A stretch of 64,000 bases of DNA from Shinella sp. WSJ-2 (GTDB lineage: Bacteria > Pseudomonadota > Alphaproteobacteria > Rhizobiales > Rhizobiaceae), in assembly GCF_003432075.1 (NCBI RefSeq), contig NZ_QWBU01000004.1:248001-312000 (forward strand). Direction: 5' to 3'. How positions within the stretch are numbered: position 1 is the first letter of the stretch; each line of letters starts with the position of its first letter. The notes below the pieces were generated by a model that saw nothing but the letters and a program-made list of their open reading frames with translations, made no database searches and was not told where the DNA came from. Shown piece by piece: positions 1 through 64,000 of the stretch. The position numbers and the translations under genes were made by a program.

Positions 1-1032
1 GCGATGGCGCGCACCGAGAGACGAATCCAGCTCGCCGCCCCGATCGGCGGAAGGTCCGAGCGCGGTGTAGAGCACGACGCTCTCCCCGCCCTCCAAGACC
101 CGGAGGCCCGCTTCGATGGCGGCCGCGATCGTCGCGGCATTGTCCGGGCTCGACAGGGCGACCGCATCCAGCGTCACGCCGGCAAAACCATGGGCAAGCG
201 CATGGCGGATCTGCCGTTCGGTCGTCGACGACACGCTGCCGGAGACGACGGCGATACGGTCGGCCGGTCCGGCATCGGCAAAGACCGGCTTGCCGCCGAT
301 CAACCCCGCCTGCCGCCAGGCGGGGATCAGGGCATATTCGACGCCCGAGGAGCCGCAGACGAAGAGGCTTTCCGCGCGCAGCCGGTTCCAGAGCAAGCCA
401 CCCGCCGCTGCCTGCGTCGGCGCATCGAGCACATCGAGCAGCAGGATATCGGCAGCCTCCGGCTCAGGCGTGCCCAGCAGCGCGACATTGTCCACCAGTG
501 CCGACGAAAGCGTCGTCTGACGTGCGAGGTGCAGCAGCACATTCGCCTCGTCCATCGGCGTGACCGGATGGCGCGACATGACGGGGTGACGGTCGATGCG
601 GTAGTTGCGGCCCTGATAGGCGGCGAAGAGTTCACCGAATGCCGTGTAGCGACGGATTTGCGGCGCACCGACGATGAGCGGCACCGTTGCCTCGCCGAAG
701 ACCGCGCGGCCGATCTCGATGGCCCGGCCGATATTACCGACATCCGGCGCGGAATCGAAGGTCGAGCAGACCTTGTAGTGGCAGAGTTCCGCATCCAGCG
801 TCTTCAGCCAGCCGAAGGCTTCGCTGAGATGCACATCCATCCAGTCGGGCGTTTCGCTGCGGCTGGTGCCCGCCAGCCCATAGGCGCGGGCACCGGAGAA
901 GCGCGACAGCAGGTCCGCATCCGGTCGTTTCAGGAAAAGCACGGTCTCGACGCCGTTCGAGGCCAGCGCCTCCATGACATCGGTCGAACCGGTGAAATCG
1001 TCGCCATAGTAGCTGATCAGAGGACGCGTCAT
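1..1032 (-). CDS. oiaK: 3-oxo-isoapionate kinase, four-carbon acid sugar kinase family (3' end outside window)
   Basis: The protein opens MTRPLISYYGDDFTGSTD, the N-terminal signature of the DUF1537 four-carbon acid sugar kinases. About 344 codons are visible and the frame is still open at the left edge; family members run to roughly 420 residues, so the C-terminal part is missing. The start ATG lies 3 bases after the stop of the RuBisCO-like gene, so the two are cotranscribed. In the D-apionate pathway described for rhizobia a kinase of this family (OiaK) makes 3-oxo-isoapionate 4-phosphate, the substrate of the RuBisCO-like decarboxylase. Family membership is seen directly. The substrate is inferred from the neighbours oiaX, apdH, apnL and apsD; other members act on L-threonate, D-erythronate or 3-dehydrotetronate. 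Confidence 0.85.
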   Translation of the reverse strand, partial: MTRPLISYYGDDFTGSTDVMEALASNGVETVLFLKRPDADLLSRFSGARAYGLAGTSRSETPDWMDVHLSEAFGWLKTLDAELCHYKVCSTFDSAPDVGNIGRAIEIGRAVFGEATVPLIVGAPQIRRYTAFGELFAAYQGRNYRIDRHPVMSRHPVTPMDEANVLLHLARQTTLSSALVDNVALLGTPEPEAADILLLDVLDAPTQAAAGGLLWNRLRAESLFVCGSSGVEYALIPAWRQAGLIGGKPVFADAGPADRIAVVSGSVSSTTERQIRHALAHGFAGVTLDAVALSSPDNAATIAAAIEAGLRVLEGGESVVLYTALGPSADRGGELDSSLGARHR

Positions 1033-1035
1033 GTC

Positions 1036-2292
1036 TCAGGCCGCCTTGCCGTCGGCAAATTTTTCGATGGATTGTGCAAGTTCGGGATGGTCCTTTGCGT
1101 AGATCGCGAGCGGCACGCCTGAAGCCGCCGCCTCCCAGGCCTGCTTCACCGCCTTCACCCCTGCCCCCGGCCCGCCCGGATGGCTGACGATGCCGCCGCC
1201 GCAGAGATAGAGCAGCTCCGTCGAGCCGCCCGTCGCCGCGATCGTATCGGGTGCCTGCCCACCCCACTGGCCGGAACCGATGACCGGAAGCGCCACATCC
1301 TTCTGCGAAAACAGCGGCGTCGTCACCGCCTTGTAGGAGCGCACGAAACTCTCGTCCGGCTCCCAGTATTTCACGCGGATGCCGTTGATCTGGAACTGAT
1401 CGACGCCGAGCAGGCGCCAGAACTGTTGCCAGACCGAGAATTCGAAGCCGAGGCCGGCATGGCGGGTGAGGATATCCCAGCCGTTGCGGTGAGCATGCAG
1501 CACGAGGCCGGAGCGTTTGCGCAAGAAGGCGAGGCCACCGAAACCGATCGAGTTGATGTTGACGACGGCGCAATTGCCTCCGGCCTGCAGCACCATGTCG
1601 TGGTTGCGCATCATCTCGTCCGGATCGGCATGGCTGATGCCAAAGGCATACATGACCTTCTTGCCGGTCTTCTGCTCTTGATCGAGGATTTTCGGCATGA
1701 TCGCCGCGACGCGATCCTTCAACGACGAATAGGCCGGGCTCATCAACTTCTCGTCGTCCTTGATGAAATCGACGCCGGCGTCGATGAGTTCACCGACCAT
1801 CTCGGCCGTTTCATGCGGCCGCAGGCCGAGCGCCGGCTTGACGATCGTGCCGATGATCGGCCGGTCCTTGACACCCGTCAGCGCAAAACTGCCGGAGACG
1901 CCGAACTGCGGGCCGAGATGGGCGGCGGCAAATTCCGGCGGCAGCTTCATGTCAACGATGCGGATGCCCGTCATGCCCTTGATAGAAAAGACGCCGCCGA
2001 CCGTGATGGTCATCAGTGCGGAGAGATCGGTGCCCACGGCATCCAGCGGAAAATCGATATCGACATCCGCCCGGTTGAACGTGACGGCATCGCCCGCCTC
2101 ATCGGGGAAGGAGGCGCGGTCCGTCGGTGGCAGCGGGCGGATGGCAACGACGCGGGCGGCGACGCGCGCCTTTAGCTCCTCCGTCTCGCCCGGCAGCGCC
2201 ACGAAGGTCCCGGTCGACTGGTCGCTGGCGATCTTCATCGCCATTTTGTCCACCGAGCCCGGCGTCTCTATCCGATAGGTCAGACGGATCAC
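1036..2292 (-). CDS. oiaX: RuBisCO-like protein, 3-oxo-isoapionate-4-phosphate decarboxylase
   Basis: A 418-residue RuBisCO large-subunit homologue. The GTG start at 2292 is chosen because GGGAGGAG precedes it by 5 bases; longer readings lack a ribosome site. Residues 148-156 (GTIVKPALG) match the first active-site lysine motif, with K152 kept and the next lysine replaced by Ala. Residues 175-182 (DFIKDDEK) keep the carbamylated Lys178 and the metal ligands Asp180 and Glu181. HAHR at 266-269 corresponds to the HIHR of RuBisCO. Around 337-344 (VIGSGQWG) there is no loop-6 lysine, so CO2 fixation is not expected. Position upstream of oiaK in an apiose locus points to decarboxylation of 3-oxo-isoapionate 4-phosphate to L-erythrulose 1-phosphate. 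The alternative is the transcarboxylase/hydrolase relative OiaT; the eryH and eryI genes nearby favour OiaX. Confidence 0.85.
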   Translation of the reverse strand: MIRLTYRIETPGSVDKMAMKIASDQSTGTFVALPGETEELKARVAARVVAIRPLPPTDRASFPDEAGDAVTFNRADVDIDFPLDAVGTDLSALMTITVGGVFSIKGMTGIRIVDMKLPPEFAAAHLGPQFGVSGSFALTGVKDRPIIGTIVKPALGLRPHETAEMVGELIDAGVDFIKDDEKLMSPAYSSLKDRVAAIMPKILDQEQKTGKKVMYAFGISHADPDEMMRNHDMVLQAGGNCAVVNINSIGFGGLAFLRKRSGLVLHAHRNGWDILTRHAGLGFEFSVWQQFWRLLGVDQFQINGIRVKYWEPDESFVRSYKAVTTPLFSQKDVALPVIGSGQWGGQAPDTIAATGGSTELLYLCGGGIVSHPGGPGAGVKAVKQAWEAAASGVPLAIYAKDHPELAQSIEKFADGKAA

Positions 2293-2338
2293 GTTTTCTC
2301 CTCCCGCAGTCATGCCATGGCGCTTGTTAAGGCCCCAC

Positions 2339-2355
2339 AACTGGTATAATGAGTA
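2339..2355. promoter_or_regulatory. Probable GntR/FadR-type operator before oiaX
   Basis: The sequence AACTGGTATAATGAGTA lies between the divergent oiaX and GntR regulator genes. It nearly repeats AACTGGTATAACAAGTC upstream of apdH at 11361 (14 of 17 positions) and fits the TNGTNNNACNA consensus of the FadR subfamily except for one base. It also contains TATAAT (2345-2350), a possible -10 element for the rightward regulator gene, with TTGTTA at 2324-2329 as a weakly spaced -35. Binding is inferred, not shown. Confidence 0.6.
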
Positions 2356-2442
2356 TTTATGTTATTGCAAGTCGATTGCCGCGAAAGCTGTTGCGGCGAA
2401 GGAACTTGGTGCATATTCAAACCTGTCGAAACCAGGTGACTC

Positions 2443-3159
2443 ATGAACGTCGTTTCCGAACCGATCGTCCGCAAAAAACTCTCCGACGAAGTCTTCGCGC
2501 GGCTGAAGGCCATGATCGAGACCGGCGAGCTGAAAGCCGGCGACGACATGCCCTCCGAGCGCGAACTGATGGAGCGCTACGGCGTCGGCCGTCCGGCGAT
2601 CCGCGAGGCCATGCAGGCGCTTGCCGGCAAGGGTCTCGTCGAGATTTCGCAGGGCGAGCGCGCCAAGGTGTTGCGCATCACCGCCGAATCCATCATCCGC
2701 CAGGTGGATCTGCCGGCCAAGATGATGCTGTCCGGCTCCTCCGATTCCCTTGAACACCTGAAGAGCGCCCGCATCTTCTTCGAACGTGGCATGGTCCGCG
2801 AGGCCGCCACCAGGGCGACGCCCGAGCATATCGCCGAACTGCGCGCCCTCGTCGACAAGCAGAAGGCCAGCCTCGGCGACGCCGACGCCTTCATCGATGC
2901 CGACATGGAGTTCCACCAGTGCATTGCCCAGATCTCGGGTAATCCGATCTTCGTGGCCGTCAGCCGGGCGATGCTCGGTTGGCTGAAGTCCTATCATACC
3001 GAAATGCTCATCTGGACCGGCCGCGAGAACTTCACGCTCGCCGAGCACGAGGAAATCATCCGCGCCATCGAGAAGGGCAATGCGGACCTTGCCGAAAAGG
3101 CGATGATCAAGCATCTCGAACGCTCCCGCGCGCTCTATGCCCTCAAGGGGCAGAAGTAA
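2443..3159 (+). CDS. GntR-family (FadR/FCD subfamily) regulator of the apiose genes
   Basis: A 238-residue regulator with an N-terminal winged helix (about residues 8-72, containing MPSERELMERYGVGRPAIRE) and an all-helical FCD effector domain from about residue 95. The FCD metal-site residues are recognisable: Asp and His in DADMEFH, and later His in EHEE and KHLE. It is divergent from oiaX and convergent with apnL, whose stop lies 4 bases beyond. It probably represses the apiose genes in the absence of a pathway intermediate, through the paired sites at 2339 and 11361. The effector is unknown; apionate or a later sugar acid would be a reasonable guess. There is no strong Shine-Dalgarno before the ATG. 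Confidence 0.85.
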   Translation: MNVVSEPIVRKKLSDEVFARLKAMIETGELKAGDDMPSERELMERYGVGRPAIREAMQALAGKGLVEISQGERAKVLRITAESIIRQVDLPAKMMLSGSSDSLEHLKSARIFFERGMVREAATRATPEHIAELRALVDKQKASLGDADAFIDADMEFHQCIAQISGNPIFVAVSRAMLGWLKSYHTEMLIWTGRENFTLAEHEEIIRAIEKGNADLAEKAMIKHLERSRALYALKGQK

Positions 3160-3162
3160 GGG

Positions 3163-5025
3163 TCAGAGCACGATCTCGATGCAGCCATAGGGCGGCAGGG
3201 AAACCTGTCCGGCCACGGGCAACGCGTCTTCGCCAATCAGCGTCACCGCACGCGGTGTCGACGGCAGGATCACCGTCTGCACCTCCGGCGTGATGTTTGC
3301 CAAAAGCAGGCATTCCTCCGACGCGAGACCAAGCACCGCATCCGGCCGCGACGTCTCGACGGCGTGAACCGCCTGCCCCGTCAAAGCGCCAAGGCGGGCC
3401 AGGACACGCGCGAGCGGCCGCAATTTCCCCTGCGCCACCGCCTCGCCTTCGCCGGCAACCAGCCCGAACGAACCGGCCAGCGTCGAAAGCGTCAGGACCT
3501 CAAGCCCCGTTGTTGCGACCGTCGTAGCATAGGCAAGCGTCCAGGCCGCGCCGAACTGGCCATTGTGCCTGGCATCGACATTCGCCATCGGAATGCGGCA
3601 ACCGGAGGGATTGTCCTTCGTCGAACTGCCATAGGGGTTCTGCCGCATGGGGATTGTCGACGGGCCGATGCGATAGGGCTTTTCGCCATAGATTGCGCGG
3701 GTGGAACTGACGACGAAACGCAGCGCCTCGAAGGTCTGCATGACCGAAAGATCGTCGGCCGCATGCACAATCGGGTTCGTGCAATGGCTGACATAGTCGA
3801 TAAGGTCGCCGGGCACACGCTTGCGGTTGAGCTCGGTAAAATAGCTCATCATACCGCCACCGAGGCGCACCCTCGGAAAGACAGCGCGTGCTGCTGCATA
3901 GACATCCGCAAGCGGCGGGCAGTCGGGCCAGACGCTGCCCGGCGGCGTCGACTGGCGATCGACCGCAGGGCAGACGAACAGCGTGTCGAGCACCAGCCCG
4001 GCCTTTCGCACGAGCGCGGCAAGCTCGGCCATCTCCGCGTTCAACGGGGCCTTACAGGGCACTGCAACCTCGAGCGTCACCTTGAGGCCGGAGCGTTCGG
4101 CAAGCTCGGCATAGCCTTTCAGAGCCGGCAAACCATGGCCAGCACCGGGATCGAAATGCGCGATGAGGTGTCGTGCGCCGATGGCCTGAAGGATTCCGAG
4201 CGCTGCCCGTTCCTGCCCCAAGCATTCCGGACGCAGGCCGACGCCGATCTCGGGAAAACGCTGCTTCGTCGGCGTCAGGTGCAGCGCGATGGCACCCGAT
4301 GCACCGGCAGCCGGAACCGCATCGGCGGCGGCTTTGATTGCGACCACGACCTTCTGGCTGAAGGGTTCATCCTTCGGAACGCTATAAGGCCAGGGCAGCG
4401 CCAGCGGGCGCACATAGGTCTTGTAGGAGCCATCGGTCCAGTTGCGCTGGTCTTCCATCTCAAAGATATCGCCGACGAATTCCGTCACCGCCGAAATGCC
4501 CGGCGCCACCTGATGGGTGATCGCGGAAATCTCCTTGAACGGCTGCCAGGGCTCGATCTGGTCGGGCCAGTGCGCATGCTCGACACCGCCATCGCCGTGA
4601 CAGACTGTAACGGGCTGTCCTGCGACACCGATAACGGGATGCAACACCACGAAGCCCGCCCGCGCCGTCTCGAAATCTGCATCGCTGACGCAGTCGGCGG
4701 AGAAGGTGACAGTCTTTTCCGTGCCTGTAATCGTGATGGCGCAATCGAGATGGGCGCCGGACGGCGCGGTGAAACGAGCCTTGTAGGAAACGGAAAAGCC
4801 CGGCCCTGCTGCCCCGATCTGAAGATCGGCAATCTCGGCGCCGCAGGTACCCCAGTCCTTGTCCCGCACGAGGAACGCCACCGCGCGCAGCACCTCATGC
4901 CCGCGAAAGCGCAGGGTGCGCAGATTGCCGTCTTGAAGCGTCACACTCAGATCACCGGCGACGAGCGTGCGGCTTTCGGGCTCGCGCTCGTTTGTACCGT
5001 ACAGCCTGAGCAAGTCGCCGTTCAT
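3163..5025 (-). CDS. apnL: D-apionolactonase
   Basis: A 620-residue protein with no signal peptide and no membrane segments. Its length and its place directly behind apsD match D-apionate lactonase (ApnL), which opens the D-apionolactone made by D-apiose dehydrogenase. The ATG at 5025 overlaps the apsD stop by 4 bases, which implies translational coupling. I cannot point to a well-known catalytic motif, so the call rests on length, overall character and gene order. It is the last gene of the leftward unit that starts at apdH, and it ends 4 bases from the end of the convergent regulator gene with no clear terminator between them. Confidence 0.8.
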   Translation of the reverse strand: MNGDLLRLYGTNEREPESRTLVAGDLSVTLQDGNLRTLRFRGHEVLRAVAFLVRDKDWGTCGAEIADLQIGAAGPGFSVSYKARFTAPSGAHLDCAITITGTEKTVTFSADCVSDADFETARAGFVVLHPVIGVAGQPVTVCHGDGGVEHAHWPDQIEPWQPFKEISAITHQVAPGISAVTEFVGDIFEMEDQRNWTDGSYKTYVRPLALPWPYSVPKDEPFSQKVVVAIKAAADAVPAAGASGAIALHLTPTKQRFPEIGVGLRPECLGQERAALGILQAIGARHLIAHFDPGAGHGLPALKGYAELAERSGLKVTLEVAVPCKAPLNAEMAELAALVRKAGLVLDTLFVCPAVDRQSTPPGSVWPDCPPLADVYAAARAVFPRVRLGGGMMSYFTELNRKRVPGDLIDYVSHCTNPIVHAADDLSVMQTFEALRFVVSSTRAIYGEKPYRIGPSTIPMRQNPYGSSTKDNPSGCRIPMANVDARHNGQFGAAWTLAYATTVATTGLEVLTLSTLAGSFGLVAGEGEAVAQGKLRPLARVLARLGALTGQAVHAVETSRPDAVLGLASEECLLLANITPEVQTVILPSTPRAVTLIGEDALPVAGQVSLPPYGCIEIVL

Positions 5026-6056
5026 GCCAGCAGATCCGCAATCACGATGGTCTCGCCGCGCTCCGCGCTCAAATAAGCGGCCTCGACGAGGGCGAAGGTC
5101 TTCAGGTTGTCGTGGCCGGACGTATCCGGCTCGCGGCCTTCCGCCAGCCGTTCCGCCCAGTGTTTCTGGATGAGCGCGACACTTTCCTGAATGTTGTGCC
5201 AGGGCCGCGACGCCCAGGGCAGCAGGTTCGGCGCGACCACGCTTTGTACCGTGCCTTCTGGACCATGAACCGTCAGCTTGTAATCCTTGCCCAGGCGCAG
5301 CGTGCCCCTGGTGCCATCGATTTCGACGAAGGTTTCCGGGAACGGCTCTTCCGGCAGTTTCGTCGCATAGCTGACATCGACGATCGAGGTGATGCCATTG
5401 TCATGGTCGAGCAGCATGGTCGCGACATCCTCGCCGGCGATCTCAGGATTGACGCGGCGCGTGCGGGCGGTCATGCGGCTGGCATCGCCGAAGAGGAAGC
5501 GGGCGATGTCGAGCGAATGGATGCCGAGGTCTTCGATGATGAAGCGCTTGCCCTGGGCAAGATAAGGCTGGCCGGAGAAGACATCGAAGCCAGAGCGGAA
5601 GGAGACGCGTCCCCAGAAGGGTTCACCGATTACGCCACTGTCCAGCACCGCCTTGACGGCGAGGATCGGGGTCTGCCAGCGGAAATTCTCATGGATCATC
5701 AGCGGGATGCCGGCGGCATCGGCAGCGGCGACCATGGCCTTGGCATCCGCCAGCGTCGGCGCGAAGGGCTTCTGGCAGATCGCCGGCACCTTGTGGCTGG
5801 CGGCAAGCTCGACCAACGCGCGGTGGCTGCCGACGGTCGTTGCAATATCGACGAAGTCGAAGCCGCCATCGGCGAACATGTCCTCCGCCGACTGGTAGCG
5901 CCTCTCAATGCCGAACTGGTCGCCGACAATGCGCAGGCGCTCGGGATCACGGTCGCAGATCGCGACGATCTCCACGTCATCGAGATCCTGCCAGCCATGC
6001 ATCTGGTTGACGGCGAAGAAGCCGCAGCCGATCAGCGCACCCTTGGTCTTCGTCAT
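5022..6056 (-). CDS. apsD: D-apiose dehydrogenase, Gfo/Idh/MocA family
   Basis: A 344-residue NAD(P)-dependent sugar dehydrogenase. Residues 1-35 form the Rossmann nucleotide-binding start (MTKTKGALIGCGFFAVNQMH), followed by CDRDPERL at the end of the second strand. The family EKP motif appears as QKPFAPT near residue 97. The C-terminal half is the usual open-sheet substrate domain. It sits between the ABC permease gene (2-base gap) and apnL (4-base overlap). In the known D-apiose pathway this enzyme oxidises D-apiose to D-apionolactone, the substrate of ApnL. The family is broad, so the specific substrate depends on context, which here is strong. Confidence 0.85.
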   Translation of the reverse strand: MTKTKGALIGCGFFAVNQMHGWQDLDDVEIVAICDRDPERLRIVGDQFGIERRYQSAEDMFADGGFDFVDIATTVGSHRALVELAASHKVPAICQKPFAPTLADAKAMVAAADAAGIPLMIHENFRWQTPILAVKAVLDSGVIGEPFWGRVSFRSGFDVFSGQPYLAQGKRFIIEDLGIHSLDIARFLFGDASRMTARTRRVNPEIAGEDVATMLLDHDNGITSIVDVSYATKLPEEPFPETFVEIDGTRGTLRLGKDYKLTVHGPEGTVQSVVAPNLLPWASRPWHNIQESVALIQKHWAERLAEGREPDTSGHDNLKTFALVEAAYLSAERGETIVIADLLA

Positions 6057-6058
6057 GC

Positions 6059-7129
6059 TCAGCCTGCCTTTGCCATCTGCATCAGGGTGACGCGCTGCTG
6101 CAGGCGGCGCTGCGCCTGGTCGACCACCACGGCCACGATGATCACGAGCCCCTTGATCACCATCTGCCAGAAGGAACTGACCCCCATCATCACAAGTCCG
6201 TCCGAGAGAATCCCGATCACGAAGGCGCCGATGATCGTGCCGCCGATCGTGCCGCGCCCGCCTGACATGGATGTACCACCGAGAACCGCCGCCGCAATGG
6301 CATTCAGTTCGAGATTCGTGCCGGTCGCCGGATGCGAGGCCATCAGTTCCGAGGAGATGACAAGGCCGACGATGGCCGCGCAGAAACCGGAGAACATGTA
6401 GACGAACATCTTCACGCGGTTAACGCGGATGCCGGACATGCGCGACGCGCGCTCATTGCCGCCGACGGCGAAGATATGCCGGCCGAGCGGCACGAAGCGG
6501 GCGAAATAGGCCGCCCCCAGCGCCACGACGATGAGGATCCACACGGAAACCGGAAGCCCGAGGATGGAGCCCGAGCCGAGATAGGCAAAGCCCTGGTTGC
6601 CGAGGTCTTCGCGTCCCGTCAGATTGGGCAGCGTCTGGCCGTCGGAATAAAGCAGCGCCATGCCGCGCGCTACGTAGAGCGTGCCGAGCGTCGCGATGAA
6701 GGGCGCGACGTTGAGGCGGGTGATAAGCAGGCCGTTAACCGCACCAATGACGATACCGACAATGGCAACGATAACAGCCACCTCGACCACGTTGAAATAG
6801 ACGGTATAGCCGAGCGGCAGCGCCACGCCATACATGATGAGGCCGCCGGCGATCATACCGCAGAGGCCGACGATGGAGCCGACCGACAGATCGATGCCGC
6901 CGGTGATGATGACGAAGGTCATGCCGATGGCAAGGAAGGCGTTCTGCGTCGCATGCTTCGACATCAGGATCATGTTGGCGGTCGATAGAAAGTTCGGCGC
7001 GAAGATCGAGAAGAAGATGATGACCGCGAAGAGCGCGATGAAGGTGCGGAGCTTCATGAGCGTCAGCAGGGCGGCGCCAGTGGAGAGGTGGTTGCCGGTG
7101 GCGGCAGTTTGCGTTGCTGTCGTCATCAC
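6059..7129 (-). CDS. Ribose-type ABC transporter permease (apiose)
   Basis: A 356-residue inner-membrane permease of the RbsC/BPD_transp_2 family. About ten hydrophobic segments are visible, the first near residues 30-52 (FIALFAVIIFFSIFAPNFLS). The family motif ITGGIDLSVGSIVGL is near residue 80, and GGTSMSGGRGTIGGT is in the C-terminal half. The start overlaps the ATPase stop (ATGA). With the ATPase, DUF2291 protein and binding protein it forms one importer, expected to carry D-apiose or a related branched sugar. Confidence 0.9.
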   Translation of the reverse strand: MMTTATQTAATGNHLSTGAALLTLMKLRTFIALFAVIIFFSIFAPNFLSTANMILMSKHATQNAFLAIGMTFVIITGGIDLSVGSIVGLCGMIAGGLIMYGVALPLGYTVYFNVVEVAVIVAIVGIVIGAVNGLLITRLNVAPFIATLGTLYVARGMALLYSDGQTLPNLTGREDLGNQGFAYLGSGSILGLPVSVWILIVVALGAAYFARFVPLGRHIFAVGGNERASRMSGIRVNRVKMFVYMFSGFCAAIVGLVISSELMASHPATGTNLELNAIAAAVLGGTSMSGGRGTIGGTIIGAFVIGILSDGLVMMGVSSFWQMVIKGLVIIVAVVVDQAQRRLQQRVTLMQMAKAG

Positions 7130-8670
7130 GCATGCATCCTTTTGGTTTTATGTCCCTCTGCGGAGGCCGAAATCACCATGTCCTCGGTAGCGTCCTTGCG
7201 GTCGACCACCATCACCAGCCGGCCATTGCTCATGACGGCGATGCGGTCTGAGAGCGCCATGACCTCTTCGAGGTCTGAGGTTGAGAACAAGATCGCCAGC
7301 CCCTCGCCCGCCAGCCGCCGCATAGTGCGGAAAACATCCGCCTTGGCGCCGACATCGATGCCGCGGCTCGGCTCATCCATCAGCAGAACCTTCGGCCCGG
7401 TCATCAGCGCCTTGCCGATCACGACCTTCTGCTGGTTGCCGCCGGACATGGAGGTGACGTCGAGGTCGGGGTTCATCGCCTTGATCGAGAGGTTGCGGAT
7501 CGCATTGGCAATCGCCTCCTTCTCCCGCTTCAGGTCGATGTGAAAACCGGCTTTCAGGAACTGGCCAAGGCTTGCCATGGAAAGATTGTCGGCAATCGAC
7601 ATGGACTGCACAAGGCCTTCGCGCTGCCGGTCCTCCGGGATCAGCGACAGGCCCTCGCGGATGCGCCGGGTCGTGTCACGCCCCTTCAGCTCCTCGCCCT
7701 CGACGAAGATTTTCCCCGTATAGTGCTCGTGGCGGCCCATGATGCACTCGAAGAGTTCGGAGCGCCCCGCACCCATCAGGCCGTAAATGCCGAGGATCTC
7801 GCCCTTGCGCACGCCGATCGAGACATGATCGACGGCATAGCCGCCCTGCGCGCGGGGCAGGCAGATATCTTCCGTGCGGAACACTTCCGCACCTGGCTCG
7901 TGCTCGACCTGCTTGGCGAAATCCTTGGCGTCCGAACCGATCATCGAGCGCACGATCCAGCGCGTGTCGATGTCCTTGACCATGGCATGGCCGGTGATCT
8001 GACCGTCCTTCAGCACGGTGATGTAATCGCCGATACGCATCAGCTCTTCCAGCCGGTGCGAGATATAGACGATGGCGACACCGCGCGCCTTGAGATCGGC
8101 GATGACGCGGAAGAGCACGTCGACTTCCGCCGCACTCAGCGCCGAAGTCGGCTCGTCCATGATGAGGATGCGCGTATCGAGCGACACGGCGCGCGCGATC
8201 TCGACGAGCTGCTGCTGGCCAATCGGCAGGTCTTCCGCGAGCGTATCGGCGGAGATGCCGGCTTCGAGGCGGTTCAGAAATTCGTTGGCCTTCTCGACCT
8301 GCGCCTTGTGGTCGATGCCGCGCAGGCCGCGCGTGATCTCGCGCGTGGCAAAGATGTTTTCGGCGACCGAGAGATTGCCGAAGAGGTTCAGCTCCTGGAA
8401 GACGATACCGATGCCGTGGCGCACCGCGTCGGCAGGGCTGTTGAGATGGATGCGCTCGCCATCCATCCAGATCTCTCCCAGGGTAGGGCGTTCCACGCCG
8501 GCGATGATGCGCATCATGGTGGACTTGCCAGCACCGTTCTCGCCGACCAGCACGTTGACCGCGCCGCGCCGAAGCTTCAGGTTCGCCTTCTTCAGCGCAA
8601 CGATGCCGGAATAGGCCTTGGTGATGTCTTTCAGTTCGAGAATGACGTCGCCGTCGTCGGTGGCGTTCAT
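7126..8670 (-). CDS. Ribose-type ABC transporter ATP-binding protein (apiose)
   Basis: A 514-residue tandem ATPase of the RbsA/MglA class. The first half has a canonical Walker A (GENGAGKST, near residue 42), a QQQLVEIARA signature-region sequence and Walker B ILIMDEPTSAL. The second half has a degenerate Walker A (GLMGAGRSE), the signature SGGNQQKVVIGKAL and VLLMDEPSRGID. This pattern is normal for carbohydrate importers of the CUT2 class. The start follows the DUF2291 gene by one base and the stop overlaps the permease start. Confidence 0.92.
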   Translation of the reverse strand: MNATDDGDVILELKDITKAYSGIVALKKANLKLRRGAVNVLVGENGAGKSTMMRIIAGVERPTLGEIWMDGERIHLNSPADAVRHGIGIVFQELNLFGNLSVAENIFATREITRGLRGIDHKAQVEKANEFLNRLEAGISADTLAEDLPIGQQQLVEIARAVSLDTRILIMDEPTSALSAAEVDVLFRVIADLKARGVAIVYISHRLEELMRIGDYITVLKDGQITGHAMVKDIDTRWIVRSMIGSDAKDFAKQVEHEPGAEVFRTEDICLPRAQGGYAVDHVSIGVRKGEILGIYGLMGAGRSELFECIMGRHEHYTGKIFVEGEELKGRDTTRRIREGLSLIPEDRQREGLVQSMSIADNLSMASLGQFLKAGFHIDLKREKEAIANAIRNLSIKAMNPDLDVTSMSGGNQQKVVIGKALMTGPKVLLMDEPSRGIDVGAKADVFRTMRRLAGEGLAILFSTSDLEEVMALSDRIAVMSNGRLVMVVDRKDATEDMVISASAEGHKTKRMHA

Positions 8671-8671
8671 G

Positions 8672-9310
8672 TCAGCCTCCGACCGTGATGGTGACGGGCA
8701 CGAAAAGCGGCAGCTGGCCCTTGGCCGGCAGCGGATAGGCGCCGAGTGCCTTGATCGTCTTGCCCGTCAGACCTTCGCGCGGCAGCTTTTCGAGCAGAAG
8801 ACCATTCACGTGAGTGTTGAACGACTTGCCATATTGCGCCCACTCGATCTGGTTCTTGAACTCGTTGAAATTCACGAATTTCAGGCTGTCGCGGATCGCC
8901 GTGCCGCGAATGGCCGGGCCGATGGCGACGCGCACGTCAGCCTTCTGATCGCCATCCACATCGACGTCGACATAGCCCGCGCGGGATTTGGTTTCCTCGC
9001 CGACGATCACGCCGTCGATTTTCGCGGCAAAAGTCCAAGGTGCATTGCCCTGCTTTTCCTTGTGTCCGTATTTTTCGGCAGCCGCATCGAGATTGCTGGT
9101 CGCAAGCGCCGAAACCTCCTGGAAGGTGCCCGCACGCTCCTGAAGAAAGGGCACGACCTTGGCATCCCAGATATCGGCAACCAGCTTATCCGGATTGAAA
9201 GCACCGGCCGCGGCCTGCTTCTGTTCGTCCTCGGTCTTGACGAATTTGCAGCCGGAAAGCGCAAGCGCGCCGGCGAGCACGAGTGTACAGGCAGCCTGAA
9301 ACCTTGGCAT
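8672..9310 (-). CDS. DUF2291 lipoprotein of the apiose ABC transporter operon
   Basis: A 212-residue DUF2291 protein. The N-terminus has a short hydrophobic stretch ending in the lipobox-like ALSGC (Cys about residue 21), so it is probably an inner-membrane lipoprotein facing the periplasm. It lies between the binding-protein and ATPase genes. DUF2291 proteins recur in CUT2-type sugar transporter operons of rhizobia, but their molecular role is not known to me. A paralogue occupies the second transporter operon (21272-21922), where it is anchored by a transmembrane segment instead of a lipid. Confidence 0.8.
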   Translation of the reverse strand: MPRFQAACTLVLAGALALSGCKFVKTEDEQKQAAAGAFNPDKLVADIWDAKVVPFLQERAGTFQEVSALATSNLDAAAEKYGHKEKQGNAPWTFAAKIDGVIVGEETKSRAGYVDVDVDGDQKADVRVAIGPAIRGTAIRDSLKFVNFNEFKNQIEWAQYGKSFNTHVNGLLLEKLPREGLTGKTIKALGAYPLPAKGQLPLFVPVTITVGG

Positions 9311-9336
9311 TCCCAGTCTCCGTCTTGAATAGAAAA

Positions 9337-9365
9337 CGCGAGGCAGGGACGAGCCCCGCCTCGCG
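9337..9365 (-). other. Intercistronic hairpin after the apiose binding-protein gene
   Basis: The arms CGCGAGGC (9337-9344) and GCCTCGCG (9358-9365) are a perfect 8-bp inverted repeat, and the loop contains a further GGG/CCC pairing. There is no T tract. It lies 14 bases past the binding-protein stop and before the DUF2291 gene. It could be an mRNA stabiliser or partial attenuator that keeps binding-protein mRNA more abundant than the rest. Confidence 0.6.
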
Positions 9366-9379
9366 CCATCGCGGGAGGA

Positions 9380-10444
<1,065 letters not shown>

Positions 10445-11272
10445 TCAGGTGATGCGCTGGATGCTGGCGGCGATTTCTGTGGGCTCGAACACGCGCTTCC
10501 AGTCGTCCTTCATCAGCACGGGCTTGCCGAACTCGATGGCCTTGTTGCAGGCATCGGAGAACACGCCGGGCGTCTCCTCGAAGATGACCGCGCCGAGCAC
10601 GTTCATGTGGCCGAGCAGGAAGTCGCGGGCGGCCTCCTTTGCAACGCCGCGGCGCACGCACTCATCCATGGCTTCGCGCATGACGACGAGCAGCGAGGCG
10701 CAGACCGTCTCGGACAGGCCAGGCTCCAAGAGCGCCATCTGCTCGACGGTGACGCGGTGCGAGCGCATGACCGGCGCCCAGATGACCTTGGCGATCTCCT
10801 CGCCGAGGCCGTAGGCCTCCTCCGGGCCCTGCATGAGGGCGGAAACGATGTGCTGCTTGGCGGCGATACCGCCGAAGAAATCGCGCTTGGCGGCCGGATC
10901 CGTCTCGTCGTTGAAAATCGGCGGATGGCAAGGGTGCGTGACGAAATAGGTAAGGTCGGCGCGCGCCGGCAGGTGGCCGGCGAAGGGGGCGGCGGCATCG
11001 AGCGCCACGACCATCGTGCCCGGCTTCAGCTTGTCGGCAATGCCGGCAGCAACCTTGCCGATCGCCGTATCCGGCACGGCGAGAATCACGACGTCAGCGC
11101 CGTCGAGGCCTTCATCAGCGGAGACGCAGGAGATACCGAGATCATCCGACAGGCGCTTCTTGCCAGCGTCGCTCACCTCGACATGACGGACATCGAAGCG
11201 CGAACCCTTGAGATTCTTGGCGAGCCGATAGCCCATTTTGCCGCCGGCGCCGAACAACGCGATCGATGTCAT
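10445..11272 (-). CDS. apdH: D-apionate oxidoisomerase
   Basis: A 275-residue NAD(P)-binding protein with a GAGGKMG dinucleotide motif at residues 8-14, and a C-terminal helical part like the phosphogluconate dehydrogenase and ketol-acid reductoisomerase folds. In the known pathway ApdH converts D-apionate to 3-oxo-isoapionate by combined oxidation and isomerisation. The ATG at 11272 is chosen because GGGAGG lies 7 bases upstream. It is the first gene of the leftward unit apdH, binding protein, DUF2291, ATPase, permease, apsD, apnL. The operator-like site at 11361-11377 lies about 90 bases upstream. Confidence 0.87.
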   Translation of the reverse strand: MTSIALFGAGGKMGYRLAKNLKGSRFDVRHVEVSDAGKKRLSDDLGISCVSADEGLDGADVVILAVPDTAIGKVAAGIADKLKPGTMVVALDAAAPFAGHLPARADLTYFVTHPCHPPIFNDETDPAAKRDFFGGIAAKQHIVSALMQGPEEAYGLGEEIAKVIWAPVMRSHRVTVEQMALLEPGLSETVCASLLVVMREAMDECVRRGVAKEAARDFLLGHMNVLGAVIFEETPGVFSDACNKAIEFGKPVLMKDDWKRVFEPTEIAASIQRIT

Positions 11273-11360
11273 CGAAGACCTCCCTGATGCATGCGACTGG
11301 ACAGATCCGTCCAGCCGGAAATTTCCTCCGCCGGTCGCCCGGTGTGGGTCTATATTTCCC

Positions 11361-11377
11361 AACTGGTATAACAAGTC
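11361..11377. promoter_or_regulatory. Probable GntR/FadR-type operator before apdH
   Basis: AACTGGTATAACAAGTC contains TGGTATAACAA, a full match to the FadR-subfamily consensus TNGTNNNACNA. It nearly repeats the site at 2339-2355 beside the regulator gene. The pair would put oiaXK and the apdH-to-apnL unit under one regulator. Confidence 0.65.
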
Positions 11378-11406
11378 AATAACTATCTGTGTGGATATGT
11401 GATGTT

Positions 11407-11423
11407 TATGTGAATATCACATA
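11407..11423. promoter_or_regulatory. Perfect inverted repeat TATGTGA-N3-TCACATA upstream of apdH
   Basis: TATGTGAATATCACATA is a 7-bp inverted repeat with a 3-base centre. A third copy of the half-site (TATGTGA) starts 11 bases upstream at 11396, so a protein could bind in tandem. The spacing is too short for a CRP-type site (TGTGA-N6-TCACA). The binding protein is unknown; the DeoR regulators or EryD are candidates. Confidence 0.45.
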
Positions 11424-11505
11424 GGCGCCCTATCATCGCCTGCGGCGACAGCAGGATTTAACTATCCGGAATAAAACGACTTTTCCCAAAGATGAAAACG
11501 AAGAA

Positions 11506-11533
11506 GAGCCGAACGTCACGGGACGTTCGGCTC
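11506..11533 (-). terminator. Rho-independent terminator of the DeoR/kinase/tetrulose-kinase operon
   Basis: The arms GAGCCGAACGTC and GACGTTCGGCTC form a perfect 12-bp stem with a 4-base loop. On the minus strand the stem is followed by TTCTTCGTTTTC. It lies about 50 bases past the stop of the DhaK-DhaL gene. Confidence 0.85.
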
Positions 11534-11583
11534 AATGTCACACCTGGAATGAGATGTTCGATGCGGCCTGGGCGCCCAAACCG

Positions 11584-13284
11584 TCAGAGACGGGCGGCAA
11601 TCGTCGCGGCGATGAGGGCCAGCGAGACGGCGCCGGCGTCGGGATGGCCGATGCTGCGTTCGGCGAGCGGGCGGGCGCGGCCAAGACGTGGCGAGAGCGG
11701 CGCAGTGGCTTCCGCCGCCTGCCGGCAGGTCGCGCTCGCCTTCTGCCAGGCGCCCTTCAGCGAGAGACCGTCTGCCTTGGCGGTTTCCAGCGCGGCGACG
11801 AAGGGCACGAAGGCATCCACCAGCGTCTTGTCACCGGGCCTTGCGCCGCCCAGACGCATCACATCGTCGAGCGCAACCCGCGCGCCACGGATCACATCGG
11901 CATCTTCGAATTTGCCCTCATCGCAGAAGGCGGAACTCCAGGAGCGTAGCAGCAAACCCCAGATGGCGCCGGACGTGCCGCCGGCACGGTCTGCCCAGGC
12001 ATCACCGGCCACCGCAAGCGCGCTGCGCGCACCGGCACCGGCCGCCACGGCCTGATGAATCGCCTCGCGGGCGGCAGTCGCGCCGCGGCGCATGCCCTGG
12101 CCATGGTCACCATCGCCGGCAAAGGCATCGATCCGGCCAAGCTCGGCCTCCGCCTCGCTCAGCGCCGAGACCATGGCGTCGAGAATGCCGGCAAGGCAGC
12201 GGGCACTCTCCCGCGACGCCGGGGAGGCCGGGCCAAAACCCGGTGCCTCATCTTCAGTACCCGCGCGAACCGCAGCCGGCTCCGTGCGAAAGGTTTCGCC
12301 GCGACGGAAGACCGGTGTGTCACATGGCGCCAACCAATAACGCTCCAGTTCCGCATCCAGCCACAGAACCGTCAGCGAGCAGCCCTGCATGTCGAGGCTC
12401 GTGACATATTCGCCGACCTCGGGCGCCACGAGATCGACGCCCGCCGCCTGAAGCAGAGTTTCCACCGCGCCCCAGAGAACGAAAAGCTCTTCATATTTGG
12501 TAGCGCCGAGACCGTTCAGCAGCACGGCCGCGCGACGCGCGCCGGCCGGGCGCTCAGCCAGGATAGTGTCGACAAGCAATTCCGCCAACGCGCGCGCGGG
12601 TACGATTTGCGCATCGCGGATGCCGGGTTCGCCATGGATGCCGAGGCCAAGCGCCATCATGCCGCGCGGCACGGTGAAGAGCGGTTCCGTGGCGCCCGGC
12701 AGCGTGCAGCCGCCAAAGGCGACACCGAAGGAGAACGTCCGGTCATTGGCATGCCGGGTGATGCGCTCGACCGCGTCGATATCGAGCCCCGCCTCCGCCG
12801 CAGCTCCCGCGACCTTGAAGACGACGAAATCGCCCGCGATGCCGCGCCGCCGCAGATACTGGTCAGCCGGTGCACTCGCAACGTCGTCCGTGACGGTGAC
12901 AATGCGGACATCGATGCCCTCGGCGCGCAGGCGCTCGGCCGCCACGCCGAAATTCAGCACGTCGCCGGCATAGTTGCCGAAGCCGAGCAGAATGCCACCG
13001 CCATTGTCCGCATTGCGACAGACGCGGGCAACCGCCGCCGTCGAAGGCGAGGCGAAAATTTCCCCCGCAACCGCCGCATCCGCCATGCCCGGCCCGACAT
13101 AGCCGGCAAAGGCCGGATAGTGCCCGGAGCCGCCGCCGACGATGACCGAGACCTTGCCCTGCGGCACCGCCGTCGAACGAACGACGCCGCCCTTAACCAG
13201 CCGGACATAGCGCCCGTAGATACGCGAAAAGCCCGCAAGGGCGGACGCAGCGAAGGTTTCGGGGTCGTCGACGATCTTGGTCAC
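11584..13284 (-). CDS. DhaK-DhaL fusion kinase, probable L- or D-erythrulose kinase
   Basis: A 566-residue single-chain dihydroxyacetone-kinase homologue. The DhaK domain fills about residues 1-330 and has VGGGSGHYP near 49-57 and the ketose-binding His217 in GIHGEPG. The DhaL domain, about 355-566, has the Mg-ATP aspartates in DAFAGDGDHGQG (D386, D391, D393). The GTG start at 13284 has GGGAGG 6 bases upstream. Kinases of this architecture phosphorylate dihydroxyacetone, and in tetritol pathways L-erythrulose (LerK) or D-erythrulose (DerK). The tetrose setting makes a tetrulose more likely than dihydroxyacetone; L-erythrulose 1-phosphate would feed EryH. It is the last gene of the leftward operon. 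Confidence 0.78.
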   Translation of the reverse strand: MTKIVDDPETFAASALAGFSRIYGRYVRLVKGGVVRSTAVPQGKVSVIVGGGSGHYPAFAGYVGPGMADAAVAGEIFASPSTAAVARVCRNADNGGGILLGFGNYAGDVLNFGVAAERLRAEGIDVRIVTVTDDVASAPADQYLRRRGIAGDFVVFKVAGAAAEAGLDIDAVERITRHANDRTFSFGVAFGGCTLPGATEPLFTVPRGMMALGLGIHGEPGIRDAQIVPARALAELLVDTILAERPAGARRAAVLLNGLGATKYEELFVLWGAVETLLQAAGVDLVAPEVGEYVTSLDMQGCSLTVLWLDAELERYWLAPCDTPVFRRGETFRTEPAAVRAGTEDEAPGFGPASPASRESARCLAGILDAMVSALSEAEAELGRIDAFAGDGDHGQGMRRGATAAREAIHQAVAAGAGARSALAVAGDAWADRAGGTSGAIWGLLLRSWSSAFCDEGKFEDADVIRGARVALDDVMRLGGARPGDKTLVDAFVPFVAALETAKADGLSLKGAWQKASATCRQAAEATAPLSPRLGRARPLAERSIGHPDAGAVSLALIAATIAARL

Positions 13285-13375
13285 TGGTTCCTCCCGCAGG
13301 CAATCATGCCCTTGAAGATGCAACAGGGACGGCGCGGAGAAAAGAGCAAAGCGCCACCGGTGGAGCTGTGAAACC

Positions 13376-15040
13376 TCAGAGGCTTACGCGGTTGAAAGCC
13401 GTCAGATGCTGGGCAATCGCGGCAATTTCCTGGACGCGGCGCGCCTCATCCCAACCGAGCGCGACCGCCGCGATATCGGCGATCTCGTTCAAGCCGGCCG
13501 CGGTGACCTTGCCTTCGATGGCGAGCGTCGTGCGACGCAGAACGATGTCGGCGAGATGCTCGACCATTTCGTTGCGGGCGATCCAGTCGATCTCCGCGCG
13601 CCCGTAGCCATCGACATGGGGCAGCAGCGTATCACCGATCTGCGTGATATGGGCCAGCACCGCATCGGCCGTCGTGCCGTAGCGGGCAAGAAGGGCTTCG
13701 ATGCGCTCGGTAGACAGGCCGCTCTTCGCCGCGCGTTCCGAAATCCACGCCCGGCGCGCCGCGTCATCGGCTGGGAAGCCGCGGCCGCCGCCGATCGGCA
13801 GCATCTGCGTGCTGGTCTTCCGGCTGCGCCCGATGCGCGCGAGGATCGTGTCGGCCACCTCCTCGGCAAAGCCGCGGAAGGTCGTCCATTTGCCGCCGAC
13901 GAGCGAGATGACCGGGAACGGCCGCCCCTCGCCCGGCTCCGCGACGGGGGCCGAATGATCACGGCTGATCAGGCCGGGATTGCTGGCATCCGACGCCGGC
14001 AGCGGGCGGATGCCGCTATAGGCGTAGACGATCTGGTCACGGCTGAAGTCCAGCCTCGGCAAAAGCGAACTGAGGCTGGCGAGGAAATAATCGACCTCGT
14101 CCTCCTCGCAGCGGACCGTCTCCGGGTTATCGGCCTTGATATCCGTCGAGCCGACGAGCGCGAGGCCGAGGAAATCATAGACGAGGCAAATGCGGCCATC
14201 GTCCGCCTCGAAATAGATCATCCGGCCCTTCAGGCTCTTCACCAGCGCGGGATGCTTCAGCAGGATATGCGAGCCCTTGGTGCCGCCGATCAGTTTTCCC
14301 GAAATGCCGAGCGTCGCGTTGACGGCATCGATCCAGGGGCCGGCCGCATTGACAACGATGCCAGCGCGAACGCTGCGTTCACCGTCCTTCGGACCCCGAA
14401 GGCGCAGCACGCCCTCCTCCTGCCCGAGCAACGTGGTGTCGTTCATTGCAACCGAAGCAGGGCTGGCATCGAGACCATCACGCACCAGTTCCCATACGAG
14501 GCGTTCCGGCCGGCTGATCTTGGCATCGTAATAGATGCCGCCCGCGACGATGCGCGGGGTGATTTCCGGCATTTCCGCAAGCGCCTTGCGGCGGAAGAAG
14601 AACTGGTGCTTCGGCATGACGCGGTGGCGCGCGCCGTAGAGGTCGTAGAGCGCAAGGCCGATCTTGATGAGCACGGCGCCGCGGCTGCGCGGGGCCGTCG
14701 TCGAGCCGAACAGCGTGCGCAGGGCCGCAAACGCCCCCTTCATCAGGGAGAAGGAGGGAATGAAGGTCGGCAGCGCCTCGACGCAATGCGGCGCGTTGCG
14801 CAAAAGCAGGTTGCGCTCCAGCGTCGATTGCGCGACGAGGCCGAGTTCGCCGGTCTCCAGATATTTGATGCCGCCATGGATGAGGCGCGAGGGGGCCGCA
14901 CTCGTGCCGGAGCCGAAATCCGCCTTGTCAACGATCAGGCATTTCAGGCCCTGCAGGCAGAGATCGCGAAAGAGCCCTGCCCCGTTTATACCGGCGCCGA
15001 GGATGATGACGTCGAAAGTCTCGACCGTTGTATCCGTCAT
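13376..15040 (-). CDS. FAD-dependent glycerol-3-phosphate dehydrogenase-like oxidoreductase (EryB paralogue)
   Basis: A 554-residue member of the GlpD/EryB family. The FAD-binding motif ILGAGINGAG starts near residue 13, SRLIHGGIKYLE near 52-63 is the conserved flavin-contact region, and the GlpD C-terminal helical domain begins around residue 400. It follows the FGGY kinase gene by 13 bases. The kinase and dehydrogenase mirror the EryA and EryB pair on the other side of the transporter genes, so they probably phosphorylate and then oxidise a second polyol, with electrons passing to quinone. Plain glycerol 3-phosphate oxidation is the alternative. Confidence 0.78.
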   Translation of the reverse strand: MTDTTVETFDVIILGAGINGAGLFRDLCLQGLKCLIVDKADFGSGTSAAPSRLIHGGIKYLETGELGLVAQSTLERNLLLRNAPHCVEALPTFIPSFSLMKGAFAALRTLFGSTTAPRSRGAVLIKIGLALYDLYGARHRVMPKHQFFFRRKALAEMPEITPRIVAGGIYYDAKISRPERLVWELVRDGLDASPASVAMNDTTLLGQEEGVLRLRGPKDGERSVRAGIVVNAAGPWIDAVNATLGISGKLIGGTKGSHILLKHPALVKSLKGRMIYFEADDGRICLVYDFLGLALVGSTDIKADNPETVRCEEDEVDYFLASLSSLLPRLDFSRDQIVYAYSGIRPLPASDASNPGLISRDHSAPVAEPGEGRPFPVISLVGGKWTTFRGFAEEVADTILARIGRSRKTSTQMLPIGGGRGFPADDAARRAWISERAAKSGLSTERIEALLARYGTTADAVLAHITQIGDTLLPHVDGYGRAEIDWIARNEMVEHLADIVLRRTTLAIEGKVTAAGLNEIADIAAVALGWDEARRVQEIAAIAQHLTAFNRVSL

Positions 15041-15053
15041 GATGGCATTCCTG

Positions 15054-16574
15054 TCAGTTCTTTGCGCCCAGGCGCCGCAGCACCGGCCAGAGCGGCTTCA
15101 TGGCCCCGGCGAGATCGAGGAAGACCCGGTATTTCTCGTCATAGGCTTTCCGTCTGTCGGGATCCGGCTGGTAGGTGGTTTCGATCGACGCGAGATCGCG
15201 CGGATCGTCGGTCGGCGAGGCAAAGAGCCCGGCGCCGGCACCGGCACAAAGCGCCGCTCCCCAGGCGGCGGCCTCTTCCGTGCGTGTCGCCGTGACCGGC
15301 AGGCCGAGAATGTCGGCAAACAGCCCGGCCATGGCGGGATTGCGCGAGACGCCGCCGGTCAGGCGGGCGGTCGCGGGCGCAAAGCCGTCGCGCAGCGCAT
15401 CGACATGAACGCGGTGATTGAAGGCGATGCCCTCCAGCACGGCGCGCACCAGGTCGCCGCGGTCGTGCCAGGCGTTGAGACCGTAGAAGCCGGCGCTGGA
15501 GGCGCCGCCGAACGGCGAACCAAAGAGATAGGGGTGGAAGAAGGCGCTGGAGGGGCGTTCGCGCGCGACTTCGAATTCCTTGCCGAGGATCGCGTGGATG
15601 CTCTCGCCGGCGACCTCCGCCGCCTTGGCGTCGGCAGCGCAGAACTGGTCTATGAACCAGTCGTAATTGGCGGTCGAAGCGGGCGAGATCGCCATGTTGT
15701 TCCATTCGCCGGGCAGAATGCCGTTGCGGCAGAACCAGCGGCCATCGACCTTCGGCACCGAAGAAACCGTCTCGTTGATCGAATAGGTGCCGGCAATGAC
15801 CGCCACCACGCCCTCGCCGTAGCCGCCCATGCCGAGCGCGGATGCTGTGACATCGTGCAGGCCGGCCATGACGGGCGTGCCGGCGATAAGTCCGGTCCGG
15901 CGCGCAGTCTCCGCCGTCACGCCGCCGACGATCTCGGTCGAGCCTGCCATCGGCGGCTGTCGCCCGGCGAGGCGGTCCAGCCCGAAGAGGCGGAAAGCGT
16001 CGTCGGCATAGTCCTGTGTGAAAACATTGGTGAAGGACGTGCTGGCTTCCGTGCGGTCGGTGCCGATTGTCCCGCACAGGCAAAAGCGCAGCCAGTCCTT
16101 CGCGGCGATGAAATGGGCGATACGCGCATAACGCTCCGGCTCGTGATCGCGGATCCAGCGCAGGATGGCGGATGGCGCGGAGGCGTGCGGCTTCTGGCCG
16201 GTCAGCGTCAGCGACTGCTCACCAATCTCGCTTTCGTTCCATGCATCGGCGATCGCATCGGCGCGGGTATCGAGCGACACGATGGCATTGCCGAGCGGCC
16301 GCTTGTCACCGTCGAGCAGATAGATGCCGTCGCCATGCGCCGTCGCGGCAATCGCGACGATATCGGCAGCCGGCCGGCCACAGGCGGCCAGCGCCTCCTG
16401 GATGGCATCCGCCGTCGCGGCCCACAGGCCATCCATGTCGCGTTCGACATGCTGCGGAGCCGGAATGAGCTGGGGAACGCGGCGGCGGGCAATTGCCAGC
16501 ACCGTTCCATCCGTATCGAAAATCACGGCCTTGGTGACCGTCAGGCCGCTGTCTATACCCATGATGCAGGGCAT
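15054..16574 (-). CDS. FGGY-family carbohydrate kinase, L-xylulose-kinase-like
   Basis: A 506-residue FGGY kinase. The N-terminal phosphate-binding loop reads CIMGIDSGLTVTKAV, HVERDMDGLW follows near residue 43, and LTGGVSRNPAMAGLFADI near residue 400 is the C-terminal FGGY motif. It resembles LyxK-type kinases more than EryA. The ATG at 16574 has GGAG 6 bases before it. It lies between the DeoR regulator gene and the GlpD-like gene. The substrate is unproven: candidates are a tetritol, a pentulose or another polyol brought in by the transporter of the same operon. Confidence 0.8.
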   Translation of the reverse strand: MPCIMGIDSGLTVTKAVIFDTDGTVLAIARRRVPQLIPAPQHVERDMDGLWAATADAIQEALAACGRPAADIVAIAATAHGDGIYLLDGDKRPLGNAIVSLDTRADAIADAWNESEIGEQSLTLTGQKPHASAPSAILRWIRDHEPERYARIAHFIAAKDWLRFCLCGTIGTDRTEASTSFTNVFTQDYADDAFRLFGLDRLAGRQPPMAGSTEIVGGVTAETARRTGLIAGTPVMAGLHDVTASALGMGGYGEGVVAVIAGTYSINETVSSVPKVDGRWFCRNGILPGEWNNMAISPASTANYDWFIDQFCAADAKAAEVAGESIHAILGKEFEVARERPSSAFFHPYLFGSPFGGASSAGFYGLNAWHDRGDLVRAVLEGIAFNHRVHVDALRDGFAPATARLTGGVSRNPAMAGLFADILGLPVTATRTEEAAAWGAALCAGAGAGLFASPTDDPRDLASIETTYQPDPDRRKAYDEKYRVFLDLAGAMKPLWPVLRRLGAKN

Positions 16575-16642
16575 CGCTGTCTCCATTCTCAAGCGAAGGA
16601 GAAACGGCACCGAGCATTGGGTTATCCGCAGCAGCGGACCCT

Positions 16643-17482
16643 TCAGCCGGACCGCTCTCCGTCCGCCACAATGACGTTGATCCCCTTCGAGCGCATGCGC
16701 GACAGGTGAGAGATCGGGATATCCTCATCGACGATCACGGCGTCGAACTCTTCGAGCGTCGCGAAGTGGTGCAGCGCGCGCCGCTCAAATTTGGTGTGGT
16801 CGGCCAGCAGCACGCGCTTCGACGAGCTCTCGAACATCGCCCGCTTGGTCGCGACCGTTTCCGGCGACTGGTGGTAAACCACGTCGTCAACAATGGCCGA
16901 GAGCGACATGAACACGGTGTCGGCGCGCAGTCGGCGGATTTCGTTGCTGGTGATGTGCCCCATGAAGGCATTGCACCAATGGTAGAACTGCCCCCCGAGA
17001 CAGATGAGATTGAGATCAACAACCTCCTTCAGCTCGTTGATCAGGACGAGCGAGTTAGTGATCACCGTCAGCGGTACCTTGGCCGGTAGGAAGCGCGTCA
17101 TTTCGTGCACGGTGGTGGCGTCATCCATGAAGATCGCCTGCCCCGGCTCGACGAACTGCATGGCGGCCCTGGCGATCGCCTTCTTCTCCTTGGCCTGCTT
17201 GGTGGCGCGGTAGGCATCGGAGGATTCGATCAGGCTGGTGGGTGCCGCCGAGACGACGCCGCGCGTCTTTCGGAAAAGGCCGCGACTGACGAGATCGTCG
17301 ACATCGCGGTGCGCCGTCATCAGGCTGATGCCAAAACGCTCGGTCAGGTCCTCGATGCGGATGGAGCCCTCGGCAATGACGGTCTCGGCGATCATCTGGC
17401 GACGTACGAGCTGGCGCGCATGCCGGCTGTCGCTCGGCAGCTCCTCCGAAAGCAAATCCTTGACGTCGACTTTCTTGTTCAC
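16643..17482 (-). CDS. DeoR-family transcriptional regulator
   Basis: A 279-residue DeoR/GlpR-type repressor. A winged helix lies at about residues 26-80 (RFGISLMTAHRDVDDL), followed by the sugar-phosphate-sensing DeoRC domain (FMDDATTVHEM, then VITNSLVLINEL). It sits inside the leftward transporter and kinase operon, 131 bases after the binding-protein stop. It probably senses a phosphorylated polyol made by its neighbours and controls this operon. The operator is not identified; TGTGATA-type motifs in the 21923-22701 region are candidates. Confidence 0.85.
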   Translation of the reverse strand: MNKKVDVKDLLSEELPSDSRHARQLVRRQMIAETVIAEGSIRIEDLTERFGISLMTAHRDVDDLVSRGLFRKTRGVVSAAPTSLIESSDAYRATKQAKEKKAIARAAMQFVEPGQAIFMDDATTVHEMTRFLPAKVPLTVITNSLVLINELKEVVDLNLICLGGQFYHWCNAFMGHITSNEIRRLRADTVFMSLSAIVDDVVYHQSPETVATKRAMFESSSKRVLLADHTKFERRALHHFATLEEFDAVIVDEDIPISHLSRMRSKGINVIVADGERSG

Positions 17483-17579
17483 CGTGGCCCTGCCATTCTT
17501 CGAGGATAGAGTTTTCGTATCTCGTATCGGGCGGCAAGGAAAATGCCAAGCTGGGCCGGGAGGCCCCGGTCTGAAAGGT

Positions 17580-17604
17580 GGGAGCGCCCCGAAGAGGCGC
17601 TCCC
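17580..17604 (-). other. Intercistronic hairpin after the second sugar-binding protein gene
   Basis: GGGAGCGCC (17580-17588) pairs with GGCGCTCCC (17596-17604), a perfect 9-bp stem with a 7-base loop and no T tract. It lies 8 bases past the binding-protein stop. It probably stabilises or attenuates the transcript before the regulator gene. Confidence 0.6.
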
Positions 17605-17612
17605 GATATCGA

Positions 17613-18560
17613 TTACTCGCTCAGAACGAAGGGAGCGGTGTACTTGTCGACATTGTCCTTGGTGATCAGCAGGCAATCGAAGAGCTGCTTTTCGGTGTCG
17701 ACGCCGGTCGAGCCGTTCTTGATGACGTTGTCGGCCTGCTTGACGGCCGCTTCCGAGAACACGGCAACCGGCTGGAGAACGGTATACTGCAGTTCACCCG
17801 CCTTGATGGCGGCAACCGCATCCGGCGAACCGTCGAAGCCGCCGACCTTGACCTGCTCAAGCTTGCCGGCTTCCTTGAGCGCTGCAATGGCGCCGAGAGC
17901 CATTTCGTCGTTGCCGCTGATCACGCCGATGATGTCCGGGTTGGCCTGCAGCAGGGACTGCATTTTGGCGTGGCCCTTGGTACGATCCCAGTCAGCCACT
18001 TCCTTGCCGGACTTTTCGAGGTCCGGGTACTGCGTCAGCACGGTTTCGTAGCCGTTCGAACGCGTTGCGGCATTGTTGTCGGAGGGAGCGCCGAAGAGTT
18101 CGACATACTTGCCCTTGTCGCCGACCGCTTCGACCCACTGCTGGGCACCAAGCGCTGCGCCCTGGGCGTTGTTCGAAACGAGCTGCGCCTTGGCAAGGCC
18201 TTCCTGGTTGATCTCGGCGTTGACGAGAATGACCGGGATGCCGGCGGCAACGGCCTTCTTCACCGCGCCGACCGAACCGTCGGCGTTTGCCGGGTCGAGG
18301 ATGATGGCGACCGACTTGTTGGTGATGGCGGTGTCTACAAGGTTGCTTTCGGTGTTCGTGTCACCCTTGTGGGCGCCGACATTGGCCGTGTAGCCGAGGC
18401 TTTCAGCGGTCTTCTTGGCAACTTCGCCTTCCGTGAACCAGTAGGGGTTCGACGGATCATTGACGATGACAGTGATCAGGCCTTCAGCCCAGGCAGAGCT
18501 GAACAGCAGCGGCATGACGGCAGTTGCCGCGAAGAGGACTCGCATACCTTTTTTAAACAT
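17613..18560 (-). CDS. Periplasmic sugar/polyol-binding protein of the second CUT2 transporter
   Basis: A 315-residue RbsB-type binding protein. The signal peptide covers about residues 1-25 (cleavage near SSAWA-E) and the mature start is GLITVIVNDPSNPYWFTEGE. GNDEMALGA and VGGFDGS mark the C-terminal lobe. The ATG at 18560 is preceded by GGGAG. Gene order is DUF2291, ATPase, permease, binding protein. Because the operon diverges from eryA, erythritol or another tetritol or pentitol is the likely ligand. It resembles the polyol transporters found with rhizobial erythritol genes. Confidence 0.88.
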   Translation of the reverse strand: MFKKGMRVLFAATAVMPLLFSSAWAEGLITVIVNDPSNPYWFTEGEVAKKTAESLGYTANVGAHKGDTNTESNLVDTAITNKSVAIILDPANADGSVGAVKKAVAAGIPVILVNAEINQEGLAKAQLVSNNAQGAALGAQQWVEAVGDKGKYVELFGAPSDNNAATRSNGYETVLTQYPDLEKSGKEVADWDRTKGHAKMQSLLQANPDIIGVISGNDEMALGAIAALKEAGKLEQVKVGGFDGSPDAVAAIKAGELQYTVLQPVAVFSEAAVKQADNVIKNGSTGVDTEKQLFDCLLITKDNVDKYTAPFVLSE

Positions 18561-18679
18561 GGTCTCACTCCCTTTGTTGAGTTCGGTTACGCCGATTTTC
18601 GGCAATACTTTCCGCTCTCGGGCCACTGGATGGTCCGCCTCTCCCGATAGCAGTCCGTTGGTGTCGGTCGCCGCTGGTC

Positions 18680-19720
18680 TCAGCGGCGACCGTATTTCAC
18701 GCTGTTCAAGAGAACAGCGGTAACGATGACGGCGCCGGTGAAAACCGTCTGCCAATAGGCCGAGACGCCGATGATCACGAGGCCATCCGAGAGGAAGCCG
18801 ATCACGAAGGCGCCGAGCATGGTGCCGATGACCGTGCCGCGACCGCCCGTCAATGCCGCGCCGCCGATGACGACGGCAGCGATGGCCGTCAGTTCATAGG
18901 TCGTGCCGGCGGTCGGGCCTGCGGAGGTCAGCTGCGAGGAGAGAACGAGTCCAGCGACGGCGGCGCAGATGCCTGAGAGCACATAGACCGTGATCTTGAC
19001 GCGCTTGACCGGCACGCCCGACAGTTCCGCCGCACGCTCGTTACCGCCAGAGGAATAGAGCCAGCGACCGAAGGCGGTGCGGGCCAGCAGGATATGGCAG
19101 GCTATGGCGAAGACGAAGAGCACGAGCACCCCGATCGGCACGCCGGCCAGACGGTTGAAGCCGAGCCAGTCGAAGCCGGTATTGCCGAGTTCCGGGCGGC
19201 CGCCGAGATTGTTGTAGGTCAGGCCATTGGTCATCAGAAGCGCGATGCCGCGCGCGACATAGAGCACGCCGAGCGTCGCGACGAAGGCCGGCACCCGCAG
19301 ATAGGCGATGAGCACGCCGTTGACCGCGCCGACGACGGCGCCGAGCAGGCAGGTCAGCACCACGACGACCCAGACCGAGGGATAGAGGATGATGCCGAGC
19401 TGCGGCAGCGTCACACCCTGCATCAGGAAGCCCGCGACGACGCCGGCAAGGCCGAGCGTCGAGCCAACGGAGAGATCGATGCCGCCGTTGAGAATGACCA
19501 GCAGCATGCCGATGGCGAGCAGGCCGAAAATGGCAACATGCGAAGCCATGATCAGAAAGTTGCTGACCGTGAAATAGTTAGGCGACATCAGCGAGAAGAC
19601 GACGATGATGGCGATCAGCGCGAAGAAGGCGCGGCCCTCGAACAGAAGCTCGATCAGGCTCTTTTTGCGCTTGCCGCCGCTTGCCGCTGCCTTGGTCTGG
19701 ATTGCAGGTGTGACTGACAT
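18680..19720 (-). CDS. Ribose-type ABC transporter permease (second transporter)
   Basis: A 346-residue CUT2 permease with about ten hydrophobic segments and the family motifs LNGGIDLSVGSTLGL and GGAALTGGRGTVIGT. The ATG at 19720 is chosen because GGAG lies about 11 bases upstream. An ATG at 19744, which would overlap the ATPase gene, is the alternative. It shares the layout of the permease at 6059-7129. Confidence 0.9.
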   Translation of the reverse strand: MSVTPAIQTKAAASGGKRKKSLIELLFEGRAFFALIAIIVVFSLMSPNYFTVSNFLIMASHVAIFGLLAIGMLLVILNGGIDLSVGSTLGLAGVVAGFLMQGVTLPQLGIILYPSVWVVVVLTCLLGAVVGAVNGVLIAYLRVPAFVATLGVLYVARGIALLMTNGLTYNNLGGRPELGNTGFDWLGFNRLAGVPIGVLVLFVFAIACHILLARTAFGRWLYSSGGNERAAELSGVPVKRVKITVYVLSGICAAVAGLVLSSQLTSAGPTAGTTYELTAIAAVVIGGAALTGGRGTVIGTMLGAFVIGFLSDGLVIIGVSAYWQTVFTGAVIVTAVLLNSVKYGRR

Positions 19721-19733
19721 GGCTTCAGCGCTC

Positions 19734-21271
<1,538 letters not shown>

Positions 21272-21275
<4 letters not shown>

Positions 21276-21922
21276 TGGACGTCGAACCTCACGGGGGTGA
21301 CGATCCAGCTCTTCGGATTGACGAGCTTGAACACGCCGATGACGGAAACGGTCTTGCCGGAAAGGGCGGCTGGGTCGATGCCGCCGAGAACAACCTTCTT
21401 GACCTCGTTGTTGATGGCCGAGCCGGCGTCCTGGTATTCGATCTGGTTCTTGAACTGGCCGAATTCGATCTGGCCGGTCGCGTCGCGCAGGTCCGTGCCG
21501 TTCAGCGCCGGACCGGTCTGGACGCGTACCGTCAGCTCGGTCGGAAGGCCCTCGACGGCAATGAGATTGTAGTTCGCCTTGCGCTCACCGATCACGCCGG
21601 TGAACTTGACCGGGAAAACCGGTCCAGTGGAGGTCTTGACGCCGTATTTATCGCTGGCTGCCTTCTTGTCGGCGGCAATGGCCTGAGCCAATTCGGCCGC
21701 ATCGGCCGCCCGCGTTTCCACGCTCTGCTTGATGAGCGGGAACTGCTCCGTGCCAAAAGCTTCCGGCGAGAATTTCTGAACCTGTACGTCGGCTTCCGAG
21801 CCGATCTGCACGATCTTGGTATCGAAGGCCATGGCGCCGACCAGCACGACGGCGGCGGCGATGCCGATCCAGCGATAGCTGCGGGCAGGCTGGGACGATT
21901 TCGGGAGCGTGGCGTCAGTCAT
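21272..21922 (-). CDS. DUF2291 membrane-anchored protein, first gene of the polyol transporter operon
   Basis: A 216-residue DUF2291 protein with one N-terminal transmembrane segment (about residues 18-34, WIGIAAAVVLVGAMAF) and a periplasmic body. Unlike the paralogue at 8672 it has no lipobox cysteine. It overlaps the ATPase start by 4 bases. Only a weak AAGG lies before its ATG, so translation may depend on upstream initiation. Its role in transport is not established. Confidence 0.78.
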
Positions 21923-22701
21923 GTCGGTTGGCCTTGCGGTTGAACGATGGAAGCGTCAGCGGTGGCGCCGGGAGGGGTTCGGCGACGGGAAAGGGCTGAG
22001 AGACACTTCTATGGCGCTGCGGCCTGATATCGATCTCTTCCAAACAGAACATGTCATGATGTCCTCCCCATGAACGGCGCCGGCCGGATCTCCTCATCCA
22101 CCTTGCGCTGCAGTGCACACTTTTTCGCATTTGCGATATAAGCGTGTGATATGTCCCAATATGTATGTTAATTTAACACAGGCTGTCAATCGATCTTTTT
22201 CGGCCACCTTGAAACAACTCAGTTTCTTTTCTCACACGCGTACCCGCATCGCACAGACACCCCATATGAGTCTTCATCCGAGAGACCGAACGCTCGAATG
22301 AACGCTTCGAAGCTGCGGCGAAAGCAAAAATTCACTGTTTTTATTCACAAAATTTAGGCTTACCTCAGCCCTCACGAGACCGAGATATCCAACAGTCGAA
22401 CGATTTGAAAGCAGGGCGTACACAGCAAAGACAGGGCCTGCCCTCTGCGAAAAGGCCTCTCTTTGCTATTCAGTATAACTGAAAAATAATTCGCTGTCCG
22501 AAAAATTTTACGAGACATGTGATAACTTTATGGTATGTTTTCTCGTGAGGTTCGCGAGATCCCGTGCTACATTCCTTGAAAGGTCGCCATGACCTGCCGG
22601 AACGCCGCGCGCTCCAGCGAAAGACGATCGGGAGGATGGAATGCTTTGTTTCGGATCACGCGAAGCGACGCTTGCTGTCGCAGGCTGCGCGGGTGCGCAC
22701 C
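21923..22701. promoter_or_regulatory. Divergent promoter region between the transporter operon and eryA
   Basis: This 779-base stretch, AT-rich in its middle, has no convincing long gene. TGTGATA motifs occur near 22146 and 22519 and resemble the TATGTGA repeats before apdH. TCTCG (22541-22545) and CGAGA (22555-22559) form an inverted repeat. A structured stretch at 22411-22466 contains GCAAAG/CTTTGC and AGGGC/GCCCT pairings, and CAGT-ATA-ACTG lies at 22471. The two divergent promoters and the EryD or DeoR operators should lie here. Confidence 0.6.
21956..22057 (-). CDS. Possible 33-codon leader ORF before the transporter operon
   Basis: The ATG at 22057 has an unusually strong Shine-Dalgarno (GGGGAGGA) 4 bases upstream, better than the one before the first recognised gene at 21922. 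The peptide begins MTCSVWKRSI and matches nothing I know. It ends 33 bases before the DUF2291 start. It could be a leader peptide, or the site could belong to an overlapping frame starting at 22052. Conservation is unknown, so the support is weak. Confidence 0.25.
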   Translation of the reverse strand: MTCSVWKRSISGRSAIEVSLSPFPSPNPSRRHR

Positions 22702-24252
22702 ATGGCTGAGACGGCAGACCTGATCATCGGCATCGACGCCGGCACCTCCGTCATGAAGGCCGTCGCCTTCACGCTTTCCGGCCGCCAGATCGCCAGCGCC
22801 TCCGTGCGCAACAGCTACAAGACCAGCGACGACGGCTCCGTCACGCAATCCCTCGACCAGACATGGCTCGATTGCGCGCGCGCCCTGCGCGGTCTCGGCG
22901 AAAAGGTCCCGGACCTTGCCGGCCGCGCCGCCGCCATTGCCGTCACCGCCCAGGGCGACGGCACCTGGCTCGTCGGCGCCGGCAACCGCCCCGTCGGCGA
23001 TGCCTGGCTGTGGCTCGATGCGCGTGCGGCCCCCACTGTCGAGTGGCTTGCCGCCAGCGCGGCCGACCGCCAGCGTTTCGAGGCGACCGGCACCGGCCTC
23101 AATACCTGCCAGCAGGGCACGCAGCTTGCCCATATGGACCGCCATTTCCCGGAACTGCTTGCCGGCGCGGAAGCCGCCATGCACTGCAAGGACTGGCTCT
23201 ACCTCAACCTGACGGGCGTGCGCGCCACCGACCCGTCCGAGGTGAGCTTCACCTTCGGCAATTTCCGCACCCGCTGCTATGACGGCGACGTGCTCTCCGC
23301 GCTCGGCCTGACGCACCGCCGCAACCTGCTGCCCGAAGTGCTCGAGGGCACCGAAACCACGCATCCGCTGACGGCAGACGCCGCCGCGGCCGCGGGCCTG
23401 AAGGCCGGCACGCCTGTCTGCCTCGGCTATGTCGACATGTGCATGACGGCACTGGGTGCCGGCGTGCGAAGCGAGGGCCGCAACGCCGCATGTTCCGCCA
23501 TCGGCTCGACGGGCGTGCACCTCCAGGCGAAGTCCGTCGCCGATGTCGTGCTGAATGCCGAGCGCACCGGCTATGTCATCGCGCTGCCAATCCCTGGCAT
23601 CGTCACCCAAGTGCAGACCAATATGGGCGCGACGATCAACCTTGACTGGCTGCTCCAGCTCGGCGCCGATCTGCTTGGCGAATTTGGCGTGACCGTCGGC
23701 CTCAACGACATGATCGGTCGCGTCGACCAGTGGATTGCCGCCAGCAAGCCGGGCAATGTGCTCTACCACCCCTATATATCCGAGGCCGGCGAACGCGGCC
23801 CGTTCGTCAATGCCCGCGCCCGCGCCAATTTCACAGGCCTTGCCAGCCGCCACCGCTATCCCGATCTCGTGCGCGCCGTCGTCGAAGGCCTCGGCATGGC
23901 GACGCGCGACTGTTACGCCGCCATGGGCGCCCTGCCCTCGGAACTCCGCGTTAGTGGCGGCGCGGCCCGTTCGGCCTCGCTGCGCGGTACATTGGGCGCC
24001 GCCCTTGGCGCGCCGGTGCGCGTCAGCACCCGCGAGGAAGCGGGTGCGGCCGGCGCCTCGATGATGGCAGCCGTCGCCATCGGCGCCTATCGCACGATGG
24101 ACGATTGCATCGCCGACTGGGTGACGCCCGAGCTTGGCGATGCCGAGCAGCCCAAACCCGAAGACACCGAACGCATGAACCGCCTCTTCGCCGCCTATTC
24201 CGAGGTGCGCCGGGGCATTGCACCGGCCTGGGACATCCTGGCCGCACGCTGA
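22702..24252 (+). CDS. eryA: Erythritol kinase
   Basis: A 516-residue FGGY kinase. The phosphate-binding loop IIGIDAGTSVMKAVAF is at residues 8-23 and the C-terminal SGGAARSASLRGTLGAAL near 417. The start MAETADLIIG gives the expected family N-terminus, although its ribosome site is poor. In-frame alternatives at 22564 and 22636 would add unrelated residues. Gene order eryA-eryB-eryC-eryD matches Brucella and rhizobial erythritol loci. EryA phosphorylates erythritol to L-erythritol 4-phosphate. It lies first in the rightward operon, divergent from the polyol transporter genes. Confidence 0.9.
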   Translation: MAETADLIIGIDAGTSVMKAVAFTLSGRQIASASVRNSYKTSDDGSVTQSLDQTWLDCARALRGLGEKVPDLAGRAAAIAVTAQGDGTWLVGAGNRPVGDAWLWLDARAAPTVEWLAASAADRQRFEATGTGLNTCQQGTQLAHMDRHFPELLAGAEAAMHCKDWLYLNLTGVRATDPSEVSFTFGNFRTRCYDGDVLSALGLTHRRNLLPEVLEGTETTHPLTADAAAAAGLKAGTPVCLGYVDMCMTALGAGVRSEGRNAACSAIGSTGVHLQAKSVADVVLNAERTGYVIALPIPGIVTQVQTNMGATINLDWLLQLGADLLGEFGVTVGLNDMIGRVDQWIAASKPGNVLYHPYISEAGERGPFVNARARANFTGLASRHRYPDLVRAVVEGLGMATRDCYAAMGALPSELRVSGGAARSASLRGTLGAALGAPVRVSTREEAGAAGASMMAAVAIGAYRTMDDCIADWVTPELGDAEQPKPEDTERMNRLFAAYSEVRRGIAPAWDILAAR

Positions 24253-24302
24253 CGAAACGACGAATGCGCCGCCCTTTCCGGATGGCGCTGAAGGAGACCC
24301 AA

Positions 24303-25814
24303 ATGAACGAGCCCGAGCTTATTGACCTCTTCGTGATCGGCGGCGGCATCAACGGCGCCGGCATTGCCCGCGATGCGGCGGGCCGCGGATTGAAGGTCGT
24401 GCTCTGCGAGAAGGACGACCTGGCCGAGGGCACGTCCTCTCGCTCCGGCAAGCTGGTGCATGGCGGGTTGCGCTATCTCGAATATTACGAGTTCCGCCTG
24501 GTGCGCGAGGCGCTGATCGAGCGCGAAGTGCTGCTCAATGCCGCCCCGCACATCATCTGGCCCATGCGCTTTGTGCTGCCGCATAGCCCTGAGGATCGCC
24601 CCGCCTGGCTCGTGCGTCTCGGCCTCTTCCTCTACGACCATCTCGGCGGCCGCAAGAAGCTGCCGGGCACCCGCACGCTGGACCTGAAGCGCGATCCCGA
24701 GGGTACGCCGATCCTCGACCAATACACGCGCGGCTTCGAATATTCCGATTGCTGGGTGGATGACGCCCGCCTCGTGACGCTGAACGCCATCGGCGCCGCC
24801 GAAAAGGGCGCCCTCGTGCTCACCCGCTCGCCCGCCACTTCCGCCCGCCGCGAAAACGGCGCCTGGACGGTCACGACGAAGAACAGCGTAACCGGCGAAA
24901 CGAGAACCTTCCGCGCCAAATGCCTCGTCAACTGCGCCGGCCCCTGGGTCTCCGACGTCATCAACCGCGTCGCCGGCTCGAACTCGTCGCGCAATGTGCG
25001 CCTCGTCAAGGGCAGCCATATCATCGTGCCGAAATTCTGGGCGGGCGCGAATGCCTATCTCGTGCAGAACCACGACAAGCGCGTCATCTTCATCAACCCC
25101 TACGAGGGCGACAAGGCGCTGATCGGCACGACCGATATCGCCTATGAGGGCCGTGCCGAGGATGTCGCGGCCGACGAGGCGGAAATCGAGTACCTGCTGA
25201 AGGCGGTGAACCGCTACTTCAAGGAGAAGCTGCGACGGCAGGATGTGCTGCATTCCTTCTCCGGCGTGCGCCCACTGTTCGACGACGGCAAGGGCAACCC
25301 CTCCGCCGTCACGCGCGACTACGTCTTCGATCTCGACGAAACCGGCGGCGCGCCGCTGCTCAACGTCTTCGGCGGCAAGATCACCACCTTCCGCGAACTG
25401 GCCGAGCGCGGCATGCACCGCCTCCAGCACATCTTCCCCAACATGGGCGGTGACTGGACGGAAAAGGCGCCGCTGCCGGGCGGCGATATGCCAGGCGCCG
25501 ACTACGAGACCTTCGCCAACAGCCTGCGCGAGAGCTATCCCTGGATACCGCGCAAGCTGGTTCAGCATTATGGCCGCCTCTATGGCACCCGCACAAAAGC
25601 GATCGTCGGCAGCGCCACCAGTCTCGACGGTCTCGGCCGGCATTTCGGCGGCCAGTTCTACGAGGCGGAGGCGCGCTACCTCGTCGAAAATGAGTGGGCG
25701 CAAAGAGCGGAAGACGTGCTCTATCGCCGCACCAAACACTACCTGCATCTGACGGAAGCCGAACGCGCGGCCTTCGCCGACTGGTTCAATACTGCCCGCC
25801 TAGCTGCGGCCTGA
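24303..25814 (+). CDS. eryB: L-erythritol 4-phosphate dehydrogenase (FAD, GlpD-like)
   Basis: A 503-residue flavoprotein of the GlpD family. The FAD motif FVIGGGINGAGIARDAAGRG is near residue 10, and SRSGKLVHGGLRYLEYYE near 47-64 is the conserved GlpD region. The ATG at 24303 has AAGGAGA 6 bases upstream. It oxidises erythritol phosphate to the tetrulose phosphate used by EryC and delivers electrons to the quinone pool. It lies 50 bases after eryA and 7 before eryC. Confidence 0.9.
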   Translation: MNEPELIDLFVIGGGINGAGIARDAAGRGLKVVLCEKDDLAEGTSSRSGKLVHGGLRYLEYYEFRLVREALIEREVLLNAAPHIIWPMRFVLPHSPEDRPAWLVRLGLFLYDHLGGRKKLPGTRTLDLKRDPEGTPILDQYTRGFEYSDCWVDDARLVTLNAIGAAEKGALVLTRSPATSARRENGAWTVTTKNSVTGETRTFRAKCLVNCAGPWVSDVINRVAGSNSSRNVRLVKGSHIIVPKFWAGANAYLVQNHDKRVIFINPYEGDKALIGTTDIAYEGRAEDVAADEAEIEYLLKAVNRYFKEKLRRQDVLHSFSGVRPLFDDGKGNPSAVTRDYVFDLDETGGAPLLNVFGGKITTFRELAERGMHRLQHIFPNMGGDWTEKAPLPGGDMPGADYETFANSLRESYPWIPRKLVQHYGRLYGTRTKAIVGSATSLDGLGRHFGGQFYEAEARYLVENEWAQRAEDVLYRRTKHYLHLTEAERAAFADWFNTARLAAA

Positions 25815-25821
25815 GGTTCCC

Positions 25822-26757
25822 ATGCCGCTCACGCTCTCGCTCAACACCAATCCGCTGGTCAACCGCTTCGCCGATCCCGATGATCTCATCGAGACCGTCG
25901 CACGCGACCTGAAACTGCGCGATCTCCAGCTCACGCACGAATTCATCAATCCGAGCTGGAATGCCGCGACGATCCGCCGGCTGACCCGCCAGATGGATAA
26001 GGCGCTTCAGCGCACCGGCGTGCGCGTCACGTCGGGCATGACCGGTCCCTATGGCCGCCTCAACCATTTCGGCCATCCCGATGCGGATGTGCGCCGCTAC
26101 TATGTCGACTGGTTCAAGACCTTCGCCGATATCATTGGCGATCTCGGCGGCACCTCCGTCGGCACCCAATTCGCCATCTTCACCTACAAGGATTTCGACG
26201 ATCCGGTTCGCCGCGAAGAATTGATCCGGATCGCCGTGGATTGCTGGGCGGAGGTGGCGGAGCACGCCAAAGGTGCCGGGCTTTCCTATGTGTTCTGGGA
26301 GCCGATGAGCGTCGGTCGCGAATTCGGCGAGACGATCGCTGAATGCATCAAACTTCAGGACCGCCTGACCGCCGCCGACATGGCCATTCCCATGTGGATG
26401 ATGGCCGATATCGACCATGGCGACGTCACCTCCAGCAATCCCGACGATTTTGAACCCTATGCCTGGGCGCGCGCCGTGCCGAAGGTGTCGCCGATCATCC
26501 ACATCAAGCAGAGCCTGATGGACAAGGGGGGCCACCGCCCCTTCACGGCGGAATTCAACGCCAAGGGCCGCATCCAGCCGGAACCGTTGCTGAAGGCCTT
26601 CGCCGAGGGCGGTGCTGTCGACAACGAGATCTGCCTCGAACTTTCCTTCAAGGAGCGCGAGCCGAACGACCGGCAGGTCATTCCGCAGATCGCCGAAAGC
26701 ATAGCCTTCTGGGCGCCGTTTATCGATACCGGCGCATCCGATCTCAAGCTGGGCTGA
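25822..26757 (+). CDS. eryC: Tetrulose-4-phosphate racemase/epimerase
   Basis: A 311-residue TIM-barrel protein of the sugar-phosphate isomerase/epimerase (AP endonuclease 2-like) type. Likely metal-site positions are Glu in FVFWEPMSVGRE-like context (YVFWEPMS), Asp and His in MADIDHGD, and Glu in CLELSFKERE. In Brucella EryC converts L-3-tetrulose 4-phosphate to D-3-tetrulose 4-phosphate, which is the same compound as L-erythrulose 1-phosphate. It was formerly annotated as a dehydrogenase. The gene lies 7 bases after eryB. Confidence 0.88.
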   Translation: MPLTLSLNTNPLVNRFADPDDLIETVARDLKLRDLQLTHEFINPSWNAATIRRLTRQMDKALQRTGVRVTSGMTGPYGRLNHFGHPDADVRRYYVDWFKTFADIIGDLGGTSVGTQFAIFTYKDFDDPVRREELIRIAVDCWAEVAEHAKGAGLSYVFWEPMSVGREFGETIAECIKLQDRLTAADMAIPMWMMADIDHGDVTSSNPDDFEPYAWARAVPKVSPIIHIKQSLMDKGGHRPFTAEFNAKGRIQPEPLLKAFAEGGAVDNEICLELSFKEREPNDRQVIPQIAESIAFWAPFIDTGASDLKLG

Positions 26758-26787
26758 CCATAACAGGGCTGCTTGCTAAGACTGGAC

Positions 26788-26802
26788 CTGAAAGCGCTTT
26801 CG
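26788..26802. promoter_or_regulatory. LacI-type operator-like palindrome before eryD
   Basis: CTGAAAGCGCTTTCG contains the perfect palindrome GAAAGCGCTTTC with a central CG, as many LacI-family operators have. A 14-of-15 match, CTGAAAGCGATTTCG, lies upstream of lacR at 41365. It sits in the 73-base eryC-eryD gap. Confidence 0.45.
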
Positions 26803-26830
26803 CTTGCTGGAGCAGGACAGGACATCGCCG

Positions 26831-27775
26831 ATGACCGACAATGAAGATTCTCTCGCCATCCGCGCCGCCTGGCTGCATTACATCGGGGGGTTCACGCAAT
26901 CTGCCGTCGCCAAGCGCCTTGGTATTCCCTCGGTCAAGGCGCATCGGCTGATCGCGCGCGCGGTCGCCGAGGGTGTGGTGAAGGTCAGCATCGACGGCGA
27001 TATTGCCGAGTGCGTCAATCTGGAGGTCGAACTCTCCAAGCGCTACGGCCTCGATTATTGTGAAGTCGCACCCGATGTCGATGACGATGCGCTGGCGTTG
27101 ACGACCCTTGGCCATGTCGGCGCGGATTTCCTGCGGCGCGAGATCGAGCGCGGTGAAGTCGCCGTCATCGGCCTCGGCCATGGGCGCACGCTGTCGGCCG
27201 CCGTGCATCATCTGCCCCGTGTCAGTGCCAGCGGCACGCGTTTCGTCTCGCTGCTCGGCGGCCTTACCCGCAACTATGCGGCCAATCCCTATGATGTCAT
27301 GCATCGTCTGGCGGCCAAGACCGGCACGCAGGCCTATGTGATGCCCGTGCCCTTCTTCGCCAATACGGAGGAGGACCGCGAAGTTCTGCTCTCCCAGCGC
27401 GGGGTCAGCGAGGTGTTCAATCTCGCCCGCAATGCCGATCTGAAGCTCGTCGGCATCGGCACGGTCGACAATCAGGCGCATCTCGTCACATCGGGCATGT
27501 TGCAGCCGAACGAGTTGGAGGAGATCAGAGCCCTCGGCGGTGTCGGAGAACTGCTCGGCCATTTCTTCGACAGCAAGGGCCGCATTCTCGAAACATCCGT
27601 AACGGCACGCACGCTGGCCGCCTCCTTCTCGGAGAAAGGCGGCGACCGGGTCGTCGCCATTGCCGGCGGCCGCTCCAAGACGGAAGCCATCCGCGCCGTG
27701 CTGCACAGCCACAAGCTCCACGGACTGATCACCGACGAACGGACGGCGCGCACGCTGCTGCAAAGCTCGACATAA
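26831..27775 (+). CDS. eryD: SorC-family repressor of the erythritol operon
   Basis: A 314-residue regulator with an N-terminal helix-turn-helix (about residues 20-50, GFTQSAVAKRLGIPSVKAHR) and a C-terminal sugar-binding domain of the SorC/DeoR type. The ATG at 26831 is preferred over an upstream TTG at 26804. In Brucella EryD represses the ery operon and is relieved by erythritol. Here it lies 73 bases after eryC, across a palindromic site, and may have its own promoter. Confidence 0.88.
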   Translation: MTDNEDSLAIRAAWLHYIGGFTQSAVAKRLGIPSVKAHRLIARAVAEGVVKVSIDGDIAECVNLEVELSKRYGLDYCEVAPDVDDDALALTTLGHVGADFLRREIERGEVAVIGLGHGRTLSAAVHHLPRVSASGTRFVSLLGGLTRNYAANPYDVMHRLAAKTGTQAYVMPVPFFANTEEDREVLLSQRGVSEVFNLARNADLKLVGIGTVDNQAHLVTSGMLQPNELEEIRALGGVGELLGHFFDSKGRILETSVTARTLAASFSEKGGDRVVAIAGGRSKTEAIRAVLHSHKLHGLITDERTARTLLQSST

Positions 27776-27834
27776 AAATCACAAAATCACAATTTTAGTG
27801 TTATAATGTGCTGTGCGGACGGTGGGAGGACGCG

Positions 27835-28608
27835 GTGAAACGGGAAGAGCGCAGGCAGGAAATCATCAATCTGCTCGTCGAAAGCCGGGCCGTCGAACTC
27901 GATGATATCGCAGCGCGCTTCGGCGTCTCCAAGATGACCATCCACCGCGATCTCGACGATCTCGAACGGGCCGGCGTGCTGCGCAAGGTACGTGGCGGCG
28001 CGACGATCGATGCCGGCACGCAGTTCGAAAGCGACTTCCGTTTTCGCGAGCTTCAGGAGGCCGACGTCAAGCGGGCGTTGGCCGAAACGGCCGCCGAGCT
28101 TGTCGAGCCGGGAATGACCGTGATGATCAATGACGGATCGATGGCTTCTGTGCTGGGCGATGTGCTCGCGGACAAGAAGCCGATCACCATCATCACCAAC
28201 AATGCCGCGATCATGGAGCGCGCCAAGGGCCTTTCCGGCGTGACGCTGATCGGCCTCGGCGGCGTCTACTCCTCCAAGTTTAACGCCTATTTCGGCATCG
28301 TCACGGAAGAAGCCCTGTCGCGCCTCCGCGCCGACATCGCCTTCATCTCGGCGCCCGCCGCATCCGGCCGGCTCGCCTACCACATGGACGAGGCCGTGGT
28401 GCGCACCAAGCGGGCGATGATGGCCTCCAGCCGCCAGACCTGCCTCATGATCAACAGCCGCCGCTTCGGCCACACGGCACTGCACGTGCTCGCCGATCTC
28501 GCCGATTTCGACACCGTCATTTCAGACAAGAACCTGCCCCACGACACATCCGCCGCGCTTGACGGCGGCAAGACCGTGGTGCACATCGCCAGGGAGACAA
28601 CACCATGA
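27835..28608 (+). CDS. eryR: DeoR-family regulator of the erythritol downstream genes
   Basis: A 257-residue DeoR/GlpR-type regulator. The GTG at 27835 is chosen because GGGAGGA lies 4 bases upstream. The winged helix lies at about residues 3-57 (IAARFGVSKMTIHRDLDDLE), followed by the DeoRC domain (INDGSMASVLG, ITNNAAIMERA). It overlaps eryH by 4 bases, so regulator and isomerases are coupled. The gene order DeoR regulator, triose-isomerase homologue, RpiB homologue is that of Brucella and Rhizobium erythritol loci. It is distinct from the DeoR regulator at 16643. Confidence 0.85.
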   Translation: MKREERRQEIINLLVESRAVELDDIAARFGVSKMTIHRDLDDLERAGVLRKVRGGATIDAGTQFESDFRFRELQEADVKRALAETAAELVEPGMTVMINDGSMASVLGDVLADKKPITIITNNAAIMERAKGLSGVTLIGLGGVYSSKFNAYFGIVTEEALSRLRADIAFISAPAASGRLAYHMDEAVVRTKRAMMASSRQTCLMINSRRFGHTALHVLADLADFDTVISDKNLPHDTSAALDGGKTVVHIARETTP

Positions 28609-29375
28609 GCCAAGGCCGCAACTTCTGGGTCGGCACGAGCTGGAAGATGAACAAGACGCTGGCGGAAGCGAAAGTCTTCGCCGAGGGCTTGAAGGCCGCC
28701 GATGGCGGCCGCAATCCCCGCATCCAGCGCTTCGTCATCCCGCCCTTCACCGCCGTGCGCGAGGTCAAGGCGCTGCTCGCCGATACTTCCGTCAAGGTCG
28801 GCGCGCAGAACATGCACTGGGCCGACGAGGGCGCCTGGACCGGTGAGGTCTCGCCCGTCATGCTGAAGGATTGCAATCTCGACCTCGTCGAACTGGGCCA
28901 TTCCGAGCGCCGCGAGCATTTCGGCGAGACGGACGAAACGGTCGGCCTCAAGACGGAAGCGGCCGTGCGACACGGCCTCGTGCCGCTGATCTGCATCGGT
29001 GAAACACTGGCCGATCGCGAAAGCGGCCGTGCGGACGAGGTGCTCGCCAAAGAGGTACGCGGCGCGCTCGGCAAGCTCCAGGGCGCCCAGAAGCAGGCCG
29101 AAATCCTGCTCGCCTACGAGCCCGTCTGGGCAATCGGCGAAAAGGGCATTCCCGCCACGGCCGAATACGCCAACGCGCGCCATGCCGAGATCGCCAAGGT
29201 GGCGGAAGATGTGCTCGGCCAGCGCATTCCCTGCCTCTACGGCGGCTCGGTGAACCCTGGGAATTGCGAAGAACTGATCGCCTGCCCAGACATCGACGGG
29301 CTCTTCATCGGTCGCTCGGCCTGGAAGGTCGAAGGCTATCTCGACATCCTGGCGCGCTGCGCCGTTACCATCTAA
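28605..29375 (+). CDS. eryH: L-erythrulose 1-phosphate isomerase (triose-phosphate isomerase homologue)
   Basis: A 256-residue TIM barrel with all catalytic residues of triose-phosphate isomerase: Lys14 in WKMNK, His99 in GHSERR and Glu172 in YEPVWAIG. In erythritol loci this paralogue (EryH, also LerI) converts L-erythrulose 1-phosphate to D-erythrulose 4-phosphate. It is coupled to eryR by a 4-base overlap and followed by eryI after 14 bases. The product of the RuBisCO-like OiaX would enter at this same step, so the gene may serve both pathways. Confidence 0.9.
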
Positions 29376-29389
29376 CAAGGAGACGTACC

Positions 29390-29848
29390 ATGAAACTCGC
29401 TATTGCCGGTGACAGCGCGGGCGAAGGCCTCGCCAAGGTTCTCGCCGATCACCTGAAGGCCAGCCATGATGTGCACGAAATCTCGCGCACCGATGCCGGC
29501 CCAGATGCCTTCTACGCCACCCTCTCCGACCGCGTCGCTTCGGCCGTCATCGCCGGCGAATACGATCGTGCGATCCTCGTCTGCGGCACCGGCATCGGCG
29601 TCTGCATCTCGGCCAACAAGGTGCCCGGCATCCGCGCCGCGCTGACGCACGACACCTATTCGGCCGAGCGCGCCGCCCTGTCCAACAATGCCCAGATCAT
29701 CACCATGGGCGCCCGCGTCATCGGCTCGGAACTGGCCAAGGCTATCGCCGACGCCTATCTCGCCCAGACCTTCGACGAGAACGGCCGCTCGGCCGGCAAC
29801 GTCCAGGCGATCAACGAAGTCGACGCCAAATACAACGCCGGCAAGTAA
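29390..29848 (+). CDS. eryI: D-erythrulose 4-phosphate isomerase (RpiB homologue)
   Basis: A 152-residue RpiB/LacAB-family isomerase. The N-terminal [14 protein letters not shown] and the catalytic cysteine region [17 protein letters not shown] (Cys65) are clear. The ATG at 29390 has AAGGAGA upstream. EryI (also DerI) converts D-erythrulose 4-phosphate to D-erythrose 4-phosphate for the pentose phosphate pathway. It is the last gene of the ery operon and is followed 10 bases later by a hairpin. Confidence 0.9.
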
Positions 29849-29858
29849 GGCCGTCATC

Positions 29859-29888
29859 GGCCGGCGCATCCGATGAGGTGCGCCGGCC
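29859..29888 (+). terminator. Hairpin terminator after eryI
   Basis: GGCCGGCGCA and TGCGCCGGCC form a perfect 10-bp stem with a 10-base loop, followed by TTACCCTATTCT. The T tract is weak, so it may end transcription only partly, but its place 10 bases past the last ery gene fits a terminator. Confidence 0.65.
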
Positions 29889-30276
29889 TTACCCTATTCT
29901 CCCGCCTCGCCCGCAAAACAATCCGCGTTTCGATTCCCGCGCAACACTGCCGAATCACGTTTTGGGGCACGCATACTCCGAATCCGGCACTATTGGACGC
30001 GAAGCCGCGAGCATCAGGCGACTGATGCTACCCATCCGGGTTCATTCCCAGACATCGCCTTATGAAGCTTGCGAACTTCCCTGCTTTTCTTCAAAGCCGT
30101 CCTCGCGTCCGAAGCCCTTTTTGATGGGCAACGTATAAACGCCGACCCTTCACATATGCATGAAACGGCTTTTTATTCAGTCATTTAAACTGTTCGCCAC
30201 ACGGCGAACCTGCGCCGCCCCGCTTTAAAATGGCACATTGTGGCAAGGCATGCCTCGCACCAGCCAGCGCTGTAAA

Positions 30277-30292
30277 TTAACCATTTGTTAAC
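30277..30292 (+). promoter_or_regulatory. CtrA-type binding site upstream of minC
   Basis: TTAA-CCATTTG-TTAAC is an exact TTAA-N7-TTAAC, the consensus for the alphaproteobacterial cell-cycle regulator CtrA. It lies about 40 bases before the minC start. A further TTAACC lies at 30324. CtrA control of minCDE is known in Sinorhizobium meliloti, so a functional site is plausible here. Confidence 0.65.
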
Positions 30293-30332
30293 CATTTCAC
30301 GGCTACACCGGAGCAACCGAAAATTAACCAAG

Positions 30333-31088
30333 ATGACTGACGTGTTAACTCAACCCCGGCCGATCCGCCTCAAGGGGCGGTCCTTCCTTGCGCTCGCATT
30401 GACGCCTGAACTGCCAGTCCAGGACTGGCTGGTTCGGCTCGACGATCTGGCCGCCCGTTCGGCCGGGTTCTTCCTTCGCCGGCCCGTTGTGCTCGACGTC
30501 GATGGCCTCGACATCGACCGTCAGGAGCTGCGCGATCTCGTCAGCGAACTTTCGAACCGCAATGTGCGCGTCATGGGCATCGAGGGTGCGCGCACTTCGC
30601 AGCTCGGGCCCGACATGCCGCCCGCCATGACCGACGGCCGCCCGGCCGCCGATTTCGAGGCGCCTGCGACAGACGATACGGCCGTGTCCAAAAAGGCGAA
30701 ATCGGCCGATCCGGTGGAGGCCGGCGTGGTCGAGCCAGTGGCGGTGCCGGCCACCGTCACGCCGTCGCTCGTCGTCTCGCGCCCCGTGCGCTCCGGCCAG
30801 TCGATTTTCTTCCCGGAGGGTGACGTCACGATCATCGGCTCGGTCGCTTCGGGCGCGGAAGTCGTCGCCGGCGGCTCGATCCATGTCTATGGCCCGCTGC
30901 GCGGTCGCGCCATGGCCGGCACGACGGGCAATGCCAGCGCCCGCATTTTCTGCCGCAAGCTGGAAGCGGAACTGATCGCCATCGACGGTTTCTACAAGAC
31001 GGCCGACGACATGGAAGACGCACTGCGCGGCAAGCCGGCGCAGATCTGGCTCGAAGGCGAAAAAATCACAGCCGCGACACTCGGCTGA
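30333..31088 (+). CDS. minC: Septum site-determining protein MinC
   Basis: A 251-residue MinC. The N-terminal domain covers about residues 1-90 (IRLKGRSFLALALTPEL). A linker rich in Ala, Thr and Asp runs at about 95-145. The C-terminal beta-helical domain has GSVASGAEVVAGGSIHVYGP and ARIFCRKLEAELIAI. The ATG at 30333 gives the normal N-terminus. MinC blocks FtsZ assembly at the poles when bound to MinD. It is first in minC-minD-minE. Confidence 0.95.
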   Translation: MTDVLTQPRPIRLKGRSFLALALTPELPVQDWLVRLDDLAARSAGFFLRRPVVLDVDGLDIDRQELRDLVSELSNRNVRVMGIEGARTSQLGPDMPPAMTDGRPAADFEAPATDDTAVSKKAKSADPVEAGVVEPVAVPATVTPSLVVSRPVRSGQSIFFPEGDVTIIGSVASGAEVVAGGSIHVYGPLRGRAMAGTTGNASARIFCRKLEAELIAIDGFYKTADDMEDALRGKPAQIWLEGEKITAATLG

Positions 31089-31116
31089 ACAGAATTCCCA
31101 ACCACTGGAGAGGTAC

Positions 31117-31932
31117 ATGGGTAAGGTAATCGTTGTCACATCGGGCAAGGGCGGCGTCGGCAAGACGACGTCGTCGGCAGCCCTCGGCGCGGCGCTCGCG
31201 CAGAATGGCGAAAAGGTCGTGGTCGTGGATTTCGACGTCGGCCTGCGCAATCTTGATCTCGTCATGGGTGCCGAACGCCGCGTCGTCTATGACCTCGTCA
31301 ACGTCATCCAGGGCGAAGCCAAGCTGACCCAGGCGCTGATCCGCGACAAGCGCGTCGAGACGCTCTACCTGCTGCCGGCCTCCCAGACCCGCGACAAGGA
31401 CAACCTCACGCCCGAAGGCGTGGAGAAGGTCATCGCGGCGCTGAAGAACGCCTTCGACTGGGTGATCTGCGACAGCCCGGCCGGCATCGAGCGTGGCGCC
31501 ACGCTCGCCATGCGCCATGCGGATATCGCCATCGTCGTGACCAACCCGGAAGTGTCGTCCGTTCGCGACTCCGATAGGATCATCGGCCTGCTCGATTCCA
31601 AGACCCTGAAGGCGGAAAACGGCGAGCGCGTCGAAAAGCACCTGCTGCTCACCCGCTACGACGCCGTGCGCGCTGAGCGTGGAGACATGCTGAAGGTCGA
31701 CGACGTGCTCGAAATCCTCTCCATCCCGCTGCTCGGCATCATCCCCGAGAGCATGGATGTGCTGCGCGCTTCCAACGTCGGCGCCCCCGTGACGCTTGCC
31801 GACACCCGCAGCGCCCCGGCGCTTGCCTATTTCGAAGCGACGCGCCGCCTGAAGGGCGAGAACCTGCCGATCACCATTCCCGGCGACAAGCGCGGGTTCT
31901 TCGGCAAGATCTTCGGAAGGAAGGCGGCATGA
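31117..31932 (+). CDS. minD: Septum site-determining ATPase MinD
   Basis: A 271-residue ParA/MinD ATPase. The deviant Walker A GKGGVGKTTSS is at residues 10-20, with lysines 11 and 16. The C-terminal IFGRKAA region forms the amphipathic membrane-targeting helix (FFGKIFGRK). It recruits MinC to the membrane and is released by MinE. An AGGT-type ribosome site precedes the ATG, and the stop overlaps minE. Confidence 0.96.
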   Translation: MGKVIVVTSGKGGVGKTTSSAALGAALAQNGEKVVVVDFDVGLRNLDLVMGAERRVVYDLVNVIQGEAKLTQALIRDKRVETLYLLPASQTRDKDNLTPEGVEKVIAALKNAFDWVICDSPAGIERGATLAMRHADIAIVVTNPEVSSVRDSDRIIGLLDSKTLKAENGERVEKHLLLTRYDAVRAERGDMLKVDDVLEILSIPLLGIIPESMDVLRASNVGAPVTLADTRSAPALAYFEATRRLKGENLPITIPGDKRGFFGKIFGRKAA

Positions 31933-32192
31933 ACCTGTTCCGCTTCTTTTCCAAGGGCCAGTCGGCACCGGCCGCGCGCGAGCGGCTGCAGGTGCTGCTC
32001 GCCCACGAGCGCGCCGCCACCGGCGACGTCGATCTCGTCAACAAGCTGCGCGACGAAATCCTGAAGGCGATTTCAAAGCACATGCAGGTCGATGACGAGA
32101 AGGTTTCGATCAAGATGGAGCGCGGCGCTCAGGTCTCGACGCTTGCCGTCGACATCGAGATCCCGTTCGACGCCGGCAAGAAGGCCGCCTGA
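31929..32192 (+). CDS. minE: Cell division topological specificity factor MinE
   Basis: An 87-residue MinE. The N-terminal membrane and MinD-binding segment includes RERLQVLLAHERA, followed by the topological-specificity part (ILKAISKHMQVDDEKVSI). It overlaps minD by 4 bases, the common arrangement. A 9-bp hairpin without a T tract lies 18 bases downstream. Confidence 0.96.
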   Translation: MNLFRFFSKGQSAPAARERLQVLLAHERAATGDVDLVNKLRDEILKAISKHMQVDDEKVSIKMERGAQVSTLAVDIEIPFDAGKKAA

Positions 32193-32209
32193 TCGACCAC
32201 CGTTTCAAC

Positions 32210-32233
32210 CACCGCACCCTTCGAGGTGCGGTG
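32210..32233 (+). other. Hairpin between minE and the small downstream gene
   Basis: CACCGCACC and GGTGCGGTG form a perfect 9-bp stem with a 6-base loop and no T tract. It may define the 3' end of the minCDE message or act as a processing or attenuation point. Confidence 0.5.
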
Positions 32234-32327
32234 TCGGGCAACCCCGAAGAAGGACCACAACCCGGACCATCGGCCGTTTTGCAAAGGCCGGATGCCGCAT
32301 TCTTAAACCACTGAAAAGGAGATTGTC

Positions 32328-32516
32328 ATGAGCCGTTTAGCGTTGCTGGAGAGACTGAAAGTCGCCCAGAAGATGCCCAAATACCAGGGCCGTGACATCA
32401 CCACGATCAGCGCCATCCTCTCCAATCAGGCGCTGACACGGCACGTGGAAGTCTGTGAGCAAGGGGCCGGAATTGTGCACCAGCCTGCGGACAATCCCAT
32501 CCAACATCAGGCTTGA
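32328..32516 (+). CDS. Small protein of unknown function downstream of minE
   Basis: A 62-residue protein, MSRLALLERLKVAQKMPK to the end, with no membrane segment and no recognised domain. An AAGGAG lies 6 bases before the ATG. The stop lies 9 bases before the stem of a strong terminator. The tight fit between ribosome site and terminator supports a real gene, probably the last of the min transcript. Confidence 0.5.
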   Translation: MSRLALLERLKVAQKMPKYQGRDITTISAILSNQALTRHVEVCEQGAGIVHQPADNPIQHQA

Positions 32517-32525
32517 AACAAACAA

Positions 32526-32547
32526 CCCCGCTCCGGCGGGGTTTTTT
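32526..32547. terminator. Bidirectional Rho-independent terminator
   Basis: CCCCGC (32526-32531) and GCGGGG (32536-32541) pair around a TCCG loop, extended by A-T pairs, and are followed by TTTTTT. It ends the min-side rightward transcript. The A-rich left side is short, but it can also serve the leftward operon whose last gene stops at 32551. Confidence 0.9.
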
Positions 32548-32550
32548 GTT

Positions 32551-33528
32551 TCAGACACCCAGATCCGCTGCGAGAGCGCGCACGTCGGCAACGTAGCGTT
32601 TCAGGCGGGCGGCATTGTCTGCAAGGTCCGGCCGGGCGGCGGCCCAGCCGATATATGTGAGCGCGCGCAGCAGCAAAAAGAGCGGCAAATGCACGAAATC
32701 CACTTCTGCCTGCGGCCGCACGGCAGCGTAGCCTTCAAGCAGCGCCTGCCGCAGCGCCGGATAGGACGGTTCGCGCCGGTTGCGCAACAGCGCCGTCGCC
32801 AAATCGAACAGGCGGAATCCGAAGCCGCAATCGTCGAAATCGATGAAGGCGACGGTACCTTTGCGTACGAAGATGTTTTCGCGCACGATATCGGCATGGA
32901 TCAGGCCGTAGTCTAGCCCGGGCGCGATGGCCGCGAGGCGTGCGGTCAGCGTTGCGCGCAGGGCCGTCAGATAGGCCTGGTCCTCGGCCGACAGCACGGC
33001 GCAATCCCAGAACCGCCCCCAGAAGGGTGCCTCGCCCAGTAGACCGTCGGCATCCCAGGCCGGGCGCTCGAAGCCCACCGGCTGGCGAAAGGCATCGGCT
33101 GCACCGTGCAGCAGCGCGAGTTCCCGGCCGATGGAGCGGAATATCGCCTGGAGGTCGCGGCCTTCCTGCACCAGGGGAACGCCGGTTTCGCCGAGCGGTT
33201 CGCCATCGATCCAGCCGATGAGGTCGGCGTGATAAGGCCCGTCGCCGAAGGCGACGAGCAAGGCACCGTTCGCCGCCGGGATCGGCTGCGGCACGGCGAG
33301 GCCCCGGTCGCGCAGATACGCCATGAAGGCGAGTTCCGAGGCAAGGGCCGCCTGCGAATGATAGGCCGGGCGATGCAGCCGAAGCGCTGCCGGATCGCCC
33401 CAGGTGAGCTCCACCTTAAAGACCGCGTTTTCGCGGTACTTGATCAGCTCAGGCACCTGCTCCGGCAGATCCCAATGGGCAAGGGCGGCAATGGCCCGCT
33501 GCGTCAGCATCTCCTCCATGCCGCTCAT
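32551..33528 (-). CDS. APH-family small-molecule kinase, hydroxylysine-kinase-like
   Basis: A 325-residue phosphotransferase of the aminoglycoside phosphotransferase/homoserine kinase II fold. The catalytic-loop motif LIHADIVRENIFV near residue 207 and the metal motif IDFDDCGFG near 225 are present. It is the last gene of a leftward operon, 4 bases after a phospho-lyase-like aminotransferase. In animals a kinase of this fold (HYKK) phosphorylates 5-hydroxylysine, and a class III lyase then removes the phosphate with deamination. The same pairing here suggests phosphorylation of an amino alcohol. Homoserine or another small molecule remains possible. Confidence 0.7.
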   Translation of the reverse strand: MSGMEEMLTQRAIAALAHWDLPEQVPELIKYRENAVFKVELTWGDPAALRLHRPAYHSQAALASELAFMAYLRDRGLAVPQPIPAANGALLVAFGDGPYHADLIGWIDGEPLGETGVPLVQEGRDLQAIFRSIGRELALLHGAADAFRQPVGFERPAWDADGLLGEAPFWGRFWDCAVLSAEDQAYLTALRATLTARLAAIAPGLDYGLIHADIVRENIFVRKGTVAFIDFDDCGFGFRLFDLATALLRNRREPSYPALRQALLEGYAAVRPQAEVDFVHLPLFLLLRALTYIGWAAARPDLADNAARLKRYVADVRALAADLGV

Positions 33529-33532
33529 CGGC

Positions 33533-34816
33533 TCAGAGCCCGCCCAGCACGTCGTCGAGGGTCGACAGCATCAGGTCGGCATTGTCCTTCGAGAAGGGCA
33601 TGGGCGGACGGATCTTCGTGGCATTCTGGTGAATGCCGAGCTTGCCCATCAGCACGCCGCGTTCGCGCATGCCGTTGATGACACGGGTGGCGATGTCGGA
33701 GGCCGGCGTCTTTTCTGCCCGATCGAGCACCAGTTCGGCGCCGAAGAACAGGCCGGAGCCGCGCACATTGCCGATCAGCGTGTGCCTTTCCGCAAGCTTT
33801 TGCAGACCCTGCCGGGCATAGGTGCCGACGTCGAGTGCATTGGCCTGGAGCTTCTCGTCTTCCAGCACATCGAGAACGGCCATGGCCGCCGCGCAGGAAA
33901 CCGGGTTGCCGCCGAAGGTGTTGAAGTAGCGAAACGCCTTGCGGAAGGCATTCAAGGTCTCGGAATTGGCAACAACGCCGCCGACCGGATGGCCATTACC
34001 CATCGGCTTGCCGAGCGTGACGACATCGGGGACGATGCCCGCCTTCTGATGGCCCCACATATGGGTGCCGGTGCGGCCGAAACCGGGCTGCACCTCATCG
34101 CAAATGACGAGGCCGCCCGCCTTGCGCACCGCCGCCACGGCCGACGCAAGGAAGTTTTCCGGCAGGTCGGGAAAACCCTCATTGGCGAAGAAGGGATCGA
34201 TGATCAGCGCGGAAAAACCGAAGGGGCTCTCCCGCAGGGAGGCGATGGCCTCCTCCACCTTCGCCGCCCAGGCGGCTGCGAAAGCCGCCCCGCCCTCGCC
34301 GCCGAGCGGACGATAGGCATCGGGCGCCGGCACGTGGCGAACGTGGCCGCCGTAACCGCCGACCGGCGGCATGCGGGTCGAAAGCTGCGACACCGCCGTC
34401 GTGTTGCCGTGATAGGTGAAGTCCGTGGCGATGACACCCGTCTTGCCGGTCACGGCCTGCGCCATGCGCAGCGCCACATCGTTCGCCTCACTGCCGGTGC
34501 AGGTCAGGATCGCGGTATCGAGGCTCTTATCGAAGGTCGCGGTCAGGCGCTCGACATAGTCCAGAATGCCCTCGTGAAGGTAGCGCGTGTGGGTGTTGAG
34601 CGTCGAGGCCTGTCGACAGATCGCCTCCACCACCCGCGGATGACAATGGCCGACATGCGGCACGTTGTTGTAGCAGTCGAGATACTTCTTGCCGTCCGCA
34701 TCCCACAGCCACACGCCCTCACCCTTCACTAGATGGACCGGGTCCTCGTAGAAGAGCGACATGTTACGGCCGAGCAGTTTTTCGCGCCGCGCGCGCAGAG
34801 CGTCCTCGCCCGCCAT
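33533..34816 (-). CDS. Class III PLP enzyme resembling ethanolamine-phosphate/phosphohydroxylysine phospho-lyase
   Basis: A 427-residue fold type I PLP enzyme. The segments YNNVPHVGHCHPRVVEA, TRYLHEGILDYVERL and YFNTFGGNPVSCA are characteristic of the AGXT2L1/AGXT2L2 phospho-lyases. The PLP lysine lies in TLGKPMGNGHPVG, after the Asp of ICDEVQPGFGRTG. The ATG at 34816 lies one base after the stop of the upstream aminotransferase. Such enzymes cleave O-phosphorylated amino alcohols to an aldehyde, ammonia and phosphate. The paired kinase lies downstream. A true transaminase is the alternative. Confidence 0.75.
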   Translation of the reverse strand: MAGEDALRARREKLLGRNMSLFYEDPVHLVKGEGVWLWDADGKKYLDCYNNVPHVGHCHPRVVEAICRQASTLNTHTRYLHEGILDYVERLTATFDKSLDTAILTCTGSEANDVALRMAQAVTGKTGVIATDFTYHGNTTAVSQLSTRMPPVGGYGGHVRHVPAPDAYRPLGGEGGAAFAAAWAAKVEEAIASLRESPFGFSALIIDPFFANEGFPDLPENFLASAVAAVRKAGGLVICDEVQPGFGRTGTHMWGHQKAGIVPDVVTLGKPMGNGHPVGGVVANSETLNAFRKAFRYFNTFGGNPVSCAAAMAVLDVLEDEKLQANALDVGTYARQGLQKLAERHTLIGNVRGSGLFFGAELVLDRAEKTPASDIATRVINGMRERGVLMGKLGIHQNATKIRPPMPFSKDNADLMLSTLDDVLGGL

Positions 34817-34817
34817 C

Positions 34818-36176
34818 TTATTTGCCTTCCGCAGCACTGAGGCCTTCATCGAGCGCCGAGACGATCTTCTGCACATCGGCGGCGGTGATGATGAGCGGCG
34901 GCGAGATGATGACGTTGGAACCCGAAGTGCGGACCATAACGCCGGCCTCGTAGGCGGTATCGTAGACCTTCTGCACCACATCCTTGGCGGCACCGCTCTT
35001 CTTGGCGCGATCCGAAACGAGCTCCAGCGCCGCCATCAGGCCGCGGCCGCGCACGTCGCCGACCAGTTCATGCTTCGCCTTCAGGCCTTCGAGGCCGGCC
35101 ATCAGCTCGACGCCGCGGGCGGCGGCATTGGCGGCCGTGTTGACCTTGGCGGTTTCCTTGAGCGTCGCAAGGGCAGCCGCGGCACCGACCGGGTGGCCGG
35201 AATAGGTGTAGCCGTGGCCGATGGCGCCGAACGAGTCCTTGTTGCTTTCGAAAGCCGTTGCGACCTTGTCGGAGATCATCACGGCGCCGAAGGGGAAGTA
35301 GCCGTTGGTGATGGCCTTGGCGGTCGTCATCATGTCAGGCTTGACGCCCCAGCCGCGCGAGCCGGTCCAGGCGCCGGTGCGGCCAAAGGCGGTGATGACC
35401 TCGTCGGCGATCAGCAGGATGCCATGCTTGTCGCAGATGGCGCGCATCAGCGGCATGAAGGTCTCATGCGGCACGATCACGCCGCCGGCTCCCAGCACCG
35501 GCTCCATGATGAAGGCGGCGATCGTATCGGCGCCCTGGAAGGCCACCTCGTCCTCGAACTGGCGGGCGATCGCCTGCGCAATCTCGGCCGGATCGGTCGT
35601 ATTGAAGGGGTTGCGGTAGGGGAACGGTGCGGCGAGATGGAAGACGCCGGGCAGCAGCGGCTCGTAGTTGCGGCGAAAATTGGCGTTGCCGTTGACCGAG
35701 GCGCCACCAAAATGCGTGCCGTGATAGCCCTTCTTCAGCGCCACGAATTTCGTGCGCTCCGGCTGGCCGTTGATCTTGTGGTACTGACGGGCGAGCCTGA
35801 GCGCCGTCTCGACCGAATCCGAACCACCTGAGGTGAAGAAAGAGCGTGTCAGGCCGTCCTCCTTGAAGAATTCGGCAAGCTCGTAGGACAGTTCGATCAG
35901 CGGCGAATTGGTCGTGCCGCGGAAGGTCGAATAGTAGGGCAGCGCGTCGAGCTGATCGCGGATCGCCTGCTTCACCGGCTCGCAGGAATAACCGAGATTG
36001 ACGTTCCACAGGCCGCCGACGGCATCGAGCACCGTCTTGCCGTGGATATCCACCACCTCGACACCCGCGCCGCCATTGATAATGCGCGGCGGCTTGGCCT
36101 GCATTTCGGCGGGATGCGCCATGGGGTGCCAGAGATGGCGGGCGTTGTTCTCGATCAGGAAGTTGGAATCGCGCAT
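34818..36176 (-). CDS. Class III omega-aminotransferase
   Basis: A 452-residue class III aminotransferase. HLWHPMAHP near the N-terminus, SGGSDSVETALRLARQYH, LIADEVITAFGRTG and the PLP lysine in TTAKAITNGYFPFGAV are all present. This group moves terminal amino groups of putrescine, beta-alanine, taurine or similar amines to pyruvate. It lies 12 bases after the HAD gene and directly before the phospho-lyase-like gene. Confidence 0.85.
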   Translation of the reverse strand: MRDSNFLIENNARHLWHPMAHPAEMQAKPPRIINGGAGVEVVDIHGKTVLDAVGGLWNVNLGYSCEPVKQAIRDQLDALPYYSTFRGTTNSPLIELSYELAEFFKEDGLTRSFFTSGGSDSVETALRLARQYHKINGQPERTKFVALKKGYHGTHFGGASVNGNANFRRNYEPLLPGVFHLAAPFPYRNPFNTTDPAEIAQAIARQFEDEVAFQGADTIAAFIMEPVLGAGGVIVPHETFMPLMRAICDKHGILLIADEVITAFGRTGAWTGSRGWGVKPDMMTTAKAITNGYFPFGAVMISDKVATAFESNKDSFGAIGHGYTYSGHPVGAAAALATLKETAKVNTAANAAARGVELMAGLEGLKAKHELVGDVRGRGLMAALELVSDRAKKSGAAKDVVQKVYDTAYEAGVMVRTSGSNVIISPPLIITAADVQKIVSALDEGLSAAEGK

Positions 36177-36188
36177 GGGGATATCCTT

Positions 36189-36833
36189 TCAGAGTCCAAG
36201 CATTTTCAGCGCCTGCGCATAGGATTGCGCTGGCTGGAGCACGTCGAAATGCACATAGGGGAGGTTCACGGCAGCCGCGCCCTCGATGTTCTTCAACTGG
36301 TCGTCGACGAACACGCAGTCGGCGCGGTCGATGCCGACCTCGGCGATCACCTGCTCATAGGCGCGCGGATCGGGCTTCAGGATCTTCGTATAGGTGGCAT
36401 CGACGATGACGTCGAAAAGCTCGATCAGCGGGAAGCGCTTGCGGAATTCGACGCCGTAGAAGAGGTCGAGTTCGTTGGAGAGGATGGCGAGTTTCAGGCC
36501 GGCCTCCTTGGCTTTCAGGATCGCGTCGCGCGCTTCCGGGCGCAGCACCAGCTCGGCATCCGCGCCGCGGGCGCGCTGCACGAAGGTCTTCATATCCGTC
36601 CAGTCCTCGCCGAGCATCGCGCCCACTTCGCGTGTGCGCGTCATCCAGTAATCGCGCTCGGTGATCTCGCGCGCCTGCATCGACACCCAGAGCGGGTCAG
36701 TCGAGGGATCGAACGGACCACGCCAGGTCAGAGTGCCGACCGGCAGGCCGAGCGCACGCTCGGTGATGTCATGCGTCTCGAACAGCGTGCGGGTGACGAC
36801 ACCGCCGAAATCGAGGATCAATGCCTTGGTCAT
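36189..36833 (-). CDS. HAD-superfamily hydrolase
   Basis: A 214-residue HAD protein of the epoxide-hydrolase/phosphatase-like group. Motif I is LILDFGGVV near residue 5, motif II ILSNE, the lysine of motif III in ILKPDPRAYE, and motif IV VFVDDQLKNIEGA. It overlaps the Tm-1-like gene by 4 bases. In this operon it may dephosphorylate an intermediate; the substrate is unknown. Confidence 0.8.
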   Translation of the reverse strand: MTKALILDFGGVVTRTLFETHDITERALGLPVGTLTWRGPFDPSTDPLWVSMQAREITERDYWMTRTREVGAMLGEDWTDMKTFVQRARGADAELVLRPEARDAILKAKEAGLKLAILSNELDLFYGVEFRKRFPLIELFDVIVDATYTKILKPDPRAYEQVIAEVGIDRADCVFVDDQLKNIEGAAAVNLPYVHFDVLQPAQSYAQALKMLGL

Positions 36834-38086
36834 GCGATACGCCCTTTCGCAACGACACCCTCGGCGACCCAGCGATCGAAGACCTCCAAAGCTTTCACCG
36901 CAAAGTCCGGGGCATTGATATGCGTATCCACCTCCTCGAAGATGACGCTTGCCGGCATGGCCTTGCGCATCGCGTCGACAAAGGCCTCGAGCGCTGCGGG
37001 CTCGTGCAGCGGTTCGCCCTCCTGATCCCATTCCTGAATGCCCTGCGTCGGCAGGAGGAAGGCGACCGGGGCCAGCGCGCCGGCCATCTTGTCGGCGACG
37101 ACGCGGGCGACATCGCGGCGCTGCTCCGGCGAGACGGTGACGGAGGCGATCAGCCGGTTGTGGGCGTGATAAGGGCGGCCGGCGAAGCGCACGGGCGTGT
37201 CCTGCCAGGCGGGCATGTCCACCATATCGACGGCGCCGGGCGCGACGATCTGCGGGATGCCGGCGCGGCCGGCATTTTCCAGGCGATCCGGGCCCGACGT
37301 GACGACAGAGCCGTTTTCCGCATTGGTGACCTCCTGGATGCAGAAATCGAAGACGGCGGCAAAGCCCCGGTCGGCGGCCACCGCCTCATAGGCGCGGCCA
37401 CCCATGCCGGTGGAGTGGAAGACCGCGACGTCATAGCCGCGCTTTTCCAGCTCGGGCTTCAGGAATTTCATATATTTGAGGCAGGAGGAGCCGAGCGAGG
37501 TCATGCCGATCAGCGGCCGCGCACGATCCGGCCGTTCGGCTGCCTTCGCCGCGCCGACGACCGCGCCGCAGGCCTGCGACAGCACCGCGCGGCAGATCGG
37601 GTTCAAGCCGTAGAGCCCGCCGGCCCACAGGATCATCATCAGGTCGGGCGCGATACGCTCCGGCGGCAGGAGGTGCGAATAGGCAATGGTCGAGACGATG
37701 AACTTCGGCACGCCGAGCGGCAACACGGCAGCGACGTCAAGCGCGAGATCCGTGCCGAGCGAACCGCCGAGCGCGATCATGCCGTCAACCTCGCCGGCCT
37801 CCGAAAGCCCGCGCACCAGCTCAACCGCACCTTTCGCCATCAGGGACATGGCGGTGTTTTCATCGCCGCTGTCGATTATGGTCTGAATGCTCGTGCCCGC
37901 GGCCTCTGCGACATCGTGCTTGGAATGCGCGGGCGCATAGGGCGGCTCACCGAGCACGCTGACATCGACCATGACGGGAACGCCGCCGGCCGTGGTGATG
38001 ACCTCGGCCATGAAAAGCAGCTCCTCGCTCTTGGTGTCGCCAGTACCGATCACCAGAATCTTCGGCGGACGGGCGCTCAGGCTCAT
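36830..38086 (-). CDS. Tm-1-like ATP-binding domain protein (UPF0261)
   Basis: A 418-residue protein of the Tm-1-like/UPF0261 family. It shows KILVIGTGDTKSEELLFM at the N-terminus, IALGGSLGTDLA near residue 105, and GMTSLGSSCLKYMKFLKP near 205. The family is named after the plant virus-resistance protein Tm-1, but its bacterial role is not settled. Family members often stand beside a phosphoenolpyruvate-hydrolase-like TIM-barrel gene, which I do not see here. It is the first gene of the leftward five-gene operon. Confidence 0.8.
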   Translation of the reverse strand: MSLSARPPKILVIGTGDTKSEELLFMAEVITTAGGVPVMVDVSVLGEPPYAPAHSKHDVAEAAGTSIQTIIDSGDENTAMSLMAKGAVELVRGLSEAGEVDGMIALGGSLGTDLALDVAAVLPLGVPKFIVSTIAYSHLLPPERIAPDLMMILWAGGLYGLNPICRAVLSQACGAVVGAAKAAERPDRARPLIGMTSLGSSCLKYMKFLKPELEKRGYDVAVFHSTGMGGRAYEAVAADRGFAAVFDFCIQEVTNAENGSVVTSGPDRLENAGRAGIPQIVAPGAVDMVDMPAWQDTPVRFAGRPYHAHNRLIASVTVSPEQRRDVARVVADKMAGALAPVAFLLPTQGIQEWDQEGEPLHEPAALEAFVDAMRKAMPASVIFEEVDTHINAPDFAVKALEVFDRWVAEGVVAKGRIA

Positions 38087-38432
38087 CGACCATTCCTCCT
38101 CGTTTTAGTCGGGCGGAGCATCCACTTTCCGGCGTCAAACCCGATCTCGCAAGCCCCGTCCCTCCGACGATAGTCTGCGAATTACTTAACATGAGAATTA
38201 ATCTGGCAGGAAGAGTCGCGCTTGGCAAGTCCATATTTTGAAGCGATGGTTCACATATTAAACCGTTACTCAGCCTCGGCGTTGCAGCTGATTGGGCGAC
38301 GGGCGCCTGTCCACACTTCCGCTTGACAGCGTCAATATATTTTTAACATGTTAAACAACATCAGCATTCAAATCGGGCATTGCAATTGCGCATCCGACCG
38401 CCGAGAAAGGCAACCGGACTGGGGAGTGAGAC
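38087..38432. promoter_or_regulatory. Divergent promoter region with two palindromes
   Basis: The 346 bases lie between the leftward Tm-1-like operon and the rightward decarboxylase gene. They hold TTTAACATGTTAAA (38342-38355), TTGAC-AGC-GTCAA (38323-38335) and a related TTAACATG at 38186-38193. I see no gene. Confidence 0.6.
38342..38355. promoter_or_regulatory. Perfect palindrome TTTAACATGTTAAA before the decarboxylase gene
   Basis: This 14-bp perfect palindrome lies 77 bases before the decarboxylase start. Its half TTAACATG recurs at 38186 on the side of the Tm-1-like operon. MarR-family proteins favour such AT-rich palindromes, and a MarR gene follows the decarboxylase, but the link is inference. 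Confidence 0.45.
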
Positions 38433-39839
38433 ATGGAGAGCGAAGAATTCCGTCAATGGTCGCGAACGGTGGCCGATTGGGGTGCGGACTACCGTGCGGG
38501 CCTGCGTGAGCGGCCCGTCCGCGCGCAGACCAAGCCTGGCGACATTTTCAGGCAGATTGCCGAGGCCGCGCCCGAGGCCGGCGAGGCGATGGAGGCGATC
38601 TTCGCGGATTTCGAGCGCATCATTCCCGATGGCCTGACCCATTGGCAGCATCCGCGCTTCTTCGCCTATTTCCCGGCCAATGCCGCGCCGGTCTCGGTGA
38701 TTGCCGATTACCTCGTGACCTCGGTCGCCGCCCAGTGCATGCTGTGGCAGACATCCCCCGCCGCCACCGAACTGGAAACCCGCGTCGTCGACTGGCTGCG
38801 CCAGGCGATGGGCCTGCCGGACGGTTTTGCCGGCGTCATCCAGGATTCCGCCTCCACCGCAACGCTTGCCGCCGTCCTCGTGATGCGCGAGAAGGCGCTC
38901 GGCTGGAAGGGCAACAGCGAGGGGCTTGCCGCGCACAAGGCCGTGCGCGTCTATGCCTCCAAGCAGGTGCATACCTCCATCGACCGGGCGATCTGGATTG
39001 CCGGCATCGGCGAGGCGAACCTCGTGCGCATCCCGACCAAGGGCCCGCTCAACGGCATGGATCCGGAAGCGCTCGACGCCGCCATCAAGGCCGATCTCGC
39101 CGCCGGCCATATCCCGGCCGGCGTCATCGCCTGCACCGGCGGCACATCGATCGGCGCCTGCGACCCGATCCGAGACGTTGCCGCCGTCGTCAAGGCGCAT
39201 GGCCTCTACCTGCATGTCGATGCCGCCTGGGCGGGTTCGGCGATGATCTGCCCGGAATTCCGCACGCTCTGGGACGGCGTCGAGGAGGCCGATTCGATCG
39301 TCTTCAATCCGCACAAATGGCTCGGCGCCAATTTCGATTGCTCGGTGCAGTTCATCAGGAGCCCCGAGGATCAGGTGCGCACGCTCGCCATCCAGCCGGA
39401 ATATCTCAAGACCCACGGCCATGACGGCATCATCAACTATTCCGAATGGTCCGTGCCGCTCGGCCGCCGCTTCCGCGCGCTGAAACTGTGGTTCCTGATG
39501 CGCTACCACGGGCTGGAAGGCCTGCGCACGATGATCCGCAACCATGTCGCCTGGTCCGAGGAACTGGCCGAACGCCTTGCGAAGGAACCGGATTTCGAGA
39601 TCGTCAGCGCGCCGGTCCTGTCGCTGTTCTCCTTCCGCCACACCGGCGGCGCGGATGCCGACCAGCACAATATCGCGCTCACCAACGCCATTAACGACGA
39701 TGGCCGCATCTATCTCACACAGACGCGTGTGGATGGCCGCATCGCCATCCGCTTCCAGGCCGGCCAGTTCGAGATGACGCGCGACGACGCCGACACGGCT
39801 TTCACCGTGATCACCGAAATCGCTCGCAGATTGACGTAA
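38433..39839 (+). CDS. PLP-dependent aromatic L-amino acid decarboxylase
   Basis: A 468-residue group II decarboxylase of the DOPA/tryptophan decarboxylase type, close to the usual 470-500 residues. The signature HVDAAWAGSAMICPEFR is near residue 262 and the PLP lysine lies in FNPHKWLGANFD near 297. QDSASTATLAAVLVMREKA precedes them. The ATG has GGGGAG 6 bases upstream. It should decarboxylate tryptophan, tyrosine, phenylalanine or DOPA to the amine. The MarR gene downstream is convergent. Confidence 0.85.
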   Translation: MESEEFRQWSRTVADWGADYRAGLRERPVRAQTKPGDIFRQIAEAAPEAGEAMEAIFADFERIIPDGLTHWQHPRFFAYFPANAAPVSVIADYLVTSVAAQCMLWQTSPAATELETRVVDWLRQAMGLPDGFAGVIQDSASTATLAAVLVMREKALGWKGNSEGLAAHKAVRVYASKQVHTSIDRAIWIAGIGEANLVRIPTKGPLNGMDPEALDAAIKADLAAGHIPAGVIACTGGTSIGACDPIRDVAAVVKAHGLYLHVDAAWAGSAMICPEFRTLWDGVEEADSIVFNPHKWLGANFDCSVQFIRSPEDQVRTLAIQPEYLKTHGHDGIINYSEWSVPLGRRFRALKLWFLMRYHGLEGLRTMIRNHVAWSEELAERLAKEPDFEIVSAPVLSLFSFRHTGGADADQHNIALTNAINDDGRIYLTQTRVDGRIAIRFQAGQFEMTRDDADTAFTVITEIARRLT

Positions 39840-39857
39840 GCCCTCGCGGCGGCGGGG

Positions 39858-40358
39858 TTACTCCTCGCCGCCCGCCTTGCCCTCGAGCTTGAGGGCGGCC
39901 AGTTCTTCCAGCATGTCGAGCAGCTGCTCGACCCGCTCGCCGCCGAAGCGGGCATCGAGATCGGCATAGACACGGCGCGAATCCGGCATCACCTCGTCGA
40001 TGACCGCCTGCCCTGCCGGCTCAAGCCGAAGCAGCACGCGGCGACCATCAGCCTTGTCCTTGTGGCGGCTGATGAAGCCGCGCTCTTCCAGCGAGCGCAG
40101 CATGCGCGTCAGGCTCGGCGCCAGGATGAAGGCCTTCTCCGCCACCTCAGTCGCATCGAGCAGGCCGGCATCCGACAGCGTGCGCAGCACGCGCCATTGC
40201 TGCTCGGTTACGTCATGATCGGCGAGAATCGGTCGGAAATGGCTCATGACGGCCTCACGTGCCTTGAGAAGGCCGATTGCCAGCGACCGCCGGCGTTCGC
40301 GCCGCGGCTTGTCCGTCGTGTTGGGATTGGTCATGTCCACTGAGGCATCCTTCGTCAT
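39858..40358 (-). CDS. hpaR: MarR-family regulator, HpaR-like
   Basis: A 166-residue MarR regulator. SLAIGLLKAREAVMSHF near residue 28 and VTEQQWRVLRTLSD near 55 match HpaR of the homoprotocatechuate (4-hydroxyphenylacetate) pathway. The winged helix follows, with RMLRSLEERGFISRHKDKAD. The ATG at 40358 has GAGG 4 bases upstream. It is divergent from the FAA hydrolase gene, a typical partner in homoprotocatechuate breakdown, but no other hpa gene is in the window. Confidence 0.75.
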   Translation of the reverse strand: MTKDASVDMTNPNTTDKPRRERRRSLAIGLLKAREAVMSHFRPILADHDVTEQQWRVLRTLSDAGLLDATEVAEKAFILAPSLTRMLRSLEERGFISRHKDKADGRRVLLRLEPAGQAVIDEVMPDSRRVYADLDARFGGERVEQLLDMLEELAALKLEGKAGGEE

Positions 40359-40488
40359 TCTGCCTCTATCCGCGATTTTTAGAGTTCGCGCAATCGCAAG
40401 CCCGAATAGGCCAGGACGAACGGGTCGATTGCCGCCGGGCGCCATGCTACGGTCCGCCGCAAATCAGCCTCTCGAAAGTGCAGCCGCC

Positions 40489-41181
40489 ATGACCCAAGCC
40501 TATGTCTTCGCCCCCGCCGCGGTGCCCACCCTGCCGATTGAGGGCAGCACGGCGCTTTTCCCGGTGCATCGCATCTATTGCGTCGGCCGCAACTTCGCCG
40601 ACCATGCGATCGAGATGGGCCATGACCCGGACAAGGAACCGCCGTTCTTCTTCCAGAAGAACCCCGACACATTGGTGGCGCCCGCCGACGGCTTTCCCTA
40701 TCCCTTCGCCAGCACCGACGTGCATCATGAAATCGAATTGGTCGTCGCCCTCAAAAGCGGCGGCAGCGACATTCCGGTGGAAAAAGCGCTCGACTGCGTC
40801 TTCGGCTATGCCATCGGCCTCGACATGACGCGGCGCGATCTCCAGGCGGAAGCGAAGAAACACGGCCGCCCCTGGGAGGTCGCCAAGGCCTTCGAAAAGT
40901 CCGCGCCCTGCGGCCCGCTGCATGCCGCAAGCGATATCGGGCACCTCAGCGAAGGCGCGATCCGGCTCTCGATCAATGGCGTTGTCCGTCAGGACGGCAA
41001 TCTCAACCAGATGATCTGGAAGGTGCCGGAAATGATCGCCTATCTCTCGCGCCTCTTTACGCTGCAGCCCGGCGACCTGATCTTCTCCGGCACGCCGGCC
41101 GGCGTCGGGGCCGTACAGCGGGGCGATGTGATGCGTGGTGAAATCGACGGGCTCGGCACAATCTCGGTCACCGTTCTCTGA
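40489..41181 (+). CDS. Fumarylacetoacetate hydrolase-family protein
   Basis: A 230-residue FAH-family hydrolase. IYCVGRNFADHAIEMG near residue 26, the metal-binding EIELVVAL near 81, and IFSGTPAGVG near the C-terminus are typical. Small members of this kind act as fumarylpyruvate hydrolases, acylpyruvases or oxaloacetate decarboxylases. The divergent HpaR-like regulator suggests aromatic-acid breakdown. The substrate is not determined. Confidence 0.8.
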   Translation: MTQAYVFAPAAVPTLPIEGSTALFPVHRIYCVGRNFADHAIEMGHDPDKEPPFFFQKNPDTLVAPADGFPYPFASTDVHHEIELVVALKSGGSDIPVEKALDCVFGYAIGLDMTRRDLQAEAKKHGRPWEVAKAFEKSAPCGPLHAASDIGHLSEGAIRLSINGVVRQDGNLNQMIWKVPEMIAYLSRLFTLQPGDLIFSGTPAGVGAVQRGDVMRGEIDGLGTISVTVL

Positions 41182-41352
41182 ACACCGCGCGAAGAGCTTT
41201 ACGAGCGCTTTTTACCACCGGCAGCCGTTTGGCCATTCCCGCGTCGATCTTTCGCCGTACCTTGAGAAGATTTTACCGCTTGGCTATACCGGCAACATAC
41301 GGCATTCACGCCGTTATCGCCGTCCGGGCGGGTTTTTCGCGCGTCGCGCCGA

Positions 41353-41366
41353 AGTAAAAATTTACT
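41353..41366. promoter_or_regulatory. Putative LacR operator before lacR
   Basis: AGTAAAAATTTACT is a perfect inverted repeat (AGTAAA-N2-TTTACT), 65 bases before the lacR start. A copy with one mismatch in the left arm lies before lacE at 42504. Both sites fit autoregulation and control of the lac operon by LacR. Confidence 0.6.
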
Positions 41367-41379
41367 GAAAGCGATTTCG
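41365..41379. promoter_or_regulatory. Second LacI-type site before lacR, matching the eryD site
   Basis: CTGAAAGCGATTTCG overlaps the right end of the AGTAAA site and matches 14 of 15 bases of the palindrome before eryD at 26788. A shared LacI-family regulator, or chance, could explain it. Confidence 0.35.
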
Positions 41380-41430
41380 ATTTTCCCAAATCCGTGTCAC
41401 ATTGCGGCGAGCAAGGAACGGAATGCCGGA

Positions 41431-42477
41431 ATGGTGACGATAAAGGAAATCGCCAAAGCCGTCGGGGTCTCCTCCGCTACGGTCTCGCGCGTTTTGAACT
41501 ACGACCCTGGTTTGTCGATCTCGCCCGTCAAGCGGCAGGCGATCATCGAGACGGCCGAGGCGCTCAACTACGAGACGCCGCGCAACCGCAACAAGGCGAA
41601 CGGCCCCGTCGCGCCGAGTCTGCTCACCAAGCTCGTCATCGTGCATTTCCTGGAGCCGTCGGACGAAATCGCCGACCCCTATTATGTCGGCGTGCGCCTT
41701 GGCATCGAGACGCGCTGCCGCGATCTCAAGACGGAGATCGTGAAGGTCTTCCATTCCGACGACCTGCCGGAGGCGGCGCTGCTCGAAAGCGCGTCCGGGG
41801 TCATCGTCATCGGCAAACATTCCGATCATGAAATCGCCTGGCTCAGGCAGCATGCCCGCCACGTCGTCTTCGCCGATTTCGACCCGAAGAGCGATCACCT
41901 CGACAGCGTCTTCTCCGATGTCGGGCTCGCCACACAGAAGATACTCGATTCCCTGAAATCCAGCGGTTACAAGCGCGTCGGCTTCATCGGCAGCCATGAA
42001 AGCCTGAACGGCAGCGTGCAGCATTTTGCGGAAAAACGCTGCGTCGCCTTCATCGAATGGCAGAAGAAGAACGGCACCTTCGATCCGGACCTTCTGGTGC
42101 TCGCCGACTGTTCCAACGGCCAGAGCCTGCGGCTCGACACCGGCTACCGCCTCGCCCGGGACCTCCTCGCGCTGGCGGAACGGCCCGACGTCATCGTCAC
42201 CTCGAACGACAACATGGCGATCGGCGCCTATCGTGCCTTACAGGAAGCCGGCCTCTCCATCCCCAAGGATATTGCCGTCATCTCCTTCAACGACATCCCC
42301 GTCGCGCAGTTCCTCACTCCGCCGCTCACCACCGTGCGCATTCATGGTGAGCATATCGGCGAGACGGCGGTCGACCTCCTGCTCGAACGCCTTTCCGGGC
42401 GCAGCTACGGCAAGCAGGTGCGCATCGCCACCGAACTGATCTGGCGCGACAGCTGCCGCAAGCCATTGGATTTGTAG
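41431..42477 (+). CDS. lacR: LacI-family repressor of the lactose operon
   Basis: A 348-residue LacI/GalR regulator. The helix-turn-helix MVTIKEIAKAVGVSSATVSRVL lies at residues 1-22, followed by a periplasmic-binding-protein-like effector domain. RDSCRKPLDL near the end is the usual family tail region. It lies directly before lacE, as in other rhizobial lac loci. The AGTAAA-N2-TTTACT sites before lacR and lacE are probable targets. Confidence 0.85.
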   Translation: MVTIKEIAKAVGVSSATVSRVLNYDPGLSISPVKRQAIIETAEALNYETPRNRNKANGPVAPSLLTKLVIVHFLEPSDEIADPYYVGVRLGIETRCRDLKTEIVKVFHSDDLPEAALLESASGVIVIGKHSDHEIAWLRQHARHVVFADFDPKSDHLDSVFSDVGLATQKILDSLKSSGYKRVGFIGSHESLNGSVQHFAEKRCVAFIEWQKKNGTFDPDLLVLADCSNGQSLRLDTGYRLARDLLALAERPDVIVTSNDNMAIGAYRALQEAGLSIPKDIAVISFNDIPVAQFLTPPLTTVRIHGEHIGETAVDLLLERLSGRSYGKQVRIATELIWRDSCRKPLDL

Positions 42478-42503
42478 TGCTTTTCAAAAGCCTTCGCAGG
42501 CGC

Positions 42504-42517
42504 AATAAATATTTACT
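42504..42517. promoter_or_regulatory. Putative LacR operator before lacE
   Basis: AATAAATATTTACT differs from the perfect AGTAAA-N2-TTTACT at 41353 by one arm base. It lies 95 bases before the lacE start, where the operon promoter is expected. Confidence 0.55.
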
Positions 42518-42611
42518 AAATTTTCCTTGCGCGTTTCCTGAAATTCGGTAAATCTTCCCTCCGACGGCGGGAGAGGAGATCCCTGCCGCATAGGTTTCTT
42601 GGGAGGAAACG

Positions 42612-43877
42612 ATGAACAAGATGATTCTGTCGCGCCTTGCCGCCGGCCTATTTGCCGGTGCGAGCCTCTTGGCATCCACGGCCGCCTTTGCCGGCGAAGT
42701 CACCGTCTGGTGCTGGGACCCGAACTTCAACGTCGCCATCATGAAGGAAGCCGCCGCGCGCTATACCGCGAAACATCCGGATACGACCTTCAACATCGTC
42801 GATTTCGCCAAGGCCGATGTCGAGCAGAAGCTCCAGACGGGCCTGTCGTCCGGCACCACCGACGCGCTGCCGGATATCGTGCTGATCGAGGATTACGGCG
42901 CGCAGAAATACCTCCAGTCCTTCCCCGGCGCTTTCGCCGAACTGTCGAGCAAGATCGATTTCTCGGGCTTTGCGCCCTACAAGGTCCAGCTGATGACGCT
43001 CGACGGCGCCGTCTACGGCATGCCCTTCGATTCCGGCGTCACCGGCCTCTACTACCGCAAGGACTATCTCGAACAGGCCGGTTTCAAGCCCGAGGATATG
43101 CAGGACCTGACATGGGACCGCTTCATCGAGATCGGCAAGGCGGTGGAAGCCAAGACCGGCAAGAAGATGCTCGGCCTCGACATCAACGATGCCGGCTTCA
43201 TCCGCATCCTGATGCAGTCGGCCGGCGGCTGGTACTTCGACAAGGACGGCAACCTCTCGATCGCCGACAATGCCGCGCTGAAGGCGGCGCTTGAAACCGA
43301 GCAGAAGATCCTGCAGGCCAATATCCACAAGCCGGCTGCCGGCTGGACGGAGTGGGTCAACACCTTCACCTCGGGCGATGTCGCGACCGTCACGACGGGC
43401 GTGTGGATCACCGGCACCGTCAAGGCGCAGGCCGACCAGAGCGGCAAGTGGGGCGTCGCCCCCATTCCGAAGCTGAACGTCGAAGGTGCGGGCCACGCCT
43501 CCAACCTCGGCGGCTCCAGCTGGTACGTCACGGCGGGCTCTGCCGAGAAGGACGAGGCGATCGACTTCCTCAACGAGGTCTACGCCAAGGACATCGACTT
43601 CTACCAGAAGATCCTGACCGAACGCGGCGCCGTCGGCTCGCTGCTCGCCGCCCGCACGGGTGCGGCCTATTCCGAGGCCGACGCCTTCTTCGGCGGCGAA
43701 AAGGTCTGGCAGAATTTTTCGGACTGGCTCGCCAAGGTTCCGGCCGTCAACTACGGCGTCTTCACCAATGAGGTGGACACCGCCGTCACGGCGCATCTGC
43801 CGTCGCTCGGCCAGGGTGCCAATGTCGATGAAGTCCTGAAGGCGATTGACAGCCAGGCTCAGGGCCAGATCCAGTAA
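42612..43877 (+). CDS. lacE: Lactose-binding periplasmic protein
   Basis: A 421-residue extracellular solute-binding protein family 1. The signal peptide is about residues 1-27 (cleavage near AAFA-GEV) and the mature start EVTVWCWDPNFNVAIMKEA is typical. GGAGGAAACG precedes the ATG. The order lacE-lacF-lacG-lacZ-lacK is that of the Agrobacterium radiobacter and S. meliloti lactose operons. It should deliver lactose or related beta-galactosides to LacFG. Confidence 0.87.
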   Translation: MNKMILSRLAAGLFAGASLLASTAAFAGEVTVWCWDPNFNVAIMKEAAARYTAKHPDTTFNIVDFAKADVEQKLQTGLSSGTTDALPDIVLIEDYGAQKYLQSFPGAFAELSSKIDFSGFAPYKVQLMTLDGAVYGMPFDSGVTGLYYRKDYLEQAGFKPEDMQDLTWDRFIEIGKAVEAKTGKKMLGLDINDAGFIRILMQSAGGWYFDKDGNLSIADNAALKAALETEQKILQANIHKPAAGWTEWVNTFTSGDVATVTTGVWITGTVKAQADQSGKWGVAPIPKLNVEGAGHASNLGGSSWYVTAGSAEKDEAIDFLNEVYAKDIDFYQKILTERGAVGSLLAARTGAAYSEADAFFGGEKVWQNFSDWLAKVPAVNYGVFTNEVDTAVTAHLPSLGQGANVDEVLKAIDSQAQGQIQ

Positions 43878-43886
43878 GATCCTCCC

Positions 43887-43907
43887 GGCGGGCGCCAGGC
43901 GCCCGCC
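43887..43907 (+). other. Intercistronic hairpin after lacE
   Basis: GGCGGGCGCC and GGCGCCCGCC are 10-base perfect complements separated by one base, so the real loop is about 5 bases. It lies 9 bases past the lacE stop with no T tract. It probably stabilises the binding-protein part of the message. Confidence 0.65.
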
Positions 43908-43976
43908 CCTCTCCCGGGCCCTTCCTGCCCTCGGGCGGGAGGTCCGGTCCTTGTTCCTTGCAACGAAGGTCGTCCC

Positions 43977-44873
43977 ATGGCTTCCGGCAAAACAGGCGGA
44001 TTGAAGCGCTATCACGATCTGAACGGCTGGCTGTTCATCGCCCCGTCCGTCCTGCTGATTGGCGTTTTCCTCGTCTATCCGATCTTCCGCTCGCTCTATC
44101 TGTCCTTCTTCTCCGGCAAGGGCATGATGATGAAGTTCGCGGGCTTCGGAAATGTCGTCCGCCTGTGGAACGACCCCGTCTTCATTCAGGCGCTGACCAA
44201 CACCGTCACCTTCTTCGTGGTGCAGGTGCCGATCATGATCCTGCTGGCACTCATGCTGGCCGCCGTGCTCAACAACGACAAGCTGAAGTTCATCGGCTTC
44301 TTCCGCACCGCGATCTTCCTGCCCTGCGTCGCCTCGCTGGTCGCCTATTCCGTGCTGTTCAAGAGCATGTTCTCGGTCGATGGCGTCGTAAACCAGGCGC
44401 TGATGGCGGTCGGCCTGATCGGCGCGCCGATCGGCTGGCTGACGGAACCCTTCTGGGCCAAGGTGCTTGTGATCCTCGCCATCACATGGCGCTGGACGGG
44501 CTACAACATGATCTTCTATCTCGCTGCCCTTCAGAACATCGACAAGTCGATCTATGAAGCGGCGAAAATCGATGGTGTGCCGGCCTGGGCACGGTTCTTC
44601 TACATCACCATCCCCATGCTCAAACCCGTGATCCTCTTCACGACGATCATCTCCACCATCGGCACGATCCAGCTGTTCGACGAGGTCTACAACCTCACCG
44701 AAGGCAAGGGCGGCCCGGCCAATTCGACCATCACGCTGTCGCTCTACATCTACAACCTCACCTTCCGCTTCATGCCGAGCTTCGGCTACGCGGCGACCAT
44801 CTCCTACGTGATCGTCATCATGGTGGCGCTGTTCTCCTTCCTCCAGTTCTATGCCGCGAGGGACCGGTCATGA
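43977..44873 (+). CDS. lacF: Lactose ABC transporter permease
   Basis: A 298-residue MalF-type permease with six hydrophobic segments. The first is near residues 18-38 (LFIAPSVLLIGVFLVYPIF). The cytoplasmic ATPase-coupling motif is YEAAKIDGVPAWARFFYITIP-like, of the EAA class, near residue 200. It overlaps lacG by 4 bases. Confidence 0.88.
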   Translation: MASGKTGGLKRYHDLNGWLFIAPSVLLIGVFLVYPIFRSLYLSFFSGKGMMMKFAGFGNVVRLWNDPVFIQALTNTVTFFVVQVPIMILLALMLAAVLNNDKLKFIGFFRTAIFLPCVASLVAYSVLFKSMFSVDGVVNQALMAVGLIGAPIGWLTEPFWAKVLVILAITWRWTGYNMIFYLAALQNIDKSIYEAAKIDGVPAWARFFYITIPMLKPVILFTTIISTIGTIQLFDEVYNLTEGKGGPANSTITLSLYIYNLTFRFMPSFGYAATISYVIVIMVALFSFLQFYAARDRS

Positions 44874-45685
44874 ACGCCTCGCGTATCCTGGGCACGGCGC
44901 TGCAATATGCCTTTCTCGGGCTTGCCGCCTTCCTCTCGATCTTCCCGTTCTTCTGGATGGTGATCAGCGCCTCGAACACATCGATCGACATCATCGGCGG
45001 CAAGACCAGCTTCGGTGATGCGTTTAGCACCAACGTGACGAACTTCTTCACGCAGGTCGACGTGCCCCTGGTTTTCTGGAACTCGACCAAGGTCGCGGTG
45101 CTCGCCACCGTTCTCACCATCGTCGTCTCCTCGCTTGCGGGCTACGGCTTCGAGATGTTCAAGTCTAAGGCGCGCGAGCGCGTCTATTCGCTGGTGCTGC
45201 TCACGCTGATGATCCCGTTCGGCGCATTGATGATCCCGCTGTTCATGATGATGGCGAAGACCGGGCTCATCAACACGCATATCGCGATCATGCTGCCCAC
45301 CATCGCCTCGGCCTTCATCATCTTCTACTTCCGCCAGTCGACGAAAGCCTTCCCGACCGAACTGCGTGACGCGGCCAAGGTGGACGGGCTGAAGGAATGG
45401 CAGATCTTCTTCTACATCTACATGCCGGTGATGCGGTCCACCTATGCGGCCGCCTTCGTCATCGTGTTCATGACGAACTGGAACAACTATCTCTGGCCGC
45501 TCATCGTTCTCCAGTCGAACGAGACCAAGACGATCACCCTCGTCGTCTCCTCGCTCGCCTCCGCCTACTACCCTGATTACGGCGTGGTCATGATCGGCAC
45601 AATCCTCGCCACGCTCCCCACCCTCTTCGTCTTCTTCGTCATGCAGCGCCAGTTCGTGCAGGGCATGCTCGGCTCGGTCAAATAG
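44870..45685 (+). CDS. lacG: Lactose ABC transporter permease
   Basis: A 271-residue MalG-type permease with six hydrophobic segments. The EAA-class coupling motif is LRDAAKVDGLKEWQIFFYI near residue 165. It is coupled to lacF by the overlapping ATGA and lies 10 bases before lacZ. Confidence 0.88.
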   Translation: MNASRILGTALQYAFLGLAAFLSIFPFFWMVISASNTSIDIIGGKTSFGDAFSTNVTNFFTQVDVPLVFWNSTKVAVLATVLTIVVSSLAGYGFEMFKSKARERVYSLVLLTLMIPFGALMIPLFMMMAKTGLINTHIAIMLPTIASAFIIFYFRQSTKAFPTELRDAAKVDGLKEWQIFFYIYMPVMRSTYAAAFVIVFMTNWNNYLWPLIVLQSNETKTITLVVSSLASAYYPDYGVVMIGTILATLPTLFVFFVMQRQFVQGMLGSVK

Positions 45686-45695
45686 GAATACCCCC

Positions 45696-47942
45696 ATGCG
45701 CATCACCGAAAACTTCAACGGCAACTGGCTCTTCCGCCACGGTTTCGACGCCGCCCGCGCGGGCGTGGTGCAGGAAGGCGAGACCGTGCGCCTGCCGCAC
45801 AGCGCCGTCGAGCTGCCCTATAACTATTTCGACGAAACGGAATACCAGAAGCCCTTCACCTACCAGAAGGTGCTCGACTGGCGCCCGGATTTCGAGGGCC
45901 GGGAAGTCTCGCTGGTCTTCGACGCCGCCATGGCCGACAGCGTTGTCTATCTGAACGGTAAGGAAATCATCGCTCACAAGGACGGATACACGCCCTTCAC
46001 GGCACGGCTGACGCCGCATCTGATTGAGGGCGAAAACCTCATCACCGTGAAGATCGACGGCTCCGAAAACCCGGAGATCCCGCCCTTCGGCGGCCAGATC
46101 GACTATCTCTGCTATGCCGGCATCTATCGAGACGTCTGGCTCAAGGTGGCAAGTCCCGTCTCCATCGCAAATGTGAAGATCGAGACGCCGGATGCGCTGG
46201 CCGACGCCAAGACCGTCACCGCCCGCGTCTTCCTCGCCAATCCGCAGGGTCTCGCCATCTCCGGCGCGCTCGACGCGAAAATCCGCCGCAAAGGCGGCGG
46301 CGATGTCGCGGCCAGTTCCGTTGCCATCGACGGCAACGAGGCGACGCTGACCTTCAGCGGCCTCACCGGCCTGGAGCTTTGGGATATCGACAACCCCGCC
46401 CTCTACGCCCTGTCACTGAAGCTCACCACCGCCCATGGCGAGGATGTGGTGACGCAGCGTTTCGGCTTCCGCACCGCGCAGTTCACGCCTGACGGGTTCC
46501 TGCTCAACGGCCGTCCGCTGAAGCTGCGCGGCCTCAACCGACATCAGGCCTGGCCGCATACCGGCTATGCCATGGGCCGGCGCGCGCAGGAGAAGGATGC
46601 GGACATCCTGAAACACGACCTCGCCTGCAACATCGTGCGCACCTCGCACTATCCGCAGTCGAAATGGTTCATCGAGCGTTGTGACGAGATCGGCCTGCTC
46701 TGCTTCGAGGAAATTCCCGGCTGGCAGCATATCGGCGGAGAGACCTGGCAGCAGGAATCCATCGCCAACGTGCGCCGCATGATCGAGCGCGACTGGAACC
46801 ATCCCTCGATCATCATCTGGGGCGTGCGCATCAACGAGAGCCAGGACAACCACGATTTCTACGCCGAGACGAACCGCCTCGCCCGCGAACTTGACCCGAC
46901 GCGCCAGACGGGCGGCGTGCGCTTCATCACCAATTCGGAGATGCTCGAAGACGTCTATACGATGAACGACTTCATCCTCGGCCAGGAGGAAATGCCCGGC
47001 AACAACCGCGGCCGCGTCGTGCTGCGCGACCGGGTGGAGACGACGGGCATCACCAAACCGATCCCCTACATGATCACCGAATATAACGGCCACATGTACC
47101 CGACCAAGCGCTTCGACCAGGAGCAGCGCCAGGCCGAGCACGTCACCCGCCACCTCTTGATCCTCAACGCCGTGGCCGGCGACAGCGACATTTCCGGCTC
47201 GACCGGCTGGTGCATGTTCGATTACAACACGCACAAGGATTTCGGCTCCGGCGACCGCGTCTGCTATCACGGCGTGCTGGACATGTACCGTATCCCGAAA
47301 TTCGCGGCTTTCGCCTATGCCTCGCAGGGCGATCCGGCCGACAAGGTCGTGATGCAGCCCGTAACCTTCTGGGCGCGCGGCGAGCGCAATATCGGCGGCG
47401 TGCTGCCGCTGATCATTCTCACCAACTGCGATTATGTCGAGGTGACGTTCGGCGAATGGCCGGCCAAGCGCGTCTATCCGGACAAGGAAAATTATCCGCA
47501 TCTGGCGCACCCGCCCGTCGTGCTCGATTTGCGCTCCGTCACGCCGGAGGAATTCGGCACCTGGGGCCGTGTCTGGCGCGAGGGCACCTTCACCGGCTAT
47601 GTCGACGGCAAGGCGGTGACCACCATGACGCTGCCGGCCGATCCGGTGCCGACGACACTCGAAGTCGTGGCCGACGATACGGCGCTACGCGCCGGCGAGA
47701 AGGATGCGGTGCGCGTCGTCGTGCGCGTGCTCGACCAGTGCGGCAATCTGCTACCCTACTTCGAGGAACCGGTATCGCTTGTGCTCTCCGGCCCCGGCCG
47801 CATCATCGGCCCGGCCGAGCACACGCTGAAAGGCGGCGCGACCGGTTTCTGGGTGGAGGCCGGCGACGAGAAGGGCAAGCTCTACCTGACCGTCTCGACC
47901 CGCCGTCTGCTGCCGCAGTCCATCACCTTCACCGTCAGCTGA
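45696..47942 (+). CDS. lacZ: Beta-galactosidase, glycoside hydrolase family 2
   Basis: A 748-residue GH2 enzyme: N-terminal sugar-binding domain (about 1-170), immunoglobulin-like domain (170-270), TIM barrel (270-570) and a C-terminal extension. The acid/base is Glu381 in GVRINES and the nucleophile Glu462 in ITEYNGH. There is no signal peptide, so it acts on imported substrate in the cytoplasm. It is shorter than E. coli LacZ, as usual for rhizobial enzymes. A beta-glucuronidase or another GH2 activity is possible but less likely in this operon. Confidence 0.87.
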   Translation: MRITENFNGNWLFRHGFDAARAGVVQEGETVRLPHSAVELPYNYFDETEYQKPFTYQKVLDWRPDFEGREVSLVFDAAMADSVVYLNGKEIIAHKDGYTPFTARLTPHLIEGENLITVKIDGSENPEIPPFGGQIDYLCYAGIYRDVWLKVASPVSIANVKIETPDALADAKTVTARVFLANPQGLAISGALDAKIRRKGGGDVAASSVAIDGNEATLTFSGLTGLELWDIDNPALYALSLKLTTAHGEDVVTQRFGFRTAQFTPDGFLLNGRPLKLRGLNRHQAWPHTGYAMGRRAQEKDADILKHDLACNIVRTSHYPQSKWFIERCDEIGLLCFEEIPGWQHIGGETWQQESIANVRRMIERDWNHPSIIIWGVRINESQDNHDFYAETNRLARELDPTRQTGGVRFITNSEMLEDVYTMNDFILGQEEMPGNNRGRVVLRDRVETTGITKPIPYMITEYNGHMYPTKRFDQEQRQAEHVTRHLLILNAVAGDSDISGSTGWCMFDYNTHKDFGSGDRVCYHGVLDMYRIPKFAAFAYASQGDPADKVVMQPVTFWARGERNIGGVLPLIILTNCDYVEVTFGEWPAKRVYPDKENYPHLAHPPVVLDLRSVTPEEFGTWGRVWREGTFTGYVDGKAVTTMTLPADPVPTTLEVVADDTALRAGEKDAVRVVVRVLDQCGNLLPYFEEPVSLVLSGPGRIIGPAEHTLKGGATGFWVEAGDEKGKLYLTVSTRRLLPQSITFTVS

Positions 47943-47952
47943 GATTGAGCCC

Positions 47953-49041
47953 ATGGCCGATGTTCGCCTTACCGACATTCGCAAGCGTTTCGGCTCCCTT
48001 GAGATCATCAAGGGCGTCGACCTCTCGATCACGACGGGGGAATTCGTCGTCTTCGTCGGCCCGTCGGGCTGCGGAAAATCGACGCTGCTGCGCATGATCG
48101 CCGGCCTGGAGGACATCACCTCCGGCGAGCTGACCATCGGCGGCACGGTCATGAACGATGTCGATCCGTCGAAGCGCGGCATCGCCATGGTGTTCCAGTC
48201 CTATGCGCTCTATCCGCATATGACGGTGCGCGAGAACATGGGTTTCGCGCTGAAATTTGCCGGCATGGCCAAGGACGAGATCGAGCGGCGCGTCAACGAT
48301 GCAGCCCGCATTCTTGAACTCGGCCCGCTGATGGAGCGGAAGCCGAAGGCGCTTTCCGGCGGCCAGCGCCAGCGCGTCGCCATCGGCCGCGCCATCGTGC
48401 GCAATCCCGATGTCTTCCTCTTCGACGAACCGTTGTCGAACCTCGACGCGGAACTGCGCGTCCACATGCGCGTCGAGATCGCCAAGCTGCACAAGACGCT
48501 GAAATCGACCATCATCTACGTGACCCACGACCAGGTCGAGGCGATGACGCTCGCCGACAAGATCGTCGTGCTGCGCGCCGGTATCGTCGAGCAGGTCGGC
48601 GCGCCCCTTGATCTCTACGACGATCCCAACAACATCTTCGTCGCCGGCTTTATCGGCTCGCCACGCATGAACTTTTTGAAGGCCCGCGTGGACGCCACCG
48701 ACGCCGGATACGTCACGGTCGCCTTGATCAACCAGCCCGACGTGAAACTCAGCCTTCCCATCCAATCGAGCACAGCGAAACCCGGTGACGAGGTCAGCCT
48801 CGGAGTTCGCCCGGAGCATTTCCGGCCGGCCGGCCGGGGCGATGCGGATCTGGTGCTCGATGTCGATGTAGCCGAACATCTCGGCAATACCAGCTATGTC
48901 TACGCCAATGTCTCGCCGGACGAGCGCATCATCGTCGAGCACGAGGGTTTTCGCGGCGCCGACAACCGCGACCGGCTGACTGTCGGCCTTTCCGCCGGCA
49001 CATCCTTCCTCTTCGACAGCGCAGGCATCCGCATCCGCTGA
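47953..49041 (+). CDS. lacK: Lactose ABC transporter ATP-binding protein
   Basis: A 362-residue MalK/UgpC-type ATPase. Walker A is GPSGCGKST near residue 37, the signature LSGGQRQRVAIGRAI near 134, Walker B VFLFDEPLSNLD near 155, and a C-terminal TOBE regulatory domain follows residue 235. It closes the lac operon 10 bases after lacZ. ATPases of this kind can serve several CUT1 transporters. Confidence 0.9.
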   Translation: MADVRLTDIRKRFGSLEIIKGVDLSITTGEFVVFVGPSGCGKSTLLRMIAGLEDITSGELTIGGTVMNDVDPSKRGIAMVFQSYALYPHMTVRENMGFALKFAGMAKDEIERRVNDAARILELGPLMERKPKALSGGQRQRVAIGRAIVRNPDVFLFDEPLSNLDAELRVHMRVEIAKLHKTLKSTIIYVTHDQVEAMTLADKIVVLRAGIVEQVGAPLDLYDDPNNIFVAGFIGSPRMNFLKARVDATDAGYVTVALINQPDVKLSLPIQSSTAKPGDEVSLGVRPEHFRPAGRGDADLVLDVDVAEHLGNTSYVYANVSPDERIIVEHEGFRGADNRDRLTVGLSAGTSFLFDSAGIRIR

Positions 49042-49078
49042 CGCCTGCGACAGCTCGCCACGCCGCATCGCCGGCTTG

Positions 49079-49094
49079 TTTGACCAAAGTCAAA
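49079..49094. promoter_or_regulatory. FNR/CRP-family box upstream of the pseudoazurin gene
   Basis: TTTGAC-CAAA-GTCAAA is a perfect palindrome with the N4 spacing of FNR-type boxes (TTGAT-N4-ATCAA) and the TTGAC half-site common for FnrL, NnrR or DNR proteins. It lies 69 bases before the start codon, so it probably sits near -40 of the promoter. Oxygen- or NO-dependent activation is expected. Confidence 0.7.
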
Positions 49095-49163
49095 GAAGGC
49101 GGTCCCTCGCGGGCCTATCCCTTGCGCATGAACGATTGACGTTCGTCAGCAAGGAGAATTCCA

Positions 49164-49610
49164 GTGCGTATCATGGCAAAGAGCATCGTCGGCGCAGCGG
49201 CAGTCCTTTTCACGCTCGCCCTTCCCGCCGGTGCGGAAGATTTTGAAGTGCACATGCTCAACAAGGGTGCTGCGGGCGCCATGGTGTTCGAGCCCGCCTT
49301 CGTGAAGGTCGCCCCCGGCGATACGGTCACTTTCATCCCCACGGACAAGGGCCACAATGTCGAAACGATCAAGGACTTCATCCCCGCGGGCGCGGAAGCC
49401 TTCAAGAGCAAGATGAACGAGACCTACAAGGTCACTTTCGACAAGCCCGGCGCCTATGGCGTGAAGTGCACGCCGCATGTCGGCATGGGCATGGTGGGCC
49501 TTGTCGTCGTCGGCGACGCGCCGGCCAACCTCAACGCCATCAAGACCGGCAAGCTGCCGAAGAAGGCCCGCGAACGCCTCGACGCCGCCATCGCTGCCGC
49601 CGGCCTCTAA
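49164..49610 (+). CDS. Pseudoazurin, periplasmic blue copper protein
   Basis: A 148-residue precursor with a signal peptide cut after PAGA. The GTG at 49164 has AAGGAG 7 bases upstream; an ATG at 49173 is too far. The copper ligands are His64, Cys102, His105 and Met110, which become 40, 78, 81 and 86 in the mature protein, exactly the pseudoazurin numbering. It carries electrons to nitrite reductase, nitrous oxide reductase or related periplasmic enzymes. No denitrification genes are nearby. The FNR-type box upstream fits anaerobic use. Confidence 0.92.
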
Positions 49611-50023
49611 GCAGGCTCGACGAGATTGCCGGCCGCAGCGACGATAGCGGCCGGCAACGGCAGGGATTGCCGCGCGGCAAGGTCGAAATAGACCGAGACC
49701 GCCAGCAGCTCCGCGCAGAGCACTCCATCCACCTTGTTCGTCAGCCTATGCCGCGTGGTGAGCGACGTGCGCCCCACCTTCACCACGGAAGAATGGATTT
49801 CGAACAGGCTGCCCACCGGCAATTCCTGGCGGAAATCGATCTCGTAGCGGCGATCCGCCCAGCCTTCCCTGCGATCCCGGATCCAGTCCGCCGAATAGCC
49901 GGCCGCGGCCATCAGGTGCCAGGACGATTGGTCGAAGGCTGCGATATAATATTGCACGTTCATGTGGCCCATCGCATCGCATTGCGCGGGATAGACCACA
50001 CCCTGATAGGTCAGAAGCGGCAC
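49607..50023 (-). CDS. Acyl-CoA thioesterase, 4-hydroxybenzoyl-CoA thioesterase type
   Basis: A 138-residue hotdog-fold protein. The GTG at 50023 has AAAGGAGG 7 bases upstream. [19 protein letters not shown] near residue 14 is the 4HBT catalytic segment. It is convergent with and overlaps the pseudoazurin gene by 4 bases, and is divergent from the LysR gene. In rhizobial genomes such genes often stand beside carnitine or beta-keto acid breakdown, and a BKACE gene is 2.6 kb away. The substrate is unknown. Confidence 0.78.
49626..49657. repeat. Perfect 11-bp inverted repeat at the pseudoazurin/thioesterase junction
   Basis: TTGCCGGCCGC (49626-49636) and GCGGCCGGCAA (49647-49657) pair perfectly. 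It lies 16 bases past the pseudoazurin stop but inside the last codons of the thioesterase gene. It may end or protect the pseudoazurin message; there is no T tract. Confidence 0.4.
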
Positions 50024-50106
50024 GGCAAACCTCCTTTGCCCGTCATGGGACTTTGATGCCGGATCGCACCATGCAATAGCTTTCTCCGAGAGCATAGTTT
50101 TGGGGA

Positions 50107-51069
50107 ATGATACGCATGGCCCGGCAAAGACGGCGTTTCGTCTGGGAAATCGACTGGAACCTGCTGCGCACCTTCATGGTGATCGTGCAGGAGCGCGGGC
50201 TGACGGCAGCCGGCGAAAAACTTTCCTTGAAGCAGCCGACGGTGAGCAATGCGCTGAAGCGGCTCGAAACCCACATGGACAGCCGGCTGATCGAGCGCAA
50301 CGCCTCGCATTTCGCCGTCACGCCGGCCGGCCAGCGGCTCTACAGCGAATGCGTCGCGCTGTTCGATATCGTTTCCGGCCTGCCGCAGCAGATGGAGGAG
50401 CAGCCGGGCGACCTGACGGGGCATATCGAGATCGCGCTCGCCAGCCACGTCGTCTGCCCGATCCTCGACGAGGCGCTGGCCGCCTACCACCGCGCCTTTC
50501 CGCAGGTCACGCTGTCGCTTTCCGTCGCCTCCAGCAATGACGTGGTGGCAGCCGTGCTGAACCGCGACGTCTGCTTCGGCATCTGCCTGATGCAGGAGCG
50601 CCATCCGCGGCTGGAATACGACGTGCTGTTCCGCGAAACCTTCGGCTACTTCTGCGGCAGGCGGCATCCTTTGTTCGGCGTGAAGGACCTGCCGATCTCC
50701 GCCCTGCGGCAGGAGCCCTATGTCTCCTTCAAGACGGACCAGATGTCCGGCGCGCTCTGGCCGGTGGCGCTGCTGCGCCAGCAAGAGGGTTTCGAGGGCC
50801 AGACCGTCGGCACCTCCTCGAACCTCGAGGAGGTCAAGCGGCTGATCATCGCCGGCTTCGGCTTCGGGCCGCTGCCGATCCATGTCGTCGAAGAAGACGT
50901 GCGCGCCGGCCGCCTCTGGCGCCTGCCGCCTTACGAGAACACGCCCGTCATCGACGTGCATGTCGTCTATGACGGTGCCGCCCGCCGCAGCCGGGCCGAG
51001 AACCTCCTTTTGGCGGAGCTGCGCCAGGCGATTGCGACGATCCCCTTCGAGCAACGGACCTACCTTTAA
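50107..51069 (+). CDS. LysR-family regulator
   Basis: A 320-residue LysR regulator. The winged helix lies at about residues 15-75 (LLRTFMVIVQERGLTAAGEKL, then QPTVSNALKRLE) and the effector domain follows from 100. It is divergent from the thioesterase and convergent, with a 4-base stop overlap, with the amidohydrolase that ends the amine operon. Regulation of one of these is likely. The alternative start at 50116 is equally possible. Confidence 0.83.
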   Translation: MIRMARQRRRFVWEIDWNLLRTFMVIVQERGLTAAGEKLSLKQPTVSNALKRLETHMDSRLIERNASHFAVTPAGQRLYSECVALFDIVSGLPQQMEEQPGDLTGHIEIALASHVVCPILDEALAAYHRAFPQVTLSLSVASSNDVVAAVLNRDVCFGICLMQERHPRLEYDVLFRETFGYFCGRRHPLFGVKDLPISALRQEPYVSFKTDQMSGALWPVALLRQQEGFEGQTVGTSSNLEEVKRLIIAGFGFGPLPIHVVEEDVRAGRLWRLPPYENTPVIDVHVVYDGAARRSRAENLLLAELRQAIATIPFEQRTYL

Positions 51070-52091
51070 GCCGTCGTGCCGAAACCGGTGAGGAAAGCCG
51101 TCAGGTTGTCGCCGAGTTCGTCGCAGAGATAGCCGCCCTCCTGCACGATGACCGTCGGCAGCCGGAGCGTCGCGATCGCCTCGGCGATGCGGGCGAAGCC
51201 GGGCGTCGAGACCGAGAGGCCGCCGAACGGATCCTTCTCGAAGGCATCGAGGCCAAGCGCCACGACCAGCGCATCCGGCGAAAACGCCTCGATACGGCGG
51301 ATCGCGGCTGCAAGCGCTTCGAGATAGACGGCATCGCCGGATTTGCGGGCGAGCGGCAGGTTGAGATTGTAGCCGAGACCAAGCCCCTCGCCGCGCTCGT
51401 CCGCATGGCCCCAGAAGAACGGGTAGAAGCGTACCGGGTCGGCATGGATCGACACGGTCAGCACATCGGCCCGCTCGTAGAACATGCCCTGCGTACCGTT
51501 GCCGTGATGCAAGTCGACATCGAGGATGGCGACGCGTTTTGCCTGTTGCAGCAGGTGCTGCGCGGCGATGCCGGAATTATTGAAGAAGCAGAAGCCGCCG
51601 GCAACATCACGGAAGGCGTGGTGACCCGGCGGGCGGCAAAGCGCGTAGGACCAGGCGTCGCCGGCCATGACGGCTTCGGCGGCCGAAACGGCGGTCGAGG
51701 CGCTCCAGCAGGCGCTTTCCCAGGTGTGTTCGGAGATCGGGCAGGACGTATCGGCCATGTGATAGCCAGCCTGCCCGACGGCGGAGGCGGGATAGCTGCC
51801 GGTGCGGGCGATGGGATGGATGTTGGGGATGACCTCCGCCGACGCGCCCTCGATATATTGCCAGCGCTCATAGATGCGGCGCAGGAAGTCGAGATATTCC
51901 GGCGTGTGCACGGCCGAAACAGGGCCGAGGCCATGGTCCTTCGGGCGCAGGATTTCCGTGCCCGCAGCCCTGGCGCCGGCGAGCAGACGCTCGACGCGCT
52001 CCGGCTGTTCCGGGTTCGGCTGCGGCGCCCCGCTCGATAGGAAGAAGCTCGGGTCGTGACGCTTCTGTTCTTCGGCAAAAAAGGTCTTCAT
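51066..52091 (-). CDS. Acetylpolyamine amidohydrolase, histone-deacetylase family
   Basis: A 341-residue zinc amidohydrolase, the length typical of bacterial acetylpolyamine amidohydrolases. The active-site His pair is in CRPPGHHAF (157 and 158). Zinc ligands are Asp193 and His195 in DVDLHHGNG, and Asp282 in GLDAFEKDPFG; GGY near the end supplies the transition-state Tyr. It should deacetylate N-acetylated polyamines or related acetyl-amino compounds. It is the last of the eight-gene operon and overlaps the GNAT gene. Confidence 0.85.
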   Translation of the reverse strand: MKTFFAEEQKRHDPSFFLSSGAPQPNPEQPERVERLLAGARAAGTEILRPKDHGLGPVSAVHTPEYLDFLRRIYERWQYIEGASAEVIPNIHPIARTGSYPASAVGQAGYHMADTSCPISEHTWESACWSASTAVSAAEAVMAGDAWSYALCRPPGHHAFRDVAGGFCFFNNSGIAAQHLLQQAKRVAILDVDLHHGNGTQGMFYERADVLTVSIHADPVRFYPFFWGHADERGEGLGLGYNLNLPLARKSGDAVYLEALAAAIRRIEAFSPDALVVALGLDAFEKDPFGGLSVSTPGFARIAEAIATLRLPTVIVQEGGYLCDELGDNLTAFLTGFGTTA

Positions 52092-52585
52092 GTCTTGTCC
52101 TCACCGGCGAAGGCGTCGAAATCCGCGCCCTTGATCATGTGGATCAGCTCATCGCGGGAATGGCGGATGCCGATCCGGTCGTAAAAGGCCTGCGCCCTCG
52201 GGTTCTCGACATCGACCGAGAGGCGCATGTAACGCGCGCCCTTCTCCCGGCCGCGCCTTGCGACGGCATGCAGAAGCCGCTCGCCGATGCGCCGGCCGCG
52301 GAAGGCATCGGCGACGAAGAGGTCCTGCACATAGATGCCGGGCGTGCCCATCCAGGTCGAAAAGCTAGGGAATGTCAGGCAGAGGCCGGCGAAGGCAGCG
52401 CCATCCGTCTCTGCGATCAGCACTTCGAAGGCCGGCACGGCCCCAAAGCCGTAATGCCTGATATCCTCGACCGTCGAAACGAATTTCGGCCCCGCCTTCA
52501 TGTCCTCGGCCATCACGCGCAAGGCCGCGTGAATGGTCTCGGCATCATCGACGGCAGCGGGCCTTATCCGGATTTCATCCTGCAT
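52088..52585 (-). CDS. GNAT acetyltransferase, spermidine/diamine-acetyltransferase-like
   Basis: A 165-residue GNAT enzyme. GIYVQDLFVADAFRGRRIGERLL near residues 84-106 resembles diamine (SSAT-like) acetyltransferases, although the acetyl-CoA motif is RGRRIG, not the usual RGRGIG. The C-terminal ENPRAQAFYDRIG is canonical. An acetyltransferase and a deacetylase side by side suggest acetylation is part of the pathway or its control. Confidence 0.78.
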   Translation of the reverse strand: MQDEIRIRPAAVDDAETIHAALRVMAEDMKAGPKFVSTVEDIRHYGFGAVPAFEVLIAETDGAAFAGLCLTFPSFSTWMGTPGIYVQDLFVADAFRGRRIGERLLHAVARRGREKGARYMRLSVDVENPRAQAFYDRIGIRHSRDELIHMIKGADFDAFAGEDKT

Positions 52586-52594
52586 GGTGTCTCC

Positions 52595-53524
52595 TCAGAA
52601 TGCGACGCGATCGCCGCCCTTGAGGCCGAGCATAGCGCGCGCCTCATCCGGCGTCGCGACCTCAAGCGACAGGCCTTCGAGGATCGCGCGGATGCGGCGC
52701 ACCTGCACGGCGTTGGAGGTGGCAAGCTCGCGGCCATCGAACAGGCTGTCCTCCAACCCGACGCGCACGCTGCCGCCCATGGTCGCGGCCATGGTGATCA
52801 TCGGCGTCTGCTTGCGGCCGGCGGCCAGCACCGAGAAGCGATAATCGTCACCGAACAGCTTGTCGGCGATGCGCTTCATATGCATGAGGTTCTCCGGATC
52901 GGCCCCGATGCCGCCGAGGATGCCGAGCACGAACTGGATGAAAGGCGTGCCCGGTATCAGGCCACGATCGCGAAAATGCGCGAGCGTGTAGAGATGGCCG
53001 ACATCGTAGCATTCAAATTCGAAGCGCGTGCCGCAGCCCTCGCCGAGGCGCTTCAGGATCGTCTCGATATCACCGAACGTGTTGCGGAAGATCGTGTTGC
53101 GCGTCGCCTCCAGAAGCTCTGGCTCCCAGGCATGGTGCCAGTCGCGCGGCCGGTCGAGCATGGGGTAGAGACCGAAATTCATCGAGCCCATGTTGAGCGA
53201 GCACATTTCCGGCTCGGCCGCGAGCGCCGCCGCCATGCGGTCCTCCAGTGTCATCAGCGAGGAGCCGCCGGTGGTGATGTTGATCACCGCATCGCTCGCC
53301 TGCTTGATCACGGGAAGGAAACGCATGAAGGTTTTCGGATCGGCCGTCGGGCGGCCGTTTTCCGGGTCGCGGGCGTGCAGGTGCAGAATCGAGGCGCCGG
53401 CCTGCGCCGCCTCGATGGCCTGCGCGGCGATATCCTCCGGCGTGTAGGGTAGATGCGGTGACATGGAGGGCGTATGCACCGAGCCCGTCACGGCGCAGGT
53501 GATGATGACCTTCTTGGATTTCAT
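52595..53524 (-). CDS. Beta-keto acid cleavage enzyme (BKACE, DUF849)
   Basis: A 309-residue BKACE protein. VIITCAVTGSVHTPSMSP at the N-terminus and the zinc histidines in LHLHARDPENG are diagnostic. BKACE enzymes condense a beta-keto acid with acetyl-CoA to give acetoacetate and a new CoA ester; the first known member cleaves 3-keto-5-aminohexanoate. Another known substrate is dehydrocarnitine. The ATG at 53524 gives the normal start. Downstream of a class III aminotransferase it may cleave the beta-keto acid made from a beta-amino acid. Confidence 0.87.
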   Translation of the reverse strand: MKSKKVIITCAVTGSVHTPSMSPHLPYTPEDIAAQAIEAAQAGASILHLHARDPENGRPTADPKTFMRFLPVIKQASDAVINITTGGSSLMTLEDRMAAALAAEPEMCSLNMGSMNFGLYPMLDRPRDWHHAWEPELLEATRNTIFRNTFGDIETILKRLGEGCGTRFEFECYDVGHLYTLAHFRDRGLIPGTPFIQFVLGILGGIGADPENLMHMKRIADKLFGDDYRFSVLAAGRKQTPMITMAATMGGSVRVGLEDSLFDGRELATSNAVQVRRIRAILEGLSLEVATPDEARAMLGLKGGDRVAF

Positions 53525-53534
53525 GGCCCGCCCC

Positions 53535-54905
53535 TTATTTCCGCACCGGCAGCGACAGCTCGCCGGCAAGCTGCGCCAGCGTCGCATCAAGGATCGCCAC
53601 GATCTCGCCGACCTGTTCCTGCGTCGTGATCATCGGCGGGCAGACGAGGAAATGGTCGCCCTCCACACCACCGCGCGTGCGGCGGGAATAGATGATCAGG
53701 CCGCGCTCATAGGCGATATCGACGACGCGCTGGTGGGCGTCGAGCGCCTTGGGCAACGGCGCCATGGTCTCGCGATCCGAGACGAATTCGGCGGCGAGCA
53801 GCAAGCCCTTGCCGCGCACGTCGCCGATGAAGGGATAACGCTCCGCCAATCCTTCCAGTTCGGCCTTCATCAGGTCGCCGATGCGGCTGGCGTTGCCGAG
53901 CAGATCCTGCCGCTCGATCTCGTCGAGCACGGCAAGGCCCGCGGCGCAGGCCAGCGGATTGCCGGCATAGGTATAGCCGTGGGCGAAGCCACCGCGGTCG
54001 AGCACGGGCTTGACCAGCTTCGAATGGGCGATCATCGCGCCGAGCGGGCAATAGCCGGCGCCAAGGCCCTTGGAGAGCGCGATGATGTCAGGCCGGCAGT
54101 TCCAGTGGTCGCCCCCGAGATAGCGGCCGGTGCGGCCCGCCCCGCTCATCACCTCGTCATGGATCAGCAGGATGCCGTATTTGTCGCAGATCTCGCGGAT
54201 GCGCGGATAGTAGCTGTCGGGTGCTACCAGCGCACCGGTGGAGGCGCCGCCGATCGGCTCCATGATGAAGGCGAGCACGCTTTCGGCCCCCTCCTCCAGG
54301 ATTTTCTCCTCGAGCATGTCGGCATAACGCAGCCCGCGCTCTTCCATCGAAAAATTGTCGCGGTCGAGATAGGTGGTCGGGGCCTTGATGTGCGGCATGT
54401 CGCGCAGCATCGGCAGGAAAGGCTTTTTCAGCGCATCGTAGCCGGTGACGGCGAGCGCGCCGAGCGTCGAGCCGTGATAGGAGGGGAAGCGCGAGATGAC
54501 CTTCCAGCGCTCCGGCTGATCGGTGGCGAGCGCCCATTGCCGGGCGAGCTTCAGGCAGGATTCCACCGCCTCCGAACCGCCGGAGACGAAGAACACCCGG
54601 TCAAGCCCCTCGGGCATATGGCCGGCGAGCCGGCGCGCCAGGTCTTCCGCCGGCTGGTTTTCGAAATGCAGGCGATAGGCGAAGGTCGCCTTGTCCATCT
54701 GCCGCTTCATGGCGTCGAGCACATTGCGGTTGGAATGGCCGATATTGACGACCATGGCGCCGCTGGAGCCATCGATGACCTTCCGGCCATGCTCGTCCCA
54801 GATATAGATGCCCTCGGCGCGGTCGGCGAGCGGCCGGCGCATGCGGGACTGGTAGAAGAGGTGCGATGCCGGGCGTTCACCGGGCGCAGTCGATTGCTGG
54901 CTCAT
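53535..54905 (-). CDS. Class III aminotransferase of the amine operon
   Basis: A 456-residue PLP enzyme. SGGSEAVESCLKLARQW, HGSTLGALAVTG, LIHDEVMSGAGRTG and the PLP lysine in ALSKGLGAGYCPLGA are present. It lies 44 bases after the ABC ATPase and 10 bases before the BKACE gene. Its amino donor is unknown. The neighbours suggest an amine, or a beta-amino acid whose product is a beta-keto acid. Confidence 0.85.
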   Translation of the reverse strand: MSQQSTAPGERPASHLFYQSRMRRPLADRAEGIYIWDEHGRKVIDGSSGAMVVNIGHSNRNVLDAMKRQMDKATFAYRLHFENQPAEDLARRLAGHMPEGLDRVFFVSGGSEAVESCLKLARQWALATDQPERWKVISRFPSYHGSTLGALAVTGYDALKKPFLPMLRDMPHIKAPTTYLDRDNFSMEERGLRYADMLEEKILEEGAESVLAFIMEPIGGASTGALVAPDSYYPRIREICDKYGILLIHDEVMSGAGRTGRYLGGDHWNCRPDIIALSKGLGAGYCPLGAMIAHSKLVKPVLDRGGFAHGYTYAGNPLACAAGLAVLDEIERQDLLGNASRIGDLMKAELEGLAERYPFIGDVRGKGLLLAAEFVSDRETMAPLPKALDAHQRVVDIAYERGLIIYSRRTRGGVEGDHFLVCPPMITTQEQVGEIVAILDATLAQLAGELSLPVRK

Positions 54906-54949
54906 GATCGATCCATTGAAAAAGACAAAATTGAGCGGCCGGAGACAGT

Positions 54950-55714
54950 CTAGCCGTTGAGGAACTTCTTGAGGAAGCTGCGGGTGCGTTCCTGCACCGG
55001 ATTTCGGAAGAGATCGTCGGGCTTGCCCTCCTCGACGACCGCGCCATCCGCCATGAAGATCACCCGGTCGGCGACTTCGGCGGCAAAGCGCATTTCGTGA
55101 GTGACGATCACCATGGTCATGTGCTCGGCCGCAAGCTGCTTCATGACGAGGTTCACCTCGTCCACCAGCTCCGGATCGAGCGCCGAGGTCGCCTCGTCGA
55201 ACAGCATCACCTTCGGCTGCATGGCGAGTGCCCGGGCAATGGCGACGCGCTGCTTCTGGCCGCCGGAGAGACGAGCGGGGAAGGCATCGATCTTGTCGGC
55301 AAGACCCACCTTGTCGAGCATCTTGAGCGCAAGCGCTCGGGCATCCGCTTTCGCCATGCCCTTCAGCTTCATCGGCGCGATGGCGATATTTTCCGCCACG
55401 CTCAGATGCGGAAAGAGGTTAAAATGCTGGAACACCATGCCCATCTGTTGGCGCACGCTGTTGATGTGCTTTTCGAAGGCCCGGCGGGCAAGCGTCTGGT
55501 TGACCTGCACGCCATCCAGCCACACCTCGCCGCCATCCAGCGTTTCGAGATGGTTGATCGAGCGCAGCAGCGTGCTCTTGCCCGAACCGCTCGGGCCGAT
55601 CACGGCGACGATCTGGCCGCGCGCCACGCTGAAATCGATGCCCTTCAGCACCTCCAGCGGCCCGAAGAATTTGCGCGCGCCGCGCACCTCGATCATCGGA
55701 CGGACATCGGTCAT
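54950..55714 (-). CDS. Polar amino acid ABC transporter ATP-binding protein
   Basis: A 254-residue GlnQ/HisP-type ATPase. GPSGSGKST near residue 36, [15 protein letters not shown] near 148, [12 protein letters not shown] near 168 and the switch histidine in VTHEMRFA are present. It overlaps the permease gene by 4 bases. It powers uptake of the compound bound by the protein at 57100. Confidence 0.92.
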
Positions 55715-56370
55715 CGCGAAAGCTCCACTTTCCGTTCGATCCCCCTAAGGACCGCTTCAAGAATGAGATTGAGGACGTAATAGAGGGCGGCCGCCGTCAG
55801 GTAGAATTCGAAGGGCCGGTAGGTCTCGCTGATGACGAGCTGAGCGCTGTGAACCAGTTCGGCGATGCCGATCATCGAGACGATCGAGCTCTCCTTGAGC
55901 AGGGCGATCATCATGTTGCCGACGGCCGGCACCGTGTTGCGCAGCGCCTGCGGCACGACGATATAGAACCGCGTCTGCCAGGCGCCGAAGCCGAGCGAGC
56001 GTGCCGCCTCCGTCTGCCCCTTGTCGAGCGACGCAATGCCGGCGCGAAAGATGTCGGCATTGTAGACGGCGAAATGCAGGCTGAGGCCGATGATGCCGGA
56101 CCAGAGAGCCGGAATGTCGATACCGATCTGCACGAGGCCGAAATAGATCAGGAACAGCTGCAAGAGCAGCGGCGTCCCCATGAAGAGCCACATGAAGAGG
56201 CGCACGGGATAGCGCACCAGGGGCGAGGCATAGAGCACGATAAGGGCAAAGCCCATGCCCGCGACGATGCTGAAGAGGGCGGAGACGACCGAAATGACGA
56301 CCGTCCACCACAGGCCCTTGCCGATCAGCGGCAGGTATTCCGGTACGATACTGAAATCGAGACCCTGCAT
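55711..56370 (-). CDS. Polar amino acid ABC transporter permease
   Basis: A 219-residue HisM/GlnP-type permease with about five hydrophobic segments and the motif [22 protein letters not shown]-like coupling loop near residue 125. It is paired with the permease at 56374 after a 3-base gap. Confidence 0.9.
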
Positions 56371-56373
56371 GGC

Positions 56374-57024
56374 TTACGCCTCCTCGGCATAGGCGCGGTC
56401 GAGCCAGTCGATGACGAGCGTCAAGCCATAGACCATGATCATGTAGAGCACTGCCGTCACCGCGAAGATCTCGAAGGGTTTGTAGGTGGAGCCGATGAAG
56501 CGCTGCGCCGTATAGGTGAGTTCCACCACCGAGATGGTGGCGACGAGCGCCGTGCCCTTGACCAGCGCCACGGCATTGACGCCGAGCGGACGGATCATCA
56601 GCTTGGCCGCCTGCGGCAGCACGATCCAGCGCATGGACTGACCCTCGCCGAAGCCAAGCGAGCGCGCCGCCTCCATCTGCCCGCGATCGACCGACAGCAC
56701 GCCGCCACGGATCGATTCCGCCATGTAGGCCGCGATGTTGAGGCCAAGCGCGATGGCGCCTGCCGCAAACGGTTCGAGCTGGATGCCGAGTTGCGGACCG
56801 CCAAAATAGAGCAGGAAGATCTGGAGAAGCGCCGGCGTGCCGCGGAAGACGCTGACATAGGCAGCCCCGAAGAAGCGCAACACCGCGAGATGAGAAAGCC
56901 GCAGGCTCGCGATCAGCGCTGCCACGGCAAGGCCGAGGACCAGCGAAAGCAGCGAAATCTGAACGGTCGTCCAGGCCGCCTGGACGAAGACAGGGATGAT
57001 GCGGCCGATGAGAGCGATGTCCAT
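56374..57024 (-). CDS. Polar amino acid ABC transporter permease
   Basis: A 216-residue HisQ/GlnP-type permease. The coupling loop ARSLGFGEGQSMRWIVLPQA lies near residue 120, and about five hydrophobic segments are visible. The membrane channel is expected to be a heterodimer with the 55711 product. Confidence 0.9.
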   Translation of the reverse strand: MDIALIGRIIPVFVQAAWTTVQISLLSLVLGLAVAALIASLRLSHLAVLRFFGAAYVSVFRGTPALLQIFLLYFGGPQLGIQLEPFAAGAIALGLNIAAYMAESIRGGVLSVDRGQMEAARSLGFGEGQSMRWIVLPQAAKLMIRPLGVNAVALVKGTALVATISVVELTYTAQRFIGSTYKPFEIFAVTAVLYMIMVYGLTLVIDWLDRAYAEEA

Positions 57025-57052
57025 TCCCGGATCCTCGGCAGTCGGTCAGGCC

Positions 57053-57074
57053 GCCGGCGGGTTTTCCCGCCGGC
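57053..57074 (-). other. Intercistronic hairpin after the amino acid-binding protein gene
   Basis: GCCGGCGGG (57053-57061) pairs with CCCGCCGGC (57066-57074) around a 4-base TTTT loop (AAAA in the leftward message). It lies between the binding-protein stop and the permease start, like the hairpins after the three other binding-protein genes of the window. Confidence 0.65.
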
Positions 57075-57099
57075 CAGCCGTCTCAGGATGCGAAAACGA

Positions 57100-57885
57100 T
57101 CAGCGGATGTCCGAGCCGATCCACTTCATGGCGATAGCCTCATAGGTGCCGTCGGCCATCATGTCGTCGAGCGCCTTCTGCATGGCGGCCTTCAGTTCGG
57201 GATTGCCCTTGCGGATGGCGATGCCGATCTTGTCCTCGGTGCCGGCGAATTCCGGCACGTCGAGCTTGGTGAACTTCTCGCCAGTTTCCTTGATGGCGAT
57301 TGACACCGGAACGGCATCGACGATCATCGCCTGAATACGGCCGGCCTTCAGCTCGAGGAAGAGTTCGGGCAGGCCCTTATAGGTGCGGATTTCCCAGCCG
57401 CCGCGCTCGCGGGCCCACTTTTCGTGGGTTTCACCGAGCGTCACGCCGATGGTCTTGTCCTTGAGGTCGTCGATCGACTTGACGTCGGAGCCATCCAGCA
57501 CAAAGACGCCTCGGCCGGACTTGTAGTAGGGACCGACGAAATCGACGGCCTTTTCACGCTCGGGCGTGATTGTCATGCTGCCGATGACCGAATCGTATTT
57601 TCCGGCGAGCAGGCCGGCGATGATGCCGTCCCAGGCGGTGCTGAGGCCGGTGCCCTTCACGCCGAGGCGCTTGGCGATCTCGTTGCCGATATCGACGTCG
57701 AAGCCGACGGTCTGGTTGCTGTCGTCGACGAAGCTGAAGGGCGGATAGGCGCCGCTGTTGGCGAACTTGAATTCACCGGCGGCCTTGATGGTTTCCAGGT
57801 CGTCGGCGCTCGCCGCAAAGGGCGTCGCGAGAACGGAGAAAGCAAGGCCGGCGGCCATGGCGCAGGATAGAAGGCTTTTGAGCAT
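57100..57885 (-). CDS. Periplasmic amino acid-binding protein, first gene of the amine operon
   Basis: A 261-residue family 3 binding protein. The signal peptide is about residues 1-25 (cleavage near AASA-D). FKFANSGAYPPFSFVDD opens the mature part and VGFDVDIGNEIAKRL follows. The ATG at 57885 has AAGGGGAA upstream. The class binds polar or basic amino acids and opine-like compounds. The enzymes downstream suggest an acetylated amine or amino acid, or its parent. Confidence 0.9.
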   Translation of the reverse strand: MLKSLLSCAMAAGLAFSVLATPFAASADDLETIKAAGEFKFANSGAYPPFSFVDDSNQTVGFDVDIGNEIAKRLGVKGTGLSTAWDGIIAGLLAGKYDSVIGSMTITPEREKAVDFVGPYYKSGRGVFVLDGSDVKSIDDLKDKTIGVTLGETHEKWARERGGWEIRTYKGLPELFLELKAGRIQAMIVDAVPVSIAIKETGEKFTKLDVPEFAGTEDKIGIAIRKGNPELKAAMQKALDDMMADGTYEAIAMKWIGSDIR

Positions 57886-57979
57886 GTCGTTCCCCTTGGT
57901 TGGCTGAGGGGAAGATCGGCCATGGTCATGCATTACACAAATAGATAGTCACAATACCAAGCATTCCATAAAGGAATGA

Positions 57980-58897
57980 TCAGTCCGCCCATTCCGGATC
58001 GGTCGTGAAGGCGATGGTCAGCCAGCGATCCGGCCCTTCATCGCCGATGGCGAGGCCGATTTCGTCGCGGATATCGTCCCAGTCCTGCAGTTTCTGTGCG
58101 GGAAAATTTTCCGGCACGATGAAATAGAGTTCGATCTGACGACCGCGGCCGACGCGGGCGACGTAAGCCCGGTAGGACAGGAAACCGTGCTTCTCGACGA
58201 TCGCCTTTGCGACCGTATCGACATGGCCTTTCAGGTCCGAGGGCGTGACGAGCAGGATATCGGCCAGCGCCTGGCGGATCGTGCCGGCGGGAATGGGAAT
58301 GATGACGAGGCAGACGAGCGCCAGCGCCACCGGGTCGATATAGGGCGACAGCCATTCGTGCTCGGTGCCCTGGATGAAATAGCCGATGACGAAGGCGACG
58401 AGCAGCGCGCTGGTCAGCCCCGCCGACATGATCCAGGCCTTAGCGTCGAGCGCCACGAAATCCGACTGGATGGTGCGGTTCGCCCGCGTGCCGACGATTG
58501 CCATGACGACGGTGACGATGATGGTGAGCACGGCATAGATGATGGCCTGGTCGAAATCGAGCGGCCGGCCGCCATCCATGATCGAGCCGATGGCGTTGAT
58601 CAAGGCGTAGATCGCCGCACCCGTCAGCATGATGCCGTTCAAGCCGAGCACCATGGGCTCCAGATGCCAGAAGCCCATGGTGAAATGCTTGACGAAACGC
58701 CCGCTGCCGGAGGCCGAAGCGGCGATGAGATTGGAGACGAGCAGGGCGACAATCGTCATGACCGCATCCGTCAGCGCATAGACGCCGTCGAAGACGATGG
58801 CGAAAGAGCCCGAGAGGATGCCGAACAGGATGCCGACGCCGGCCAGCACGATGGTGACCGCAATCGAAATGCGCAACAGCCCCTGTTCCGTCTGCAT
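57980..58897 (-). CDS. Cation diffusion facilitator-like membrane protein with altered metal site
   Basis: A 305-residue six-segment protein of the CDF family with a cytoplasmic C-terminal domain from about residue 215. The usual helix-2 motif HxxxD reads Y40-ALT-D44, preceded by Asp37. In helix 5, where HxxxD is expected, the sequence is DAKAWIMSAG (151-160), without His or Asp in the key places. Zinc transport as in YiiP is therefore doubtful. The DP in SPYIDPVALALV is kept. Confidence 0.75.
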   Translation of the reverse strand: MQTEQGLLRISIAVTIVLAGVGILFGILSGSFAIVFDGVYALTDAVMTIVALLVSNLIAASASGSGRFVKHFTMGFWHLEPMVLGLNGIMLTGAAIYALINAIGSIMDGGRPLDFDQAIIYAVLTIIVTVVMAIVGTRANRTIQSDFVALDAKAWIMSAGLTSALLVAFVIGYFIQGTEHEWLSPYIDPVALALVCLVIIPIPAGTIRQALADILLVTPSDLKGHVDTVAKAIVEKHGFLSYRAYVARVGRGRQIELYFIVPENFPAQKLQDWDDIRDEIGLAIGDEGPDRWLTIAFTTDPEWAD

Positions 58898-59102
58898 GGT
58901 TCAGTCTTTCTGTGCTTGTGATGGTCTATGCTTATAGAACACTTACCGGAAAGGTGGCTACGGACCTTCTGGAGGGGGTATTGGCGCGCCAGCGCCGCGC
59001 ACTGACAAATTCCATCTTCTGCATGATAGGGATTTGTACATTTAATTTTCAAATGGCGCGCCCGTTTGCTAATTTCGCCGGCACAAACTCACGGGATGGC
59101 GC

Positions 59103-59771
59103 ATGCTGAAATTCTCCCTGCTGTCGGCCTGGCTCTTCCTCGCAGCCCTCTCGTCTCCCCTTCGTGCCGCCGGTGATGTCATGGACCTTCAATTGCACAA
59201 GGCCGCCGCCGCCAATGATGTGGCCGCGATCACAGCCCTGCTCGGCAAGGGGGCCGATATCGACGCGCGCGACGGCAGCGGTGCCACCGCCCTTCTCGTC
59301 GCCACCCACGCGAATAAAATCGATGCCGCCCGCGTGCTGATCGAGGCCGGTGCGGACGTCAACGCCAAGGACGGCATCGAGGACAGCGCCTATCTCTATG
59401 CCGGTGCGCGCGGCCATCTGGAAATCCTGAAACTGACGCTCGCCCACGGTGCCGATCTCAAGAGCATCAACCGTTACGGCGGCACGGCGCTCATTCCCGC
59501 CTCCGAGCGCGGCCATGTCGAGACAGTCGAGACTCTTATCAAGGCCGGCGTCAACGTCGACCACGTCAACCGGCTCGGCTGGACGGCGCTTCTCGAGGCC
59601 ATCATCCTCGGCGACGGCGGCCAGCGCCATGTCGAGATCGTCGATCTGCTGATCAAGGCCGGCGCTAATGTGAACCTCGCGGACAATGACGGCGTGACGC
59701 CCCTCAAGCATGCGCGCGGGCGCGGCTATAGCAAGATCGTCGCGCTTCTTGAAAAGGCAGGGGCGAAATAA
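59103..59771 (+). CDS. Exported ankyrin-repeat protein
   Basis: A 222-residue protein with a signal peptide (residues 1-21, LSSPLRAAG region) and about five ankyrin repeats, for example DARDGSGATALLVATHANKI and NLADNDGVTPLKHARGRG. It is probably periplasmic. No partner is evident; the next gene starts 79 bases on. Such small ankyrin proteins are common in rhizobia, sometimes near catalase or peptidase genes, and the function here is unknown. Confidence 0.78.
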   Translation: MLKFSLLSAWLFLAALSSPLRAAGDVMDLQLHKAAAANDVAAITALLGKGADIDARDGSGATALLVATHANKIDAARVLIEAGADVNAKDGIEDSAYLYAGARGHLEILKLTLAHGADLKSINRYGGTALIPASERGHVETVETLIKAGVNVDHVNRLGWTALLEAIILGDGGQRHVEIVDLLIKAGANVNLADNDGVTPLKHARGRGYSKIVALLEKAGAK

Positions 59772-59849
59772 CGCCTTCAAGATCGGCGCGGCAGCCCAGG
59801 CCGCGCCCATAAAAAAATCGGAAACACTCACAGCAAAGGGCCTGAGACG

Positions 59850-60686
59850 ATGCAACGCAGCTACTATTCCTCCCTCGGCGGCCATCCGCCGCAGAGCGAC
59901 CTCCTAACCGGCCGCGCCGTCTTCACCGAAGCCTATGCAGTGCTGCCCAAGGGCACGATGCAGGACATCGTCACAAGCTTCCTGCCCTTTTGGGACAATA
60001 CGCGGCTCTGGGTCATCGCGCGCCCGCTTTCCGGCTTCGCCGAGACCTTCTCGCAATATGTCATGGAAGTGGCGCCGGGTGGCGGCAGCGACAATCCGGA
60101 ACAGGATCCCGATGCCGAAGGCGTGCTCTTCGTTGTCGATGGCACGGTGGAGTTGACGATCCCGACCGGCACGCACACGCTGGAGCCGGGCGGCTACGCC
60201 TTCCTGCCGCCGAGACTGAAATGGTCGCTGCGCAACCGCTCCGGCGCCCATGCCCGCTTCCACTGGATCCGCAAGTCCTATGAGGCCGTCGAGGGACTGC
60301 CGCATCCCGAGCCGCTGATCCTCAACGAAAAGGACATCAAGCCGTCGGAAATGCCCGGAACAAATGGCGGCTGGGCGACGACCCGCTTCGTCGATCCGAA
60401 CGACCTGCGCCACGACATGCATGTGACCATCGTCACGCTGATGCCCGGCGCCGTCATTCCCTTCGCCGAAACCCATGTCATGGAGCACGGTCTCTACGTG
60501 CTGCAGGGCAAGGCGGTTTACCGCCTCAACCAGGACTGGGTGGAGGTGGAAGCCGGCGACTTCATGTGGCTGCGCGCCTTCTGCCCGCAGGCCTGCTATG
60601 CCGGCGGCCCCGGCCCGTTCCGCTACCTGCTCTACAAGGACGTCAACCGCCATGCGGCGCTGAAGCCGTTCGGCGGCCGTCGCTGA
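59850..60686 (+). CDS. allE: (S)-ureidoglycine aminohydrolase
   Basis: A 278-residue bicupin. The N-terminal cupin contains GVLFVVDGTVELTIP and the C-terminal cupin contains the manganese site region IPFAETHVMEHGLYVLQGKA and YRLNQDWVEVEAGDFMW. This is the AllE/YlbA family, which releases ammonia from (S)-ureidoglycine after allantoate breakdown. No other purine-catabolic gene lies in the window. A rho-independent terminator follows. Confidence 0.87.
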   Translation: MQRSYYSSLGGHPPQSDLLTGRAVFTEAYAVLPKGTMQDIVTSFLPFWDNTRLWVIARPLSGFAETFSQYVMEVAPGGGSDNPEQDPDAEGVLFVVDGTVELTIPTGTHTLEPGGYAFLPPRLKWSLRNRSGAHARFHWIRKSYEAVEGLPHPEPLILNEKDIKPSEMPGTNGGWATTRFVDPNDLRHDMHVTIVTLMPGAVIPFAETHVMEHGLYVLQGKAVYRLNQDWVEVEAGDFMWLRAFCPQACYAGGPGPFRYLLYKDVNRHAALKPFGGRR

Positions 60687-60705
60687 TACCGGCAATTACC
60701 TTGAA

Positions 60706-60734
60706 GCCCGCGCCGTCACCGGCGCGGGCTTTTT
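60706..60734. terminator. Rho-independent terminator after allE
   Basis: GCCCGCGCCG and CGGCGCGGGC form a perfect 10-bp stem with a 4-base loop, followed by TTTTT. It ends allE and may also face the leftward MFS gene, which stops at 60738. Confidence 0.9.
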
Positions 60735-60737
60735 CGT

Positions 60738-61934
60738 TCAGCCGGCCGATGGCATAGCCACGGCGTAGTGGCGCGGATCGAAGCGCAGATAGAGCAGCGC
60801 CGTCACCAACACGCAGCCGAAATGCAGCAGCCAGCCGGCGGCGAAACCGCCCGTCCAGTCATGCAGCAGGGCAACCGCATAGGGGCCGAGTGCTGCGATG
60901 AGGAACCCGCCGCCCTGCATGAGGGCGGCCAGCGCGCCGGCCTGTTCGGGTCGCGGCAGATGATCGAGCGCGGTGACGATGGCCAGCGAAAAGCTACCGC
61001 CAAGGCCGGCGCCGCAAAGCCCCGCCCAGACCGCGGGTGCGGCCCCCGGCATGCTGGCCAGTCCGAAGAAGCCGATGAGCTGGAAGGCGATGGTCAGCCA
61101 CAGCCAGCGGCGGCGGTCGATATTGCCACGCGCCAATGTCGGCAGACTGAGAGCCGCGACCGCCTGGCAGGCGGCCATGACCGCGACGAGGCCGCTGCTG
61201 TCGGCGCTTGTCCAGCCCTGCGCCTGATAGTAAGGCGCGAGCCAGGCGATCATCGAGGAGTAACCGGCATTGACGAGGCCGAAGGCGGCCATCAGCACCC
61301 AGGTGCGCGGCCGTGCCAAAAGCCTGCGCGTCAACGTTCCATCCGGGCGGCTCGCCTGCACGTCCGAGAGGATGCGCCAGGCGGCGGCAAGAGCGATGGC
61401 GACCGGTACGGCGAGCCAGGCAAGGGCCGCCCGCCAGGAATAACCGGCATGGGTGAGAACTGGCATCAGCCGCGCGCCGAAGGCGCCGCCTGCCATGATC
61501 ATCGCGGAATAGAGGCCGGTGACAACGGGTACGCTTGCCGGGAAGCGCGCCTTGATGATGCCGGGAAAGGCCGCCTGGATGAAGGCGACGCCGATGCCGC
61601 AGAGCCCGGCCGTCGCAATCAGCGCGACACCGCTCCCGGCATAGAAGCGCAGCGCCGAGCCGGCTAGGAGAATGGCGAGCGCCACGAGCAAGCCCCGCCG
61701 CGTGCCGATGCGCACCTGCAATCCGGGCGCCACGAAGGCGCCGGCACCCATCAGAAACATCGGCAGCAGCGTCAGAAGCGACACGCCCTCCAATTCGAGG
61801 CCCGTATCCGCCACGATCTCGTTGAGAATGGGTGCGGGCGCGGCGATGAAGGGACGGAGGTTGAGAGCGACGAGGACGACCAGCCCGAGCATTGCCCAAT
61901 CACGAGCGGGGCGCGGTTGCGTGGTATCTGCCAT
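60738..61934 (-). CDS. MFS transporter, CynX/NimT (cyanate/nitroimidazole) family
   Basis: A 398-residue major facilitator with about twelve hydrophobic segments. LVVLVALNLRPFIAAPAPIL near the N-terminus is the CynX-family signature. The ATG at 61934 is preferred because the upstream extension is not hydrophobic. It is divergent from a LysR gene, the usual arrangement for a regulated exporter or importer. The substrate is unknown. Confidence 0.82.
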   Translation of the reverse strand: MADTTQPRPARDWAMLGLVVLVALNLRPFIAAPAPILNEIVADTGLELEGVSLLTLLPMFLMGAGAFVAPGLQVRIGTRRGLLVALAILLAGSALRFYAGSGVALIATAGLCGIGVAFIQAAFPGIIKARFPASVPVVTGLYSAMIMAGGAFGARLMPVLTHAGYSWRAALAWLAVPVAIALAAAWRILSDVQASRPDGTLTRRLLARPRTWVLMAAFGLVNAGYSSMIAWLAPYYQAQGWTSADSSGLVAVMAACQAVAALSLPTLARGNIDRRRWLWLTIAFQLIGFFGLASMPGAAPAVWAGLCGAGLGGSFSLAIVTALDHLPRPEQAGALAALMQGGGFLIAALGPYAVALLHDWTGGFAAGWLLHFGCVLVTALLYLRFDPRHYAVAMPSAG

Positions 61935-62065
61935 GGTTCGACTTTCTGCGGATGCCGGGCGGCTCGCGGGATCGCGCCACCCTCCCGCTATCGCTACCAT
62001 CCGCTTGAATCATGCGCAAATTACATGTTTAGATACCCATCATTCCGATTTTCGATGGAGGCATC

Positions 62066-62923
62066 GTGCTCGATCCGCGCCTGCTCCGGGCCTTCGTGGC
62101 GGTCGCCGATGCAGGCAGCTTCACCGCCGCCGCCGACCGCCTGCATATGACCCAGTCGACGATGAGCCAGCAGATCGCCCGTCTCGAGGAGGCGATCGGC
62201 CGCGACCTCGTCGATCGCGCCGCCCGCCCCGTACGCCTGACGGTGACGGGCGAGCGCCTGCTCGGCCATGCCCGGCGCATCCTCACGCTACAAAGCGAGG
62301 CGCTGACGCTGGTGGCCGAGACCTCAGGCACGACCTCGGTGCGCATCGGCATGCCCGACGACATCGCGACCCCTGAAATGGCCCGCGTCTTCGCCGCCTT
62401 CACCAAGCGCCACAGGCAAGCCCGGCTCGACGTCACCACCGGCCTGCGCTCCGACCTGACGCGGCGCTACCGGGCCGGCGAACTCGACATCGTGGTCTTG
62501 AAGGAGGACACGCCGACCGCCGACGCCTGGGCGAGCTTTGCCGAGCCGATCGCCTGGTACACGGCCGTGGACGCGGCGAGCGACCTTCCCGATCCCGTTC
62601 CGCTCGTCACCTTCCCGCCTGGCGGGCTCTATCGTGACGCGATGTTCGAGCGGCTGGAGCGCGAGCGGCGACGCTGGTACGTCGCCTTCACGTCCGCCAG
62701 CCTGCGCAACGTGCTGATGGCCATCGAAGCCGGGCTCGGGCTCTCCATGCTGCCGATCGACGCCGCCAAGGGATGGCGCATCAAGCCGCTGGCCGATTTC
62801 GCGCCGGAACCGCCCGTCGTCGCCTCGCTCTATTCCTGGGAACGGGGCGGCATCGTTGGCGAGCTTGCAACCGAGGTGCTCGATATCCTGCGGCGACATT
62901 TCGCCTACGATCAGGCCTTGTAG
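62066..62923 (+). CDS. LysR-family regulator
   Basis: A 285-residue LysR protein. The winged helix opens LDPRLLRAFVAVADAGSFTA and QSTMSQQIARLEEAIG follows. The GTG at 62066 has GGAGG 4 bases upstream. It probably controls the divergent MFS gene. The end overlaps the convergent matB by 13 bases. Confidence 0.85.
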   Translation: MLDPRLLRAFVAVADAGSFTAAADRLHMTQSTMSQQIARLEEAIGRDLVDRAARPVRLTVTGERLLGHARRILTLQSEALTLVAETSGTTSVRIGMPDDIATPEMARVFAAFTKRHRQARLDVTTGLRSDLTRRYRAGELDIVVLKEDTPTADAWASFAEPIAWYTAVDAASDLPDPVPLVTFPPGGLYRDAMFERLERERRRWYVAFTSASLRNVLMAIEAGLGLSMLPIDAAKGWRIKPLADFAPEPPVVASLYSWERGGIVGELATEVLDILRRHFAYDQAL

Positions 62924-64000
62924 AGATCCTCATAGGTCTGGCGCAGCACGTTCTTCTGAACCTTGCCCATCGTGTTGCGCGGCAGGTCGTCGACGAAAAG
63001 CACGCGCTTGGGCTGCTTGTAGCGCGCCAGCCGGTCCTTCAGGCCGTCCAGCACCGCCTTCTCGTCCAGCGCCGCGTCCTTCTCACGCACCACCACCGCC
63101 GTCACGCCTTCACCGAAATCCGGATGCGGCACGCCGATGACGGCGCTCTCGATCACGCCTGGCATGGCGTCGATCTCGGTCTCGACTTCCTTCGGATAGA
63201 TGTTGTAGCCGCCCGAAATGACGAGGTCCTTGCCGCGTCCAACGATATGCACATAGCCGCGCGCGTCGATCTTGCCGAGATCGCCCGTGATGAAGAAGCC
63301 GTCGGCGCGGAATTCCGCCGCCGTCTTTTCCGGCATGCGCCAATAGCCCTTGAAGACATTCGGCCCCTTCACCTCGATCATGCCCGTCTCGCCATCCGGC
63401 ACGGGCGCGCCGCTCTCAGGTTCGGTGACGCGCAGCGAAACGCCCGGCAACGGGAAGCCCACCGTGCCGGCGATACGATCGCCGTCATAGGGGTTTGAGG
63501 TGTTCATGTTCGTCTCGGTCATGCCGTAGCGCTCGAGCAGGGCATGGTCGGTCTTTTCGGAAAAGGCGCGGTGCGTTTCAGCCAGAAGCGGCGCGGAGCC
63601 GGAAACGAAGAGCCGCATCTTGGCGGTCGCCTCATGGGTCAGGCCGGGATGCTGCACGAGCCGGACATAAAAGGTCGGCACGCCCATCAACACGGTCGCC
63701 GTATCCATCAGACCGAGGACTTCGTCCGCATCGAATTTTGGCAATAGATACATCGACGCGCCAGAGAGCAGCGTGACGTTCGAAGCGACGAAAAGGCCGT
63801 GCGTGTGAAAGATCGGCAGCGCGTGGATCAGCCGGTCGGCGCTGGTGAAGCGCCAATGATCGCGCAGCGTCTGCGCATTCGAAAGCAGGTTGTCGTGCGT
63901 CAGCATCGCGCCCTTGGAGCGGCCGGTCGTGCCCGATGTATAGAGGATCGCCGCCAGATCGTCCGGCCCGCGCTCGACATCGGCGAAATCGGGGCTCTCA
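62911..64000 (-). CDS. matB: Malonyl-CoA synthetase (5' end outside window)
   Basis: The 3' part of an ANL-family acyl-CoA synthetase; the frame is open at the right edge. The P-loop YTSGTTGRSKGA is near 63920. Further on, RYGMTETNMNTSNPYDGDR, FKGYWRMPEKT and the catalytic-lysine region LPRNTMGKVQKN match MatB of Rhizobium leguminosarum and Rhodopseudomonas closely. It activates malonate to malonyl-CoA. The malonate decarboxylase and transporter genes that often accompany it would lie beyond the window. Confidence 0.87.
   Translation of the reverse strand, partial: ESPDFADVERGPDDLAAILYTSGTTGRSKGAMLTHDNLLSNAQTLRDHWRFTSADRLIHALPIFHTHGLFVASNVTLLSGASMYLLPKFDADEVLGLMDTATVLMGVPTFYVRLVQHPGLTHEATAKMRLFVSGSAPLLAETHRAFSEKTDHALLERYGMTETNMNTSNPYDGDRIAGTVGFPLPGVSLRVTEPESGAPVPDGETGMIEVKGPNVFKGYWRMPEKTAAEFRADGFFITGDLGKIDARGYVHIVGRGKDLVISGGYNIYPKEVETEIDAMPGVIESAVIGVPHPDFGEGVTAVVVREKDAALDEKAVLDGLKDRLARYKQPKRVLFVDDLPRNTMGKVQKNVLRQTYEDLYKA

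Follow-up and report, generated by a model that had tools for sequence, protein, structure and literature searches.

In the 64,000-nucleotide stretch of the Shinella sp. WSJ-2 genome analysed here (the window), catabolic loci for the plant sugar apiose and the sugar alcohol erythritol are confirmed to lie side by side in a Shinella-like soil member of the Rhizobiaceae, and the two routes very probably feed one common pair of finishing enzymes, EryH and EryI. An OiaX-type RuBisCO-like protein (RLP) is encoded in a D-apiose-type operon, which adjoins an ery locus of the Rhizobium leguminosarum type with eryR-eryH-eryI at its end. The distance from OiaX to DerI is 27.1 kb, in agreement with the figure of less than 30 kb given by a sequence-only reading of this DNA, whose genes and coordinates proved right apart from the corrections given below. 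The underlying chemistry is already known, and the layout is recurrent in relatives. The comparison turns a biochemical statement, namely that LerI and DerI are needed for the output of OiaX, into a cross-genome regularity with an internal control.

It is highly likely that L-erythrulose 1-phosphate is the meeting point of two known catabolic routes, which share a single isomerase pair, EryH and EryI, as their way out. On one side, apiose would be oxidised, opened, rearranged and phosphorylated by ApsD, ApnL, ApnO and OiaK, and OiaX would decarboxylate the phosphorylated product to L-erythrulose 1-phosphate, reportedly the product that Carter and colleagues assigned to this enzyme in 2018. On the other, erythritol would reach the same compound via EryA, EryB and EryC, and EryH (LerI) followed by EryI (DerI) would convert it to D-erythrose 4-phosphate. 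We infer both the operation of these reactions in this organism and the sharing of EryH and EryI in vivo. The decarboxylation step of OiaX is named in PMC6302742; complementation of growth in engineered E. coli points to conversion of L-erythrulose 1-phosphate to erythrose 4-phosphate by LerI and DerI together (PMC10733421), and EryH and EryI of Brucella correspond to the LerI/DerI tetritol exit (PMC5468441).

The apiose cluster is cut by the window edge, at which lies the 3' part (1..1032, minus strand) of a kinase gene adjoining oiaX. Taken whole (L007:1731-3032, 433 aa), it matches OiaK (NF042436) better than any other NCBIfam family, at 428.6 bits against a cut-off of 700, and its position next to oiaX points to an OiaK-like kinase, apparently a divergent member of the OiaK family. 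Its left neighbour encodes a GGDEF protein. The gene for 3-oxo-isoapionate-4-phosphate decarboxylase, oiaX (1036..2292, minus), exceeds its cut-off (NF042437, 775.6 bits against 700), as does apnL, encoding D-apionate lactonase (3163..5025, minus; NF049900, 808.3 bits against 750). Between them, on the plus strand, lies a gene for a GntR/FCD (NanR-like) regulator (2443..3159; NF003011, 353.7 bits against 260, with Pfam GntR and FCD domains), of which a minus-strand ORF at 2362-3114 is a shadow. The remaining genes, all on the minus strand, encode a Gfo/Idh/MocA dehydrogenase (5022..6056; Pfam GFO_IDH_MocA), a sugar ABC transporter whose permease, ATPase, DUF2291 lipoprotein and binding protein were recognised from profile matches and annotated relatives (6059..10321, with the periplasmic binding protein at 9380-10321), and a PGDH_C-domain protein (10445..11272; PF16896, 251.2 bits). 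From context, we take the dehydrogenase and the PGDH_C protein to be candidates for ApsD and ApnO; no NCBIfam model of either name matched a window protein. The apiose genes named by the sequence-only reading thus stand for OiaX and ApnL, but its OiaK falls below the cut-off, and a separate apdH found no support in the window. Compared with the OiaX branch of D-apiose/D-apionate catabolism, reportedly described by Carter et al. in 2018, the cluster shares OiaX and ApnL at equivalog level and the grouping of OiaK-like kinase, dehydrogenase, PGDH_C protein and ABC transporter, whereas its OiaK is divergent and its lerI and derI reside in the neighbouring ery operon rather than in the cluster. 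The genome's second RLP (C12), 23% identical to OiaX, has no apiose reference match besides itself within its 10 kb.

The R. leguminosarum-type erythritol locus is defined by eryEFG, eryABCD and eryR-tpiB-rpiB (PMC3599248), and the window carries this layout with an eryEFG-type transporter. On the plus strand, family matches identify eryA, a candidate FGGY erythritol kinase (22702..24252), eryB, a GlpD-type dehydrogenase (24303..25814), eryD, a sugar-binding regulator (26804..27775), and eryR, a DeoR-family regulator (27835..28608; start from the sequence and a relative's gene length), and PF01261 marks eryC as a candidate TIM-barrel epimerase (25822..26757); eryB follows the order seen in relatives including R. 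johnstonii 3841, and eryC and eryD the order in that strain. The starts of oiaX, eryA, eryB and the DAK kinase described next were set from a relative's gene length. A supposedly intervening polyol transporter and kinase operon is indeed present, but the block at 13376-21922 belongs to the ery locus itself as its transporter arm, as on pRL12 of R. johnstonii 3841. By profile matches and by comparison with that strain, it consists of a second polyol enzyme set with a GlpD-like oxidoreductase, an FGGY kinase and a DeoR regulator (13376..17482, minus) and of eryG, eryF and eryE plus a DUF2291 gene for the erythritol-type ABC transporter (17613..21922, minus). Gene set and order match those of the pRL12 ery locus, including the GlpD-like/FGGY/DeoR block, whereas after the GlpD-like gene the window continues with a dihydroxyacetone-kinase (DAK) family kinase and the apiose cluster. 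This kinase (11584..13284, minus; NF011049, 749.6 bits against 492; Dak1 and Dak2), possibly a tetrulose kinase, is the only gene extra to the pRL12 transporter arm.

The LerI/DerI tetritol exit, also present in Mycobacterium smegmatis, has its counterpart in the window as adjacent genes for a TIM-family and an RpiB-family isomerase, a pair presumably supplied in this organism by an RLP decarboxylase in addition to the polyol route. The candidate L-erythrulose-1-phosphate isomerase (LerI) gene, eryH/tpiB (28605..29375, plus), encodes a TIM-family protein (253.4 bits; best NCBIfam model triose-phosphate isomerase) and occupies the place of tpiB in eryR-tpiB-rpiB on pRL12. The adjoining eryI (29390..29848, plus) passes the DerI model (NF051858, 254.1 bits against 240). 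Searches of the organism's own genome located TIM genes in two places, eryH and a distinct gene whose product is 39% identical to EryH and presumably glycolytic. DerI/RpiB and an ery-type LerI were each found once, in the ery operon, and EryH and EryI are therefore the sole exit visible for what OiaX produces. The sequence-only reading had placed EryH and EryI in the ery operon, denied the apiose cluster a lerI/derI of its own and proposed that one pair probably serves both routes; these points are supported, as the searches gave no further pair and the only genes found for both isomerase steps, being in the ery operon, would therefore serve both.

Besides gene content and single copies, co-occurrence of OiaX with LerI and DerI is tight, and this comparative support is strong. 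In the family sample of 297 Rhizobiaceae genomes, OiaX exceeds its cut-off in 59, and all 59 also carry DerI over its cut-off versus 29 of the 238 others (by genus, 32/32 versus 10/77). A LerI homologue (E ≤ 1e-60) likewise accompanies OiaX in 59 of 59 genomes, compared with 31 of 238 others, some of the homologues in OiaX genomes being distant (48-56% to the window's EryH). Among 397 genomes of the order, a sample overlapping that of the family, DerI passes its cut-off in 23 of 26 OiaX genomes versus 16 of 371 others, and reaches at least 230 bits, a line picked after the list was seen, in 25/26 versus 27/371; one OiaX genome (G536) has a best DerI match of only 144.5 bits. As an internal control, DerI occurs in 3 of 19 genomes whose ApnO-linked RLP is of non-OiaX type, and in 5 of 32 of all genomes with a non-OiaX RLP. 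Three genomes (G145, G263 and G266) have derI in the apiose operon and the only LerI found (E ≤ 1e-60) in the ery operon, which in genomes of the G145/G263 type lies about 180-210 kb away; such pathways seem to borrow half their exit from another locus. The P-values for co-occurrence ignore the relatedness of the genomes, and OiaX and DerI may both track plant-associated accessory genomes.

A joint apiose-ery regulon was sought in the window and none was found. The predicted GntR-type operator, AACTGGTATAATGAGTAT, has two sites there, both in the apiose cluster: a strong copy (2339..2356, plus; 37.5 bits), conserved across the intergenic regions between oiaX and gntR, and a weaker copy upstream of apnO (11361..11378, plus; 17.8 bits) that shares an exact 12-mer with 2338-2349. 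The operator scan found no copy in the ery region of the window, and eryR-eryH-eryI is separately marked by its own predicted EryR operator, TCACAAAATCACA (27779..27791, plus), overlapping a promoter-like site at 27778-27807. Because the 36 sites behind the GntR weight matrix come from the same loci, counts of oiaX/gntR operators are circular; the matrix does not include the apnO and lerI sites. In 5 of the 139 other loci (L012, L021, L047, L065 and L067), which are fetched stretches rather than whole genomes, a GntR-type operator lies upstream of LerI/DerI, each at most about 2 kb from an apiose gene. The EryR motif, derived from 22 upstream regions, was sought in 140 sequences with at most one mismatch allowed; of its 32 occurrences, 30 lie upstream of EryR, one is close to DerI and one is at another place. 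It is present in 26 of 45 EryR loci (missing in 19) and in none of 43 LerI loci lacking an EryR match; these counts are partly circular, their specificity less so. A copy near 11390 with three mismatches is at chance level, and a palindrome search of the oiaX-gntR region gave none widely shared, the best being in 6 of 50. We infer that in apiose growth eryR-eryH-eryI is induced through EryR and not through the apiose regulator.

No support emerged for the physical union of the two loci being special, since it recurs among relatives. A rare or unique fusion is ruled out because 24 of 59 OiaX genomes, from 14 of 32 genera, have DerI no more than 30 kb from OiaX. Of the best 80 named loci among 412 relatives, 30 also carry LerI and/or DerI in flanks of up to 10 kb, several of these 80 loci probably coming from the same genomes. 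A linkage of the two loci is absent from the titles and abstract openings on apiose, apionate and isoapionate searched in the open-access literature; apiose and erythritol appear together there in plant, food and chemistry titles. The neighbourhood itself could still be neutral, two independent accessory loci having met by chance on one replicon with the sharing of EryH and EryI indifferent to location, and we regard this as quite possible, if somewhat short of probable. In keeping with it, 35 of 59 OiaX genomes have both exit enzymes although no DerI lies on the same contig within 30 kb of OiaX (in draft assemblies, as many are, this can mean another contig), five Shinella records place both loci on one plasmid about 135-146 kb apart, and the window shows no common operator. 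Against it stand the linkage frequency just given, where random placement in 5 Mb predicts about 1% per genome (simple arithmetic that ignores clustering on accessory replicons), and the several different fused arrangements of apiose genes with lerI/derI.

Were the OiaX product instead to leave elsewhere, for example through an aldolase or the glycolytic TIM, EryH and EryI would serve erythritol only. The second TIM of the genome and the cleavage of erythrulose 1-phosphate suggested for erythritol use by S. meliloti (PMC10733421) would fit such a route, which is nevertheless most unlikely, given that none of 59 genomes has OiaX without DerI and a LerI homologue and that lerI and/or derI sit inside apiose operons in several lineages. 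Misnaming of the first substrate, with a branched acid or a sugar other than D-apiose entering a common exit, is also improbable: it would accommodate the sub-threshold OiaK and the lack of named NCBIfam matches for ApsD and ApnO, but OiaX and ApnL both exceed equivalog cut-offs and the cluster content is conserved across relatives.

Returning to the shared exit through EryH and EryI, it is tempting, if distinctly tentative, to speculate that eryR-eryH-eryI is not an erythritol set but a self-regulated mobile "tetrulose-phosphate exit" module, in which EryR senses tetrulose phosphate and any feeder (erythritol, apiose via OiaX, or free tetrulose via the DAK kinase) induces it. The module or its parts would have been drawn repeatedly into apiose operons, islands like that of the window representing stages of assembly. 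The shared exit offers a clean test system for how one terminal module responds to several feeders, and a possible reason for copies of eryR-tpiB-rpiB outside ery loci, as reported in Sinorhizobium fredii (PMC3599248). In the table of genomic contexts, "alone" denotes a fetched stretch, often about 10 kb per side, with no ery or apiose gene found in it. On the LerI tree, in which the long branches G381 and G167 are of unsure place, apiose context requires 10 changes against a mean of 14.0 in shuffles, and the apiose label is thus more clustered than shuffled.

The shared exit that the sequence-only reading proposed for D-apiose and erythritol holds true for the genes, where the two routes converge, and very probably for metabolism as well, with comparative support beyond what that reading could have known. 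The window is one case of a recurrent layout, and its chemistry is already known. OiaX, the RuBisCO-like protein (RLP) of the apiose route, is said, in the 2018 work of Carter and colleagues, to produce L-erythrulose 1-phosphate. LerI and DerI (here EryH/TpiB and EryI/RpiB) convert L-erythrulose 1-phosphate to erythrose 4-phosphate, and EryC is the D-erythrulose 1-phosphate 3-epimerase (PMC10733421). RLPs act on 3-oxo-isoapionate 4-phosphate by decarboxylation or by transcarboxylation and hydrolysis (PMC6302742). In Brucella, an eryH mutant fails to grow on erythritol, and an eryI mutant is likewise inhibited by it (PMC5468441).

A D-apiose-type operon, recognized by profile matches and annotated relatives, occupies positions 1–11272 on the minus strand. 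Its oiaX (775.6 bits) and apnL (808.3 bits) genes pass the equivalog cut-offs of 700 and 750, respectively. The kinase gene cut by the left edge of the window is labeled OiaK-like by position because OiaK is its best family, yet the full-length product, completed beyond the edge, scores 428.6 bits against a cut-off of 700. The operon also encodes a sugar ABC transporter with a DUF2291 lipoprotein, as well as a Gfo/Idh/MocA dehydrogenase and a PGDH_C-domain protein, which we take, partly from their context, to be the candidate ApsD and ApnO. A GntR/FCD regulator gene, on the plus strand, separates oiaX from apnL. Elsewhere in this genome, a second RLP (contig C12, 44672–45379; stretches L002 and L008) matches the RuBisCO_large Pfam model at 72.4 bits and shares 23% identity with OiaX; comparison of its neighborhood to the apiose reference proteins yielded no match.

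The erythritol (ery) locus (13376–29848) has the gene order of pRL12 of Rhizobium johnstonii 3841. The likeness includes the second FGGY kinase/GlpD-like/DeoR set (13376–17482, minus strand) and the DUF2291-eryE-eryF-eryG transporter divergent from eryA, and the locus fits the R. leguminosarum type of Geddes et al. (2013, PMC3599248). The transporter and kinase genes that the sequence-only reading had set between the two loci as a separate operon do exist, but they belong to the ery locus because the same order is found on pRL12. The sole gene separating the two systems encodes a DAK-family kinase (11584–13284, minus strand). In 11 of the 85 genomes surveyed, a DAK homolog (at least 40% identity) sits no more than 4 kb from LerI or DerI, making it possible that this protein is a tetrulose kinase acting as a third feeder.

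Searched against the 5.14 Mb assembly, EryI found a single place, inside the window, and EryH found two, its own gene and that of a TIM with 39% identity to it, presumably the housekeeping enzyme. The apiose operon therefore lacks a LerI and DerI of its own, as had been supposed, and no pair other than eryH/eryI was visible to these queries in the assembly.

Among 297 Rhizobiaceae genomes, OiaX exceeds its cut-off in 59 and DerI in 88. DerI is found in all 59 OiaX genomes versus 29 of the 238 others (by genus, 32/32 versus 10/77). A LerI homolog (E ≤ 1e-60) likewise occurs in 59/59, as a single copy in 57, versus 31/238; the most distant of these homologs is 48% identical to the window's EryH. 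In an order-level sample of 397 genomes, 26 carry OiaX, and DerI exceeds the cut-off in 23 of these versus 16 of 371 others; at 230 bits or more the counts are 25/26 versus 27/371, in the exception, G536, DerI matches reach no more than 144.5 bits. The 20 OiaX genomes of the order sample outside the family sample have two to three TIM places each (E ≤ 1e-20), the best being 47–82% identical to EryH. In one genome (G381, stretch L056), a very divergent TIM, 47% identical to EryH and on a very long tree branch, sits directly between oiaX and derI; it is possibly another kind of LerI.

The control group comprised 32 Rhizobiaceae genomes in which no protein reaches the OiaX cut-off but an RLP scores 380–455 bits against that model. 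An ApnO homolog lies within 10 kb of the RLP in 19 of them, and in four stretches fetched the RLP adjoins an OiaK homolog in three and an ApnO homolog in two. These RLPs may belong to the transcarboxylase/hydrolase type (OiaT), which is not known to make a tetrulose phosphate. DerI exceeds the cut-off in only 5/32 control genomes and in 3/19 with an ApnO-linked RLP; LerI and DerI therefore track the OiaX subtype, not apionate-type clusters as such. The p-values (1.3e-40 and 5.6e-14) ignore relatedness and are descriptive.

The physical union of the two loci proved to be recurrent. In the linkage comparison opened by ARRANGEMENTS, no more than 30 kb separates OiaX from DerI in 24 of the 59 OiaX Rhizobiaceae genomes (14 of 32 genera), and no more than 3 kb in eight; in 35, some of them drafts, they are not that close on one contig. 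Whole loci are adjacent, as in the window, in G075, G219, G273, G153, G246, and G294. The ery and apiose loci are fused or almost touching in G050, G221, and G271, and in Mesorhizobium loti (L200) and M. ciceri (L198). Finally, the apiose operon contains or ends with lerI-derI in G029, G128, and G155, and in Rhizobium metallidurans (L197), R. altiplani (L227), and Peteryoungia aggregata (L170). The nearest named relatives of the window are Shinella. In the genus sample, the window's own genome, G075, G219, and G273 are linked, and G157 yielded none of OiaX, DerI, or LerI. The loci adjoin in two S. zoogloeoides plasmid records and lie ~135–146 kb apart on one plasmid in five records of S. oryzae, S. 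sumterensis, and Shinella sp. H4-D48; annotation of the 18 kb flanks of the apiose cluster contains no ery genes in Shinella sp. HZN7 and Ensifer canadensis.

Of the 59 family genomes, 30 have LerI no more than 12 kb from eryA/B/C (in three of them it also adjoins apiose genes) and six have it next to apiose genes alone; in 22 the fetched stretch shows neither kind of neighbor, and for one no stretch was fetched. Both enzymes flank 26 of the best 80 named loci; another three have only DerI in their flanks and one has only LerI. On the LerI tree (81 proteins), the apiose-context label (15 rows) requires 10 changes, at least seven forced by well-supported branches, and recruitment into the apiose context is thus repeated, on this tree at least; the DerI tree (83 rows, 14 labeled) gives 11 changes, two of them forced. 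Three genomes (G145, G263, and G266; stretches L016, L015, and L014) carry one derI in the apiose operon and another in the ery operon, which also holds the only LerI they yielded at E ≤ 1e-60; their apiose pathway seems to borrow half its exit. The reverse split, lerI by oiaX with derI elsewhere, occurs in G441, G603, and G616 and, as assembled, in G272, whose derI is on a 7 kb contig.

Intergenic regions between oiaX and gntR have a conserved element in common, AACTGGTATAATGAGTAT, which is a predicted operator of the apiose-cluster GntR/NanR-like regulator; its 7-mer GGTATAA occurs in 37 of 49 such regions. Across 139 loci (2.63 Mb) it gave 115 sites, eight unassigned, that mark oiaX/gntR and apnO along with a small number of further apiose genes; five loci have a site ahead of a lerI or derI neighboring apiose genes. 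The window has two sites, at 2339 and 11361, and none in its ery region. Separately, the regions upstream of eryR have TCACAAAATCACA in common, a predicted EryR operator that in the window (27779–27791) overlaps a promoter-like ATCACA-18-TATAAT. A scan of 140 sequences tolerating up to one mismatch gave 32 occurrences, of which 30 precede EryR, and 26 of 45 EryR loci carry it. Both motif analyses are partly circular. With its own conserved TCACAAAATCACA and no AACTGGTATAATGAGTAT in the ery region, eryR-eryH-eryI seems to be a unit under its own control, in agreement with the "suboperon" of Geddes et al. (PMC3599248). Apiose would presumably induce it through a tetrulose phosphate acting on EryR. 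How a shared terminal module comes to be induced by two feeders with separate predicted operators is, with the borrowed half-exit, the point of interest. The same paper reports that Sinorhizobium fredii has, apart from its ery locus, a xenologous second copy of eryR-tpiB-rpiB (PMC3599248), which feeding from an apiose-type pathway could explain.
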